Notes under the pieces: model-generated | Database searches by the model: none | Told to the model about the DNA's origin: nothing | Seen by the model: only the letters and a program-made list of their open reading frames with translations | Part shown: positions 1 to 64,000 of the stretch, in pieces | Layout: the number at the start of each line of letters is the position of its first letter | Numbering within the stretch: the stretch's first letter is position 1 | Source of the DNA: Gordius sp. MW1 | Lineage: Eukaryota > Nematomorpha > Gordioida > Gordea > Gordiidae | Direction: 5' to 3' | Assembly (NCBI GenBank): GCA_964036665.1 | Contig: OZ038530.1 | Location: 16,390,001-16,454,000 of the forward strand | Length of the DNA stretch: 64,000 nucleotides | Position numbers and translations under genes: made by a program

Positions 1-732
1 TTTTTAAATTGTGGACATAAAAATATTGCTATTTTATGATTTATATCCAGGGTAAACTTGGTGTGTAAAAATTCGAGACATCGGGATGCTAAAATTTGCA
101 TCGTTGTAATATTTTTGATGTATGCATCCAACTCTTTTTCCCATTTATAATAACACAAACCAAGCAAAGTTGGTTTTAGATCTGCCTCTAGATCGTCACT
201 GGCAATTTTAAAAATCTTCAAAAAGGTTACAAGCTCCTCCACAATATAGTTATTGATGTCATTAAATTTCAAAAGAAGTGTCGACCCTTCAAGAAGACTT
301 TTCAATTCACTTTAAACATTCAGGAATGTTTCAAGCATTCGAAGACGGCTATTCCATCTTGTTTCCACACACAAATTTAGGCCTTGAGTCAGTTTATTTA
401 CCAACCTAATAAATTTTTACCCTGTCCGTTTCATATCTACAATAAGACTTTGGCACTGAGTCAAACTCTCATAGATAATAGGATGATTTTGCTCTAGGCA
501 GATGCAATAACTTGTAATTAATTAATTTTTTGAAATATATTTTTTAAACAGAATCAAAGACTACTTAGGCTACTACCTCTATATTATTCCGGGCCGGGCC
601 TATTATTTATGAATTAGGCCCGGCCCGGCCCGGCCCGGCCCGGAATTTTAGAGCCTCGAAATTTTGAGGCCCGGGCCCGGCCGGGCCCGGGCTTTTCCGG
701 ACCGGGCCTCGGGCCGCCCGTGCAGGTCTCTA
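1..732 (-). mobile_element. hAT transposon remnant, 5' side of window missing
   Basis: The right end is GC-rich and built of iterated GGCCCGG-type units. It finishes with cccgtgcaggtctcta at 732, matching the termini of other hAT copies in this window (TAGAGCCCTGCA type). Inside, the minus strand encodes a decayed hAT transposase. The other end and the target duplication lie outside the window, so the element boundaries are only half known. Confidence 0.7.
58..480 (-). pseudogene. hAT-family transposase fragment (decayed)
   Basis: Reading the minus strand gives a stretch with the hAT core signature: a leucine-rich lead-in, the tract VETRWNSRLRMLETFL, then a segment with E-L-x-x-L-L-E and a later K-P-T-L-L-G-L. 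At least two in-frame stops interrupt it, one before the TRWNS block and one after it, so it cannot encode a working enzyme. The dimerisation domain would lie beyond the window start. The family assignment rests on motif recognition, not a search. Confidence 0.65.
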
Positions 733-1029
733 ATTACACCCTAAAGACTTTTGTAACAATTTAAGCGCTGTTTGTTCTAATGTCTTTAAACTACTGTTTA
801 ATAATTCCATCTGTTTAGTTCCATCAGATAGTTAACATTCCTTTATAAAGAAGTGAGCGCATACTTCTATAAATCTTGTTTTTATAAAAGTTTTTGTATT
901 CATCTATAAATATTAACTAAAAAATAACAAAAATTTGTAATTTGTAAAAATTTCTTATTTTACATTTTAAATCTATTGCTATCAATAATATCTAAAGAAG
1001 CGAGTAGTACCTAGTTTTTAGTAACTTAA

Positions 1030-2174
1030 TTGTCTGGCACCATTATGCATATACTGTACATAATGGACATCTCACGGACAAGCGGTGCCCCCCTGGTTCT
1101 TGTTTTTTTAGACATCGCTAAAGCTTTTGACTCGCTGTGCCATCTACACATTTGGGAAGCGCTATGCCTATTAGGCTTGCCTAGGAAAATAACTCTCATG
1201 ATCTTTCTACTCTATGAAAACATGAAACTAGTTATCTCCCACCTCCACCATAAATCGGAGCCCATACCAGTAACATCGGGTGTCAGGCAAGGTTGCCCGC
1301 TGTCCCCTCTCCTTTTTATAATTGCGATGGATCTAATAATGAAGAGATCCACACTTCCGACCGATGGTATCAAACTAAATGGCACTATTCTATCATCCCT
1401 GCTGTTCGCAGACGACATATGTCTAGTGGCCCCTTCTATTTCCAAAGCACAACTTATGTTAGACAGGTTAAGCATCCAAGCCAAGCAAGCAGGACTGTTT
1501 ATAAACCCCGAGAAATGCTCAATGATTCGTATAAACGATTCTTCGAACTCTACTCTCCTAGTCAACAAAAACGTAATCAATGCATCTGAAAAAGTCCGTT
1601 ATTTGGGAGTGGACCTTACTCCAGATACCTACGCCGAAGCTGATGTCGAATCGAAGATCCGTCGGACCATGGTCAAATTCTACTCATGCTTAGCGATTTG
1701 GCGCTCACGTCAACTGACGCTCCATACACGTCTGAGGATTTTTAAAGTCTCCTACCAATTCTCTTATAAGGTTGCGAATCTTGGTCACTGAAGGCTCCCA
1801 GCTTAAAGAAACTACAAGTCAGTCTCAATAAAATGCTACGTAACGTTTGCAGGATATTTTACCCGACGAGAATAACCAACGAAGATCTATGGGTGCGCTG
1901 CAAAATCGCTCCAATCAAAAACATTCTACTGGATAGGAAATGGGGCTTTCTGGCTCATCAAGTACGAAGGAAAGGAACCAACTATTGTCTGTCTTCCCTG
2001 TTCTGGCGTCCACCCATGCTAAAAAGTCGCAAATGCAATGGCAGCTGGCTCTACAAGGTTTTCCGCGATGTCCAAACACTAGGCCATGATTGGAATTCAT
2101 TGTTAACCATCATGCAAGACAGGAAACTTTGGAAAGACTTCTCAAAAAACCAGTTATTGCGGCTCTCTCATTAA
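1030..2174 (+). pseudogene. LINE reverse transcriptase, single frameshift
   Basis: The frame from 1030 shows RT motifs in order: LVFLDIAKAFDS (motif A), SGVRQGCPLSPLLF (motif B) and LLFADDICLV (motif C, the catalytic DD pair), then YLGVDL. Around 1769 one extra A breaks the frame. The next frame continues the same protein (the Y-G-C-E-S-W motif, then NKMLRNVCRIF at 1827-1859) and runs on to 2174 with a W-G-F-L-A-H-Q-V-R-R segment typical of LINE C-termini. The endonuclease domain is missing at the 5' side. It is inactive because of truncation and the frameshift. Confidence 0.85.
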
Positions 2175-2412
2175 GGATCTTCACACGGATTATTCATTTA
2201 CGACATTATCATTATAGCTTTACATTACTCTCAAGTCAATAGGTATTACATATTTACATGTCATAATTACATTGCATATTAACCATTTTATTACAGCATA
2301 CTCACACACGTTATCACTAACGTGGCCTGATGCGCCATTTGGCGTTAGAAGGGGCAATCTTAGATTGCACTAACTAAGCTCTTGGTCTTGGGCGTCTTCG
2401 CGGCAAACATAC
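1030..2412 (+). mobile_element. 5'-truncated non-LTR (LINE) retrotransposon
   Basis: A reverse-transcriptase reading frame and C-terminal region are followed by about 230 bp of 3' flank that ends in a (CATA)n tail at 2408-2420. A simple-repeat 3' tail and a missing 5' part are typical of non-LTR elements. The clade (RTE-, CR1- or L2-like) is not resolved. The neighbouring inverted-repeat element starts right at the tail. Confidence 0.8.
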
Positions 2413-2589
2413 ATACATACAGGCCTAGGCTATGTATTCTCGATTCAGAGTGATAAATAACAAAACGTAAAACGCATTTCTTAAACGTTCCATTCCCGAG
2501 CGCAATCATCGCGTTCGTTAATTTGTGTGTTATTGTTTACAAATTTTTTTAAATTCGCCATTTTTGCTTGTTCTAATCCATATGGTAAG

Positions 2590-2880
2590 ACAACATTTTG
2601 TGGCAATATAAAGGTATGATAAATAGATATATTAACTATTTTCCTAGATAAATAATTTTGAATCTTTAATCTCTTCAAACAAGATTTGTTCATTTATTCA
2701 ACATTTTGTGGCAATAAAAAGGTATGATAAATTGATATATTAACTATTTTCCTAGATAAATAATTTTGAATCTTTAATCTCTTTAAACAAGATTTGTTCA
2801 TTTATTCAACATTTTGTGGCAATAAAAAGGTATGATAAATTGATATATTAACTATTTTCCTAGATAAATAATTTTAAATT
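2590..2880. repeat. Tandem repeat, about 110-bp unit, three copies
   Basis: The unit beginning caacattttgtggcaataaa recurs with few changes at about 2590, 2698 and 2808. Partial reverse-complement copies sit in the right arm of the same element near 4020-4200. Confidence 0.8.
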
Positions 2881-3136
2881 ATTTTCTTAGATCAGTTGCA
2901 AAAGAGGTGGGAAAAATACATCAACCAGTCAAATGTTCAACATATTTTTCTCATTTACTAAAACATCAATTAATAGTTAATTCACCATTGTTTCTTATTG
3001 CTTAAAAATAATAAACTGCAGCTGACATATTTGAGTGTTGTTTTTTTAGAGATTCAATAAATTTCCTAAAAGGTTTGCTGAATTTGGCTCAATTTAAATA
3101 AACTGTATTTTTTAAGATAGCATGTTATAAAAAATT

Positions 3137-3360
3137 AGATTTGAAAATGCTTTTGACATTTTTATACGTGCATTTTATAAAAAATGAAATAGAAGATTGT
3201 TGGTAACTATCTTGATTAACTTTTAGATTATAACATCAGGTAAAAATATTGAAAATGCTTTTGACATTTTTATATGTGCCTTTTATAAAAAATGAAATAG
3301 AAGATTGTTGGTAACTATCTTGAGTAACTTTTAGATTATAACATCATCTAAAAAATAAAT
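3137..3360. repeat. Tandem duplication, about 113-bp unit
   Basis: The unit ttgaaaatgcttttgacatt is present at 3137 and 3249 with near-identical following sequence (aaatagaagattgttggtaa), and a third, shorter trace follows at 3360. It lies between the arms of the inverted-repeat element. Confidence 0.75.
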
Positions 3361-4388
3361 TTTGAAAATTGAATTAATAAATTGTTGGTAAATATATGCA
3401 CAAAGCTTTTCACTTTTAGAACATACAGGATTCTGATACTACCAATTAACTCTTAAAATAAGAAAACAGCTTATATTATGTGACTCTTAATGATATATGT
3501 ATAAATGTATTCAGATTTTTACAAACTAATATTTAAGGATTTGTCAGAATATGTATGCAAAATTGTAAATTTAATTGTTATACTAATGATTTCTAATGAA
3601 AATCATATTATAAATTTGATAAAATACTTAAATGGTCATTCTTATTAATATAAATTGCATAGCAATTAATAATTGTAACTCTCCCTGAATCACAAATAGT
3701 ATTATTATGTTGAGTATAACACTGCTAACAACAATAATATGAGCAACAACACAAGGTCTATTGTATTACACGGATAACAAATAAGGTTTTCAACCTCATT
3801 AAAAAAACCTATTAGATGTATGTTGTAAATCTTAAATACAATGGTTAATCAATATTTATTGATATTTTAGTAAAATAGACAAATATGTTGAACATTTGAA
3901 TGGTTGATGTATTTGAACAACTATTGATTGATGTTTTAGTAAATGAGACAAATATGTTGAACCTTTAAATGGTTGATGTATTTTTCCCACCTCTTTTGCA
4001 ACTGATCTAAGAAAATAATTCAAAATTATTTATCTAGGAAATTAGTTAATATATCTATTTATCATACCTTTTTATTGCCACAAAATGTTAAATTAATGAA
4101 CAAATCTTGTTTGAAGAGATTAAAAATTCAAAATTATTTATCTAGGAAAATAGTTAATATATCGATTTATCATACCTTTATATTGCCACAAAATGTTGTC
4201 TTACCATATGGATTAGAACAAGCAAAAATGGCGAATTTAAAAAAATTTGTAAACAATAACACACAAATTAACGAACGCGATGATTGCGCTCGGGAATGGA
4301 ACGTTTAAGAAATGCATTTTACGTTTTGTTATTTATCACTCTGAATCGAGAATACATAGCCTAGGCCCATACATACATAAAATTCCAA

Positions 4389-5550
4389 ATGAATAAAAAT
4401 GACACCCTTTCGGATTATTATATTGACACTCTCAATTTATTAGATGGTAAGATAGAAAATATTACATATAATAATTTAAATAAAAGAAAGGCAAGATCTT
4501 TCTCTTGAAGAAATAAGTGATCTTGTCACTAAATTCATAATGTTTACTCACAAGGTAAATAGTATTTACTATTTCCAAATTTTTATCTGTTAATTTTTTT
4601 TATATGCCTTTGCATAATTTAGTTGCAGATGCAATCAACTTAAAACTGGATGCCCAACTAATGGCTGGGTTGGCTCAAGCCCTAGAAAATTATATTGGCA
4701 ATAATCCTCTGATAGAAAATCAAACAAAAAAATATCAACCTGAAAAATGGAATGCCAATTTGGTATAAACAATTAGTTATTAGTATAAAATTCAAATAGA
4801 GATGTCAATATGGATTAAAAGAGACTATAACAGATAATTCATTTTGGGATGATCTTGGAAATATAGCTAGAGAAAAATGTTTTACCATAGTACCTAATTT
4901 CAAATATATGTAATATAATGAAATAATATTTGATATTGTCTACATATCTATGACACCATCTTGAGAATTTTATCATTTATTTTTTTCCAGATATGGATCC
5001 ATCACATACAATAAGATTAGTGGTAATAATCAATCAAACCTTGCTTCAACGTCACAAAGCAACCAACCTCAAACTAAAAAGACCAAAGCAAATGTAGATT
5101 ACAAAGGAGATAGAGACAAAGCAGGTCAAGCCCCAATCAAACCTAACTCAATGGTGCAAGATGCATCTTCATCAGCCAACACAGACTCTACCAGGTTAAT
5201 CAAAATGCTGTGGACGCCATTTTTGATCAGCTGATTTATGCGTGGAAGGGGAATAATTGCAAACCAGTATCATTTTGGAGTCTTGTGTTAGATAAAGATT
5301 CATTTGAAAATACCATTCTCAATATATTTCATGCAAGTTTTCTTTTAAAAGATGGCTATCTCCAAGTATTTTATTCAGCAGGAAATGGTGGTCAACCATT
5401 AGTTTGTCCCATCCCAAAAAGTTTACTTAAAAGCGTACACCAGGCATCAAGGATCATATTTACACATTCCTTGAAATAACACAAGAACAATGGCTTTGTT
5501 TAAAAACAGTTGTTGAACCTTTACAAAAAAACTTGCTACTCCTTAATTTA
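4389..5550 (+). pseudogene. NSMCE4: NSMCE4 (SMC5/6 complex kleisin) pseudogene
   Basis: Several exon-like blocks match the Nse4 family, the kleisin subunit of the SMC5/6 DNA-repair complex. They are a helical block with LEEISDLVTKF (4512-4554), DAINLKLDAQLMAGL after an acceptor at 4628, FWDDLGNIAREKCF (to about 4909), YGSITYNKIS after a cag at 4990, and a C-terminal core with PVSFWSLVLDKDSF, then NIFHASFLLKDGY (5210-5400). The last resembles the conserved S-F...T-V-E-N-I-F-x-V-S-F-x-I-R-D-G block. Exon-like borders are still visible, so this is not a processed copy. Frame changes near 4494, 4628, 5195 and 5435 break the reading frame; the last separates LKDGY from IKDHIYTFLEI. Assembly errors are an alternative to decay. 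Confidence 0.65.
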
Positions 5551-5559
5551 TATTGCAAA

Positions 5560-6239
5560 TCAAACAAAATAAATACCTGTTTATGTCCCAATTACTTTAT
5601 ATATAAATATTTAAACCAATTAAGGTTACAACAGATTATTAATATATATTTGTATAAAATATAATTAATTATCCCATTAATTTGTTTGCCACACTGATCT
5701 TTAGACTTGTTTGATGTTAATTTTAAAATCTATTTATAAATTCACTTATATCCCATCTTCATAACAAAATCCCCATCAACATATTAAAATGTTTATATTT
5801 TTAAGTGAATTAATTCTTTAACCAAAAAGAATTTGAAATTTGCTAAATTTAAAGGAAATGATACTTAACAGTCCTATTATACCCATATATGGGCTAGCCA
5901 TTTTCTGACTATTAAATAAAAGCTCTTATCCAATAAGGACTTAACAGAAAAGTCAATGGTAAAAATAGTAAAAAATTTAAAATGTGTTTTTTGGGCCTAT
6001 CTCAAAAAGGAGATGTTTGCTAATTGGAGTTGGATGACTGAGTGATACTCGATATTTTTAAATAAGTTAATTTTGCCGGAATTTTAATCTACGCTTTTCT
6101 ATATGATTGCCATAGACTAGATAGACTTGTCATACCATACGTTGCATATGGTTAATTGTGTGTCAAATTATCCGCCATTTAACTTGCACAACTGTATTTT
6201 AACCATGTAATTTTGCCCTTAGAACAGTCAATTTACCTT
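5560..6239. other. AT-rich stretch, no gene seen
   Basis: No coding pattern is visible. At 6110-6135 there is ccatagactagatagacttg, which resembles inverted-repeat ends seen at 12395-12425 and 13510-13535, so it may be a terminus of a further DNA transposon. Confidence 0.4.
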
Positions 6240-6463
6240 CCTCACTAGTTTATAAAGAGAACAAATTATTTTGCATAGTTTTTTATTCAAAGTGCAAAGT
6301 TTTTATTGCCATTTTCCAAGTTTTTTATTCAATTTGCCAAGTTTTAAATTAAATGTTAAGTTTTTTATTAAATGTTCAGATTTTTATTTATTTGCTCAGA
6401 GATTAATTATACTTGCCAAGTTTTTTTATGCAAAGTGGTTTTAATTTTTAATTAAAACGAGAT
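6240..6463. repeat. Dispersed AT-rich module of degenerate about 20-bp units
   Basis: The stretch is a string of short variants of TGCTCAGTTTTTTATTCAAA and TTGCCAAGTTTTTAATTAAA. The same module occurs at 9700-9900, and inverted related versions occur at 9395-9560 and 10150-10350. In both plus-oriented copies it lies directly before the tRNA-like SINE block. Confidence 0.7.
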
Positions 6464-7258
6464 AGGTGCGGGTATCGAACCTGCGAGGTACGAGCTATTG
6501 AAGCTGCTAGTCAGACGTTCAATTAGAGCCCTGCAAAATGAAATTTCTTCGGCCCGAGCCCGGCCCGAGCCCGACTTCTCAATTTTTATTTTGCCCGAGC
6601 CCGGCCCGAGCCCGAAAGACTTTTTTATTTTAGGCCCGAGCCCGAGCCCGACCCGATTTTCTAAATAAAATTTTTTAAAAAATATATTACCGAAATTTTT
6701 TTCACCATCTAGATATAAAATGCATTACATTGTTATTACTCCTAATTTACAACTAGAATGAATTTGAAATAAAAAATCCGTTTCCACTCGTTAGAGTTTA
6801 TTCAGCTAATCATTTAAAGCTAAAAATTTAACTTTATAAAATAAATTTTTAACAGTTTCAAATAAAAAACTTTTTGAAATAGTTACTTTTCTTATTTCTA
6901 AAGTTGTAACAGCTACTATGATTCTATAAAATATAATAAGATTTGCAATTCAGGTCAGTTATATTATATTAGACAAGGGAAATAAGCTGAAGTTTAGAAG
7001 CTATATAATGTAGGCTGCGCGAAGATAATTATTAATATTGAGTTGAGTTGATTTAAATCCTATTTTATAAAAGATTAATTTGCTTTAATTCAACTCGGGC
7101 CTCAGGTCGGGCCGCCGCATCAGGCCCGACCCGAGCCCGAGGCCCGATTGTTTTATACAATTCTGCCCGAGTTCGGCCCGAAAGCCCGTCGGGCCGGGCC
7201 GGGCCTCGGACGGCCCGTGCAGGGCTCTACGTTCAATCCACTGAGCTATTACACCTCA
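6464..7258 (-). mobile_element. tRNA-derived SINE head, split by a hAT insertion
   Basis: On the minus strand the sequence gives a tRNA-like body: TAGCTCAGTGG (A-box type) at 7241-7252 and GGTTCGATACC (B-box, perfect match to the RNA polymerase III consensus) at 6471-6481. The two halves are separated by a 706-bp hAT element at 6524-7229. Removing it and one copy of the target duplication restores a body of about 80 bp. The acceptor stem and anticodon arm pair poorly, so this is a SINE and not a functional tRNA. Confidence 0.65.
6524..7229. mobile_element. Non-autonomous hAT element (GGCCCGAGCCC-end family), copy 1
   Basis: The termini are TAGAGCCCTGCA and TGCAGGGCTCTA. The flanking target duplication CGTTCAAT is perfect (6516-6523 and 7230-7237). 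Eight base pairs is the hAT signature. Both ends carry iterated GGCCCGAGCCC motifs in an otherwise AT-rich interior, and no transposase frame remains. It inserted into the SINE described above. Confidence 0.9.
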
Positions 7259-7316
7259 AAATATTTTTTGGTTATATCACTTATATATAGCAGCTATAAC
7301 ATTTATCGTTTTTTGT

Positions 7317-7350
7317 TGTCCGTCCGTCCGTCCGTCCGTTGTCCGTCCGT
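7317..7350. repeat. (GTCC)n microsatellite
   Basis: The sequence is a run of gtccgtccgtccgtcc with one interruption. Confidence 0.9.
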
Positions 7351-7401
7351 TACCCTCCTATCTATTTACATTGGGTATATTAGGTTATCGATTTTTTAAA
7401 T

Positions 7402-7515
7402 TAATGCATGAGAAAGAGGTGCCCCACCCCTCATCTCTATCTCCCTCGCTGTGTTATTTTTTAAATTAATGCATAAGAGGTGCCCCACCCCTCATCTCTA
7501 TCTCCCTCGGTGTGT
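7402..7515. repeat. Two-copy tandem repeat, about 70 bp
   Basis: The segment taaattaatgcatgagaaagaggtgccccaccc is repeated as ttaatgcataagaggtgcc and continues with the shared ctcatctctatctccctcg. Confidence 0.75.
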
Positions 7516-7543
7516 TATATATAAGATTTGTTAAATTATCTAT

Positions 7544-8640
7544 TATATAATAAACATAGATAAAAGTTGTTTACTTTTAATGCTATGCAATTTAACTAGT
7601 TATATAATAAACATAAATAAAAGTTGTTTACTTTTTAATTGCTATGCAATTTAACTAGTTTTGGGGTTAGAATCCCGGAGTTTTTTTGACTCTTATGATT
7701 GTTCTTGTTACTATCATTGATAATAAGAATTTTTGGCCGTCCGCTGGCTGCTGACCAATGAAAAAAATGACCATTGGCCAAAATGTGAATCGAAATTATT
7801 TTTTTCGTTTTTTTTACTATTATGATTGTTCCTGTTTCTACCATTGCTATTATGACTTTTTGGCCGACCGCTGGCTGCTGACCAATGTTATATAATAAAC
7901 ATAAATAAAAGTTGTTTACTTTTAATTGCTATGCAATTTAACTAGTTTTTGGGTTAGAATCCCGGAGTTTTTTTGACTCTTATGATTGTTCTTGTTACTA
8001 TCATTGATAATAAGACTTTTTGGCCGTCCGTTGGCTGCTGACCAATGAAAAAAATGACCATTGGCCAAAATGTGAATCTGAGTTTATTTTTTCGTTTTTT
8101 TTGGCTATTATGATTGTTCCTGTTACTACCATTGCTATTATGACTTTTTGGCCGTCCGCTGGCTCCTGACCGATGGAAAAAATGACCATTGGCCAAAATG
8201 TGAATCGAAATTATTTTTTTCGTTTTTTTTTGACTATTATGATTGTTCCTGTTCCTACCATTGCTATTATGACTTTTTGGCCGTCCGCTGGCTGCTGACC
8301 AATGGAATAAAATGACCATTGGCCAAAATGTGATTCGAAAACTTTTTTTTCGTTTTTTTTTTACTATTATGAATTTATATCCACTTTTATCGTGTCCTGG
8401 CTGCTGACCAATGGAAAAAAATGACCATTTGCCAAAATGTGATTCGAAATTTTTTGTTTTTGTTTTTTTTACTCTTATGAATTTATATCTACTTTTACCG
8501 TGTGCTGGCTGCTGACCAATGGAAAAAAATGACCATTGGCCAAAGTGAGCATCAAAATTTTTTTTTCCGTTTTTTTGGCTATCATTGACTTATAGGGTAT
8601 CTGTTGGTACTGACCAATAGAGAAAAACTGACCATTGGCC
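7544..8640. repeat. Minisatellite array with two interleaved unit types
   Basis: The main unit of about 110-160 bp contains ggccgtccgctggctgctgacc, then aatgaccattggccaaaatg and a poly-T tract. It recurs about seven times, with the ctggctgctgacc core near 7744, 7870, 8031, 8159 (variant), 8287, 8397 and 8503. A second unit (tatataataaacataaataa...aactagtt) appears three times at about 7544, 7601 and 7890. Minus-strand open frames across the array are repeat artefacts. Divergence increases towards the right end. Confidence 0.85.
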
Positions 8641-8789
8641 AAATTTTTGATTTTTTTAATTAAAAATTGTTCAAATTCAACAAAAAATTTCTCCCAACAA
8701 TTCTGCAAATTCTTAACATTGTGATGTTTTATAATATAATGTTTGTTAGACCCATAATCACTAAAGGCCATAAAAACTAATGTAATACG

Positions 8790-10380
8790 CAACTAGATGC
8801 AAACACTAAATCTAACCCTAACCCTTGCCTATATTACATTTTGCCTATATTACATTTTGCCTATAATGGAAAATTTGTATAAATAATTAATTAATCATTA
8901 GGCATTTAATACCCCCCTATAGGCATTCTCGCCCCTTCCCACCTTTCTCGCCCATAAATTGCATAGCAAATATGATACATTTATACGAAGTACAGATGAG
9001 TCGTCCCCCCTTCCCTTCCCCTCTTCCCTTCCCTTCTCCCCCTTCCCACGAGGGCCGAAGGCCCGAGTTTTTTATATATATTATTTTAATAAATGATTAT
9101 TAAAGGCATCATTTTGTTTGTTTTTAATATACTTTGATTTATGTACTTAATGTAGACAATTTTTATTATACAAATAGAGTAATAACTTACAACGATTATA
9201 AAAGCTCTCTAAGGTTTCCACAGATAAAAATATTTTTTATAAATACGCGATTTAAATGAATAATTTATAACTATTATTAAAGCTCTCTAGCGTTTCCACA
9301 GCTCAATAACACTTCTGTGCAAAATGTAATTTAAGCAAAATGTAATATAGGCAAGGGTTAGGGTTAGATTTAGTGATTTTAATAACAACTCAGCATATTT
9401 TGAAAAAAACGAAATATTTTTTTGAAAAATTACTTAACATTTGTTTACAAAAAAACTGAGCACTTTTTAATTAAAATCTGAGCATAAAAAAACTGAACAT
9501 TTTTAATTAAAAATCTCAGCAAGTTGAATTAAAAACTGAGCACAAACAACTGAGCATTATGGAATTTTTCACTATGCATTTAAATAACACCCGTTTATAA
9601 ATTAAAACGAACGTAAATAAATTAATATTACACAAAATTTAAAATTCATGGCGCTATATTATTAAACAAACTTTAATCGCATTTTTGAATTTTATGTATT
9701 TTTTAAAGAGAACAAATTATTGTGCTCAGTTTTTTATTCAAAGTGCAAAGTTTTTTTTGCCATTTTTTAAGTTTTTTATTCAATTTGCCAAGTTTTTAAT
9801 TAAATGTTAAGTTTTTTATTAAATGTTCAGATTTTTATTTTTTTGCTCAGAGATTTATTACACTTGCCAAGTTTTTTTATTCAAAGTGGTTTTAATTTTT
9901 AAACAGATAGGTGCGGGATTCGAACCTACGAGCTATTGAAGCTAGTCACACATTCAATCAACTGAGCCTTTAGACCTCAAAATATTTTTGGGATTATATC
10001 ACTTATATATAGCTACACTTGTTATTTCCCGATTTGTAATAACTTACAACGATTATAAAAGCTCTTTAAGGTTTCCACAGATAAAAATAATTTTTATAAA
10101 TAGGCAATTTTTAACTATTATTAAAGAGGGTTAGGGTTAGTAATAACAAACAACTGAACATATTTTAAAAAAACGAAATATTTTTTTGAAAAAAAACTGA
10201 ATATTTTTTGAAAAATTACTGAACATTTGTTTACAAAAAAACTGAGCACTTTTTAATTAAAATCTGAGCATAAAAAACTGAACATTTTTAATTAAAAATC
10301 TGAGCAAATTGAATAAAAACTGAGCACAAACAACTGAGCATTATGGAATTTTTCACTATGCATTTAAATAACATTCTTTT
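8790..10380. repeat. Repeat cluster with inverted modules and TTAGGG-containing motif
   Basis: The motif aggcaagggttagggttaga followed by tttagtg lies at 9340-9375 and, inverted, at 8800-8830; a shorter gggttagggttag sits at 10128-10140. Arms rich in CTGAGCA/TGCTCAG units occur at 9395-9560, 9700-9900 and 10150-10350. A C-rich tract of ccttccc units sits at 9005-9050. No gene is visible in the stretch. Confidence 0.65.
9905..9981 (-). mobile_element. tRNA-derived SINE head, copy 2
   Basis: On the minus strand it has GGCTCAGTTG (A-box-like) and GGTTCGAATCCCGCACC (B-box plus T-arm). The same flanking text as copy 1 (caaaatatttttgg, then tatatcacttatatatag) follows on the plus strand. This copy is uninterrupted. 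Imperfect stem pairing argues against a working tRNA gene. Confidence 0.65.
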
Positions 10381-10836
10381 TTAAATGATATTTATTTTAA
10401 AATGCTGTTTTTGATATCTACCCAATTTAATATTTTTTTATTTACCTTTTTAAGGTTATTCAATTCGCGAAAATTACGAATTTCTATATGATCACCACTA
10501 TAAAAGGCCATGGCTACACCTACCATTTATTTTAGTCGCAACCTTTTGAAAAATGCGTTTCTTATAATTACCATCACGAACACGTTCGGTAATTTGTTTG
10601 TTTACGTGTAAAGAATAGCCATTTGTAAAACAACATGGATGACAAATGTAAAAAACATACAGTAAGTGTGTAATTACTTATAAATAGCTGTTTTAATCTA
10701 AAATTTAGGTTATGTAATTGTCTAAATTATGGAATTCAAATCAAAGTTTTGTGTAATTAATTTTGCAAAATAATTTATGCAATTTTTTTAAGTTTCAAGT
10801 TAAATGAATATCAAAACAATTAAATTTAAATGTCTT

Positions 10837-11290
10837 GCACTATATAATATAAAAATGAGAATTGCATATATTTCTAGGTTCTTATTTAATTTTATTAATA
10901 AAGCTAACCTTATTAAAAATGTATAGATCATTTTAGTAAATTTTAACACAGATGGAAGAGTTTTTGCACTATATAATTAAATGAGAATTGTATATATGTC
11001 TAGGTTCTTATTTAACTTTATTGATAAAGCTGACCTTATTAAAAATGTATAGATCATTTTAGTAAATTTTAACACAGATGGAAGAGTTTTTGCACTATAT
11101 AATATAAAAATGAGAATTGTATATATGTCTAGGTTTTTAACTTTATTGATAAAGCTGACCTTATTAAAAATGTATAGATCATTTTAGTAAATTTTAACAC
11201 AGATGGAAGAGCTTTTGCACTATATAATATAAAAATAAGAATTGTATATATGTCTAGGTTCTTATATAACTTTATTGATAAATCTGACCT
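10837..11290. repeat. Tandem repeat, about 126-bp unit, 3.5 copies
   Basis: Copies start with cactatataat at about 10837, 10965, 11093 and 11218, each continuing with tatgtctaggttctta, then gacacagatgg-like text (aacacagatggaagag). The copies differ by small indels. Confidence 0.85.
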
Positions 11291-11827
11291 TTAATAAATA
11301 CAATAATAAATTGATAAAAGACTGTAATAACTAATTTAGTATAAAATGCATCTTTTTTAACCATAAATTATAATATCAAAATGTACACATCATTTTTATA
11401 AATTTGGGAATTTTAACACAGGTGGAAGTGTTTTTTGCACTTCAATAGGTTTGCTTTTCTGCTTAAAGATTAAACCTAATAAAAGTGTATAATATAATTA
11501 ATATATATTAATTTAATAATGTCCTTTTTCAATCTACCATTGCCTTTCCTAAACTTTGGAGGCAATTTAATAGACTCAAAGTTTAAATTTAATTACTTTT
11601 TAGAAAAGGCTGTTGAGAATCACTAACATCATAATTATTAGTAACTATGTTGGATTGCCTACATCTTAATTATGAAATTAACAATAAAACTTAAATTACT
11701 TGCAGCCATTTTGAAAATGTCAGGGACTCTACGTTCTAACATATTACTTTGAAATGTTCAATACCGATGAAATACATATCAAATAACTTATCATCCATCT
11801 CACATGCTATGGAATTTAATTCTGAAG

Positions 11828-12133
11828 TTATGGTCTGGAATTTTTTTGATTTTTGGACAATGATCTTTCAATTGTAGGCACATTGTCAATTTGAATGATA
11901 ACCTCATTTTCAGAATCCACATTTATTGGCCCAGATTTTACCCATCTCTCTGGGCATAATTTAGTGTCAAAGTATTCAATGTTGTTAAATTTCCTTGCCT
12001 TAAAGAGGTGACAACAAGGCAACAATATGCTGCTTTGAAATTCTGTGATATTAAATTGCTCCCCATTAACTAGAAAACTATTATCTGAAATGTGTGAGAA
12101 ATCCCAACATTTTGATAAGTTGATTTGTTCCAA
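11828..12133 (-). CDS. Uncharacterised protein fragment inside the transposon
   Basis: A 101-residue frame begins at an ATG and reads towards the element interior. It contains FNNIEYFDTKLCPERWVKSG, then a hydrophilic C-terminus, with three cysteines and no membrane span. Composition is less AT-skewed than the surroundings, so it probably derives from a real exon carried or encoded by the element. I do not recognise the family. It could be a transposase exon or captured host sequence. Confidence 0.4.
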   Translation of the reverse strand: MEQINLSKCWDFSHISDNSFLVNGEQFNITEFQSSILLPCCHLFKARKFNNIEYFDTKLCPERWVKSGPINVDSENEVIIQIDNVPTIERSLSKNQKNSRP

Positions 12134-12354
12134 ACAATTTTAAAAGCATATTTGATTAGCTTTTCCCTAAATTTGTATTCACTTGAGTTTACAGAAAATA
12201 AGACAGCCTCTTAAATTGCGCTATTTAATTGTAAACAACGACATCATAATACCGATCATTTGTTGATCGGAAAATGGTAATTATAAGAAACGCATTTTTC
12301 AAAAGGTTGCGCTTACTAAAATAAATGGTATGTGTAGCCATCGCCACTATAAAA

Positions 12355-12844
12355 TGTGCCTCTCAAGATGGCGGAAAAAGGGTACACATTTTGTGCGTTG
12401 ATAAGCAGTCTATCTAGTCTATGATTATCGCCTTCTCTCCTATTAACTAACCCTATGAGATTGTAGAAATTTATCAACGAAATATGTAAAAAGAGTAGAT
12501 GTTTAGTATCAATAAAAATAAAGAGGATTAGTAGTTCTGCTAAACATTTGAACTATATAAAGTGATGAAAAAATGTAATTAAAATACATTTAAAGATCGA
12601 AGTATACACGATAAATATTTAAAAAATAAATTGAGGTTAATAACTATCCAAATCGTTGCTAGGGTTCAAGAAGCGATATTTTAATATTCATAACGTTACG
12701 AGCGGCTAAGAAGTGAAATTGAACGTATTGAAATTGTACGCTAAAAGACCATTAGTATTCGCCAACTTCATAATGCAAATCTATTAAAATCCCTATATTT
12801 TGTAAATATATCCTCTAGATCATGATCATTCATAAAGTGAGGAG
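12355..12844. other. AT-rich stretch, no gene seen
   Basis: At 12365-12430 aagatggcgg and gcagtctatctagtctatg resemble the right terminus of the small element at 13077-13532. Otherwise there is nothing recognisable. Confidence 0.4.
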
Positions 12845-14423
12845 TAGTGTTTCGATCTCGTCTCGGTCTCGAAAACAAAATCTCGTCTCGTCTCGGGAGC
12901 GATTAAGAAAATCTCGTCTCGTCTCGGTCTAGAAATATCTCGGTCCCGTCTCGACTTTAAAAAAAAATATATTCGGAATAAAAATTTCTCCTGTTTTATT
13001 AAAATTATAAATAAGTGTTCAAAAATCCAAATGGCAAATTTTTTATTTTTCGAAAAACTTTAATACCTTTGACTAATAGACTGCTCATCCACTTTTAAAA
13101 AGTGTTCCAAATTTTGGCATCCATTTTGAAAAGTGAATTGCATGGTTAGGTTTATGTTTATAATGGTTTCGGTTATGCCTTATATATTTTTTTTGATATA
13201 AAAATGTAAATCATTTTGAGTTTTATCAACATGAGCTTTTAAAAATTAAAATATTGGTATGAATATTAATAATTATTTATAAATAATATTAACTTTTATA
13301 GCGCCATCTACACTTAAACTTATTTTCTAACATGAATTTTGGCCAATTTATATGGTTTGATGAATTTTTAAAATCGCTATAATGATTAAAATGGGTTGTT
13401 TTATATTATAAAATCAATGATTATTGACCAATACTATCCATCGCTATACAAATTCTACGTCACTTTTCAAAATGGCGGTCGTTTTTGCAACACTTTTGAT
13501 GCGTTAATATATAAGAGATGAGCAGTCTATTTAGTCTATGTTTAATACACAAACTTTTTAAAGATTTAGCGGGACACGACATCTCATTGACAATATAAAG
13601 ATATGAATTAACTCATAAAGATAACATTTTCTAAAAAAAGTGCAGACTAAAAAAACTATAAATATATTTGAAATATAAAAAATTAAATTTTATTGTTCTA
13701 GCAAATTATAATATTTGTATTAAATTCACTGTGTCTGTCAACTATAAATGGACTTCGAAAATTATAAGTTCGCTTTTAGTTGATTTAGTTGCATAAATGA
13801 GCAAAATGAGACCCTTTATTAACCTTTGCTAATGCTTCAAAGTAGACCTTAACATATTTAAGGCAAATGTTTAAGTCCATTACTATACCATCATTAATTA
13901 TAGCCCATAGTGTTTATTGCATGTTTACTATAGCGCTATAAACCACAAAGTGCGAGTGACATTTAATGATGTTATTATTTTACAGAATTGATAACTAGTT
14001 GCACAAATTAAAACGTTGTAAAAACAACAATGAAAGCAGCATTATTATAGAATTAAGAACATAAGGTTTAAACTTTAAATTAATGAGTACGTATTTAAAT
14101 GTATGACAAAAATCAACCATACTTAGGTAAATGATTGCCAAATTTTAATTTTTTTGCAAAAATATATAATATTAACTACACTTGGGATTTTTTTTAATAT
14201 CAAATATATTCCATACATATTGATTTACACTTAATACCTTAAATGTAAATTAAAATACACAATAATTTACTAAAATCTAACGATCAATAAAAACTCGAGA
14301 TCTCGCCGAGAAAATCTCGTATCGTCTCGTCTCGACCTCAAAATTCTCGTCTCGATCTCGACTCCATTTTTCAAATTCCTCGTCTCGAAGACCGAGATTT
14401 TTCTCGGTTTTTCCGCATCACTA
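12845..14423. mobile_element. Non-autonomous hAT element (CTCGTCTCG-end family), copy 1
   Basis: It is flanked by a perfect 8-bp duplication GTGAGGAG (12837-12844 and 14424-14431). The termini are TAGTGTTTCG and CGCATCACTA. The first 120 bp and last 140 bp are runs of tctcgtctcggtctcg variants, while the interior is AT-rich without any transposase frame. A second copy of the family spans 30418-35372. Confidence 0.85.
13077..13535. mobile_element. Small inverted-repeat element nested in the hAT
   Basis: The left end taatagactgctcatccac is mirrored by gatgagcagtctatttagtc on the right. Subterminal ttttgaaaagtga on the left is mirrored by tcacttttcaaaatgg on the right. There is no coding content and the exact borders are unclear. 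Confidence 0.55.
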
Positions 14424-14431
14424 GTGAGGAG

Positions 14432-15529
14432 TGCGTTTACGAAAATAAATAATAGGCTTTTTAAAAGTTGTTAAAATTTAAAGTCTTTTTAATGTAAGAA
14501 TACAAAAACACTTGAAAATGTATTTACCTAAAGAAAATCATTTAATCCAAGCGAAAAGATATTACTATTAGTACCAATTATTTTGATCATACCTTAGGTA
14601 AATTAATAATACAGATACACATCAACTATCAAGGTGCCTATCAGAGGTCAGATTTGTTTAAGTATTTCTGCCCGATCCGATTTTATAATTTAGTTTTCCA
14701 CATAGGCCCACTTGAACTTGTTAAGTGTCCGACCGGTCATACCCAAATCATTAGGGCTACCCGATCCGAATAGTATATTTTTTTTGTTAGATCTTAATTT
14801 ATGAAATCCCAAATTATTTTAGCCACTATTAAGAAATAGGAATCACATTAAGAGCTGAGACGCCCGTGGCCCAAGCATTTTTACAATACTATAAGGAATA
14901 TATGGCTTTCCTTCTTTTTCAAGTAGTAAGAAATCTTTTCTTAGCTCAAACCGAATCTTAAAGTATTGAAAATATATGTCTAGGGCACATGCGGACAATT
15001 AAAAGGCTTATAAACATATCAATACTTCGTAGTCAAATATTTGAACTTAAGGGGCAGGTAGGTGTAAAGATTTTAAAAAATGGCTTAAGTGATGAGAGTG
15101 GCAAAATGACGATTTTTTAAAATTCTAGCAGTAATTTCGCTATATTTTAACATATTTAAAATTTCCATTTTCTTATATAGGAAAAATGGTTAATATCTAT
15201 TTACAATTGAATAAAAAATTGAAATTGATAAAATACTACACGAAAACAAAATGAAATTCTATATAAAAAAGTTTCATTAAGCCCAAATTGCTTGACACTC
15301 GTTAGGTGCCCGCCCGGGGCCTCCGAAAAACCAAATTAAACAGTTTGCCATATCGTACATCGGATGACTTCATTAAATATAAACATAGATCAGTGATTAT
15401 TTTTAATTACTAAATATTAAAAATGAAGCTTTATTATTTATAGCGATAATTATGTGGATGTTCTACTAAATTTAATAAGTAAAGCCTTAAATTTTCTTCC
15501 CATAAACATCGGTTTAGCCAAACATAAAT
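14432..15529. other. Intergenic, nothing recognised
   Basis: The stretch is AT-rich with a slightly GC-richer part at 14640-14770 (gatccgattt / cccgatccga) that may be an eroded transposon end. No coding pattern is seen. Confidence 0.4.
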
Positions 15530-15537
15530 TTTGATAC

Positions 15538-16510
15538 CATGGGTGTAGTCAGGATTGGATTTAGAGGAGGTGGGAGCAATTTTGATTTAGGGAGAGGCAA
15601 AATGATAATTTTTTGAAATTTTATATAATTATATTTATAAAGAATTTTTTGATTTAAAGGGGGGGGGCAGCCGCCCCTTCCTGATTTTATGTATTGAACA
15701 GGGGATGTGAGAAGGGCATCACTTTTACATATCGCACCACTTTTATGTCTTAACTTATCGGGCGGGGTCTCTAAAGCAGGGGATGGTCAATTTTGTATTT
15801 TGAGACTGGGAATCTTGGGGAGGATAGGACTTAATTTGGCTTGACCTTTAGCTCATTTTCCTCTTGAAGTTATACTTTCAAAAATACTTTTATTTGTTCC
15901 AAATATGATACGACTCTCTCTTTACAAGCTCACGTGAATATATGATATGACTGGTACTTTTACAGATAGGGGGAAGGTTTGGGAAAATATTAGGACGTCA
16001 CCAGCTTTCTACGTGCAAGGGTTAATTATTCTGTGTTCCGGACAAATGATTCTTAAGACGTTCTGGGGAAAAAAAGTTATGGAGAAACTTCTGGGAAAAA
16101 ACGTTCTGATTTTCATTAATTACCGCGGGCTTTTATATGCTACAATTTTCTGGATCGGTTTCAATCTTTGAACTTCTTTTCATTCCCTTAACCTACTTTT
16201 CCGTGCCAAGTTTTAATTTACGGCCCTTCAATTTCAAGGATTTCGGAATTTTCTGATGACAATTTTAGTTCTCTGCTACGTTTCTCGGATCCACTTTTTA
16301 TTTATAGCCTGTCAATTCCAAGCATTCGGTACATCATTTTTTTATTCCCCTGCAAACTCCTTATTTATTGCCTGTCAAATTTAAGACTTGATTTTCGGTA
16401 ACCTTCTTACGTCCTTAGTCCAATTATTGATCTTGAGCCCGCTGTTTCCGCCTATCCGCGCGCATCGTCATGCGATACATGACACCTCCTACACCCTGGC
16501 TACGCCCATG
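15538..16510. mobile_element. hAT element (CATGGGCGTAGCC family), 973 bp
   Basis: The left end is catgggtgtagtcagg and the right end is cctggctacgcccatg. The perfect 8-bp target duplication TTTGATAC lies at 15530-15537 and 16511-16518. It is the longest member of a family with several short copies in the window. The interior is more GC-balanced but has no convincing transposase; a 74-codon frame at 15947 is not recognisable. Confidence 0.9.
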
Positions 16511-16836
16511 TTTGATACTAATATTAAAATGTCAAAAAATGTATAGCGTTTAGTTTGTTAATTTACAAAAACAAATTGGCAGCCTGCACCCTTACTTAAT
16601 TATAATTATGAATTGTTCACTAGTTTATGGTATTATAAATCTATTACCGATACTAATTTTGTTCTTCCTTCCACCCCTCTTTCTTATTGCAATTGTATAA
16701 AGCTATGCTTTAATGAAAATATTTTAAATGTTAATTTAGGCTTAGGCAGGGGAAAAATGTAATTAATAATACTAGTTTTGCTACCCCCTTTAACTGAAAA
16801 AGTAAAAAAGTTCATGGAATTTACCATTATTTACAT

Positions 16837-17591
16837 CAGGGGTCGGCAACCTGTTTGTCTTTAAGGGCGCAATACTAAATTTGAAAATCACCGAGGGCGC
16901 ATATTTTACAGATAATCAACAGGTATAAAAAGGCATTAAAAAACAGATTTTTATAACTTTATTTTGTTGGTGTCATACATAATGATACATATAATTCAGT
17001 GTGAAACTTGGGTGTCCATATTTCCAGCTAATTTCTTATAATTGGGGATATATTTAAGGTTCCCGGTCCTTAAACAATTATCTAAATGTGAGTCAGCAGT
17101 GGTTTAGTAAAAAAAACTTTGCTGGTTAGTTCTTAAAGATTTTAAAGAAATAATTATTTTTCTACTAATTTCAGAGTTCATTGGATAGTCACTATCAAAA
17201 TTTGTATGCACGGTCTTAAAATGTCGTTCAATATTACTTTTCTTGGGAATCGCAACACTATTATTACACAACAAACAAATAAACTTCCCTTTGTAATCAA
17301 CGAAACAATATAGAAGATGTTCCCCCATTCATCGTAAAAATAAAATGTTCTTTTTCATTTACATTTATCCATGAAGGGTTTTGAAAGAAAAGAATTATTT
17401 CGGATTATACTTGGTAGTTTTAAATGCACGGTCTACGGGTGGTCTATTCGAAATACGATCACACACTAACAAAAAATACGTGCGTGTTGTTAGATACGCT
17501 CATATCATACATTTACATTAGTCCAGCGAGGGCGCATTAAAAATCGATCGGGGCGCCATGGCGCCCGCGGGCGCCGCGTTGCCTACTCCTG
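16837..17591 (-). mobile_element. hAT element (CAGGGGTCGGCAACC family) with a transposase exon
   Basis: The termini are CAGGGGTCGGCAACC and the diverged mirror gttgcctactcctg. The target duplication ATTTACAT is perfect (16829-16836 and 17592-17599). The subterminal regions are rich in GGGCGC. A transposase N-terminal fragment lies inside on the minus strand, but the catalytic core is absent, so it is a deletion derivative. Confidence 0.9.
17104..17328 (-). pseudogene. hAT transposase N-terminal zinc-finger fragment
   Basis: The 74-residue frame contains KFICLLCNNSVAIPKKSNIE then RHFKTVH. This is a C-x2-C...H-x4-H BED-like finger followed by a YPMNSEIS segment. The order matches the N-terminus of vertebrate and invertebrate hAT transposases of the GTF2IRD2/SCAND3/ZBED type, where the finger binds the transposon ends. 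It stops before the RNase-H-like core, so it is a leftover exon. Confidence 0.7.
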
Positions 17592-17599
17592 ATTTACAT

Positions 17600-18463
17600 T
17601 ATATTAGCTTATGGATTAGGGGAGGGAGGCAGACTAAATATCTAATGTGATTTTGCAGTAGGGGGTAATTTTATTTTCGATATAAATTAAAACCTTATTA
17701 AGACAGAACAAATAAGTTCTTTTATGTTATGTTCGATTTGATCACTCGGGATACATCCTAAATAAAGGCAACATTTATTGTTGCTATTTTGAACTAACAT
17801 CTTTAAGACATAACGTCTAGAAAAAAGCTGAGAATATCTGTGTTCACAACATAAAAATCAATCAAAAATTGCTCACCATTTCCCGATTGACTTCACAAGA
17901 CCAATTTCTGTTGATTAGTATATAAATCACTGCTATTTGTTAGACTGAATACCTTAAATCCTTTAAAATTAGCGAACCTATTCTTAAAACCAGCAATTTA
18001 TAGCCTTATCAGCAATTATGTGTTGAAGAACAAATCAAGGCATATTTAAAAATCGACTCTAAGGTGATATTTTAAATTGCCTAAGGAAAAAAACTTGGCC
18101 CTGCTATTTACTTTAATTTAAAAAAGGCATGCTGTTATAAAAAATCCAAGTCTATAACAGTCGAAATTAAACCAAGACTTTTACTCATTTATGCTAAGCA
18201 TATTAAACACTTAGTGGATTGAGATTTACTAATTATTTAACATTCTTATTCTGTTATAATTTTGGAATATAATATTTAAAATTGTAAACTAGTTATGAGA
18301 TAATTTAACAAAGGCGGTGTTGCAATTGCATACAGAATTTTCTCATCATCGCTTAAAAAGTTTACTATTTATTGCTTCAAATTTAAATATAAATTAGGAA
18401 GTGTCATATAATATAGTAATTTGTAAATGATTGAAAAAGAAAAAAATATTTAAGTATTTAAAT
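17600..18463. other. Intergenic, nothing recognised
   Basis: The DNA is AT-rich with no coding pattern or repeat that I can name. Confidence 0.4.
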
Positions 18464-19536
18464 TAGAGGTGGGCGCGGGACGTGAAATTACGCGTGAACG
18501 GCGTGAATGTGAAGAAATTTTAAATTATTAGGCGTGACTGGGCGTGACGGGCCTTTCCAAAATTCCCCGTGCTAGAGTGGCGTGAACACAAATTTCCATA
18601 AATCACGGAAATTTTAATTTTTTAAATTGTTTTTTATTAATATAAATTTGCAGATTTATAATTTTAATAAATATATATATTATTTATTATTTAATTTAGT
18701 TTTTTTTAAAAAAAGATTAGTTTTTGAAAACAAAAAATCTTTCGCATTTTATAAACAACACCGAGTGAACCTATTTTTACTTTTGCTGGCTTTTTCTTTT
18801 AAAATTTATATGTTCAAATTCAAATCAAATTTATCAAAAAGCTTATTTACATGTATATAGTGATCTTCTTTCAAGTATTTTATTATTATATATATTATTT
18901 TACAATGAAAATGTAATTCTTCGCATTAATTATAAATTTTAGTATTTACAAATGTCATTGAAAGTTTTAACTTCTTATTATTTGTAATAAATGCTTTAAT
19001 GTAATGTATGAGTAGTGAAGGAGTATAATTTATAATATTATATTAATATATAATAATTATTTCTTTATTAACAATTAAACTCAAAGATCTAGAGTACTAT
19101 TAGACCCAACAAAATACAACAACCAATGAAAAATAATAAATCAATGGAAATATGGTAATACATAAATTTAAATATGTTTTATTTGCTTGTTGGAGGAAAG
19201 GCGTACTCAATTAAAATCAAAAAACATGGATATTATTCTTTTTTTAAATAAAAATTTCGATTTATAAATTGTATTTATTTTTTGTTATGGAATTATAGAA
19301 ATAAATAGAATAAATTCAAAAAAGTGTATAATTATATATAGGTTACCAATTTTGAAAAATTTAAAAACATCGTGAATTTTCGGGCGTGACGTGCGTGAAC
19401 AAAATATTACCTTTCGTGAGCGGGCGGGTCGGGTCAAAAAAATTTCAGCGGTAAGCGTGAGTGGGCGTGGTTTTTTTTTAATACCACCGTGAGTGGGCGG
19501 GCCATGAATAAAAAATTAGGCCCGCGCCCACCTCTA
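18464..19536. mobile_element. hAT-like element with GGGCGTGA-iterated ends
   Basis: The left end tagaggtgggcgcggg mirrors the right end cccgcgcccacctcta exactly over 16 bp. Both subterminal zones repeat ggcgtgaac/gggcgtgac units and the middle is very AT-rich. The flanks (atttaaat and taaatatc) do not give a clear 8-bp duplication, so the superfamily is inferred from the end structure. The 77-codon frame inside is low-complexity and not a gene. Confidence 0.75.
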
Positions 19537-21233
19537 TAAATATCAAATTACATCAAATAAGCAATTCATAAAAGTAGAAAAATTTAAACTAGAACTATTT
19601 AAATGAATTTAATGCTTAACAAATTTTTCTTATTAGGAGTTTATTGGTATAAAATCCGTTGACAAAAATATTAGATAAATGCATAAAACATTTAAAACAA
19701 AATGCATCAAATAATAAAATTTAAATGAATTAATGCCCTTTAAATAAGTTTATATACATTTAACTTTCTTATATTTTAGAGCTAATAACTTTGATTTTCT
19801 CCAAAATAATTTAATAATAATAATAATTCCATGCCTTATCTACTCTGAAAATTTGATAGGTTCTTTAGTTTTGAATAGATATGGAAGTGTATTTTCTTGA
19901 GCGGAATAAGGTACATAATACTCCATTTGAAATAGTATCGCTAGTCATTTTTAAAAAGTAGCACAGCGCTGCAATTAAAAAATTTGAAAAAAACGTTGTT
20001 ATTTTTTAACTTACCAAATAAGTAAATTTTGAATTGAGCTAAGTGAATTATTTATATTATATTTCCGCTTTGTTATTTATTAACAAGCAATGAAAAAAGG
20101 CGGTCAAAACTTAACTTATTTTTAAAAGCTTCAAACAATAGCTTTATTATTTGGGGTTGGGGCCAGTCGCTATATACTTTTACCAATGGTATCATTTACA
20201 AAAATTAAAATTTTTCTTGTTAATACACCCGTTTCAATCTAAACTTTAATTGATTTGTACAAACTATATGCCATATAATATTATATAGCCGTAATCTTTT
20301 TCGGGCCCCGTGCAGGTCTGTAAGCAAAATTAAGCAAAATTACCCCCAAGCTTTTGCTTTAAAGGAAACAATATAACGTAGCGCCTACGAGCCGTGCATA
20401 GATAAAAGTAAGGCCCGCTGTGCCCGTAACAAAATCATATAAATTTTGTGTATTCTAAAGTATAAACAAAGGTGTGTTTTTAGGATGTTTTACATTAATT
20501 TGAAATTATTTAATATTCATTGAATTAAAAATAGAAAAATCATTTTTTGTTACTCATTCATTCATCATTATCTCAACGCGCATTTCAAATTGATTATTGT
20601 TAATTAAAGACTATTATAGACGTGGTCCATTCCAAATATACCCTCTTAAAATCAATAACCTTTAGAGTAGGCTAATTAAATATTTAGATGGGTATAATTC
20701 TTAACATAATAATTATTAACATCCTAACATAAAATATTGTTAATTTAATAAAAATATTACATATTAATAGATGCAAAATAAAAAATATTATGTAGGTTCC
20801 CGGACTTAGGCTTTGTAAAAATTATCGGGCCGGGTCTATCATTAATTAATGTAATGGCCTGGACTCGCCCAATGGTTTTTTAAACGACGGGAAGGGCTGA
20901 TTGACCTAAAGTAATCCTTTGCAGGTCTCTAATTTCGTGCTTATGTGTAAGTCGAAGGTAAACAAAAGATTCTAGATCTAAAATTTGGAAACGTAGTATT
21001 GATATGGACTTAAAAATGCACAAGTTCGAGTGAATTTTTAAGAAGAAATTACGTAAAGAAATAGATGATTATTAAGTTTGACAAATGGCTATGGAAATGT
21101 TTTAAAATTTTATTGACCCCTCCCCACTGCTGTAAAAATTAAGTTCGGCTTTTTCCCACAAGGGAAAAGTGCTAGCTACGCCACTGCTAAAGAATGGCTT
21201 AAAAGTGTCTATTCCTGTCGCTAATTAATAGGA
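19537..21233. other. Intergenic with two hAT-end remnants
   Basis: GC-rich terminal remnants of the TAGAGACCTGCACGGGC type are visible at about 20297-20322 (cccgtgcaggtctgt) and 20820-20932 (cgggccgggtct, then gcaggtctctaat). At 21170-21188 gctagctacgccactg looks like the end of another hAT. No gene is visible. Confidence 0.5.
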
Positions 21234-21241
21234 ATTTATTT

Positions 21242-21405
21242 TATGGGCGTAGCCAGCATTGGAGTTAGAGGGAGACAATAATGATTTTGGGGGACAAAAT
21301 GATTATTTTTAGAAATTTTAGCAATAATTTTATTAGATTCTAACATATTTTTGGATTTAGAAGGGGCATCCGCCCCTTTATGTCCCCTTCCCTTGGCTGC
21401 CTATG
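21242..21405. mobile_element. hAT MITE (CATGGGCGTAGCC family)
   Basis: The ends are tatgggcgtagcc and ggctgcctatg. The target duplication ATTTATTT is perfect (21234-21241 and 21406-21413). The 164-bp body is non-coding. Confidence 0.8.
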
Positions 21406-21773
21406 ATTTATTTATTTAATTTTTATTGGCTTACCTTTTAGTAAGACTGATTTTTAGAGGAGGTTTTAAAAATAAACAGTTAAAGCTAGTTTTAAAAAGA
21501 AATAGAGGTCCATGTTAATCATCAATTGTTTCAATTTAATAAAGTTTAATATATAAGGCAAAACCTGGTTTCAAAAACTATAATATTTGTGAATCTCTCG
21601 CAAATCTTAGTCACCTGCCGCACAAAACAATGGGATTAACTAAATTCTAGCAAGAGTGATTAGTAGCTTAAATTCCATTTAACAAGTTCATAGGCTATGT
21701 CACGTTTATATGACGTCCATGGCAAAACATATAGCTTCAACCGTTATCCTTTCCTATTTATCTAACCCCAAAC

Positions 21774-21925
21774 CATGGGCGTAGCCAGGGAGGGGGGGGG
21801 GGCGACATAAAAAAATTAAACCCTTAAAAATTAAAAAAAATTATGTTTTGCCCCCCCCCCCCCAATTGAACTGAGCTTAAGCAGTTTTGCCCCCCCCCCT
21901 AATTTAAAAACTGGCTACGCCCATG
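21774..21925. mobile_element. hAT MITE (CATGGGCGTAGCC family)
   Basis: The inverted ends are catgggcgtagccagg and ctggctacgcccatg. The target duplication CCCCAAAC is perfect (21766-21773 and 21926-21933). The interior has G- and C-homopolymer runs characteristic of this family. Confidence 0.9.
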
Positions 21926-22105
21926 CCCCAAACTATTATTAATAGACCAATTTTAAATTTTTTAGTCTGACCATAAGCATAAGGTGGGCAATAAAGAATT
22001 TTTTTCAAATTAAAAAATAAGTCAATGTGTCGGACGCAATCATATGTTTTATCTTTTTAAATTTTACAAAAATTTTTAAATAGGTTTAACCGATTTATTT
22101 AAGTT

Positions 22106-25100
22106 ATGCCTTTACCTCGTTATTCTGTTATGAATCATAACAATTGTTTTTTATATTACAATAGTTATTCTTATCACTCTCAGAAAGTAAGGTCTAATTT
22201 AATTAGTAAATGCCATTAAAATACATGTTATTTATTTCTTCTCAATGGTTATTATTTTAATTATGTCAGATACATCTGGTCCTGTTATATTACAAATTAA
22301 AATTTAAATACCAAGAATTAAATATGTTGGAAAATGAACAATTTAAGCCTTGGTTCATACGTATCAACCCTGATGCAAGTCTTCCTGTTATGAGACATGG
22401 AACAAGAATAATAGCAAACACAATTCATATTTTAGAATATTTAGAAATACATTTAGGTTTTTTTTAAGTCAATCAAATTTTTATTTTATTATTTTTAGCT
22501 AAAGGCATATCTTTGCTTCCATCAGACTTTTACACAAAAATCAGTCATTATATGAAGCTCATAGACAGTATTAGCATGAGTACACTTAGGTTTTGGGTAT
22601 TAAGCATTCATGAATTATCAGTTAAAACCAATATTCCGCTACGTATCAGAGAACTTGAGCTAGGTAAATAAAATCATTTTTTATATTATATATTGAAACA
22701 TATATATTTAATTACCTTGTGATTATAATATACATGATAAGCCTATTTTTTTTAATTAAAATTTTTAACATTGGATGAAGCAAGTGTGTAAATTGATGAA
22801 ATTTCCATTTTGATTTTATAACAAAAAAACCAATTTATAATTTTTAATCAATTTGCTTATTATTATAAGTGTTACATGATAAGAAGTTTAAAAATAAAGA
22901 GTAACTAAAAGCTTGTGAAGCAAATAACCTTAAAAACATAGCCTAGATGAGATCAATAAAATGATGTTAATAGTGTTGTTACGTTTTAGCAAATTACTTT
23001 TTGGTGTACACTAAATTATGGTAGCCAAATTTTGTTTGGTATGTTTCCAACCAAAATATTTTTCACATATTGTCTAAATTTAAAAGTAAAATGTCATTAA
23101 GGGCACCATTATTTGACATGATAATTCTTTCAAAAAAATTCAATGCTTTTTAAAAGGTTACAAAAAATAAAAGTTAAATTAAGTTACTTTTATCTGTAAA
23201 AAATTAGATAAGATGTTACTCAGGTTAAAGTTACATTTTAATTGTTATTACAATTTTTTTATCAATAATTTTGAAAGATTTGTTTATTCCACAATATTTT
23301 TTATAACTACACATAATTGGAGTAAATTTCATAAGTTTTAATATTCTTTCTATTAATTATAGAGCCATTGATTTAATTTCGTAAAATTACATTACAATTG
23401 ATTTTATGGTTTTGACATTACACCTTAGTGTTTTTACTCTTTTTATGATTAGTTGGAACATTCAATAAAATCGTCTAAAATTTATGTCATTTAATTCTGA
23501 AATTTACAAATTAAAAATTATTTAGCTTACCACGACCCCAAAAAGTGATAGGAAAATACAATTAATTTTAAACAGATTTGTTTGGTCATTAAACAATTTT
23601 ATTTTAATTTTTTTCTAATTTCTTCATAAATCATCTTTTTAGGTAATTTAAAAAATATGAAAACGATTCTGGCAAATTTAATACTACGCCACCCGGAATT
23701 GGAGAAACAATACGCCGAGTTATTGGATAAGTATGGTGCGTTAATAAATAGGTAGAAAGTTACATGACTGTTATTCTTTCTTTTTATCTTTTGAGGTTTA
23801 AACAATTTTGACTCCATTTTAAAATTATCTTTTATAATGTTTTCTGCTTTGATTTTTAGTATCTCTTCTTCTTTATCAATTCGTAGGTCCCACATTCGTG
23901 GGGTATTTTTTATCAGTTTCTTCCATCTAGATCGTGTTAGAGCCATATTGGGATCGATCTTCTTATTGAGCATAACTTTGTCCACTTGTCCTTTCCAGGT
24001 ACCACGAGGTCGACCTCTTCCTCTTTTTCCCGGTACTTCCATGTCTAGTACTATTCGATTGACGTCACTCGCATTTCTTCTCAAGATATGCCCATACCAT
24101 CTTAGCCGATTTTCGTTAATATAGTCGGCTATTGGCTGAATACCCATTTTTTCTCTAAGACTTTCATTCGTCATATGGTCCAACTTTGTGTATCCCAAGC
24201 TCCAGCGTATCATTCTCATTTCCGTAGCTTGTAATAGTTTTTCTTGGGTCGCGTTCAAGGCCCATGTTTCACTTCCGTAGAGTAACACCGGTCTTACGAT
24301 AGATTTGTAAGCTTTACTCTTCAACCATATTGGCATCTTCTTGTCACACATTACACCGGATACGCTACGCCATTTTAACCATCCCTTCTGAATTCTTGCA
24401 TTAACTTCTTTCGCACAACCTCCCTCTTGATGTAGCATCGAGCCGAGGTACGTAAACTTGTCAACTCTTGGGAATTTTAATTGTTCATTCATCGATTGTG
24501 TGCCTTCTGCGTTCATCTCCATGTATACCGTCTTTCGGTCATTGACTTTGAGCCCATATCTAGCCAAACTTTTCGACCACTTATCGGTTTCTTCAAATAC
24601 GATATCCTTCTTTTCCTCGCATAATACTATATCATCGGCATATAGCATACACCAAGGGGATGGCTTCTGTAAGTCCCTCGTTATCGTGTCTATAATAACG
24701 TTAAATAGAAACGGACTTAGGGCAGAACCTTGGTGTAAACCAATATTGACCTGAAAGGGCTTAGACTCTCCAACTGTCGTTCGAACGCACGATGTTGAAG
24801 CTTGATAGATGTTTTTGATTAGCCGTACATATGCATCCGAGATGCTCTGTCTTCTCAAGCACCACCAAATCAATTCGCGGGGAACCGTGTCATATGCTTT
24901 CTCCAAGTCTATGAAGACCATGTGTAGATTCCTTCTTTTCCCTCCATACTTGTCCATAACTTGTCTTAGCGCGAAGATCGGGTCGATTGTGGATTTACCG
25001 GTCACAAAACCAAATTGGTTAGTCGATATGTCCACCTCCGTCTTCAACCTTGCTACTAAGATTCTTTCCATCAGTTTCAAGGAGTGGGATTTCAGCTTGA

Positions 25101-28100
25101 TGCCTCTGTAATTACCACCATCTTGAGGGTCTCCTTTCCCTTTGAATATGGGTATGATCGTGCTTTGTCTCCATTGGTCAGGGATGCGTTTTTCGGCCAA
25201 TATCTTGTTGAATAGCTTCGTCATAGTCGTGATTCCTTCTTCCCTGCACCCTACCAACGCTTCCAACGAAATTCCGTCTGGTCCATTAGCTTTTCCTTTT
25301 TGCATCTTTTTCATTTGTACCCTAACTTCTTCTTCCTGAAATAGTTCGACCATATTCATGTTAGGCTCTATAACGGGAAGGGGTTCTTTCTCATTTGCAA
25401 CATTCATGAGCTCGTTGAAATATCCTTTCCAACACCTCTATAAGTATTTTAATTTCAATGATTATGTCAAAGATGAGAAAGAATCGGTAAATAATAATAA
25501 GATAATATAAAAGTTATTATTAGTCGGGCACAAAAACAAAAATTGAATTTGGGCTCGGGCGAGGTCGAAAAATTTAAGCCAATCAGCGGTCGTTAGCTAG
25601 TCTATATGCGAAAGCAAAATAAAAGTTTTTTACAGAAGCATATCCACAGCCATCAAAACCCATGATAAGTTTCCATAGCGATTATTAAAAGCCGGTTGGG
25701 CAGGACGGACGGGACAGACGGACAATTAAAAACGAGCCCATAAATTTCATAGCAATTTATAATGTTAACACGACAGCACTAAACACCGCATTAGTGAGGC
25801 GCCTTGTAAAAACCGGGTGTTTTAATAACGAAAATTGCACTCATTAAATCCAATAACTAAATTGAAGCAGTAAATTATAATTTATAAAGCTTGCAAAAAT
25901 TTTAAATTTAATCAATTCAGTATAAACCGGGGTACTCAGGGCCCCTCTACCGAGATTTATATTTCGGAGTGTTAATAATAAAATGTTTTAAAATGCGGGG
26001 CACAGGATGAATGACAGGAGCGAGATTGACGTAATTTCGGCTAGGATAGAATCGGTTTTGGACGAGTTGGAACACGAATTACAACTAACAGCAGCCAGTG
26101 CCGTTAGCCCTCAATGCGAAAGTTTGCCTTCATTTTCGTTTAAATTTTGATCCACATGTTCGTAGGATAATTCTATACTAATGGCTTGCACTGGTGATAA
26201 ATAAGAGACGAGATGGGGGGGGGGGGGGTTAAGGCTATGCCATATTTTCCTCTATCCACTGAGTTGTAAAAAGACCTGGATTTTGTTAAGTCGACCTTTG
26301 ATTCAACTTAGATTAGGGCCAACTTTAAAAGGAGGGACCACTTTGATCTGTTTTTGTTTAGTTGACTAATACCAGAGGTTGATTAAACACAGCCCAGGAC
26401 TTTTTACAACACTAGTTTCGACAACAATCATAGGCAGCTAAAAAATAGAATTTTGGATATTTTATAATGGCGAAAAGGCTTTTGTAGATAATATCCCATT
26501 TTAGATGCTCTAGCTCTTAAGGTTTTAGCCATCTCTGCATCTTCAACAAGCGAGAGCTCAAATTTAATTCCTAGACGAAATTCAAAATAGACACAAATTT
26601 GCCACCTGAAATTTTGGATGCAATAATATTTACTCATTATTATAAAAATCATTACACAAAATTTATGACAAGAATAAGATGGATTTTTTTCATGCCCGTG
26701 CAGGGCTCCAATTAGTGACTGATTTGATGAGCTTCGCGAAAAGTTGTTGAACTTTCTCTTTTATATACGATATCTCAAAAACTATACCCTAATTCCAGTT
26801 ATTGTCCTAAAAAATAACTTAGGATGATGGTAATAAATTTACAGCAATCAGCGCCTTAACCATTGCCGATAATTCAACACCTCGAATAGACTAGGAAAAT
26901 GTTTATATAATGGTGATCGCTATTTCTTGCAATATGAATACAAACCATGTGCCAAACTGAATTAATTTTTAGAGATATTACATAAGAGACAGAACGGACG
27001 GATGGGACGGACAATTAAAAACGAGCCCCTAAATTGCATAATAATTAACTACTAATTGCGCCGCAAGAAAATTTATAAAAATGATAAAGATTAATTAATT
27101 ATATCGAGCAATATGGTACACCTAAATATAAAAATTACGTCTTTTTATCATGATGGTCGTACTTTGCCTCACACTACCTGCCTGTATAAAGGGTTAAGCC
27201 TTCTAGTAATAACATACATTTTTGACAACTAGCGTTTAATAAATTTGTTTGTTCCAAGTTCTAATGTTGTAAAAACGGCTGGGTTTTGTTTGGTCGATCT
27301 TTGGTTTTAGTCGACTAAACATGAACAAATCAAAGGCTTTTTGGTCTGTTTTTCTTAGTTGACCTCTAGGCTTAGGCGAAATTTGAAAAACAGACCAGAT
27401 TAGTCTTAGTAAAACCTAAGGTGGACAAAACAAAACCCAGTTTACCACACTAGTTCCAAATTTTAGCAAATAAGCGAGACGCGGTTTTAACTGGTGGGGA
27501 GAGCATATTTAACGGATCCGTCCCATCTTCGCAGCCCGTCAAAAACCGTTCTTCAAGCCCAAACCCAACTAATGGTAGATGGCTGTTCGCGAGTGAAACC
27601 ATAACTGCCGCTGACGTATGGGTCATAGTCTTCCTCTCTCAACTCGATACCTTAGGCTTGGCACCGTCCTATTGGAACGCTGTTACTAACCTCAGACCAA
27701 ACGTTGCCAGGTCGGATATTATTACCTCTCGTCAAGTGTGATTAATCACTTGCTTTTGCTTAAAACTATGCCCAATTCAATATTTAAACAAAAGCAATCT
27801 GACCGAAGTTTTTATTGATATGACTTGGCTCAATGAGTTGCTCTAAATTATAAGAAATATTGGTTACGATAATTGGGGAAAACCATGGGCGTAGCCAAGG
27901 AAATCCAAAATTTATTAAAATTATGGCTAGAATTTCTAAAAATGATCTTTTCCTCTCCCTAAAATATTATTGCCCCCCTCTAATCCTAATGCTGTCTACG
28001 CTTTGGGGCAAACTAAAAATATATACCACAATGAGACCTCTTACTAGTTTAAAACTAATATATTCCTAAAGTTCAAAGGCTGCAAGACTGTTCTTGACGT

Positions 28101-29280
28101 AAAGCTTAGATCAAGTGATTTTATTAGCTAATCAAAATGCTACAATTTGAAGGAATAGATAAGGTTTGATGTGATGCTTTAACCGTTGGTAAAACTTGAA
28201 GCAAACAAATAAATTTAGTCGTTTTGGCATTATTATTTTAAACGTTTATGTAAATGATTCTGTTTTTATGCCAGTTCAAGGGGTAACAAAAGTTGGACTA
28301 TTATTTAGGGAGATGCAAGATGAGGATTTTATGAAATTATAATCATAGCTTTGAAAAATACATATATGATAATTTTATATACTAGAGGGGGGTGGCTGTC
28401 CCTTCTTTTTTCCACCTGTCTATCATGGCTTTGTAACTTGTAAAAAATTCAATTAGACCCATTTTCTTTTAGTTGACCCTGTGTTTAGCAATTTTGCTTT
28501 AGCACCATCTTGGCCTGGCCTCTCAAATTTTCTATTGCTTATCTTGCCTACTCGCAATCAATGCAAAACCAATTTAAATGTAATTAAATAATTTACAGCC
28601 TTTTTGATTGTTGTGTGGAACTAATATACTCTCCCCAAATAAATTTTCCGTTAAATTTATTTTTGATGCACATTATTTAACAAATCTTGCAATTGATATT
28701 TATATTAAAATAAAAAGCAGCCTTTTAAGTTCTAAGGTTTAGTGATTACGTTTTTAATGTTAGAGACCATTAATATCTTGGTTAGCTTTCAAAAAAGCAA
28801 TGACAAATAAGCTTACAGAAAAAAACATTTCATTTTGACTTAGGCATCAAATTGGAATATGTTTTTGCCATAAGCAAATTTTTGTATTCCATTTCCTACA
28901 ACATCAATATTAATCTACCATAGGTGGAAGACTGATACGATCAATATTGTTTTCACTACAATATGCCAATCATTGGCGTGGCTTAAAATATTGTATTTTT
29001 TAACACCAATTATCCATAATAAAGTGATCTATTTTGTAAAATAAGGTATTACCAAAGGATGTGCAATCTTAAATATGTTCAAATGGCCATCCCTCAATAC
29101 TCATCCCGCAAGTCTTTCCTCACTACCATTGGTTACCATAAACGCCCTGCCCTCTACTTGGGTTTGGGGTGCCTGGCATTGGCTTCTCTGACTTTAGGTG
29201 CCTTATTTTACATTTACGTTAAAAAAGAACGTTTTTTAGAAATAGCCCATAAAATTTGGCCTAAATATTACGTTGTGTAG
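22106..29280 (+). CDS. GDAP1: GDAP1-like mitochondrial outer-membrane GST-fold protein
   Basis: Seven exons give 349 residues: 22106-22186, 22270-22456, 22499-22663, 23643-23751, 26006-26102, 27535-27710 and 29046-29280. Phases agree throughout; the exon 5 donor (GCC|GTTAGC) is the weakest. Human GDAP1 has 358 residues. Exon 1 has LYYNSYSYHSQK, the thioredoxin-like start; exon 2 has KPWFIRINPDASLPVMRHG (residues about 57-75), matching the GST-N P-V motif. Exons 3-5 cover the GDAP1-specific helical insert, exon 6 (GRWLFASETITAADV) is the GST-C core, and exon 7 has a hydrophobic tail anchor (about residues 307-330) with a basic end. Family members shape mitochondrial fission and redox state. 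The intron after SQK matches the position I recall for human exon 1. Introns hold a LINE and MITEs. GDAP1L1-type orthology is possible. Confidence 0.87.
23599..25407 (-). CDS. LINE reverse transcriptase ORF, open but truncated
   Basis: This is a 602-codon uninterrupted frame. In order it shows KGKANGPDGISLEAL, GNYRGIKLKSHSLKLMERIL, the motif A VFIDLEKAYDTVPREL, QGSALSPFLFNVI, the catalytic MLYADDIVL, then YLGSMLHQEG, YGSETWALN, RLRWYGHILRR and GKRGRGRPRGTWKG. The last two are a C-terminal signature shared by RTE-like and related LINE proteins. Endonuclease and upstream regions are missing. No own stop is reached: about the last 50 codons are host intron and the antisense of GDAP1 exon 4. It has no stops in the RT domain, unlike the LINE at 1 kb, so it is recent. 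Confidence 0.85.
   Translation of the reverse strand: MNVANEKEPLPVIEPNMNMVELFQEEEVRVQMKKMQKGKANGPDGISLEALVGCREEGITTMTKLFNKILAEKRIPDQWRQSTIIPIFKGKGDPQDGGNYRGIKLKSHSLKLMERILVARLKTEVDISTNQFGFVTGKSTIDPIFALRQVMDKYGGKRRNLHMVFIDLEKAYDTVPRELIWWCLRRQSISDAYVRLIKNIYQASTSCVRTTVGESKPFQVNIGLHQGSALSPFLFNVIIDTITRDLQKPSPWCMLYADDIVLCEEKKDIVFEETDKWSKSLARYGLKVNDRKTVYMEMNAEGTQSMNEQLKFPRVDKFTYLGSMLHQEGGCAKEVNARIQKGWLKWRSVSGVMCDKKMPIWLKSKAYKSIVRPVLLYGSETWALNATQEKLLQATEMRMIRWSLGYTKLDHMTNESLREKMGIQPIADYINENRLRWYGHILRRNASDVNRIVLDMEVPGKRGRGRPRGTWKGQVDKVMLNKKIDPNMALTRSRWKKLIKNTPRMWDLRIDKEEEILKIKAENIIKDNFKMESKLFKPQKIKRKNNSHVTFYLFINAPYLSNNSAYCFSNSGWRSIKFARIVFIFFKLPKKMIYEEIRKKLK
23760..25436 (-). mobile_element. Non-LTR retrotransposon in GDAP1 intron 4, antisense
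   Basis: A 5'-truncated LINE lies opposite to the host gene. Its first coding trace is W-K-G-Y-F-N-E-L just before 25407, and its A-rich 3' end (aagataaaaagaaagaataa on the minus strand) lies near 23770, only about 20 bp from the exon 4 donor at 23752. It accounts for most of the 2.25-kb intron. The higher GC content and open frame mark it as a young insertion. Confidence 0.85.
25500..25790. other. Transposon debris in GDAP1 intron 4
   Basis: The segment gggacagacggacaattaaaaacgagccc (25708-25737) recurs at 27000-27030 in intron 5, so both are copies of one repeat. The part at 25525-25565 (gggctcgggcgaggtcg) resembles a GC-rich hAT end. Confidence 0.5.
26264..26409. mobile_element. MITE with 34-bp inverted ends, copy 1 (GDAP1 intron 5)
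   Basis: Left gttgtaaaaagacctgg and right ccaggactttttacaac are inverted. The pairing extends inward to gtcgacctttgattcaac / gttgattaaacac. It has no coding capacity. Confidence 0.7.
26690..26712. mobile_element. Solo hAT end (cccgtgcagggctcca)
   Basis: It matches the right terminus of the 6524-7229 element with one change. The matching left end was not found, so this is a fragment. Confidence 0.5.
27272..27454. mobile_element. MITE with inverted ends, copy 2 (GDAP1 intron 5)
   Basis: The ends are tgttgtaaaaacggctgggt and acccagtttaccacact. The flanks agttcta and agttcca suggest a slightly decayed target duplication. It is related to the 26264-26409 copy. Confidence 0.65.
27884..28005. mobile_element. 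hAT MITE (CATGGGCGTAGCC family) in GDAP1 intron 6
   Basis: The left end catgggcgtagccaagg is intact, and the right end is eroded (tgtctacgctttg). The flanks gggaaaac and gggcaaac match at seven of eight positions. Confidence 0.7.
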
Positions 29281-29391
29281 ATAATTATTATTATAAGCAG
29301 CACTAATTTTATCCAGTCAATTGTGAATATGACATTTTATTACCAATAAGTATAAATTATATATGATAAACGGCAAATGTTTGATGTCAAA

Positions 29392-29397
29392 TTTATT
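29392..29397 (-). promoter_or_regulatory. Candidate polyadenylation signal AATAAA for NDUFB3
   Basis: AATAAA on the minus strand lies 15 bases after the NDUFB3 stop, inside the short gap before the GDAP1 stop. A slightly later signal cannot be excluded. Confidence 0.5.
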
Positions 29398-29411
29398 GTT
29401 TTTAATAAAAG

Positions 29412-29994
29412 TTAATGCTTGAGTCCATATTTGGCTAAAACCTTTTGGTGTTCTGCATGATGATCTATTTGATACACCTTATCATATATTTTAAAACCAA
29501 CAAAAGTTAATAGAAACATTCCAAGTCCATACTTAAATCCATAAAACATGATGCCTCTAAATCTGGACCAAGGTGTGCCTTGTAACTCTGGGTTGTACAT
29601 GTACACATAATTCCTAAATCAATTTTATAATTTTTACTAAGCAAGCATATTACAAAAAGGAATTTAATATAACTCCTTCAAAGAAATGACAATCTGAGCC
29701 GACCAAAAATTAAGTAATAAGCAATGTTTTAATTTGTGTTGTGACATTTATGTTTAAAATTATATCAAATAATAATTAGAATTTATATATACGGTTGAAT
29801 GAGATATATAATAACCTGATCCAGGGATCTTTCAATCCTTTTGATTTTAATTTTTTCTGAACCTTAAATAATACAGGCGCATCTTCAAGCTTGTACTCTC
29901 TATAATCGGGTATTTTTTTCAAATATTCGGCACTTTCCGAATGGTCATGATGTTCATCATGATGTATGTCAGCACTATGCTTATCTTTGCACAT
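29412..29994 (-). CDS. NDUFB3: NADH dehydrogenase [ubiquinone] 1 beta subcomplex subunit 3 (complex I B12)
   Basis: Two exons, 29816-29994 and 29412-29613, are joined across a 202-bp GT-AG intron and give 126 residues. The N-terminus is His-rich (HHDEHHDHS), then comes the family core KIPDYREYKLED and KKLKSKGLKDPWIRN. The last straddles the intron (AT-C-AG|G-AAT) and matches the L-x-x-K-G-L-x-D-P-W-x-R-N block of NDUFB3. One membrane span follows (about GIMFYGFKYGLGMFLLTFVG). NDUFB3 is an accessory subunit in the distal membrane arm of respiratory complex I. The start at 29994 is the first ATG before the His-rich leader. The 3' ends of this gene and GDAP1 face each other 131 bp apart. Confidence 0.93.
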
Positions 29995-30409
29995 AACTAA
30001 AAACGAAAACTCATTTAAACAAAATCAGCTGTTTACTCATGGATACAAATTAAAATAACAAATTTAAATAAAAACATTTATCGGATATGATAAAATCTTG
30101 ACGTACTGAACAGCTTTTAATTTAAAAGCAAGGGTGTTGGGCGCCATGTCATTGCACATATCAAAAATCTTACAGCTGCTCATTTTTTGGTATGTCTAAA
30201 TAAAAAATTGAGTTTCACACAAACGCTCTTAATAAAGAAAATAAATTATAAAAATCATTAACTAATATAAATGCATTTATTTGTCTTTCCAAAACCATTT
30301 GCACCAATAAAAAGCTTTTCTATACTCAGAAATTAAAAACTTATTTAAAAGAAAGCTTGTCAAAACATCTAGATTGCATTGGCATTATTAATTGATTGGG
30401 AATGCTCCT
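29995..30409. other. 5' flank of NDUFB3
   Basis: The stretch is AT-rich and includes gcgccatgtcattgcac at 30140. No promoter element can be named with confidence and no gene is seen. Confidence 0.35.
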
Positions 30410-30663
30410 ATCTTGAGTTGTGCTTCGATCTCTTTCCCTATCAAAGGCAAAATCTTGTCCCGTCTCGGGTGCCAAAATTAGAATATCGATCTCGTCTCGG
30501 TCTAGAAAATCGGTCCCATCTCGACGAAAAATCTCGACATGTCTCAATTTTCATTAAAAATTCAAAGTATTTTGATTTTCCTCCTAATTTATTTAAATTA
30601 TAATATAAATAACAAAAATTTATGAAATATCAAAATGAGGCCCCATTTTTTTATTCAAATATA

Positions 30664-32074
30664 TCGCTACCTGAGAATTGGAGTGCTCTATCTGCAATTT
30701 TTGAAAATTTTAAAGTAAAAGTGCTATTTGGTAGATATTTATATATTTTATCATAAACTTTTTAAAAATGTGGAAAAACATTTTTTTGTCTTCGCTATTA
30801 AGGTTCTTATTTGGCTTAAATCGTGAATATCAATATTTTTTAGAATTGGTTTCCCCTATCTACAATTACCCAACCGCAAGCGCTCATTTAATCACGTGAA
30901 ATCGGCTGCTTTTAAATTTCATTTTAAATAATATCTCTACAATTAATTTTCACATTTTGGATGTCAAACATTGACAAAATAAGAACCATTTCGGATGAAG
31001 ATAAGTAAAATTAATATAAGATATATAGCCATAACTTTCACAATAGTTTTAAGGGCCTAAATCAAGAAATTCATAATGTTGGTTACAAGATAAAATTAGT
31101 AAATCCAACTATGGCTAAAAAAAGATAATTTTTAAGGGAAAAATGAAAAGATAATGTTAATATCATAGGAAATTTTATGAAAATAAAGAAATGTTAAGGA
31201 AATATTAAAGATTGTAAAAATGCAAAAAATAAATGATCAAGGAACAGATGGAAATTCATAAAAGCTTTGCTATTAAAAAAAGACTTGTATTATAGCAAAT
31301 TTATAGTATGTCTGCCGAGTAAAAGAAGGCAATTAGTTTTCCGAAAAACATATACATTCCAATATTATTTTGAATTAAATAATATCAGAGTTTTCTGTAT
31401 ATCAGTTAAATAATAATAAATAAATTGTCTAAAACTAACAGGAATTTAGTTTGGTATAATAATGCCTTTCAAATGGGTACATTTATATATAAGAAAATTA
31501 ACCCCTATACAAATTAACCTGGGTTAAGGTTTTAGAGCTTAATAAAGGATATTAATTATGATTGTATTAGAAATTTAATTATATACAATGATCACCTCAT
31601 AAGTTTTATATTTTGATAAATTTTGCCGCTTACATAGCCCCAATTTACCTTAAAAGTGTTTATAATAATAAAAAATTTCAGTTATTGGAGTAATATAGTC
31701 ATATTAATATATAAAAAGTTTTATAATCTCATATTTATTTTATTATTTTATAAGTCATGATTTTATTTTTAATGTCTCCAAAAATTGTAAAACGTGCTGT
31801 TAAAAATGCAGATAGAGGAAAGTAACTAAATAAAATCCCAAAAAATTTAGAACTTTGCTCTATCTGAAATTAGAAAAATCCATTTTTTTTATTGAAAAAG
31901 ACATAAAATCCATATTTTTGGCTAAAATATTACGGATGCTAACAGTCTACACTATCAAACTTAATTTCAAGTCATGAATAATAATTTTAGATTTTATAGC
32001 ATTTCAAACTTTGAACTTAATTATCTCAGTTTGGAGTTTTGTGCAGATAGAGCACTCCAATTCTCAGGTAGCGA
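30664..32074. mobile_element. DNA transposon with perfect 36-bp inverted ends
   Basis: The sequence atatcgctacctgagaattg at 30661 continues for 36 bases, and its exact reverse complement ends at 32077. If the outermost TA on each side is the target duplication, it is a Tc1/mariner-type element with TCGCTACC termini. The 1.4-kb interior is AT-rich and non-coding. Identical ends suggest recent movement. Confidence 0.8.
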
Positions 32075-32529
32075 TATATCTAAACGTAACATTTGCATAT
32101 TTAAACTCGCTGGGACTAGATAAATAACTTAAGAAAATAATTGTAGCCATATGAGTTAACCTTCATCACTTCTTTCCTAAAGAATTTATTGCATGTTTTA
32201 TGTGATAAAAACCTACGGGTTGATACTTTTTATTAATATTTATAACATGAGTATTAGGCTGCACATGAAGTCCTGCAAAATGAAATTTCTTCGGCCCGAG
32301 CCCGGCCCGAACCCTATTTCTCAATTTTTATTTTGCTTGAGCCCGGCCCGAGCCCGAAAGACTTTTATATTTCTGGTCCGACTCTAGCCCGAGCCCGACC
32401 CAATTTTTCAAATAAAATTTTTGAAAAATTTATTTTAAAATCATTTCACCAACTAAATATAAAATGCATTAGATTGTTATTACCCTTAATTTACAACTAG
32501 GACACCAACTAAATATAAAATGCATTCGA

Positions 32530-33856
32530 TTGAGGTCTGCACGGGCCAAAATTTAGGTTCAGGCCCGGCCCATACCCGCACAAATAATTGTTTTGGCCCG
32601 CACCCGGTCCGCAAAAAAAATCAAAAAATTGCGCTGCAACAGGCCCGCACGAGTAAAAACAAGTCTACGTTGTTTCAAAATTATTTATTTGTATAAAAAC
32701 CATTTCGTATTATTTAAAAACCAACTTAGCTATAGCATATAAAAGCGGTTTTAATCAAAAATTATAATTTAATATTGTCATTTAAAAATAAAATACTATC
32801 TATTCTATCAGAATAATTTCATTCTTCTCTATTCTATAAGGCGACTTGCCATACTAAATGTGCTTTCACTCGCAGCATTGGTGGCTTGAATTGACAAAAA
32901 CTGAATAGCTAATTTTGTTAAGAGTGGTAGCATAAGTTGGTGTTGTGTCCACCAAAAAATGACATCTAGCTGAGCATCTTCAAATTTTCAATTTAAGATA
33001 AGTATCAACATCATTGAAGTCTTCAATTTTTTCCGTTTCATCATCCTCCAAATGGAAATATCCATATTTGCCTCACCTATAGAAAATTGCTTAGTGTTGC
33101 ACAGAGCTGGATTGCTCATAGATGGTCGACTTATGCAAGAAGAGCCAGGGTCATGGATTTCTTTAAAAATTCTGTTACCGTAGTTTTTACGAAGCTTTTT
33201 TCATCTTCGGGTAGCATTTTTAACCTGCAAAACTTAGGAACAAGAAGGGTTGATATTTTATGATAAATATCGATTTGAAACAAGCATAGTTTTGGCCTAT
33301 TTAATTTATAAATCTCTAAATCAACAGGATCATCATTACACATAGATGGAAACAAATTTAGGGTGCTTTTTGGTGATATAAAAAGGGTAATACTTTAAAG
33401 AGTCTTGGTGTGTTATCCGCTTTTAACTCGATGCTTGCCTTTTCATAAGGTGATAGCATATTAATTAAAAGCATGATATGTTTTTTTGGAAATGCCTTCG
33501 AGTTTTTCCATTAAATCTTTGCCAGACAAAAAACTGATCATTTCATCATACATCTCATGCAAACTTTTTAACTTAATGATTTTTGATTTCCCCCAAATTT
33601 TTGTTCGAAAAAGTAAATTTTTTTATCATTAAGCTAATAAGTGCATTTTTATTTTTAGCTAAAAAGACTTTTAAGTTTTTAATAAGTTGGCTTATTTAGC
33701 ACAGATGTAGAGTATTAAATTAAATAAATTCAAAATATTTCACTTATCAAAGCCCAAGCCGGGCTCGCACTTTTTTTATTGCTCTATTTTAGGCTCGGCC
33801 CGCGGGCCGGGCTTGGGCTTGCTGGCCGCGAGTCGGCCCGTCCCATGCAGACATTA
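32530..33856 (-). mobile_element. hAT element nested in hAT, carrying transposase remains
   Basis: The left end tgaggtctgcacgggcc and right end ggcccgtcccatgcagacatta are degenerate mirrors with GGCCCG repeats next to them. The target duplication is not clear. The minus strand carries pieces of a hAT transposase. It is inserted inside the 32266-34354 element, which itself is inside a third. Confidence 0.7.
32821..33600 (-). pseudogene. hAT transposase C-terminal half (decayed)
   Basis: At 32821-32889 the minus strand reads ATNAASESTFSMASRLIE and then a stop. This matches the hAT dimerisation signature (S-x-x-x-E-R-x-F-S-x-x-x-x-x). Upstream at 33131-33355 an open piece has HKISTLLVPKFCRLKMLPED, like the segment before the dimerisation domain. 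Frames between them are broken, so the gene is dead. Confidence 0.7.
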
Positions 33857-35380
33857 ATTGTTATTACTCGTAATGTATACAACTAGGATAAGTTATAAAT
33901 AAAAAAGGCATTTTCACTCGTTATAATTTATTCAGCTTATCATTAAACTAAAAATCTAACTTTTATAAAGTACATTTTTAAACGTTCCAAAAATTTTTTT
34001 TTGAAATATTTACTTATCTTATTTCTAAAGTTGTAACAGCTACTATAAATCTATTTAAATACTAAAATAAAGTTTGCAATTCAGATCAGTTAATATCAAG
34101 AGAGGGGGAAAAAGCTGAAGTTTGGAAACTTTAAAATGTACGCTGTGCGAAGATAATTATTTAATATTGAGTTGAGTTTATTAAAATCATATTTTAAAAA
34201 AAATTAGTCTGCTTTAGTTCAATTCGGGCTCGGGCCTCAGGTCGTGCCGCCGCATCAGACCCGAGCCCGAGGCCCGATTATTTTTTCAAATTCTGCGCAA
34301 GCCCGGTCCGAAACCCGATCGGGTCGAGCTTCGGGCGGCCCGTGCAGGGCTCTAGCTGCACACACAACAAAGTTGTAAAGATAACAACAATGGTAGCATT
34401 GTTATTGGTAGGAAGAGTTTTTAGGTTTTCAATAGATTGCACACATAATTTAAAAGCAAATACTTATACAAAATTATACGATTCTGTTATAGTGCAAGAC
34501 TCCGTCCCAGAATATTTAATTATTCCAATTTTTAAATAATTTAACCACCATTTATTTTATTAAGCTCTCATATATTTTAGCGTTGTGCAAAATCGCACAG
34601 AAAATCCAGTGGATTAGAGTTTACTTGCCAATTCTAACTTTATAATGAGAAGGTAATTCAAATGGCATAACAAATACATAATGTTACTTATGGCCTGTGA
34701 ATTTTAGAGGCTTAACATGAGTCCAAGCATTACAAACTCCTAGTCTAATAACTCAATCGAATGCTTTGTAGGCTATCGTTCATCAGGCACAGAAATCGCT
34801 GGTGTCATGAAAAATCTTTGGCCTATGTAGTCCAATTTATTTAATTATTAATTAATTAACCACCAATTCAAGATATATCACATCAGATAGGATGATTAAT
34901 TGTTGCGAAATTTGAAGATGCCTTTGGAATATTTACCACTTCATCTCATTTAGTCTGTGTGTTCATATTATATTTTGATTCTAAGCAAATAAAGGCAATA
35001 TTAAATTTTTTGTATATTTTTTAACGGGCCAATCATATTTTATTCAACTAGCTATAATTATTAAAATATGAATTATACGTGGCTACTTGGGTGTGGTAAA
35101 TTAACCTTTATTGAAAATAATCCAATTATATTAATTTGCATTTATCCTAAATTTGAATTACATAATAAAAACTGCAAAAATAAAATTACTATATTATGAA
35201 TAGGATGATCAATTAAGAAATTTTAAGCCGAGATTTTGCCGATAAAATCTCGTCTCGTCTCGAGGTCGAAATTCTCGTCTTGATCTCAACCCAATTTTTC
35301 AAAATCTCGTCGTCTCGTTTCGGTTTTTCGAGAGACGATATCGAGATTTTTATCGGATCTTCCGCATAATTAATCTTAAG

Positions 35381-36754
35381 TGAAATTCTATATAGACAAT
35401 ACCTCTGGAAAAATTCAACACATTTTTAGACTAATTTTTATTGCTTTATATCATTTACACAAGGTCAATACCTTCAGCAAAGGTCGGATTAAGTTTAATT
35501 GTTCGGTCCAAAACCCCGTCTGATTATAACTTAATTGCACGCCGGCCATGCACAAATCATTAGAGCTGCCCGAACTGCCGGCCCAACTTGATGATGTTTA
35601 AATTTTATTAGTAGTAATTTTCTTATGTTTTTGAAGTTTTAAATTTGATTCTTTTTTGGGGGGAATTATGATGTGTAAATATATTTAATCAAGTAAAAAA
35701 TTGCCAATTTATTATGGTGCCCGCCAGAAAATTAATGATAGTAGGTCCGGTAGTGAGCTCGGCTTTTCTGGTTTCTGCATAATTATTATATCTAAAAAGA
35801 TTGTGCATTTTTTGAAAATTTTCTACCCCCCCCCCCTTGTCTGGCTCGTCGCCTGTAGCACATAAATATTTTTTTATTAAGTAGACTTAAAAGGCGACAC
35901 TTAAATATTTTCAATTTTGTAGGCGAATAATAAGCTTTCAAACATACACAATGTATTCCACAGTTTTATAAAATATTAATCTAAAGTGTTTAAACGAAAA
36001 TGGAATATTTAATATTTTAGTAACAAAGGCATAATTAATAAGGACTTCTATTTTGTTTTGTAAATTTCATCTTAAAATTCTTCTAGCTTATTTACATGAT
36101 AGTGAGCACATTATTTAACATCTATATTTTTCTATTAGCATTTTACTATTCTAATTAATGGATTCGTTTAGTCAGCCTATTTACTGTGAAAAGACAAGCC
36201 TTCATTAATAATATAAGCCACTTTTCTCAATGTTTTAAACCTTTTGATTTATGTTAAATAGAATATATTTCCCGTAATATTATAATAAAGATGTGCCTGA
36301 ATTTAATATAGTTAGGATATAATAATGCTCGTGTCATAGTAACAAATGAAAGAATTTACAAATGAATTATTGACCTGTGTTTGTTAAATGCATAGAATTT
36401 CGTTAGGATGCATCTAAGTTGAGAGTTTATAATAAGTGAAACTCATATTTCGTTAAAAAATGTATTGACTATTTTTCATATCATACTAAATCGCATACAA
36501 ATATAAATGCATATCATGACGGAAGTCTTCATGGAAGAAAGGAGAGAGAGAGCGTGCATTTGAAATGGGTGCAGGGTGCATAAAGTGATTGGGTGTACAA
36601 GCTGTGAGAGAAAAGCGTGCTTATAAAATGGTGCAGTTAGTGGTATGCAGAGAGGTGCAAGGAAAATTGGTAGTAAAGAAGTAAGAAATATAAGCGGTTA
36701 TTGAAAATTTGTACGATATATGTTACTAAAGAAAATAATTTTATTAATATTAAC
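35381..36754. other. 3' flank of the downstream collagen gene
   Basis: The stretch is AT-rich with a poly-C run at 35827-35837 and a GA-rich run at 36540-36553. No gene is recognised. Confidence 0.4.
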
Positions 36755-39700
36755 TTAGTGTGTGCAAACAACGCATGCCAATTCACGGCCATCTTTGTAA
36801 GATGATGGCAAGTTGCCAGATTTGACTTCGACGATGTAGAGGGAAGCGCCATCACCAGGGGTAGCGCTTGCCTCGTATTCGGCATCTTCATCGACGCATA
36901 TGTAAGTTGCTCGAGAAAGCTCCTCGTTGGCTGACATAATATATCCACGATATTCCAAAGTCCACGTAGTTGGGCAACGTGTGAAACCTGGGAACATGTA
37001 TTGGTCTGGACGTGGAACGGAACACAAAGCGCAAAGACCGACATTGAATTTGTGTCCTTTGCGAAGGAGGGGTGAATGCTCGTCATACAACCTATACTCA
37101 GCCCCGTATATTGTGGCTTTGCTTTGGTAGCCCTCTAAGATAAATTTGTAGTCAGGGTTGCGTGGCAAGCACTGATAATCGTAGCCGGATCCAGAAAAGA
37201 AATAATGGCCACCGGCAACAAATCCTGATTATAAAAATTAGGCATTATTTTGGTCTTCAAATAGATATTATGTATAATTAAAATTCCTCTACCGTCGTAA
37301 ATTGTTTCCGCGTCGCGAGAATTTCCACCGCATCGGCTCTTGCCCCAATGAATATAAGTGGTAAAATACTCTTTCTCGACTAAAATCGAAACAACATTAG
37401 TTACATATTAAAAGTGAGTCAATGGATTTATGGATTTAAAAAATTTAACATAGTTACCCGTTGGTCCACTGACTTGACAGTTTCTGCATACACCGGGTTC
37501 TCCATCGATACCAGGATTTCCGTCGCGTCCTGGAATACCATCAACACCAGGGGAACCTGGTTTTCCATCAAGACCATTGTCTCCACGAGGTCCAGGAGCA
37601 CCAGGTAGGCCATCTCTTCCTGGTCTGCCACTTTCTCCTTTAAGACCTGGCGAACCTGGTCTCCCTGATTCTCCGTCTTTGCCTGGGAGTCCATCAGAGC
37701 CTGGTGGTCCTGGAGGCCCTCTAACTCCTGGGATACCTGGTCTACCAGCCTTTCCAGGTTGTCCTGCATCTCCATCTTTGCCAGGTGCACCATCATCACC
37801 GCGATCGCCTGGAGGTCCCTTTACGTATTATAAATGGATCATATGAATATTATTAAGAGGTTATATCTGGAAACTACTCTGTTAACGCCGAAAAAAAGAA
37901 GCTTCAACGTATCTGCTTAAAAAATGTTTTATCTCAAGCTACCAAGACACAGGCCATTATTTGGGATTTTCTATCTTAATACAGCATTTCATTAGTATGA
38001 TTGCTGGGGTGGATTTATTTTTCATTTTGATAATATTGGAGGATAAATATATATTTATATACTCTTGGTCCTGGTCGTCCTCTTTCTCCATCACGCCCTG
38101 GATTTCCGTCTTTGCCTGGGATACCATCATTACCTCTTGCCCCAGGTTGGCCTGGAATGCCGTCTTTACCTGGGCGCCCTGGTCTACCCTATAATAACGA
38201 TGAAACTATAATTTAAACCCTTAAAACTTGATATCTAATGATAATCCCAAAGAGTTTTATAGTAAACCCCTCCTTTAAATTTTTATATATTATACTATTA
38301 TGGCAATCTCACTAAACAATTTAAAGGACAATTAATTTACTTGAGGTCCTGGTTTTCCAGATTCGCCATCCTTTCCTGGAACTCCGGCCTTTCCTGGTCG
38401 TCCGTCAATACCATCTCGTCCAGATTCTCCATCCTTCCCTGGATTACCCGCTGGTCCAGTTGGTCCCTAATGATTTTTACTACTTAAAAGCATTTATATG
38501 GCATTTATAACAAGTCATCATCATTAGTTTACTTATTTTTTGGCAAATTTAAGCCTTAAAAGGCGATTGTCATGTAAGTCTTAGAATGATAGGCATAAAA
38601 ATATATAGGACTGCGATGCTAACATACTCTCTCCCCTGGAGCTCCGGGTTGTCCATCAACACCATTTCGCCCAGTTTCGCCATCTTTACCGGGAATACCA
38701 TCTAAACCGTTGTTGCCAGGGCTTCCATCTTTTCCTGGTCCACCAGGAATACCCTTGAATCGACATTATACAAATGTTTATTCTCTTTTATAATTATTAG
38801 TTAATAGAGCCACTATACACATTTCAAAAATTAATTTTAGATTCCATCTTTGTTGCATGGAATCCGACTACAAAATTATAAGTATGTATTCTAAATCTTT
38901 CTATTTTTCAACTAATACCAGAATTTGATTAAATAAATATTTGGAAATATTTCACAATTATTTATAGTATAATTACTGATTTTCCACGAGAGCCTGGTTG
39001 ACCATCTTTACCGGGTTGTCCATCACGGCCAGGTCTGCCATCACTTCCTGGTCTTCCAGCTTCTCCATCCTTGCCAGGAATTCCATCAGGACCTGGAGCA
39101 CCCTGTGATGTTTTTTGTAGAATTTTTATTTGGATAGTTACAATTATTAAAGCTTCTTTCACGTTTTACCCCACATTTGTTTTTGTTATAATTTTTATGG
39201 TGGTACAAATTATGGAACTTATATGTCTATCTATATCAATAAATTAATATAGATACACTAAAATGGTATTATGAACCTTAAATAAAAATATTTAAAAGAA
39301 ATTTCCTTTTTATGATTATATATTATTTAAGAGCCTCATAATTGCCATTTTTAATAAAAAAAAAAGTAATTTATGGACCTACCAATAATCCATCGGCTCC
39401 TGGACGTCCGTCATTACCAGGTCCGCCATTTTCACCATCTTTACCATCTCTTCCAGGATTTCCACCCCTTCCAGAACTACCATCGTTTCCTGGACTTCCG
39501 GCTGGACCCTAATCGCAAATGAGTTATAACATTATTAATATTTATCTGTCCAGATGCATTTAAAAGTAATATAAAATTCGCAATTGTTGAGTTGGCTCTT
39601 AAAATGTGCCTTGTAAATTTTATAAATTTTGGGTATTTAGAATTTTTTAATAAAGTTTGGGTATATTAAAGATATGCACAACATTTTTTAATTATTATCA

Positions 39701-42421
39701 TCCTATCGTATTTAGAAAATTTAATTCTGTAAAGCTTCATTATTAATAAATACCCTTTTGTTACACTACAAATAAATATTTTTTTGATTGAGCAGTGAAT
39801 TTAGTTAATGAACAGTATATCTGATCTTTGATAAATAGCCCTTATAATATCATTATTATACTTGTTCTCCGGGTTGACCTGGAATACCATCTCTCCCTGG
39901 CTCACCTGGTTTGCCATCACGGCCTGGAATACCATCTGGTCCCCCTCTTCCGGGGTTTCCATCTCTTCCTGGTTTTCCCGATGGGCCCTTAGGAGAATCA
40001 ATTATATTTAGCTCAATTATTAATCGTACAAATAAATAAATTTTAGTTTTTATAAATGCAGCTTAAAGGAGGCTACCAATTTATTTTTATTGAACGTTAA
40101 ATAATTACTGGTATTCCTGGTTTTCCTGGATTACCATCTCTTCCTGGAATGCCATCTTTACCAGCATCTCCGGCAGCCCCATCTCTACCTGGATTTCCAG
40201 CTTTACCATCTTGTCCCCGTCCACCCGATGGTCCCTGAAATGATCGTGATAACAGTTTTTTATCTATCAGAAACTAACGCAAAATCAAACCCGATCATTT
40301 AATGGCTAGTCTTTAAGGTTTACGAAAAAGGTTCTTATTTGTACGAATATTACGCAATACTCCATTATCTGTCTTAAAATTTTGGTTGCTAATTGTTGGG
40401 ACAAGCTGCTAATTTATTTTAGAAAAAAATTTTAACCGACAATAACTATTATTGATAAGATGTTAAAACGTGTTAAAATCACTTAGATCCTATTATTAAT
40501 TATATTTAGTCAATTTCATTTTACAAGTAAAACTTAGTTAATTATTTTTTACCATTTGTCATCTTTAATTTATATAAAATTTTACTTGTGGTCCTGGCCT
40601 GCCTGGAGATCCATCGCGTCCCGGTTTACCATCTGGGCCCGGGCGACCTGGTTGACCATCGCGGCCTGCATCTCCATCTTTCCCCGGTGGACCAGCAGGC
40701 CCAACATGTCCTGGTTTTCCGTCAAGACATGCCTTGCATTCTAAATTTATAAAAGCTAGGTGTAAACCATTACTATTCCTTAAATTTGTCTTTATTAAGT
40801 GATATTACTATAACAAATAGCATTATTCATATTATAAGCTCACTTTGCAAATACTCTCCGGCAACGTATGTCCTCTTGTTTCTAACCAAATACCTGCCGA
40901 GGCGTATTTGTTTGACTAATGGTTTAGATGCTCCATTATGCTATAATAATTTATTATAAATGATTAAGCTAAAAATAAAGAAAAAAAAATATGTTTTATT
41001 GGAAAATCACGGTAAATCGTTTAACTCAGCAAGCCACTCAAAAGAAGGGCTGAAAGGGATGCTTTTACATAAGCAAAAGAAAGTAGCGACCCACATAAGG
41101 ACAGCTATATTATCACTTTTGAACTTTGTGTCATAAGCGGAAGACTAAAAATTTTAAATTCTCAAAAAAATTGGTGTCACCCTAGGCCATTGCTACAACT
41201 TGACACACTTTTGCTTTATTCAAATTTTGTTGGTCCGTAATATTTATGCTAATTAAGTATTTAAAATCCTATTGAGGAGAGGATGGGGGTAAAACTAAAG
41301 TAAATGGTATGCATTTTCCCATAACAATGTGCCATAAGGGATATTCATAACCTACATTCGCATCTGTCATTTTTGGATTTTTTTTAATATTTTACAGTTT
41401 AACTCCCGACTTTCTCATTTAATCAAAACTAATTTTAAAAATATTCTTGACCTAATTCATGAATGTTAGCCATAGGCGTTTCTGGTTATTATGACCATTT
41501 TATTTTGTTAGCCTTTAAATTATCCATACACATCTTAATTGGCCTAAGAGTTTTTAAATTATGAACTGAAAGGTTTGATAATTATGATAATTGAAATATA
41601 ATAAAATTTCTATTACTCAACTAGCTGTTTAGCGCAAATGTGAGATTTAAATAAACTGATTAAGGCAGTGGTTTTTGAACCCTGAAATGCACGGAAATAT
41701 GATTTAATATTATTTGAACACCTAAGATTATCTATGATAAAACACATAAAATTATGAATTGCATTATTTAAAGATATAAGAAAAATGGGACCATATTTGA
41801 CAATATAAGTTTAAGATGATTTTGGCCCTCTTAAAAAATTTTATACTCGACCATATGAAACACTTTTAAAAAACATTAGTTTTTAAGCGAGCTTACTATC
41901 ATAATTATTCACATTTCTCATTACTAATACTTTTTAAATTACTACAAACAATATGAATGAAGCTTTTAAAAGACTGACGATACATTTATCTTCTCTAAGA
42001 TAGGATAATAAATTGTTATAAACTACATAGAAAAACTCAAGTCAAAATCAAAGTTTTTATAAATAATTAAAGCGCAAAAATCATTAAACTCGCAAAGTTA
42101 AATAAAAAACAGACTTACTATGACTACGGATTTTAGGAAGTTATTGAGACCTTCTATTTGTGGCTGCTCATCAATAATCTCATTGTTTAGACGTTCCATC
42201 AAAATGGTTTGTTGGTTCTTCACGCCGCTCACTTGGATGAAGAACATGGGAAAGACCAAACAGCAAGCTATGGTCGCTACTACAAAGCAACCAAAAGCAA
42301 AGAGTGAGGTCATTTGCGAGGAACTCGCTTGAGCAGCAGAAGTATTGGCCATGCAGGAGGCGCGACGATTGTAATCCTCCTCAGCCAATATCTGTTCTTT
42401 GTCAGAAGATGGCATCTGCAA
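36755..42421 (-). CDS. Transmembrane collagen with C4-like domain (downstream paralogue)
   Basis: Thirteen exons, all phases consistent, give 784 residues: 42119-42421, 40844-40940, 40586-40740, 40109-40234, 39862-39987, 39383-39508, 38977-39102, 38628-38753, 38341-38466, 38063-38188, 37458-37818, 37293-37379 and 36755-37224. Residues 1-38 are cytoplasmic and 39-62 a signal anchor, with no cleavable signal peptide, so it is type II. A furin-type RNKR lies at 121-124, CKAC at 135-138, then about 150 Gly-X-Y triplets (141-590) that end in CRNC. The C-terminal domain ([49 protein letters not shown]) resembles sponge short-chain collagen C4. It is likely a trimeric matrix or cell-surface collagen, shed by furin. 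The alternative start Met3 is possible. Confidence 0.87.
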
Positions 42422-43677
42422 TTATGTGATATTAATTAATCAAATTAATAGCAACTATTTACAATCCCAACTTTTTTCAATATCATAGATAGCTAAGTTT
42501 AAAATTGTCATCTTTGTGTGAATAATACTAACGTAAAGCACTTACTTAATATATTCACTTTGAAATAAGCCTGTGTAATTTAAGCTTTGATGTATTATGT
42601 CAAAAATGGCTTAATGGACGCAAGGTCGGGAGGGAAAATCACATAAATACTGTCTTTAGAGTTAAAAATTAATCGTCCAAAATTACAAGCCCTAATTACA
42701 GTTGCAATTACCTTAACGTTGCGCAAGATATTAAAGAACCTAAAGGACAAAGTTTTACAATGGTAATAGGAAAAAATAAAAATTCAAACAGGCATTCAGG
42801 GACGTGAAACAACTTTAAAATGTTATTACTTTCGAAAGGCGAATAGGGAATATAGGTTAAATTTTTTAGGCGCGCTACTTTTGTGCGATAGCTAGAGACG
42901 ATATAAGGAAAAATTAAATGCGCTAAATAGACCTTTTCCTTACACTTTATATCCTAAGTCCATATGCATGCTGGCCCATATATGACACCCTACCGCCTAT
43001 CCCTACCAACATTTTCATACATATTTTGCTCGATACACAGTTACAGCGGTATTCAGATACGAATACCTAAATAATGTCCCAAGTTTAGCGCATTCCTATT
43101 CTTATGACGGTCATAACAGATTTGACAAAGATATATTGAGTGTATATATAGTGAGAGTGGACTAAGCATTTACATATATAAGGAGATATTTAAGAAGCAC
43201 GCAATGTTCACACATGGTCAAACTAAAAATATTTGAGTTAAACAACCTCACTAAATTCTCGACCCTCACATAAAGTTATGACTTATTTTTTTGTCATAAA
43301 ATGTTCTTTCCCCTACTATAATATGCATAATTTGGTCAAGCTTATGTTCGTAAAAAACTTAAAATAAAACGCTTGAAACCATAAACGCAACTAGTTTTCA
43401 CGGGATATAGCTTACTCACTTAGCATGTAAATGGGTAAGATGTGAATTGCATGCAGATGAGGTAAAGAATTTGCAAATAAATCTGTTTAAAACTAGGTAA
43501 AACCATTCATAACATTTGACAAGATAGAAAACTCCTTATAATTTATAGGGGTGAAGGTAATTGTTTTAAAGCTATATAAAAGATATAATCATAGTAAATG
43601 AATTAAATGGAGTAATTTGTGATTATAATATTATACTATCGCAAAATTGCACGCGCATTTGGCCATATAATCTAAAG

Positions 43678-43703
43678 TATTAATTAATTAATTAATTAAT
43701 TAG
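43678..43703. repeat. (TTAA)n microsatellite
   Basis: The run is taattaattaattaattaat. Confidence 0.9.
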
Positions 43704-45559
43704 ACTTTTTTGCATATTGTTTTAATTTGGGTATTATGGCGTAAAGTGTTTATTAAACTTAAGAGTTCATAAACTGCCCATAATTTAATGCTCTTCCCAT
43801 TACTTTATTTGCTTCATCCACAAGTTATTTATGAAAATTGTCGCAAAGGGACATTACCAATTGGCTAGCAACGACTATAAAATAGAAAACTTAAATTAGA
43901 ATTTATGATGGAACTTTTGTCTAATTGACCATTATTACTGCGAAAATTTTTAAAATTGATAATTATCTATCATGATCATGAACCTTATGTTGTAAGTCAA
44001 TGTCGTTTACTTCTAAGGTTAAAATTTAAACTTATAAGGTTTGATATCTTTTACATATATAATAGGACACAAATTATTTTTATTGTGTACTATGATTAAT
44101 CTTTGGATGAGAGATTTATAGACTTGCACGAATTTTCTCTACATCTCTATTCATTAAGATTAACGGATTTTTTACGATTAATTAAAAATACATGCGTTTA
44201 TTATATTAATTTATCATTCCAATCAATCCACTCACCTGTATTTAAATTTCCTCAAAATAAGGAACTTACACGTCATCATTCCACACAAAAAGGAACTCGT
44301 TCAGTTCTAAGCTCCAACTTTTCATTTTTCCTTATATAAATATGTATGAAAAGCATTAATATTTGCTTTCTGGATGCAAAAATCTATTACAAACATGAAT
44401 AGGATTTTTAAACATATAGCTTTATTAAACATAATTAAGAGGTGATGAATCGAGAAGTTATACCTATGACTATGCTAAAATATATTAAACATCTGCTTAA
44501 GTTATAATGAACTGTTTGATATTAGCTACCCTCGGGTTTTAGATTACCGAGGGCTGAGACGTCTAATCTATGATATATGAGATAATCGAATAAATAGGTT
44601 CTGTTACCTCCAAATAGGAGTTAATTAAAAAACCTTTTTATATTTAATAAAAATTATTTAAAATAAACTTCAGTATAAGCTGTTGTCATGATTTTCGTTC
44701 TATTATTATTAGTATTTATATCAAAAGGTGTAAGTCTTAAAAAGAACTTTGCTGTAGGGTTTTTTGCAAGTAAGAATTCCACAAATACTCTAAATCTTTT
44801 TCTAATTGATGCATAGCAACTATGTCATTCTCATTTTTTAGATCATAAATCCTTTATAACATAGTTAATACTTCTTTGGACTTATTCCAACTCGCCTATT
44901 ATTAACGGTCATTGTGACCCAGAAGTTTAACGCACTCTTATATTAAACTATAATATGCTAATATTTGAGTTTACTTTTAGAATGTTTGCATCTTTGCGTT
45001 GAATTGAGATCTTTAAAGTTTATATTAGGTCCATATGTTTGTATTTTTAGGCGTTGATAAGTGATATTTTTGGTTATTTGTGTGTGTGTGTGCCACTACT
45101 ATCTGCCTTAATATATAAAATTTGCATTGTAAATTCTAAAAGTAAAAAATGAGACCGATTCATTTTTAATGGTGTACTTTTTGTAAAATCCATATCGATT
45201 TTTAAATGGCCATAGATTTTTTTATCGATGATAAAAATATAATATTTGTTTAATATTTGTTATTAAATATTAAAGAATATTTTTATTCATTTGCTATACA
45301 AGTTGCCTTATTTTCTTTTGCTTTAAATGCCTGTGCGAAGGAAGATTTATACCATAATTTGCTTTTTTAATATATTTTTTTATTGTTAAAATATTGTTTA
45401 TTCGATGTAGAAACATTATAAAGGCGAAGTATAAAAATGTGAAATATATAAAATATAAAAGCTGGTAGGGAATAAAAATAAATAAATATTTGCAAGCGTC
45501 GCATGCATCACTCATTAAGGGCCAGATATCGGCCAGGGATTTAAAATTATACTTTGCGA

Positions 45560-46100
45560 TTAAAATACCTATTTTTTGCTTAAAGTTGGTAGAATATTTA
45601 GACCGGGTAGCCTTGGCTAATTTCTTTAAAAGTTGAATGGTGGCTAGTCCAAAAATTCCAGAGCATGAGGCAAAAATAGGGGTAAAAACATCTGTTTGGC
45701 CATTTTACGATCTTCGGCGAGGGTCAGAACTTTATAATTTTGATTGGACTGAGCGAAAACGTCTATACAAGTAATTCATTTAAGGGGTAGACCATTTTGC
45801 CAAGGGATCAAGGTGGAGCCGTCGGGTTGCATTCCTCCTTTCAACAAAGGGTCAGACGGCTCTTAAAGCGGCCTGGATAAGGGCATTTATTTTTTCGTGC
45901 CTAATATATTTAAATTTATTAAAAAGCCAGTGTAGAGGGTACCTTGAGTGGACGTCTACCTGCTGGGAGCAGTTGCGCAGGAAAATTCTTTAGGATAGGG
46001 AATTCCGGGCGATGGAGTATGAAAGCTCTGGGTCCTCCAATCTCAATTCAGAGAGTGAAATAGGAAAAGCTTCTAGCCACCGTGACCCAATCCGTCAAAA
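45560..46100 (-). pseudogene. Decayed coding-like patch, family unknown
   Basis: The minus strand gives protein-like runs such as LSELRLEDPELSYSIARNSL, VDVHSRYPLHWLFNKFKYIR and IQAALRAV in one frame, broken by several stops. GC content is higher than in the flanks. It looks like an old transposon or gene fragment. I cannot place it in a family. Confidence 0.35.
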
Positions 46101-48262
46101 ACCAAAGATTTTAAGTAGGATTGCGGAATTTTTTTAAAAAGCGCATAAACAACATGAAAGGGCAACCTTATCATTTTCCCGATCTATTAAGAAAAAATGA
46201 GTTATTAAGAATTATCAATAAAATATCAGTTTAATCCATCAAAACGCTCACAATATGTTATTCTACCTAAAATCGTAATTATTTGTACAATCAAAACATT
46301 TGACATTTAGATTCATTAGGAGCCATCAAAAGCTTGGAAATTTTATCAAGGTGACCCAGACTTTCAATAATGCTTTATGAGTCGTATTTTAGGTCTAAAA
46401 TGCACAAAATCGATTACAAAATTTTCATCTCTACACTTAGGAACTTCAATTTATAATACATTTAAACATGTTGTATGCCATATTGGCGGGTAAAACCATC
46501 AAAGGTTTGAAATGTTTAACTCATTCCATACTACCTATTTTTTGCTCTTTTAAATATGCTTCAATAGCTCACACCAACTTGTCTTTTTCATTATATTCAT
46601 ATTTATAAGTATTTAGTAAAAAACATCTATATATATTTCATTACTTAAAAATTTGTTTTCGAATAAAAATGAGCTAGGTACTTTGGCCGTTCCTCTGCCT
46701 CCGAAATATCTAGTTCAAATTTCAAGTTCTTAATTTTCAAATGTTCAAGATCAGTTTCTTTTTAAAAAAAGTAATTGCTTACTGGAGCTAAATATTTGGA
46801 ACTAGTTCCATTGATAAAACCTAATCCACCTATGATTGATAACAGCAGTCCACCTATGGTAATATATACAACTGTGTTTTGCTGATTGTCACAATCGAGT
46901 TATTCAAATCGAGATAAATAGGATCTAGTTAAAAAGTTCCTAACCCAAACTCCTTTACACTAGCCCAGATTTTGATTGTAACTAGTCTTTTAAGAAATAT
47001 CGTAATTAGGGTTATCATGCCTTAATTAGAGCATTTAGGTTCTGTAACGTAATAGGCATTCTATTACACATACTAAGCTTTCATATAAAGTACGACATGA
47101 TCAGCTAATTAAATTGCCATTCTTATGCATAGCAAGGATTTAAGAAGGAACAAAGAGTCCGATATTAATTGTGAGTTAAACTTAGATGTTTATAGTATGA
47201 TAATTATATTTAATATAATATGAAATAAAGTTTTAAATTTAGGACCTCGACATTTGCATCGGCATAGCCGCGTTGAGGGGATAGAAGGGCAGGTGTCCAT
47301 TATACTGAGACAAAAATCTGAAATAAATATGGTAGAAAATTTAAAATCATTACAAAAGTTTAATGATATGCTTTTACCCTATGCGATCTCCAAGATTAAT
47401 GTTCAAAACATGCGTGGGACTATAACATATTATGCAAAATAAAAAAGAATGAAACATGGATTAATGTTTGTGTTTTGTTTGGACTAGTGCCCCTGAGCAC
47501 TAATTTAATTTTTTTCCAAATATATTTGAAACACAATATTGGGCTTTAATTTCAAGCTTTTGATATGATTATATTTGATACTGATCTAAATTACGCGAAA
47601 GATCTTTTACGGTAATCATAACCATTGTATTTTCATTAACGCTTTAGGTTCCTAATTTTTCAATAAAATTTTATTTTAAGGATGAAATTTTTGAGCCTTA
47701 CGAAACTGCCTAAATTAATATTATGTTATGCACGCATTCAAAATATTGGTTTAAAAAAGATTGTTTAACCTATATTTTAATCTGCGAATATGCTAAATTG
47801 GTCAACTAAATTAGCTTATAAATCTTACAGGACATAATAACGCAAATACGCGATTATGTTACCTTAAAATTTACATATATGCAAATTAAACGTAAACGTT
47901 CAAAATTTAAAGGTTATATTAAATTATTTCCCAATTTAACAGGACCTAATTTATACGAAGGTTAAACCCGTTAAGTTAAATCACACTTTAATAAAATCAT
48001 AAATTGCTAATTTAAAAAAATAAGTTGCTTTTTTACAATACAATTTTGAAGTTAAGATAATGGAATTTTATTTTACATTCAACATCAATATACGCTCTTT
48101 TTCAAAATCTATTTTATATATTGAGCCATTTAAATGAAGTCACTCTTGTTATTAATAGTTTACGCAAGATATATTAATTTTATTGGTAATTTGCTACTTA
48201 AAAAACTCTACTATAAAATAAAGCTTAAATTTTGATGGCACAGAGAAAGTAATAATATGATG

Positions 48263-48423
48263 CATGGGCGTAGCCAGGGGGGGCACCCCCTATATGGCGA
48301 AAAAAAAAATTCAATGCAAAAACCCTTAAAAATTAAAAAAATTCACGTTTTGCCCCCCCCCCCTATTTGAACTTTTAAACGTTGTGCCCCCCCCCCTTAA
48401 TCCAAAACCTGGCTACGCCCATG
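48263..48423. mobile_element. hAT MITE (CATGGGCGTAGCC family)
   Basis: The ends are catgggcgtagccagg and cctggctacgcccatg. The target duplication ATATGATG is perfect (48255-48262 and 48424-48431). The inner text (cccttaaaaattaaaaaaat, then C-runs) is nearly the same as in the 21774-21925 copy. Confidence 0.92.
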
Positions 48424-51301
48424 ATATGATGCATGGCTCAAAACTGTGTAGATAAGGACCTTTATTAAATTTTATATTTAAATGTACGTTTTACTTTGAA
48501 TATACCACATATATATAGGTTTAGTTCTAATGCCTTATACTAATTAGGATTGTGTTTCAATACAATTCACATAGATTAAATCTAGAACTCATCCTTAAAG
48601 TGTAGCCAGCTTAACTAAAGTCCAATTTACTCTCAACTAAAAAATACTATAACTAATTAAATTTCAAGGCTTTAATCTGCTTAACTTGAATGATGTCTTA
48701 GTTTAGTATACAAATGAAATATGTCTTAGTTTAGTATACAAATGAAATGAAACAAGACTTTAGTTGAAATGAAATTTGTATTATGCCTATGATATGATAA
48801 AATTTTAATTAAATTAATAATTAAAGAGGTTAACAATTCCAATATTTTTACTTATAAGCTACCGCTACCCCTACACATTTGTCGAAATAATTTTCATTGA
48901 TCGTGTTTTATATTTTTCATATATATAGATTTTACCTAATAAAGATTTTTAATAAAAAAAAATATTAAATTGCATTCTTTGTTTTGGAACATTTGTTTAT
49001 ACAATCTTTATCTCAAATGCAATTAAGATATTTGTCTCAAGGTATTTATGTAATGAAAAATAACTACTTAATACAATTTTAAATCGTTCGTGGATTTTTG
49101 GCCAAATTTGGAAAATCCTCTCGATGATGCCATTAATTTATTTGAGGCATTTTGTTTCTTATATTTAATGTATTTATATTATATTACTTCAACGGATTTT
49201 AACAAATAAACTTACAAAAAATAAGATTTTTGTCTCAAGGTATTTTTATGTAATAAAACAAACTGCTTATTGACCTAACTAAATTGCTCAGTTAAATATT
49301 TTGGCATTAAGCTTTTAAGCTCTGTGCAATTTGGCAAAACAATGTATAATAACTTTTTACGATGTTATGTAAACTAGGTCTTCTTTGTGTCTTAGATGCT
49401 TTTTGCACAAAGTTTTATGCACATTAATTATCTTTACATTTAAATATCTTACCGCTAACCTTGGTATTGGGGCTATTAATTGAATATAAAATAAAAAAGG
49501 TACCATTAAATTTTTTAAATAATTTGACTAATAGATAAACTAACTCATAGCCTCATATTAAATTTAGGAAATTTAAACTATTGAATAATAATCTTCGATA
49601 TAAAATCTTGAAAAGTCATTAGTGAAAATTGCATATTTGCATTTGGATATTTATAAAGTTTTAAGGCTAAGTAAAACGCTAAATAATAATTGTCAACATC
49701 TAAAATTCCTGGTCACTAATAAAATTAAACCTTGCTAAATAATTGTATAAATATTTTTTTAAATATCGCTTAGATAATATCAAATAAAATGTAATTCAAA
49801 CAAACCAGGAGGCAGGGCATTTATGCAGAAGTCAGGGGGTAGCCATTCAAAGGGTAAAATTTAGGTACCAAAAGCTTTTAAGTTTAGCTTTAAAAAATAG
49901 TATATTGTTGTATAAATGTTATGCTATCTTTTAAATGTAAATAATTAAAATTAGTGAAGTAGAATATTAACCAAATTTTAAAGTTACATTATACACTAAA
50001 TGACCTGCATTTTGTTTATTGATGAAATAGCCTTGACCCTATGTATGGAAAATGTAAAACATTGCTCCCTTATCAATTTATGCTGATAATCTAATTAAAT
50101 GAGATGCATTATACAAACTGGGGTAAAAGATAAATATAAGAATTTGACCAGGGGAAACGATACCCATAAAACCTGCGTTTTGAGAAAATTCTTGCATTAA
50201 TCTAAGTGTATTTATAGTGAAACCCTGTAAACACATGAATTTAAAGGGTTGAAAAAATATGGTCAGGACTACAAGTTTTGAATAGTTTAATTTAGTCAGA
50301 TGCTATTTATTAGACATTTTGTGGCTGAAGCAGTATGTATATAAGTAGAGTTGGATTACTAAATATTCGGAACTAGTTCCTTTATCCACTTTATATCGAT
50401 CTCACTTAGTATTCACTTTATTTTGTTACAATTACATACTAAAATATTGTGTACCTTTAAAAACACCTTTTTAATCGGCCCTTTCAACATTATTTGGAGC
50501 TCCCAAAATTTTTAGAGTCCCATGCTACTACGGAGGTAGCTAGTATATAAATTTGAAGTGGATGAGGCAAAAGGTATGATAGATTTAGGTTGGGGCAAAA
50601 TGGCCTTTTCTAGATTCAACTTATTTAATAAATGTTTAGGAGGGGTGGGAATGTTTTTACATGCGTGTCATCATCAGGACGAAAAAGTTTATTGTGAAAA
50701 TTAAAATTAATATTTTAACAAAAACAATTAAGATCATTTATTGTCTTTTTTATTGTTGTTTATAAAATATTTATATGGTATAATAATGAAAACAGGACAT
50801 GAAAGGCCTCGTATAGTAATTCAAATAAAACTCTCCTTTAAATTAATTGTTGAATCAGTACAAATGGACTAAAGAGCAAATATAAAAACATTGTAAAGGT
50901 AGGGGAGACCGGGGCTATCTTTTACCCGGGGCTATAGCGTCTTCTCGATTATTTTTGTCATTTATGTTTATTAAGACCTCAAATTATAATCATAAATGTA
51001 TTTTATTAAGGCACATGTTAGGCACAAAAAATATTTGGATTAACCTTGCTCACAAAAAAATTATGTAGAAAAAAAGGTTTTTCAGGGCTAAAACGTCTTT
51101 TTTTATTTTTTTGTATTTTGTTAATTATTTAAAAACTACTTATTCTGCCAACCTGAAATATATACCAAGGTAATAAGAAGTAACTCTATTATATTTATAT
51201 TCAAATATATTTTTTTGACAAGTTGAATTATCTTAAGCACAACTTAAAGTTCAATGATCATGTCGGGGCTATCGCAGCCGGGGCTATCGTTTCCTTTTCA
51301 C

Positions 51302-51792
51302 TCATTCACTTTTTTAATTATGGTGCGTATACAAAAAGGGTTTCAATCTTGCGGCATATGGCCATTTAACCCACTTATTTATAATGATGAAAGTGTAAAC
51401 CCCCTGTATACTTCAAGTGCAAGTACAAGTATATCATGTAATCTCAATGAATCTCAAACTACCAATAATGAAGTGTCCCTAAATAATTTTAATCCAGAAT
51501 CACTTTATCCCCATCCCATTTTAACTAGAAAAACTTCAACTAGACAGCAAGTGTCAACAATACTCACATCATCACCTCATAAAAAAAGGTAAGAGAAAAG
51601 GTGGCCAAATGCCAAGGTAAGATTACTAAAAAATTGATCAGATCACAAAATAATTGCCTGATATGTGGCAAAGATTATACAAATCATCATAATAATGAAG
51701 ACTGGTTCAGCTGTAGGAAATGCTCCCTCTGGGCTCATGGATCCTGCTGCAATTATGATATTTTCTATATTTGCATTAAATGTAAATCCTAA
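51302..51792 (+). pseudogene. pogo-type transposase C-terminus with PHD-like finger
   Basis: A frame containing QKGFQSCGIWPFNPLIYNDE matches the segment that follows the DDE catalytic domain of pogo/Tigger/jerky transposases (G-F-x-x-x-G-I-x-P-F-N-P). A one-base shift in an A-run near 51588 leads into CLICGKDYTNHHN, then WFSCRKCSLWAHGSC and FYICIKC. This is the C-x2-C...C-x2-C...H...C-type zinc finger found at the end of many arthropod Tigger proteins. The DDE core is deleted and the enzyme is dead. Confidence 0.75.
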
Positions 51793-52299
51793 CCATCTTT
51801 AATAATTACATGACATTTTTATACCAATAAAAGATTTAAATCAATGATTCTAGCACAAAAATTTGATAAAGTAATTGATATGTAAAATTTTATAAGCTTT
51901 AATAGATTATGAACTTCTAATATTTTGACATTTTTAAGCACATAATATAAATTTGCATTATTTATAAACCTTAACCTTGTTTAACAATTATTCATTTTAA
52001 ATGATATTTGTGTAATAAGGCATATAAATCAATGATTCTAGCACAGAAATCTTAGAAAAGGCACTTATATGTTAAATCTCTATGAAAAGTTTTATATTAA
52101 AATATAAAAAACTTTTTAATACTTTCACATAAAGCATATGCAATTATAAGTCATTAATTTTAACATAAAAACACATTAATCCTCTTATAAAATTATTATA
52201 TCAAACTTTTTAAGCTTTAAAGTTTTTATAAACTTAATGTTTTGCAATTTAAACCATTCACTTAGTTTCACTAGGTAATAATTTCACTTCTGTGCAAAT

Positions 52300-52560
52300 C
52301 GTAATATGTGCATTTCGTAATACAGGCGAATTGCTTATGCGCATGCGCAGTTATAACCTTCCGCGTTTGGTAAGTTTTCTAATATTATTATCTTTTATTT
52401 TGTAAATATTATTATCGTTTATTTTGTAAATTTCATGTAATCTAGGCAAAATGTATTATAGGCAAGGGTTAGGGTTAGATTTAGTGATTTATTTGATAAT
52501 ATGTATTACTTATTACGAAATGCACATATTACGAAATGCACCAGATTCAATAATTTAACA
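52300..52560. repeat. TTAGGG-containing dispersed repeat with inverted flanks
   Basis: It contains ggcaagggttagggttagat (52452-52471), then tttagtg as at 9340. The text cgtaatatgtgcatttcgtaat at the left and attacgaaatgcacatattacg at the right are inverted, giving a palindromic element about 240 bp long. Confidence 0.65.
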
Positions 52561-54581
52561 ACAATCTCTGATAAATCACTCTTAAAGAATATTATCAACA
52601 TTTATAAGTTACAAAAGATTATAAACATTAAAAAATTTGGTTATTTAGGCCTAGGTAATCAATTAGTTTTTAGTTTTGGAGCTTTATATTAGAGAGGACG
52701 CGATAGCCCCTTCGAAAGGACGCGATAACCCCTGGTAGTTTTCGAAATTTATACGAGTTGTCTTTTTTTTAAACCCGTATTACGAAAAATCTATCAACTG
52801 TATTGCCATATTTTTTTTTCCTTTGAAAAACACTCTAGACACGAATATTTATCTAAAAAAAGTATATGAAAATCGGTTAACAATTTTTGTCCAGACCTTT
52901 TTGAAAATATTTGGTCGCGATAGCCCCGGTCTCCCCTAAAGTAGTGAAAACTTTAAAAATTATAAATCTATCAGATTAGCTTTAATCTGAGCCCAAGAAA
53001 TAACTTTTATCCGAGTAATACACCGAAAGTAGAGACAACAACAAGAATAAAAAAAATTTATTGGTTTTGTTAATAAGAACAAAAAAAAGCAAATTTTGGC
53101 TAACTTTTGTTAGTTATCATTCTCATATAGTATCATTATCTTTCGACGTTTCATCTAGACCTTCCTATTTGAACTAAAAAATATATCCAGCTCAAGTTAA
53201 ATATTGTTTCACTTTTCAACCACAAGAGCTAATTAAAAGTAAAGTGTTGAAAAATTAAATGGACATTTTATTCTTCAATTTTAACAAATGTTATTCCATA
53301 TATTGATACTTCTGACTTTACATACTTTGTCTTATGTAAGTGTTTTGTTTCTTAGGTATTTAAAGGTTACGCTAATTAGTGCATATATTTATCGGTAGAT
53401 AGGCTTTTATTATATGATTTATGAAAAGTGTCGTTTTAGTTAGGCTATGGCTTTAATATAACGCTAAAGATTATAGGGTAACGGGGGGGGGGCGACAGGC
53501 ATTTTCGGATTGAGATCTAATGAGAATTTTAGGTTAGTAAATAAAACTCAGGCTCTCCCGAAAAATGAATTTTTTCGATGGTTTGTGGCAAAATAATTTA
53601 TGTGCCATTGAGGAAACCAAATCTGAGAGTTATTAAGATTCTAATTCTTAGTAATAAATGGTTCATTAATTGTGATAAAGAGCAACGGTATAAAAAAGAT
53701 TATTATATAGCATATTTAGATTATCTCAACTAGTTAAATAGATTTCTCACACAAGCTTTGACCCTGGGCAAATCGAATTTTTTTGAAATAATATCATACA
53801 TTTAGCTTTAGCTTCTGCTAATCAACAAATTATATGAAATATGTAAATTGTTAAAGATCAAAATCCTTTTCTTCTTCAATTCTTTGCATACTAAAATAAA
53901 ATTTTTAGTTAAAAATTTTATAAATATAAAATGAGCATAGCAAGCGCTTCAAGCGCTTGAAAGCGCTTGCGACTTATATGCTAAGAGCTGGATATGATTT
54001 GAAACCGTGTTTTAGACGTTTGCTTCATTTAGAAATTTTAGATTTGTATAATATTTGTAAACAATCTTTAGGGTCAATCAAGTTTCTTTTCATAACGACA
54101 TATTTCGATAACCTTAGATTACGTTAAAAACATTATGTAATCAATAATGTACATAACTCTTTTAGATTGACGTCTACATATCTTTTAAAGATAATTGAAA
54201 CAAAAAACTGTTTATCATTTAATATAATGACTTATTTTTAGCGCTCACTCATAGCCAAAGAGCATATAAAATTAAATTAAAAGTCGTATAAATTATAAAA
54301 ATGTTATTAAGAAATATTAAAAGCGTTACATAAGTCAAAAGCTAAAAATATGTTTAATTTGACGCGTGTATATGTATAGTATAAACTTTGGTTTAATTAG
54401 TATGATTAGGGACTGCTTTGGCTTTCTATCAAACACCTGGAATATAACTATATAAAAAAGGATATCAAAAGTAATTCAGACTGAGGGTTGTGAGATATTA
54501 TTATAAAAGTTGGCGAAAGTTGAAACGAAGTCGTAACATTGTAAATTAACTATACGCCGTTTAAACTACGAGCAGGTGTTG

Positions 54582-57500
54582 CTATTGCGAACAAACAGCG
54601 CAAGCAATTTCGCGACCGGCTTTGAAAGTTGCAGGGAAATGGGCATCTTTAAGTTCAACAACGTATAAGGCGGACCCATCGCCAGGGGTACCGCTTGATT
54701 CGAAATCGGCATCTTCATCTACACATACGTAACTGGAACGGGATAGTTCTTCGTTGGCTGACATCAAATAACCGCGATATGAGAGTTGCCAACCCGAATT
54801 AGTTGGGCAGGCATTAAAGCCCGGGAACATAAGGGTGGTTGAACGGGGTACACAACACATAGCACATAAGGCAACATTAAATTTGTGTCCGGGGTGCGAA
54901 AAGGGAGTATGTTCGTCATATACTCTGTACTCAGCTCCGTAGATTGTGGCTTTCGATTGGAAGCCCTCGAGCTTAAATTTGAAATCTGGGTTGCGGGGTA
55001 GGCATTGATAATCATATCCAGACCCGGAAAAGAAATAATGACCACCCGATACGTACCCTGTAATAAATGTATATATTGCAGGGGTATTGTGAGAAAAATT
55101 GTTTTATATTGTATTTATTTAAATGCTTTTAATGTTTTAAAATTACCGTCAAAAATGGTTTCAGCGTCGCCTTGTGGAGTACGACAAGTACTTTTTCCGA
55201 AATGAATGTAACAGGAATGATATTCCTTTTCAACTAATTTAAAGTTAATATGGGTTATAAAATATACAGGATATAGGATTACTTAATGTGTATTTGAGTG
55301 ATAGTGAAAAAGTATAAAATATTATTTATTTATGAATATCACTCGTCAATAAAAATATGATTTTTATAGCGTCCACCATAATAAACTTTATGTCATATTA
55401 AAGTTTTAGATATTTGATAAAGTCATGAAGTTCTTACAATGTTTTTGATGCAAATTTACTCAAGCAACTAACTCGTTGAACGCAGTTTACAGATTAAAAA
55501 GTTTAAAGGTCACACAATCTACTTTTTTAAGATGGTGCAGTTATAAAATCTTATAAATCAGGCACCTGTAGGACCAACTTTAACGCAATTCTTGCATACT
55601 CCAGCCTCTCCGTCTAAGCCGTGAGTTCCATCTTGCCCCGGATTTCCATCATTTCCGGACGATCCTTTATGGCCATCGGTCCCAGGATCGCCGCGTGGCC
55701 CCGGGTCACCGGGCTTACCATCAACTCCTGGTCTCCCTGTTGGTCCTTTGGGACCCTTCTCCCCAGTATGTCCAGGATCCCCGTTCTTACCAGGCTTCCC
55801 ATCTATGCCTGGAGGACCGGGTGGACCAATGGAACCCGGGATACCAGGCGGACCTTTACTTCCAGTTGGCCCAGCTGGACCCTCTTTCCCATCGCGTCCG
55901 GGATCTCCCCTATCTCCCGGTGGCCCCTATGTACGTAACATAATATTTCTATATTATTGCTAAAAGTTGGGCATTAGTCTTAAAAATTTTGCATAACAGG
56001 TATCTTATCATATAAAATTGTTTCTATTTCACAAAATCATTTAGCGTAAGATATTAAATCACCGGTATTAGCTCGAAACAACAAGCACTGTACTTCAGGG
56101 AGGTTTTGTTATAAGTTTGGTAAAAATCTGTGTTGGAGTCAGTATATTGTTTATTTCGCTTATTTAATTATAATACGACTTGCTATTGTTCCTCTAGGTC
56201 TAGGAGAATATTTTAATAATTTCTTGAATAATTATTAACCCGTGGTCCAGGTTTTCCAATTTCACCATCACGGCCAGGTATGCCATCTTTTCCCGGTATT
56301 CCATCGTTGCCTTTAGGTCCGTTTAATCCTGGTATACCGTCTTTTCCAGGTTTACCATCTTTTCCCTAATAAATTATTAGTACAAATGCACCATTTTCTT
56401 AAAAGTTTTAAAACTTTTCACATGCTCGGTGCACAGCTTAGGAATTAATTACAACGCCCATTTGACAATCTTTCAATGTATTATAATTAAGTTCATACAA
56501 ATAAGAAGCAATTCTGTTAACTATTGATAAATACTTTCGAAAATTTATAAATCTATTATCTATAAAAACATTGCAAAGTCAATTCAAAAAGTAATCTTAT
56601 CTTTTTAGTATGTAAAAAAAATATTTTTCGTGAAAATATGATCTATTTTTTAATTGGAAAATACTGGGTTTCCTGGTATGCCCGGTATTCCGTCTTTGCC
56701 AGGATATGCATCCTTCCCTGGCTTTCCATCAATTCCATCAGGACCCGGAGGCCCGTCTTTACCTGGAATACCCGCGGGACCAGCAGGACCCTTAAATCAA
56801 GCAAATCAAAATTTAAGTTTATTTCTGCCTTTTAATATAGGACTAAATAAGGTTTTATGTCTTATAAAAACATGTAAAATATTTATACATCGGATTAATT
56901 TAGCTCTGTACACAATGAAGTGCTTTCAGGACATATTGTAATTTATAACCTGTTCAAAATTAGGAATTTAAAAATAATATTGTTCAAGATAATTATTAAT
57001 ATTTTTCTATGGTGGTATCCTCACCTTTTCTCCAGGTGACCCATTCAAGCCATCGGTGCCTGTTCTTCCCGGTTCACCATCTTTGCCAGGCAGACCGTCA
57101 TCACCGTCTTTACCAGGTTTGCCATCTTTTCCTGGTGCACCTTTTGAACCCTTAACGTGAATTTAAAAGTATGAATATCAATTGAATAAAACCCATATAA
57201 TTTTTCTTATTAAATAAGATTACTCATTTAATTACAATCATACATCATATTTCCGCAAAAATACTTGTTTTAATTGTTAAATATTGTTGTTCAATGTGCG
57301 ATTCGACTATTAATTTATTACACGGCACAAAATAAAAAGTTCTAATTGGTTGTGCAAATATTAATAAAAATTCCTAAACTTTTTGTACCCATTTCAAATA
57401 AAGAAACAAAATGACTAGCTATTTCCATTGTTTTTACCGAGTTGCCTTTAGTTCCTGGTATTCCCGATTTTCCTGGTTGTCCATCCCTACCAGGATTACC

Positions 57501-60500
57501 ATCTTTACCCGCCTTACCGGCTAAACCATCTGACCCAGTTCTCCCATCTCTCCCCGGTAAGCCCTTAGTATTTATAAAAAGAGAAAAGCTAACTTACATA
57601 TTACAGAAAAACAACTTCTATTACAAGGAAATAGACAATGCTTTATTTCTATTCAAGGAATTAAATTTTTACTATGTGCCTATATAAAAATTACTACAGA
57701 TTATAATTTTAACCAGTTCCAAATTTATATCCCTCTGTTTTTAATCCTGGTCCAAAAATATCTAAACATTCGCCACTATAATGCATAACCACTAATAAAT
57801 TACCAATTCCGCTTAAATCCAATTAAATGAATTTTTCTCTCTAATAAAGTGTCTGCAAAAACCTTAAGATTGCTTTGACATTAAAAGATTATAAAAATAT
57901 AGATTATATACCGGAGGTCCATTTAATCCTGGAAGACCGTCGATCCCAGATTCTCCTGGAATACCCGGTTTACCATCTTTACCCGGATGTCCCGATTCGC
58001 CTGGTCTAGCGTCATCACCAGGAGGACCTGGATATCCCTATTAATTTTTACGTCATTAAAAACTCTAAATTTTTTAAAACCTTTTGTAAATTTCCGAATC
58101 CAAATTTTATTTTCCTCAGTATTTTAATCACTTGCTCACAGCCATGGGCGTAGCCAGGGGGGCCAGGGCCCCTCCCTAAATGACAAAAAAAAATTTTTAA
58201 TACAAAACCCTCATAAATTAAAAAAATTTATATTTGCCCCCCCCTTCTAATTGAACTTAAAACATTTTCGCCCCACCCCCTAATCCAAAACCTGGCTACG
58301 TCCATGCTCAAGCTTCACTAAAAATATTGAATATACTGAAGCATTTATCCATTGATTATGACTTAATAATTGCTCTGGGATTATATGTTTCTACTTTGAT
58401 CATTATTTCACTGGTGCATATAAATATCAAAAATTTGATAGCACAAAATACTATCCATTGGTTTAGTAAGAGATAAAACCAGATTGAAATTCAACAAAGC
58501 GAAAATAAATGAATGAATAATTGTATATAATTTTGACAAATGTTTAAAGATCGTTAGCCATAATTTACTTGTTCTCCGGTTAGGCCTGGTAGACCATCTC
58601 TGCCTATATCTCCAGGCTTACCATCTCTCCCTGCTAACCCATCGACTCCAGGCCTGCCAGGAAATCCATCTCTACCCGGAAGCCCAGGAGGCCCCTATTG
58701 CATAAGATATACATAAAGATTTTTCTAACCTGGCATATAAAATTTCTTTGATACAAACCACTCTTTATCAAATTCGAGCTTTAAATAATATTCAAAATGA
58801 CATACAAAAAGTTACAAAATGTTCTTTGACTTTAAGTTTTTTTTTAAATTTTTACAGTGTTTGCTTAAAAACTAACTATTTAACGCCAGATTATAGAGTA
58901 TATCTTTAAAATGAGTTTATGGGTCTATACGACTTACATGATTTAAAATATCTATATATTTGTCCTTATAATAAATTTACGATTAATCCCGGTTTTCCTG
59001 GAGGTCCTTCACGTCCAGGAGGTCCATCTTTGCCTGGTGAACCTGGCTCCCCGTCTTTGCCAGATTCACCTGGATTTCCATCTAACCCTCTTGATCCTCT
59101 AGGTCCCTATTAAATCAACGCGTATAATTTTTTAAGCTAAATGGAGGTAACATGAGGAGCTACAAAAAACTCAAATTAATTCATTTAACCAGGAAGAGAT
59201 CCATCAGGAAAAGAGTCACATATTTGAGGCTTCACATTTTGGCCGCTGGTCAATTAAACTTGGCATAACTATTCGAAGTTTTAATGATTAAAGAGTATAT
59301 ATGTACGTTGCCTTCTCATTGTATTTGTCCATAGATATCAAAAACTAATTTTTATCTTATAAATTTACTTGTGGTCCATATCTCCCTGGAACTCCGTCTC
59401 GACCACTATTTCCATCAGGACCAGGAGATCCATCCCTTCCAGGCCGACCATTTTCACCTGGGGCTCCAGGTATGCCGGGCTGTCCAACTCTTCCTGGAGT
59501 GCCATCAAAACACCTTCTACACTCTAATATTAAGATAATAATTGTAAATAGTTATCTTTATATAAGTCACCCAACTCCTTTTAACTTAGGCTACTATAAT
59601 CAAATTAAGCATAAGAAAGGCTATTTAAACCACAAATCTAAATTACGAAATAAACTTTTCTATTGTTTATATGTTAAAATAATCCAAGCCTAAATAAGAT
59701 GCTGTAAAAATAAAGCTATGAAAGGAGTTCAGTATATTTCTAGAAATTATTTTAGTCTTTTTAATCTAGAGTAGTTTATATCATGAAAATAGGTATATAA
59801 CGGCAATTAGATAAGGACTATATTTTTTAATATTCTTGGCCATAAGTTTTCAACGTTGCTAATTCATTTTAATTAATATGCAACGCAAAAACTTAACAAA
59901 AGCGAAGCATGCTTAGGCATAAGTTTTAGCCTAATTTCGCATATCTCAAAACAAAGTCTTCTTATGTTTCCCTATAGCTATTGGCTATAGTGTAAGACTC
60001 ATACAATATTTAATTTCTTAGTGTAGAGGGTACATATGCTTCCACATAAGAATGCTTAGATAATACACATGTGAAGGTATGGAATTTCGGAGATTTTAAA
60101 GTGACCTAATAACCTAATATGTAAATATAAAACGGCCTGTAATACACTAGCGGCAAACCGCATGGTGCGTTACTTTTAATGGTTACTATGGTTTAGGTAA
60201 TAAATAAATTATGTCTTTTAATATGCTTTGAAATGTTATTTTAGGAAAATGTTTATGCACTTAAAGTTTGGAATGTTGCTAGATTTGGAATTAAAAACAC
60301 ATTGGTCACCTAATATTTAAATCAAACAAAGTCAAAAGGATTTTAAGTTATCAAAAATGTCTATTATATTTAATTAATAAATTATAAACATAGTAATGGC
60401 CAACTACAATACTAATATTATAAAAGTCTCTTTGTTTTATACCAAAAAATTAACAAATTAACTATTATTATTATTATTATAAGGAAAAAGTGATTTTAAC

Positions 60501-62273
60501 TACCATAAGTAACTGCTTCAAATTATTAAAACTGGTTATTTAAATAATACACCATTAACCAGTCAGTACTCTAAGAATAATTCATATTGTTACGATTCAT
60601 CAGAATAGGCTATAGTAATTGGCTCAATTAACATCTAATATCTAACTAAAATTGTCTTAGAAAAGTTTTATTTAAAATGCCACTTGAAAGATATAATTAG
60701 TATGCTAACAAATTAAAGGAAAATTTTAATTTTTCTACATGGACTAAAAGATGACTCAAAATTGTCATATCAATTAGATTAAAGAGCACAGATCGAAATA
60801 TTCAATTTGATGCTAAAACTTAACTGCTAATAATAATCTCTCCTTGTACAAATACTTCAAGAATACACTGAATCAATATGTTTTTATATGATAGATTATT
60901 TTTTAACCTTAATTTTACCAAATTAAACTGCAGGTTTATAATCCTATCAATCGAGGATGTCTAGCTGTATAAAATTAATAGATATCGCTTTTTTATTATT
61001 TTAAAAGGCGCATGAAATGTGTTTGCCAAATGGAGTCCTATACAAATCATAATCAAATCGATGAGGGAAAAAATCATATAATCAAATACAAGCTCCCTTA
61101 TTAATGATTATTTTATGTAGGCGTTATAATGCATTTAATATTCTGGAATTAAAGATTTCATGGTTCCCTATTCTAACCCGGATGATTACCGATATGCAAG
61201 CGAATAATTGTCAATTTAAAGATTGTGAAGTATACTTTGTGAATAATGTCCAGCTACATATGTTCTTCTTTCTCTCGACTTTTCATCCTCCTCACCTTCC
61301 TCTATTTCTTCGATAAGGTCTTCTGATCGTTTTGATCGGTTTAATTGATAGCCATGTTTCTATTTTTATATAATGCCAAAATACATTGTAATAGTGTTAT
61401 TATTTAAGGTAATAATTGGTGAAAGAGATATATAAATTACTTAAAAATTAATGATAAAAGTTGTTTACAAAAAAAATGCCTAGTCTTTTCAATCAATCGT
61501 AACACTCTCTAAATTACTTTTATTTATATAATGTTATTAAAAGGGTATCCATAAAGTTTGCTTAATAATTATCATAATGGCATTTCAATCACCATATTCC
61601 TTTAATAAAAAAAGAAAACAATCAAACAATTTATTTCCTTACATCGAAAATGTTTGATTTATTGCAATTTGCTAGCTTATTAATTAAAAGAGGTCTTAAT
61701 AGTATATGTTTCGCCGAAAAAAGTTACTTTTTGTTTGGGATCTGTTATGATATCGTTTATATTGTCGATTATATCAAGATTAGAGGTAACGGATTGTACT
61801 ATATTAAGTTGACCATTAAACAACAAAGGGTTCGTTTCGTTTGACAAATCGGTTTGGTATACACCTTGTACCACATTTGCCTGTGGGACCTTTTTGACCC
61901 GACCCCCAACAATGGGTGAATCTTGTCTCGAAATGTCTCCATAAATAATCAGATTCGATAAGGGTTTATTGGGAACTTTATAAGACCCCTCTAAATCATC
62001 TATATAAATATTCCATTCCAATGCATCGGCCGTTAATCGAGATTGACTATCGCGTAAAGTATGAATTTGGGTGTAGAATAGAGGCAGCGTCAAAGCGCTA
62101 ATTACGGTCGCGATAATAAAGAAACCCAAAATGAGGTAGTTAAGGGAGACGCCATCATTGGAATCATCTTCGTGATTGTAGTAGGTCATTTTGGTTTTGA
62201 GATTTCCAAATTTATGAACATCTGTATTAGCTGAGAGATGAACACATTGCCTTTCGGGAGCCGAATGCGCCAT
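54582..62273 (-). CDS. Transmembrane collagen with C4-like domain (upstream paralogue)
   Basis: Thirteen exons give 876 residues: 61728-62273, 61236-61359, 59369-59523, 58981-59106, 58569-58694, 57912-58037, 57438-57563, 57025-57150, 56665-56790, 56240-56365, 55566-55926, 55147-55233 and 54582-55057. The signal anchor (44-67; [18 protein letters not shown]) lacks a cleavage site. A 115-residue extracellular stalk is longer than in the paralogue. RSKR (190-193) and RERR (211-214, before TYVAG) are furin-type sites. CRRC (225-228) opens 150 Gly-X-Y triplets (231-680), closed by CKNC. The C4-like domain follows ([43 protein letters not shown]). Exon 2 is acidic ([10 protein letters not shown]). 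Exons 3-12 match the paralogue in length, so the pair arose by tandem duplication. Confidence 0.87.
58143..58306. mobile_element. hAT MITE (CATGGGCGTAGCC family) in a collagen intron
   Basis: It sits in the intron between exons 5 and 6 of the upstream collagen gene. The ends are catgggcgtagccagg and cctggctacgtccatg. The flanks ctcacagc and ctcaagct are similar but not identical. Confidence 0.85.
59524..61235. other. Intron 2 of the upstream collagen gene
   Basis: This is 1.7 kb of AT-rich DNA between the furin-site exon and the first Gly-X-Y exon. I see no repeat or further exon in it. Confidence 0.6.
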
Positions 62274-63752
62274 TTATAAAGTTTAAGCCGTAACGAAATT
62301 CTGTTTCGATAGGGAGAGCCTTTTTAATTTAATGCTGGTCAATATTTGTGTAAGTTAATTTATTAATAGATGCAACGTGATGGCCGCATAACTAACACTT
62401 CTCGTATAATTAAGCTTTTATCGGTAAGAGTAGAAAATTGCGGATGGAATGAGCTTCGTTTTTTTGCGAAAAACAATATGAATGACTTTGTAAGCGGTCG
62501 TCCCTTTCCCTAATGACTAGCTAAATTTATTTAATGAAAAATGTGAAAGCTCTAAACCCTTAAGGATGCTATAGACATTGCTTTTAATCATGAGATAGGG
62601 AATAGAGAGAGAGAGAGGCATTTTAGGTGCCCTACTATGCTCTTGTATCTTTACATAAGTTTACGGTAAGCGGACTTAAGGTATGACTAAATTGTGCCAA
62701 TAATTACACAGCACCGTGGTTGACTTATATCATTAAGAACATCAGTAATATATAGTGACTGACAATATCAAAGTAAGCTTTATTAATTATAAAAAGTATT
62801 CAAATCTAATTTTAAATATAACTAAATAAGTTGGCAAAAAGTGACAAATCTTAAAGTTTATACAATTCTAATGTTTTTTAAACATTTTTTCCTCAAAAGA
62901 AGTTGGCTATTGTAATTTGACAATTAATATATCAATAAGAAAGTTCAACTAATTAAAAAAGGTATATAAAATTATGATCCTCGAGTGCCCGTTTAAATTC
63001 GTCTAACATAGTACTCCTGGAGTATTTTAATGCCACATTTTTTATTTGCCGTAGCATATTAATAGTATTTTTATAACTTATTATACCGAGCCTTTTAATT
63101 TTGCACACCTTAAAGTTTTTTTAAAGCGTTATTAATATTTATGTATTTTGTCAAATATCGGAAACAAATTATAAACAAATTTGTTGATATTGATAATTAA
63201 GTTCTTTGCTGTGTTTACTCACAAGGTTTTTTCCAAATTGTAGAAGGTTTAGATATTAATCTGTCCTGTAGGTATTCAACCAAAAATTAAAACGTAAAGG
63301 TTTTATTAAATTGTATTTACATCTTGAATGTTGAATGTCAATTATTAAACACATATTTTACTCTGATAACAATTTTAAATTTAAGTGAAGTTATATTACC
63401 AGTGCTCAAAATTTAGTTTAAATCTTAGTTATTTGATAACCTTAAAAGTATAACAACTAACAAGTACTAAATCAAGTTTAATATCCAACTCGTTCATACT
63501 GCCCTTATATGAACATAATTTACAAGTCTTTTATTTAAATTAATTGTTCTCAGAAATACACAAAACATATTTTATAAGGCTATTTTAAAGTAAATATATT
63601 ATAAGGTTGTACAATTAAATGATCACATAGTTGATATACTACAAACTTCACATTACTACAATACATATAAACATCGTTACAATCATTTGTTATTTTTTAT
63701 ATGGAATAAAAATCTTAAAATATGTTTTAAAAACATTTAACAAAATTGCACT
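62274..63752. other. 5' flank of the upstream collagen gene
   Basis: The stretch is AT-rich with a short GA run at 62604-62617. No gene is recognised, and no promoter element can be named with confidence. Confidence 0.4.
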
Positions 63753-64000
63753 TTAAACTCTGTTTTGGCGAAAACTTTGGAATAATTTTAACACTTGACT
63801 ACTTTTACTAAGATCGAATAAAAGTATAACGTACACTCCAATTAAGGGATTAATAAATTTCAACAAGTGGATCACCACTTTGAGGTCTTGGTATTTTAAA
63901 GAAAAGGCGTTATCTTTGTACGAGGTACCAAGAGTCAATACCCATATCACGTAGGGCATGTTTAAAATAAACAATTGCAAGCTTTGGGCAACTAATAAGC
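63753..64000 (-). CDS. 3'-terminal exon of a multi-pass membrane protein (partial)
   Basis: The frame is open from the window edge to a stop at 63753 and contains two hydrophobic segments: LFILNMPYVIWVLTLGT and VVIHLLKFINPLIGVYVILL. The spacing, the P-Y in the first and the N-P-L-I-x-V-Y in the second resemble TM6 and TM7 (NPxxY) of a rhodopsin-like receptor, followed by a short basic tail. This is suggestive only; most of the gene lies beyond the window. Confidence 0.4.
   Translation of the reverse strand, partial: LLVAQSLQLFILNMPYVIWVLTLGTSYKDNAFSLKYQDLKVVIHLLKFINPLIGVYVILLFDLSKSSQVLKLFQSFRQNRV

Follow-up and report, generated by a model that had tools for sequence, protein, structure and literature searches.

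Two neighbouring collagen genes of Gordius sp. MW1, probable members of a membrane-anchored short-chain collagen family

The window analysed here, 64,000 nucleotides of contig OZ038530.1 from Gordius sp. MW1, carries two neighbouring collagen genes on the minus strand, designated A and B (Table 1). Spliced models give each of them 13 coding exons with GT-AG introns and a single open frame, as had been predicted from the letters of the sequence, and the encoded proteins are 782 (A) and 876 (B) amino acids long. Exons 3–12 have equal lengths in the two genes (155 nt, seven of 126 nt, 361 nt, and 87 nt), while exon 2 (97 nt in A, 124 nt in B) and exon 13 (470 and 476 nt, stop codon counted) differ, all as originally predicted. 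The first exon of B is the expected 546 nt; that of A, for which 303 nt had been proposed, is 297 nt long from the first in-frame ATG. This ATG sits immediately 3' of an AG acceptor, which makes trans-splicing or a 5' untranslated exon likely. A scan for sigma-70 promoters found no site, and is without meaning for an animal genome. Hox-like genes in the same genome, one of them with an Ubx/Lox-like peptide after its homeodomain, point to a protostome, and places matching mitochondrial COX1 were also located.

Table 1. Coding features of genes A and B (positions in the window).
Feature	Position	Strand	Content
Gene A	36755–42415	−	
A exon 1	42119–42415	−	297 nt; start codon, hydrophobic anchor (aa 40–60), linker
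A exon 2	40844–40940	−	97 nt; furin-type site RNKR, then TYVAGEY
A exon 3	40586–40740	−	155 nt; KCKAC Cys pair, first 15 Gly-X-Y triplets
A exons 4–10	38063–40234	−	7 × 126 nt, whole span
A exons 4–7	40109–40234, 39862–39987, 39383–39508, 38977–39102	−	
A exons 8–10	38628–38753, 38341–38466, 38063–38188	−	
A exon 11	37458–37818	−	361 nt; helix end, CRNC pair
A exon 12	37293–37379	−	87 nt; C-terminal domain begins
A exon 13	36755–37224	−	470 nt incl. stop; SSCC/NC1-like C-terminal domain (putative)
Gene B	54582–62273	−	
B exon 1	61728–62273	−	546 nt; hydrophobic anchor (aa 47–67), long linker
B exon 2	61236–61359	−	124 nt; furin-type site RERR, then TYVAGHY
B exon 3	59369–59523	−	155 nt; KCRRC Cys pair, first 15 triplets
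B exons 4–10	56240–59106	−	7 × 126 nt, whole span; Gly to Ala in exons 6 and 9
B exons 4–7	58981–59106, 58569–58694, 57912–58037, 57438–57563	−	
B exons 8–10	57025–57150, 56665–56790, 56240–56365	−	
B exon 11	55566–55926	−	361 nt; helix end, CKNC pair
B exon 12	55147–55233	−	87 nt
B exon 13	54582–55057	−	476 nt incl. stop; SSCC/NC1-like C-terminal domain (putative)

All of the 126-nt exons of A and B encode 14 triplets in phase 0, beginning with the Gly-position codon, as foreseen. The exon unit is 126 nt, not the 54 nt of fibrillar collagens, and Pfam gives no match to a fibrillar C-propeptide at the C-terminus of A or B. Both proteins had been expected to contain 150 uninterrupted triplets: this holds for A, but in B, also with 150, two of the Gly positions are occupied by Ala, one in exon 6 (GDD-ARP-GES) and one in exon 9 (GKD-AYP-GKD), which splits the helix into runs of 46, 47, and 55. 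When each 126-nt exon of A is compared with the seven of B, the exon of the same rank is best or tied for best in every case (7/7), and strictly best in five.

The domain following the helix was originally described as C4-like, combined with an anchor and a helix in duplicated genes, and the searches support a distant relationship to collagen IV NC1. A profile of nine such domains, searched against the full set of PDB sequences, brings only collagen IV NC1 below E 1 (6wku, E 2.2e-5, summed over repeated units; 5naz, E 0.031), although a single NC1 unit taken alone matches weakly (best i-Evalue 3.4). In Pfam, the C-terminal parts of A and B have no match, and the nine C-terminal domains that include theirs have none to C4; NCBIfam gave nothing useful for two sequences of the domain, and a single-sequence PDB search gave one chance match (E 1.1). 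AlphaFold2 models of exon 13 of A and B have a mean pLDDT of 32. Seven Cys columns are invariant in nine exon-13 sequences; a CG-x-LPC pair is missing from A and B but present in the other seven. The HSQ motif is in neither of the two domains. By its sequence, the domain appears to be of the spongin short-chain collagen (SSCC) kind, the name of its signature presumably matching SSCC. The invertebrate proteins named “short-chain collagen C4-like” are the same group. The reported criterion for SSCCs is a C-terminal domain homologous to collagen IV NC1 without the HSQ motif, with seven Cys in common with collagen IV and three of their own (PMC5395295); the group has already been described (Aouacheria 2006, as represented in citing papers). 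The proposal of an under-described membrane collagen class thus stands in part: the C-terminal domain seems to be of a described kind, while the open-licence papers listed on the topic showed no membrane-anchored form that also bears a furin-type site.

Searched against the genome, the C-terminal domain is found at 30 places, grouped by hand into about 21 loci. Fifteen genes of this family were modelled, and exactly 126 nt is the length of 46 of their 95 internal Gly-X-Y exons; 21 of the 46 come from A, B, and a third gene, on contig C8 (C8_36.8), the remaining 12 genes contributing 25 of 74. At least one 126-nt exon occurs in all 15, with the first modelled exon included in the count. At two stretches with collagen IV loci in the same genome, examined with the same program, internal exons are in phase 2 and none is 126 nt. 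The 126-nt exon is best explained as an inherited unit of the family.

The third gene, whose end exons were completed by hand from the sequence, repeats the 155 + 7 × 126 + 361 nt arrangement, and the nearest relative of A in the tree is this gene, not its tandem neighbour B (94/91); the three form the clade (B,(A,C8)) with support of 100/99. Over the seven 126-nt exons, identical residues among the three number 189, 163, and 154 of 294, Gly counted. Synonymous divergence between A and B is saturated (p_S 0.75 over exons 3–11, 0.69 over the C-terminal domain), so the pair is old. The equal exon lengths do not, then, mark a special tandem pair, as had been supposed: A and B are old paralogues in a family of roughly 21 loci. 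Gly substitutions are present in two of the three equal-length helices. Helix length is not fixed across the whole family, since the 12 remaining modelled genes have shorter helices, of 91–145 triplets by a script that misses the ends; for C8_27.0 a hand count gives about 149.

Strong selection on helix length had been proposed from the equal exons. In its favour, the length is unchanged despite saturated synonymous sites, and a third paralogue keeps it; but the C-terminal domain is nearly free of indels as well, with one of two codons in 185 aligned codons, so that A and B alone do not prove that the helix is under selection of a special kind. Slow change of gene structure in old paralogues could suffice, with only nine-base indels tolerated in Gly-X-Y coding sequence. 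This we regard as a real possibility, if somewhat short of an even chance: the single indel of the C-terminal domain and the frequency of 126-nt exons throughout the family agree with it, as does the 361-nt exon of A, B, and C8_36.8, which equals 180 + 181 nt where six other genes have a separate 180-nt exon, so that exons do change by loss or gain of introns. What it leaves awkward is that three diverged genes show no net change in helix length even though the lengths of their N-terminal exons vary widely. A further suggestion is that A, B, and C8_36.8 are the three chains of one heterotrimer, whence their equal helices. It would account for the shared exon series and 150 triplets, and for the clade, but homotrimers would be length-matched as well, and C8_27.0 comes near the same length; we consider it unlikely.

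On the N-terminal side, features absent from the original prediction are furin-type sites, RNKR in A and RERR in B, between anchor and helix, and Cys-x-x-Cys pairs flanking the helix on both sides in both proteins. An anchor exon, a putative one in the paralogues, was found in 12 of the 15 genes, all 12 of which have R-x-[KR]-R between anchor and helix. After the hydrophobic stretch, the family has a conserved P-x-F-Y motif and a linker. A genome search with the anchor and linker of one gene gave 12 matches, of which the 10 with E ≤ 6.8e-6 are all at these collagen loci (its own gene counted), and the anchor of a second gene gave 11, of which nine have E ≤ 2.3e-5, again all at these loci; significant genome matches of the module are thus confined to this collagen family. 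With these two queries B is seen only at E 0.32, and the anchors of C6_17.5 and C8_36.8 are unmatched. Linker heptad periodicity reaches p < 0.03 in only five of 11 genes.

The hydrophobic stretch could instead be a cleaved signal peptide, making A and B ordinary secreted short-chain collagens. Flanking charges lend this some weight: they are 0 before and +1 after the stretch in A, and −4 and +1 in B, a bias that is weak or reversed and does not favour an N-inside topology in either; among 11 genes, six favour that topology, four oppose it, and one is tied. However, in A and B the stretch begins 40–47 residues into the protein, the conserved motif and linker come after it, and the R-x-[KR]-R downstream of it in every anchor-bearing gene is the arrangement of membrane collagens with later cleavage. 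A cleaved signal peptide therefore seems to us quite improbable. The furin-type sites and the Cys-x-x-Cys pairs around the helix make A and B probable membrane collagens, released by cleavage.

The reading we consider likely is that A and B are old paralogues in a membrane-anchored family of short-chain collagens, anchored, trimerised, cut by a furin-type enzyme, and released into the matrix. The gene models, the saturation, the membership of the family within the genome, the hydrophobic stretch, the RxxR motif, and the Cys pairs are read directly from the sequence; topology, cleavage, trimer make-up, and matrix role we infer as follows. An N-terminal signal anchor that stays uncleaved would most likely insert the chain in the membrane and leave its collagen part extracellular. 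Near the membrane the chains would join in threes, with help from the linker and from the Cys-x-x-Cys pair that precedes the helix, and a rod of 150 triplets and about 129 nm would fold. A furin-type convertase could then cut at RNKR (A) or RERR (B), freeing the rod and its NC1-like C-terminal head into the extracellular matrix, where heads and end cysteines might link the rods. Helix length would be held because the chains of one trimer must match in register and length; as other paralogues have shorter helices, only chains of one subgroup would need to match. Whether trimer partnership fixes helix length can be tested on the three old paralogues with equal helices. Should this anatomy prove right, the spongin-type short-chain collagens, which are widespread but little studied, would include a branch anchored in the membrane and processed in the manner of the membrane-anchored MACITs and nematode cuticle collagens. 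Expectations of where and how these proteins act would then change, to the cell surface and with release by cleavage.

Among known systems, collagen IV shares with the family the NC1 profile match; A and B differ from it in having neither Pfam C4 (matches to which lie at other places in the genome, C6 and C3) nor HSQ, and in their phase-0 126-nt exons, where collagen IV has exons that split the Gly codon. As to the SSCCs, in A and B 150 triplets are followed by one NC1-like domain of about 190 residues, corresponding to a short collagen domain plus an NC1-like domain, and both groups have a C-terminal domain distantly related to collagen IV NC1 without HSQ. Compared with SSCCs as described, the A/B family adds an N-terminal anchor and a furin-type site, and has about 21 loci in one genome.

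The MACITs (collagens XIII, XXIII, XXV; COL-99) are also membrane collagens released at furin-type sites, as is predicted for A and B. That A and B are themselves MACITs of the collagen XIII/XXIII/XXV group is nevertheless hardly credible, although the anchor and furin-type site are as in MACITs: MACIT helices are interrupted, where that of A is unbroken and that of B has only its two Gly to Ala changes, and MACITs, by description, end in a short two-Cys motif, where A and B have a large NC1-like domain. MACITs have a type II membrane topology; A and B have the hydrophobic stretch, with flanking charges that are not decisive. MACIT helices are reported as interrupted and their short C-terminal motif as conserved, with two Cys, and release is reported by furin-type enzymes for MACITs and in a BLI-4-dependent manner for two C. 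elegans cuticle collagens (PMC4678570, PMC10538796).

A weak match to the Pfam profile Col_cuticle_N is found in nine of 11 trimmed anchors (best E 1.6e-4) and four of six fuller N-termini. None exceeds the Pfam cut-off of 23.5 bits, the highest score given being 21.5; a match of 21.4 bits had E 2.8e-4. The alignments start at profile position 2–8 and end at 30–34 in the eight genes for which one is shown, none of nine shuffles of three anchors matched, and the top five of seven matches genome-wide (E 0.06–0.4) lie at these collagen loci. Single matches were rejected as evidence because a shuffled anchor matched Promethin (E 0.0027) and a real one SUR7 (E 0.00024); it is the agreement among genes that counts. 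Nematode cuticle collagens resemble A and B in an anchor matching this profile, weakly here, in an RxxR site after it (RNKR and RERR here), and in being many; they too have Cys flanking the helix. A and B differ in having no Col_cuticle_N match over the cut-off, in their 150-triplet helix, and in their NC1-like domain, nematode cuticle collagens not being known to have a large C-terminal globular domain. We suggest, tentatively and as something less than probable, that the anchor of this SSCC family may be homologous to the cuticle-collagen N domain, and that nematode cuticle collagens may have arisen from short-chain collagens that were anchored in the membrane and cut by a convertase, losing the NC1-like head and acquiring a shorter helix, this genome keeping the older, full-length form. 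If the anchors are truly kin, the origin of the large nematode cuticle collagen family becomes testable, with a concrete outgroup.

The window is part of contig C4, in a genome totaling 212 Mb. The tandem collagen genes that had been proposed here, designated A and B, are real, but two corrections are needed. The predicted exon lengths all hold except for exon 1 of A, which is 297 nt from the first ATG rather than 303; and while the helix (Gly-X-Y triplets) is 150 triplets long in both genes, as proposed, it is uninterrupted only in A, with Ala at a Gly position in exons 6 and 9 of B. All of the 126-nt exons are in phase 0, with a Gly position as first codon. Absent from the original prediction were a furin-type site and flanking Cys pairs. 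In exon 1 there is a hydrophobic stretch (the anchor; aa 40–60 in A, 47–67 in B), and exon 2 ends with the furin-type site followed by a peptide common to both genes; after this come a Cys pair (KCKAC in A, KCRRC in B), the helix, a second Cys pair (CRNC in A, CKNC in B), and the C-terminal domain. RGD or KGD motifs are found at the same helix positions in both (residues 345–347 and 417–419; RGD by eye).

Features of the window, with positions in window coordinates and exon lengths in nt.
Feature	Position	Strand	Remarks
Gene A	36755-42415	minus	782 aa; GT-AG introns, single open frame; exons 297, 97, 155, 7 x 126, 361, 87, 470
Gene B	54582-62273	minus	876 aa; GT-AG introns, single open frame; exons 546, 124, 155, 7 x 126, 361, 87, 476
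Reverse transcriptase frame	1030-1791	+	Pfam RVT_1, E 4e-22; LINE-like
Reverse transcriptase frame	23599-25437	-	Pfam RVT_1, E 8e-33; LINE-like
Nse4_C frame	5147-5479	+	Pfam, E 2.6e-9
Repeated-unit frame	7954-8589	-	LANGHFF...SAASGRPK-like units
DNA element between B and A	50900-52938		20-bp perfect terminal inverted repeats
Cys/His-rich frame	51583-51792		Inside the DNA element
Short look-alikes	~48263-48422 and 58143-58306		Near-palindromic ends

Of the other features, the element between the two genes looks like a decayed DNA transposon, and the two short look-alikes, noticed by eye (ends gggcgtagccagg...cctggctacgccc; one is inside an intron of B), are probably a small non-autonomous element. 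The Nse4_C frame probably belongs, as an exon, to an Nse4 (SMC5/6) gene. The repeated-unit frame probably represents a dispersed repeat, since similar units occur upstream of a gene at C7:3.716 Mb. Elsewhere in the genome, many COX1-like stretches are present on the large contigs C1, C3, C4, C5, and C8, where they are probably nuclear copies of mitochondrial DNA, besides those on C12; Hox-like homeodomains on C3 are spread over more than 10 Mb, with no tight cluster.

By itself, the A/B tandem pair is an ordinary duplication inside a larger family. As a genome query, the exon-13 domain of A matched at least 30 places, grouped by hand into 21 loci, at 15 of which the helix was modeled with a dynamic-programming script. 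A 126-nt exon occurs in every one of the 15 genes (counting the first modeled exon), and 46 of their 95 internal Gly-X-Y exons are exactly this length: 21 in A, B, and a paralog at C8:36.80 Mb (C8_36.8), and 25 of 74 in the other 12 genes. In two stretches of collagen IV loci from the same genome, taken as a control, internal exons are 36–171 nt long and in phase 2, and none is of 126 nt. C8_36.8 shares the 155 + 7 x 126 + 361 arrangement of A and B (its end exons, scripted as 129 and 331, were completed by hand from the sequence), and in its helix Gly is replaced twice, by Thr and by Phe. In a tree of 17 C-terminal domains (eight rows hand-joined from exon pieces; C2_21.71, C2_21.72, C5_1.19, and C6_18.34 left out), the clade (B,(A,C8_36.8)) has support of 100/99, and A plus C8_36.8 of 94/91, so that the nearest relative of A is C8_36.8 and not its tandem neighbor. 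In these three genes the 361-nt exon most plausibly represents 180 + 181 joined by intron loss: a separate 180-nt exon is found in six family genes, and the helix exons of C8_27.0 are 4 x 126 + 378 (= 3 x 126) + 180 + a last exon. Two other family arrangements were seen: a head-to-head pair at C7:3716212-3738293, with anchor exons ~7.2 kb apart, and a young-looking tandem pair at C2:21704600-21723100, identical in modeled exon lengths and last C-terminal exon peptides.

Between A and B, the proportion of synonymous differences in exons 3–11 (465 codons) is 0.75, which is saturated, with dN 0.33; in the C-terminal domain (185 codons) p_S is 0.69 and dN 0.23. When each 126-nt exon of A was compared with those of B, the same-rank exon was best or tied for best in seven of seven cases (strictly best in five), and these exons therefore correspond by position and have been retained from an old duplication. 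The strong selection on helix length originally proposed finds some backing in a helix without length change at saturation, but the C-terminal domain also has only one indel, and from two genes alone this difference is too small to prove anything. Scripted helix totals of 91–145 triplets in the other 12 genes speak against a strictly fixed length for the family, although some models are incomplete and the script misses ends (giving 148–149 triplets for A, B, and C8_36.8). Equal lengths in these last three would be maintained because the chains of a trimer must match, and because tolerated indels in Gly-X-Y coding sequence are rare; possibly the three form a heterotrimer.

An anchor exon is present in 12 of the 15 modeled genes, and was not found in the sequence examined for C4_17.23, C4_10.44, and C6_18.25. 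In all 12, the stretch from anchor to helix contains R-x-[KR]-R, in exons taken from open frames and not splice-checked; the motif is short enough to arise by chance. Against the whole genome, the anchor and following segment (linker) of C7_3.738 gave 12 matches, 10 of them (E ≤ 6.8e-6, own gene included) all at family loci and two (E 0.059 and 0.31) outside these. The C2_25.49 anchor gave 11, nine with E ≤ 2.3e-5 and all at family loci, the weaker two being B (E 0.32) and a site upstream of C4_17.23 (E 2.0), immediately outside the sequence examined for that gene. Neither query recovered the C6_17.5 or C8_36.8 anchors from the genome. Judged by sequence similarity, the anchor-plus-linker is a module of this collagen family. 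Among 11 genes (the 12 less the near-duplicate C2_21.72), linker heptad periodicity is above that of shuffles (p < 0.03) in five, and a coiled coil is possible. Charges flanking the anchor favor N-inside in six, oppose it in four (including A and B), and are tied in one; the N-terminus of C5_1.19 is incomplete.

By its signature, we take the C-terminal domain to be “short-chain collagen C4-like.” Single sequences yielded nothing useful against Pfam and NCBIfam. A profile of nine exon-13 domains, run against all PDB sequences, found collagen IV alone below E 1 (6wku, E 2.2e-5, a sum over repeated NC1 units each weak alone; 5naz, E 0.031), and the C4-like label is thus borne out as distant kinship. 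A CG-x-LPC Cys pair is absent in A, B, and C8_36.8, and present in the other seven domains of the profile. The founding paper on spongin short-chain collagens is Aouacheria 2006. These collagens are reported to be related to collagen IV but to lack the HSQ motif, a kinship with which the PDB result agrees (PMC5395295, PMC5867623, PMC12549020). Pfam C4 matches lie elsewhere, at C6:10.76 Mb and C3:11.90 Mb; being on two contigs, the collagen IV genes here are not the head-to-head pair reported in other animals (PMC5395295).

In the mechanism we propose, the chain would be held by an uncleaved signal anchor, with trimer assembly near the membrane. The collagen helix rises 0.286 nm per residue, and the 450 helix residues would fold into a rod of ~129 nm. 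A convertase might then cut at RNKR (A) or RERR (B), and the released rod with its NC1-like head could join an extracellular or cuticle-like matrix.

The nematode cuticle collagen N-terminal model, Col_cuticle_N, matched nine of the 11 trimmed anchors, at E 1.6e-4 for the strongest (the family ranked next matched two), four of six fuller N-termini, and none of nine shuffles made from three anchors. No printed anchor score reached the Pfam cut-off of 23.5 bits (best, 21.5), and the alignments shown, for eight genes, run from profile positions 2–8 to 30–34 of 50, covering the hydrophobic core plus the next few residues. A genome-wide search with the model turned up seven matches, all weak (E 0.06–7.9); the best five are family anchor exons. 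Chance hydrophobic matches at such E-values are common (a shuffle matched Promethin at 0.0027, a real anchor SUR7 at 0.00024), so the weight rests on agreement between genes. The anchors may be alike by convergence, as membrane anchors, and not by kinship; in the ecdysozoan models C. elegans and Drosophila, spongins are reportedly absent (PMC5395295). A tie to nematode cuticle collagens is possible, to go by the profile matches, and is the part of the family anatomy worth pursuing.

The kind of collagen is already known, and the anatomy of the A/B family is a new form of it. Judged by title and start of abstract, none of the open-licence papers listed describes a membrane-anchored, furin-cut spongin-type collagen; of 22 titles found there with Col_cuticle_N names, 21 name a nematode, and of 32 papers found for cuticle collagens with other ecdysozoans, none of the 20 listed contains “cuticle collagens.” Of 173 C. 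elegans cuticle collagens, 117 are reported as predicted membrane proteins, 64 of these with RxxR, and the two that were tested are released with the help of BLI-4 (PMC10538796, PMC11304992). As far as these reports go, the functional parallel to the A/B family is close.
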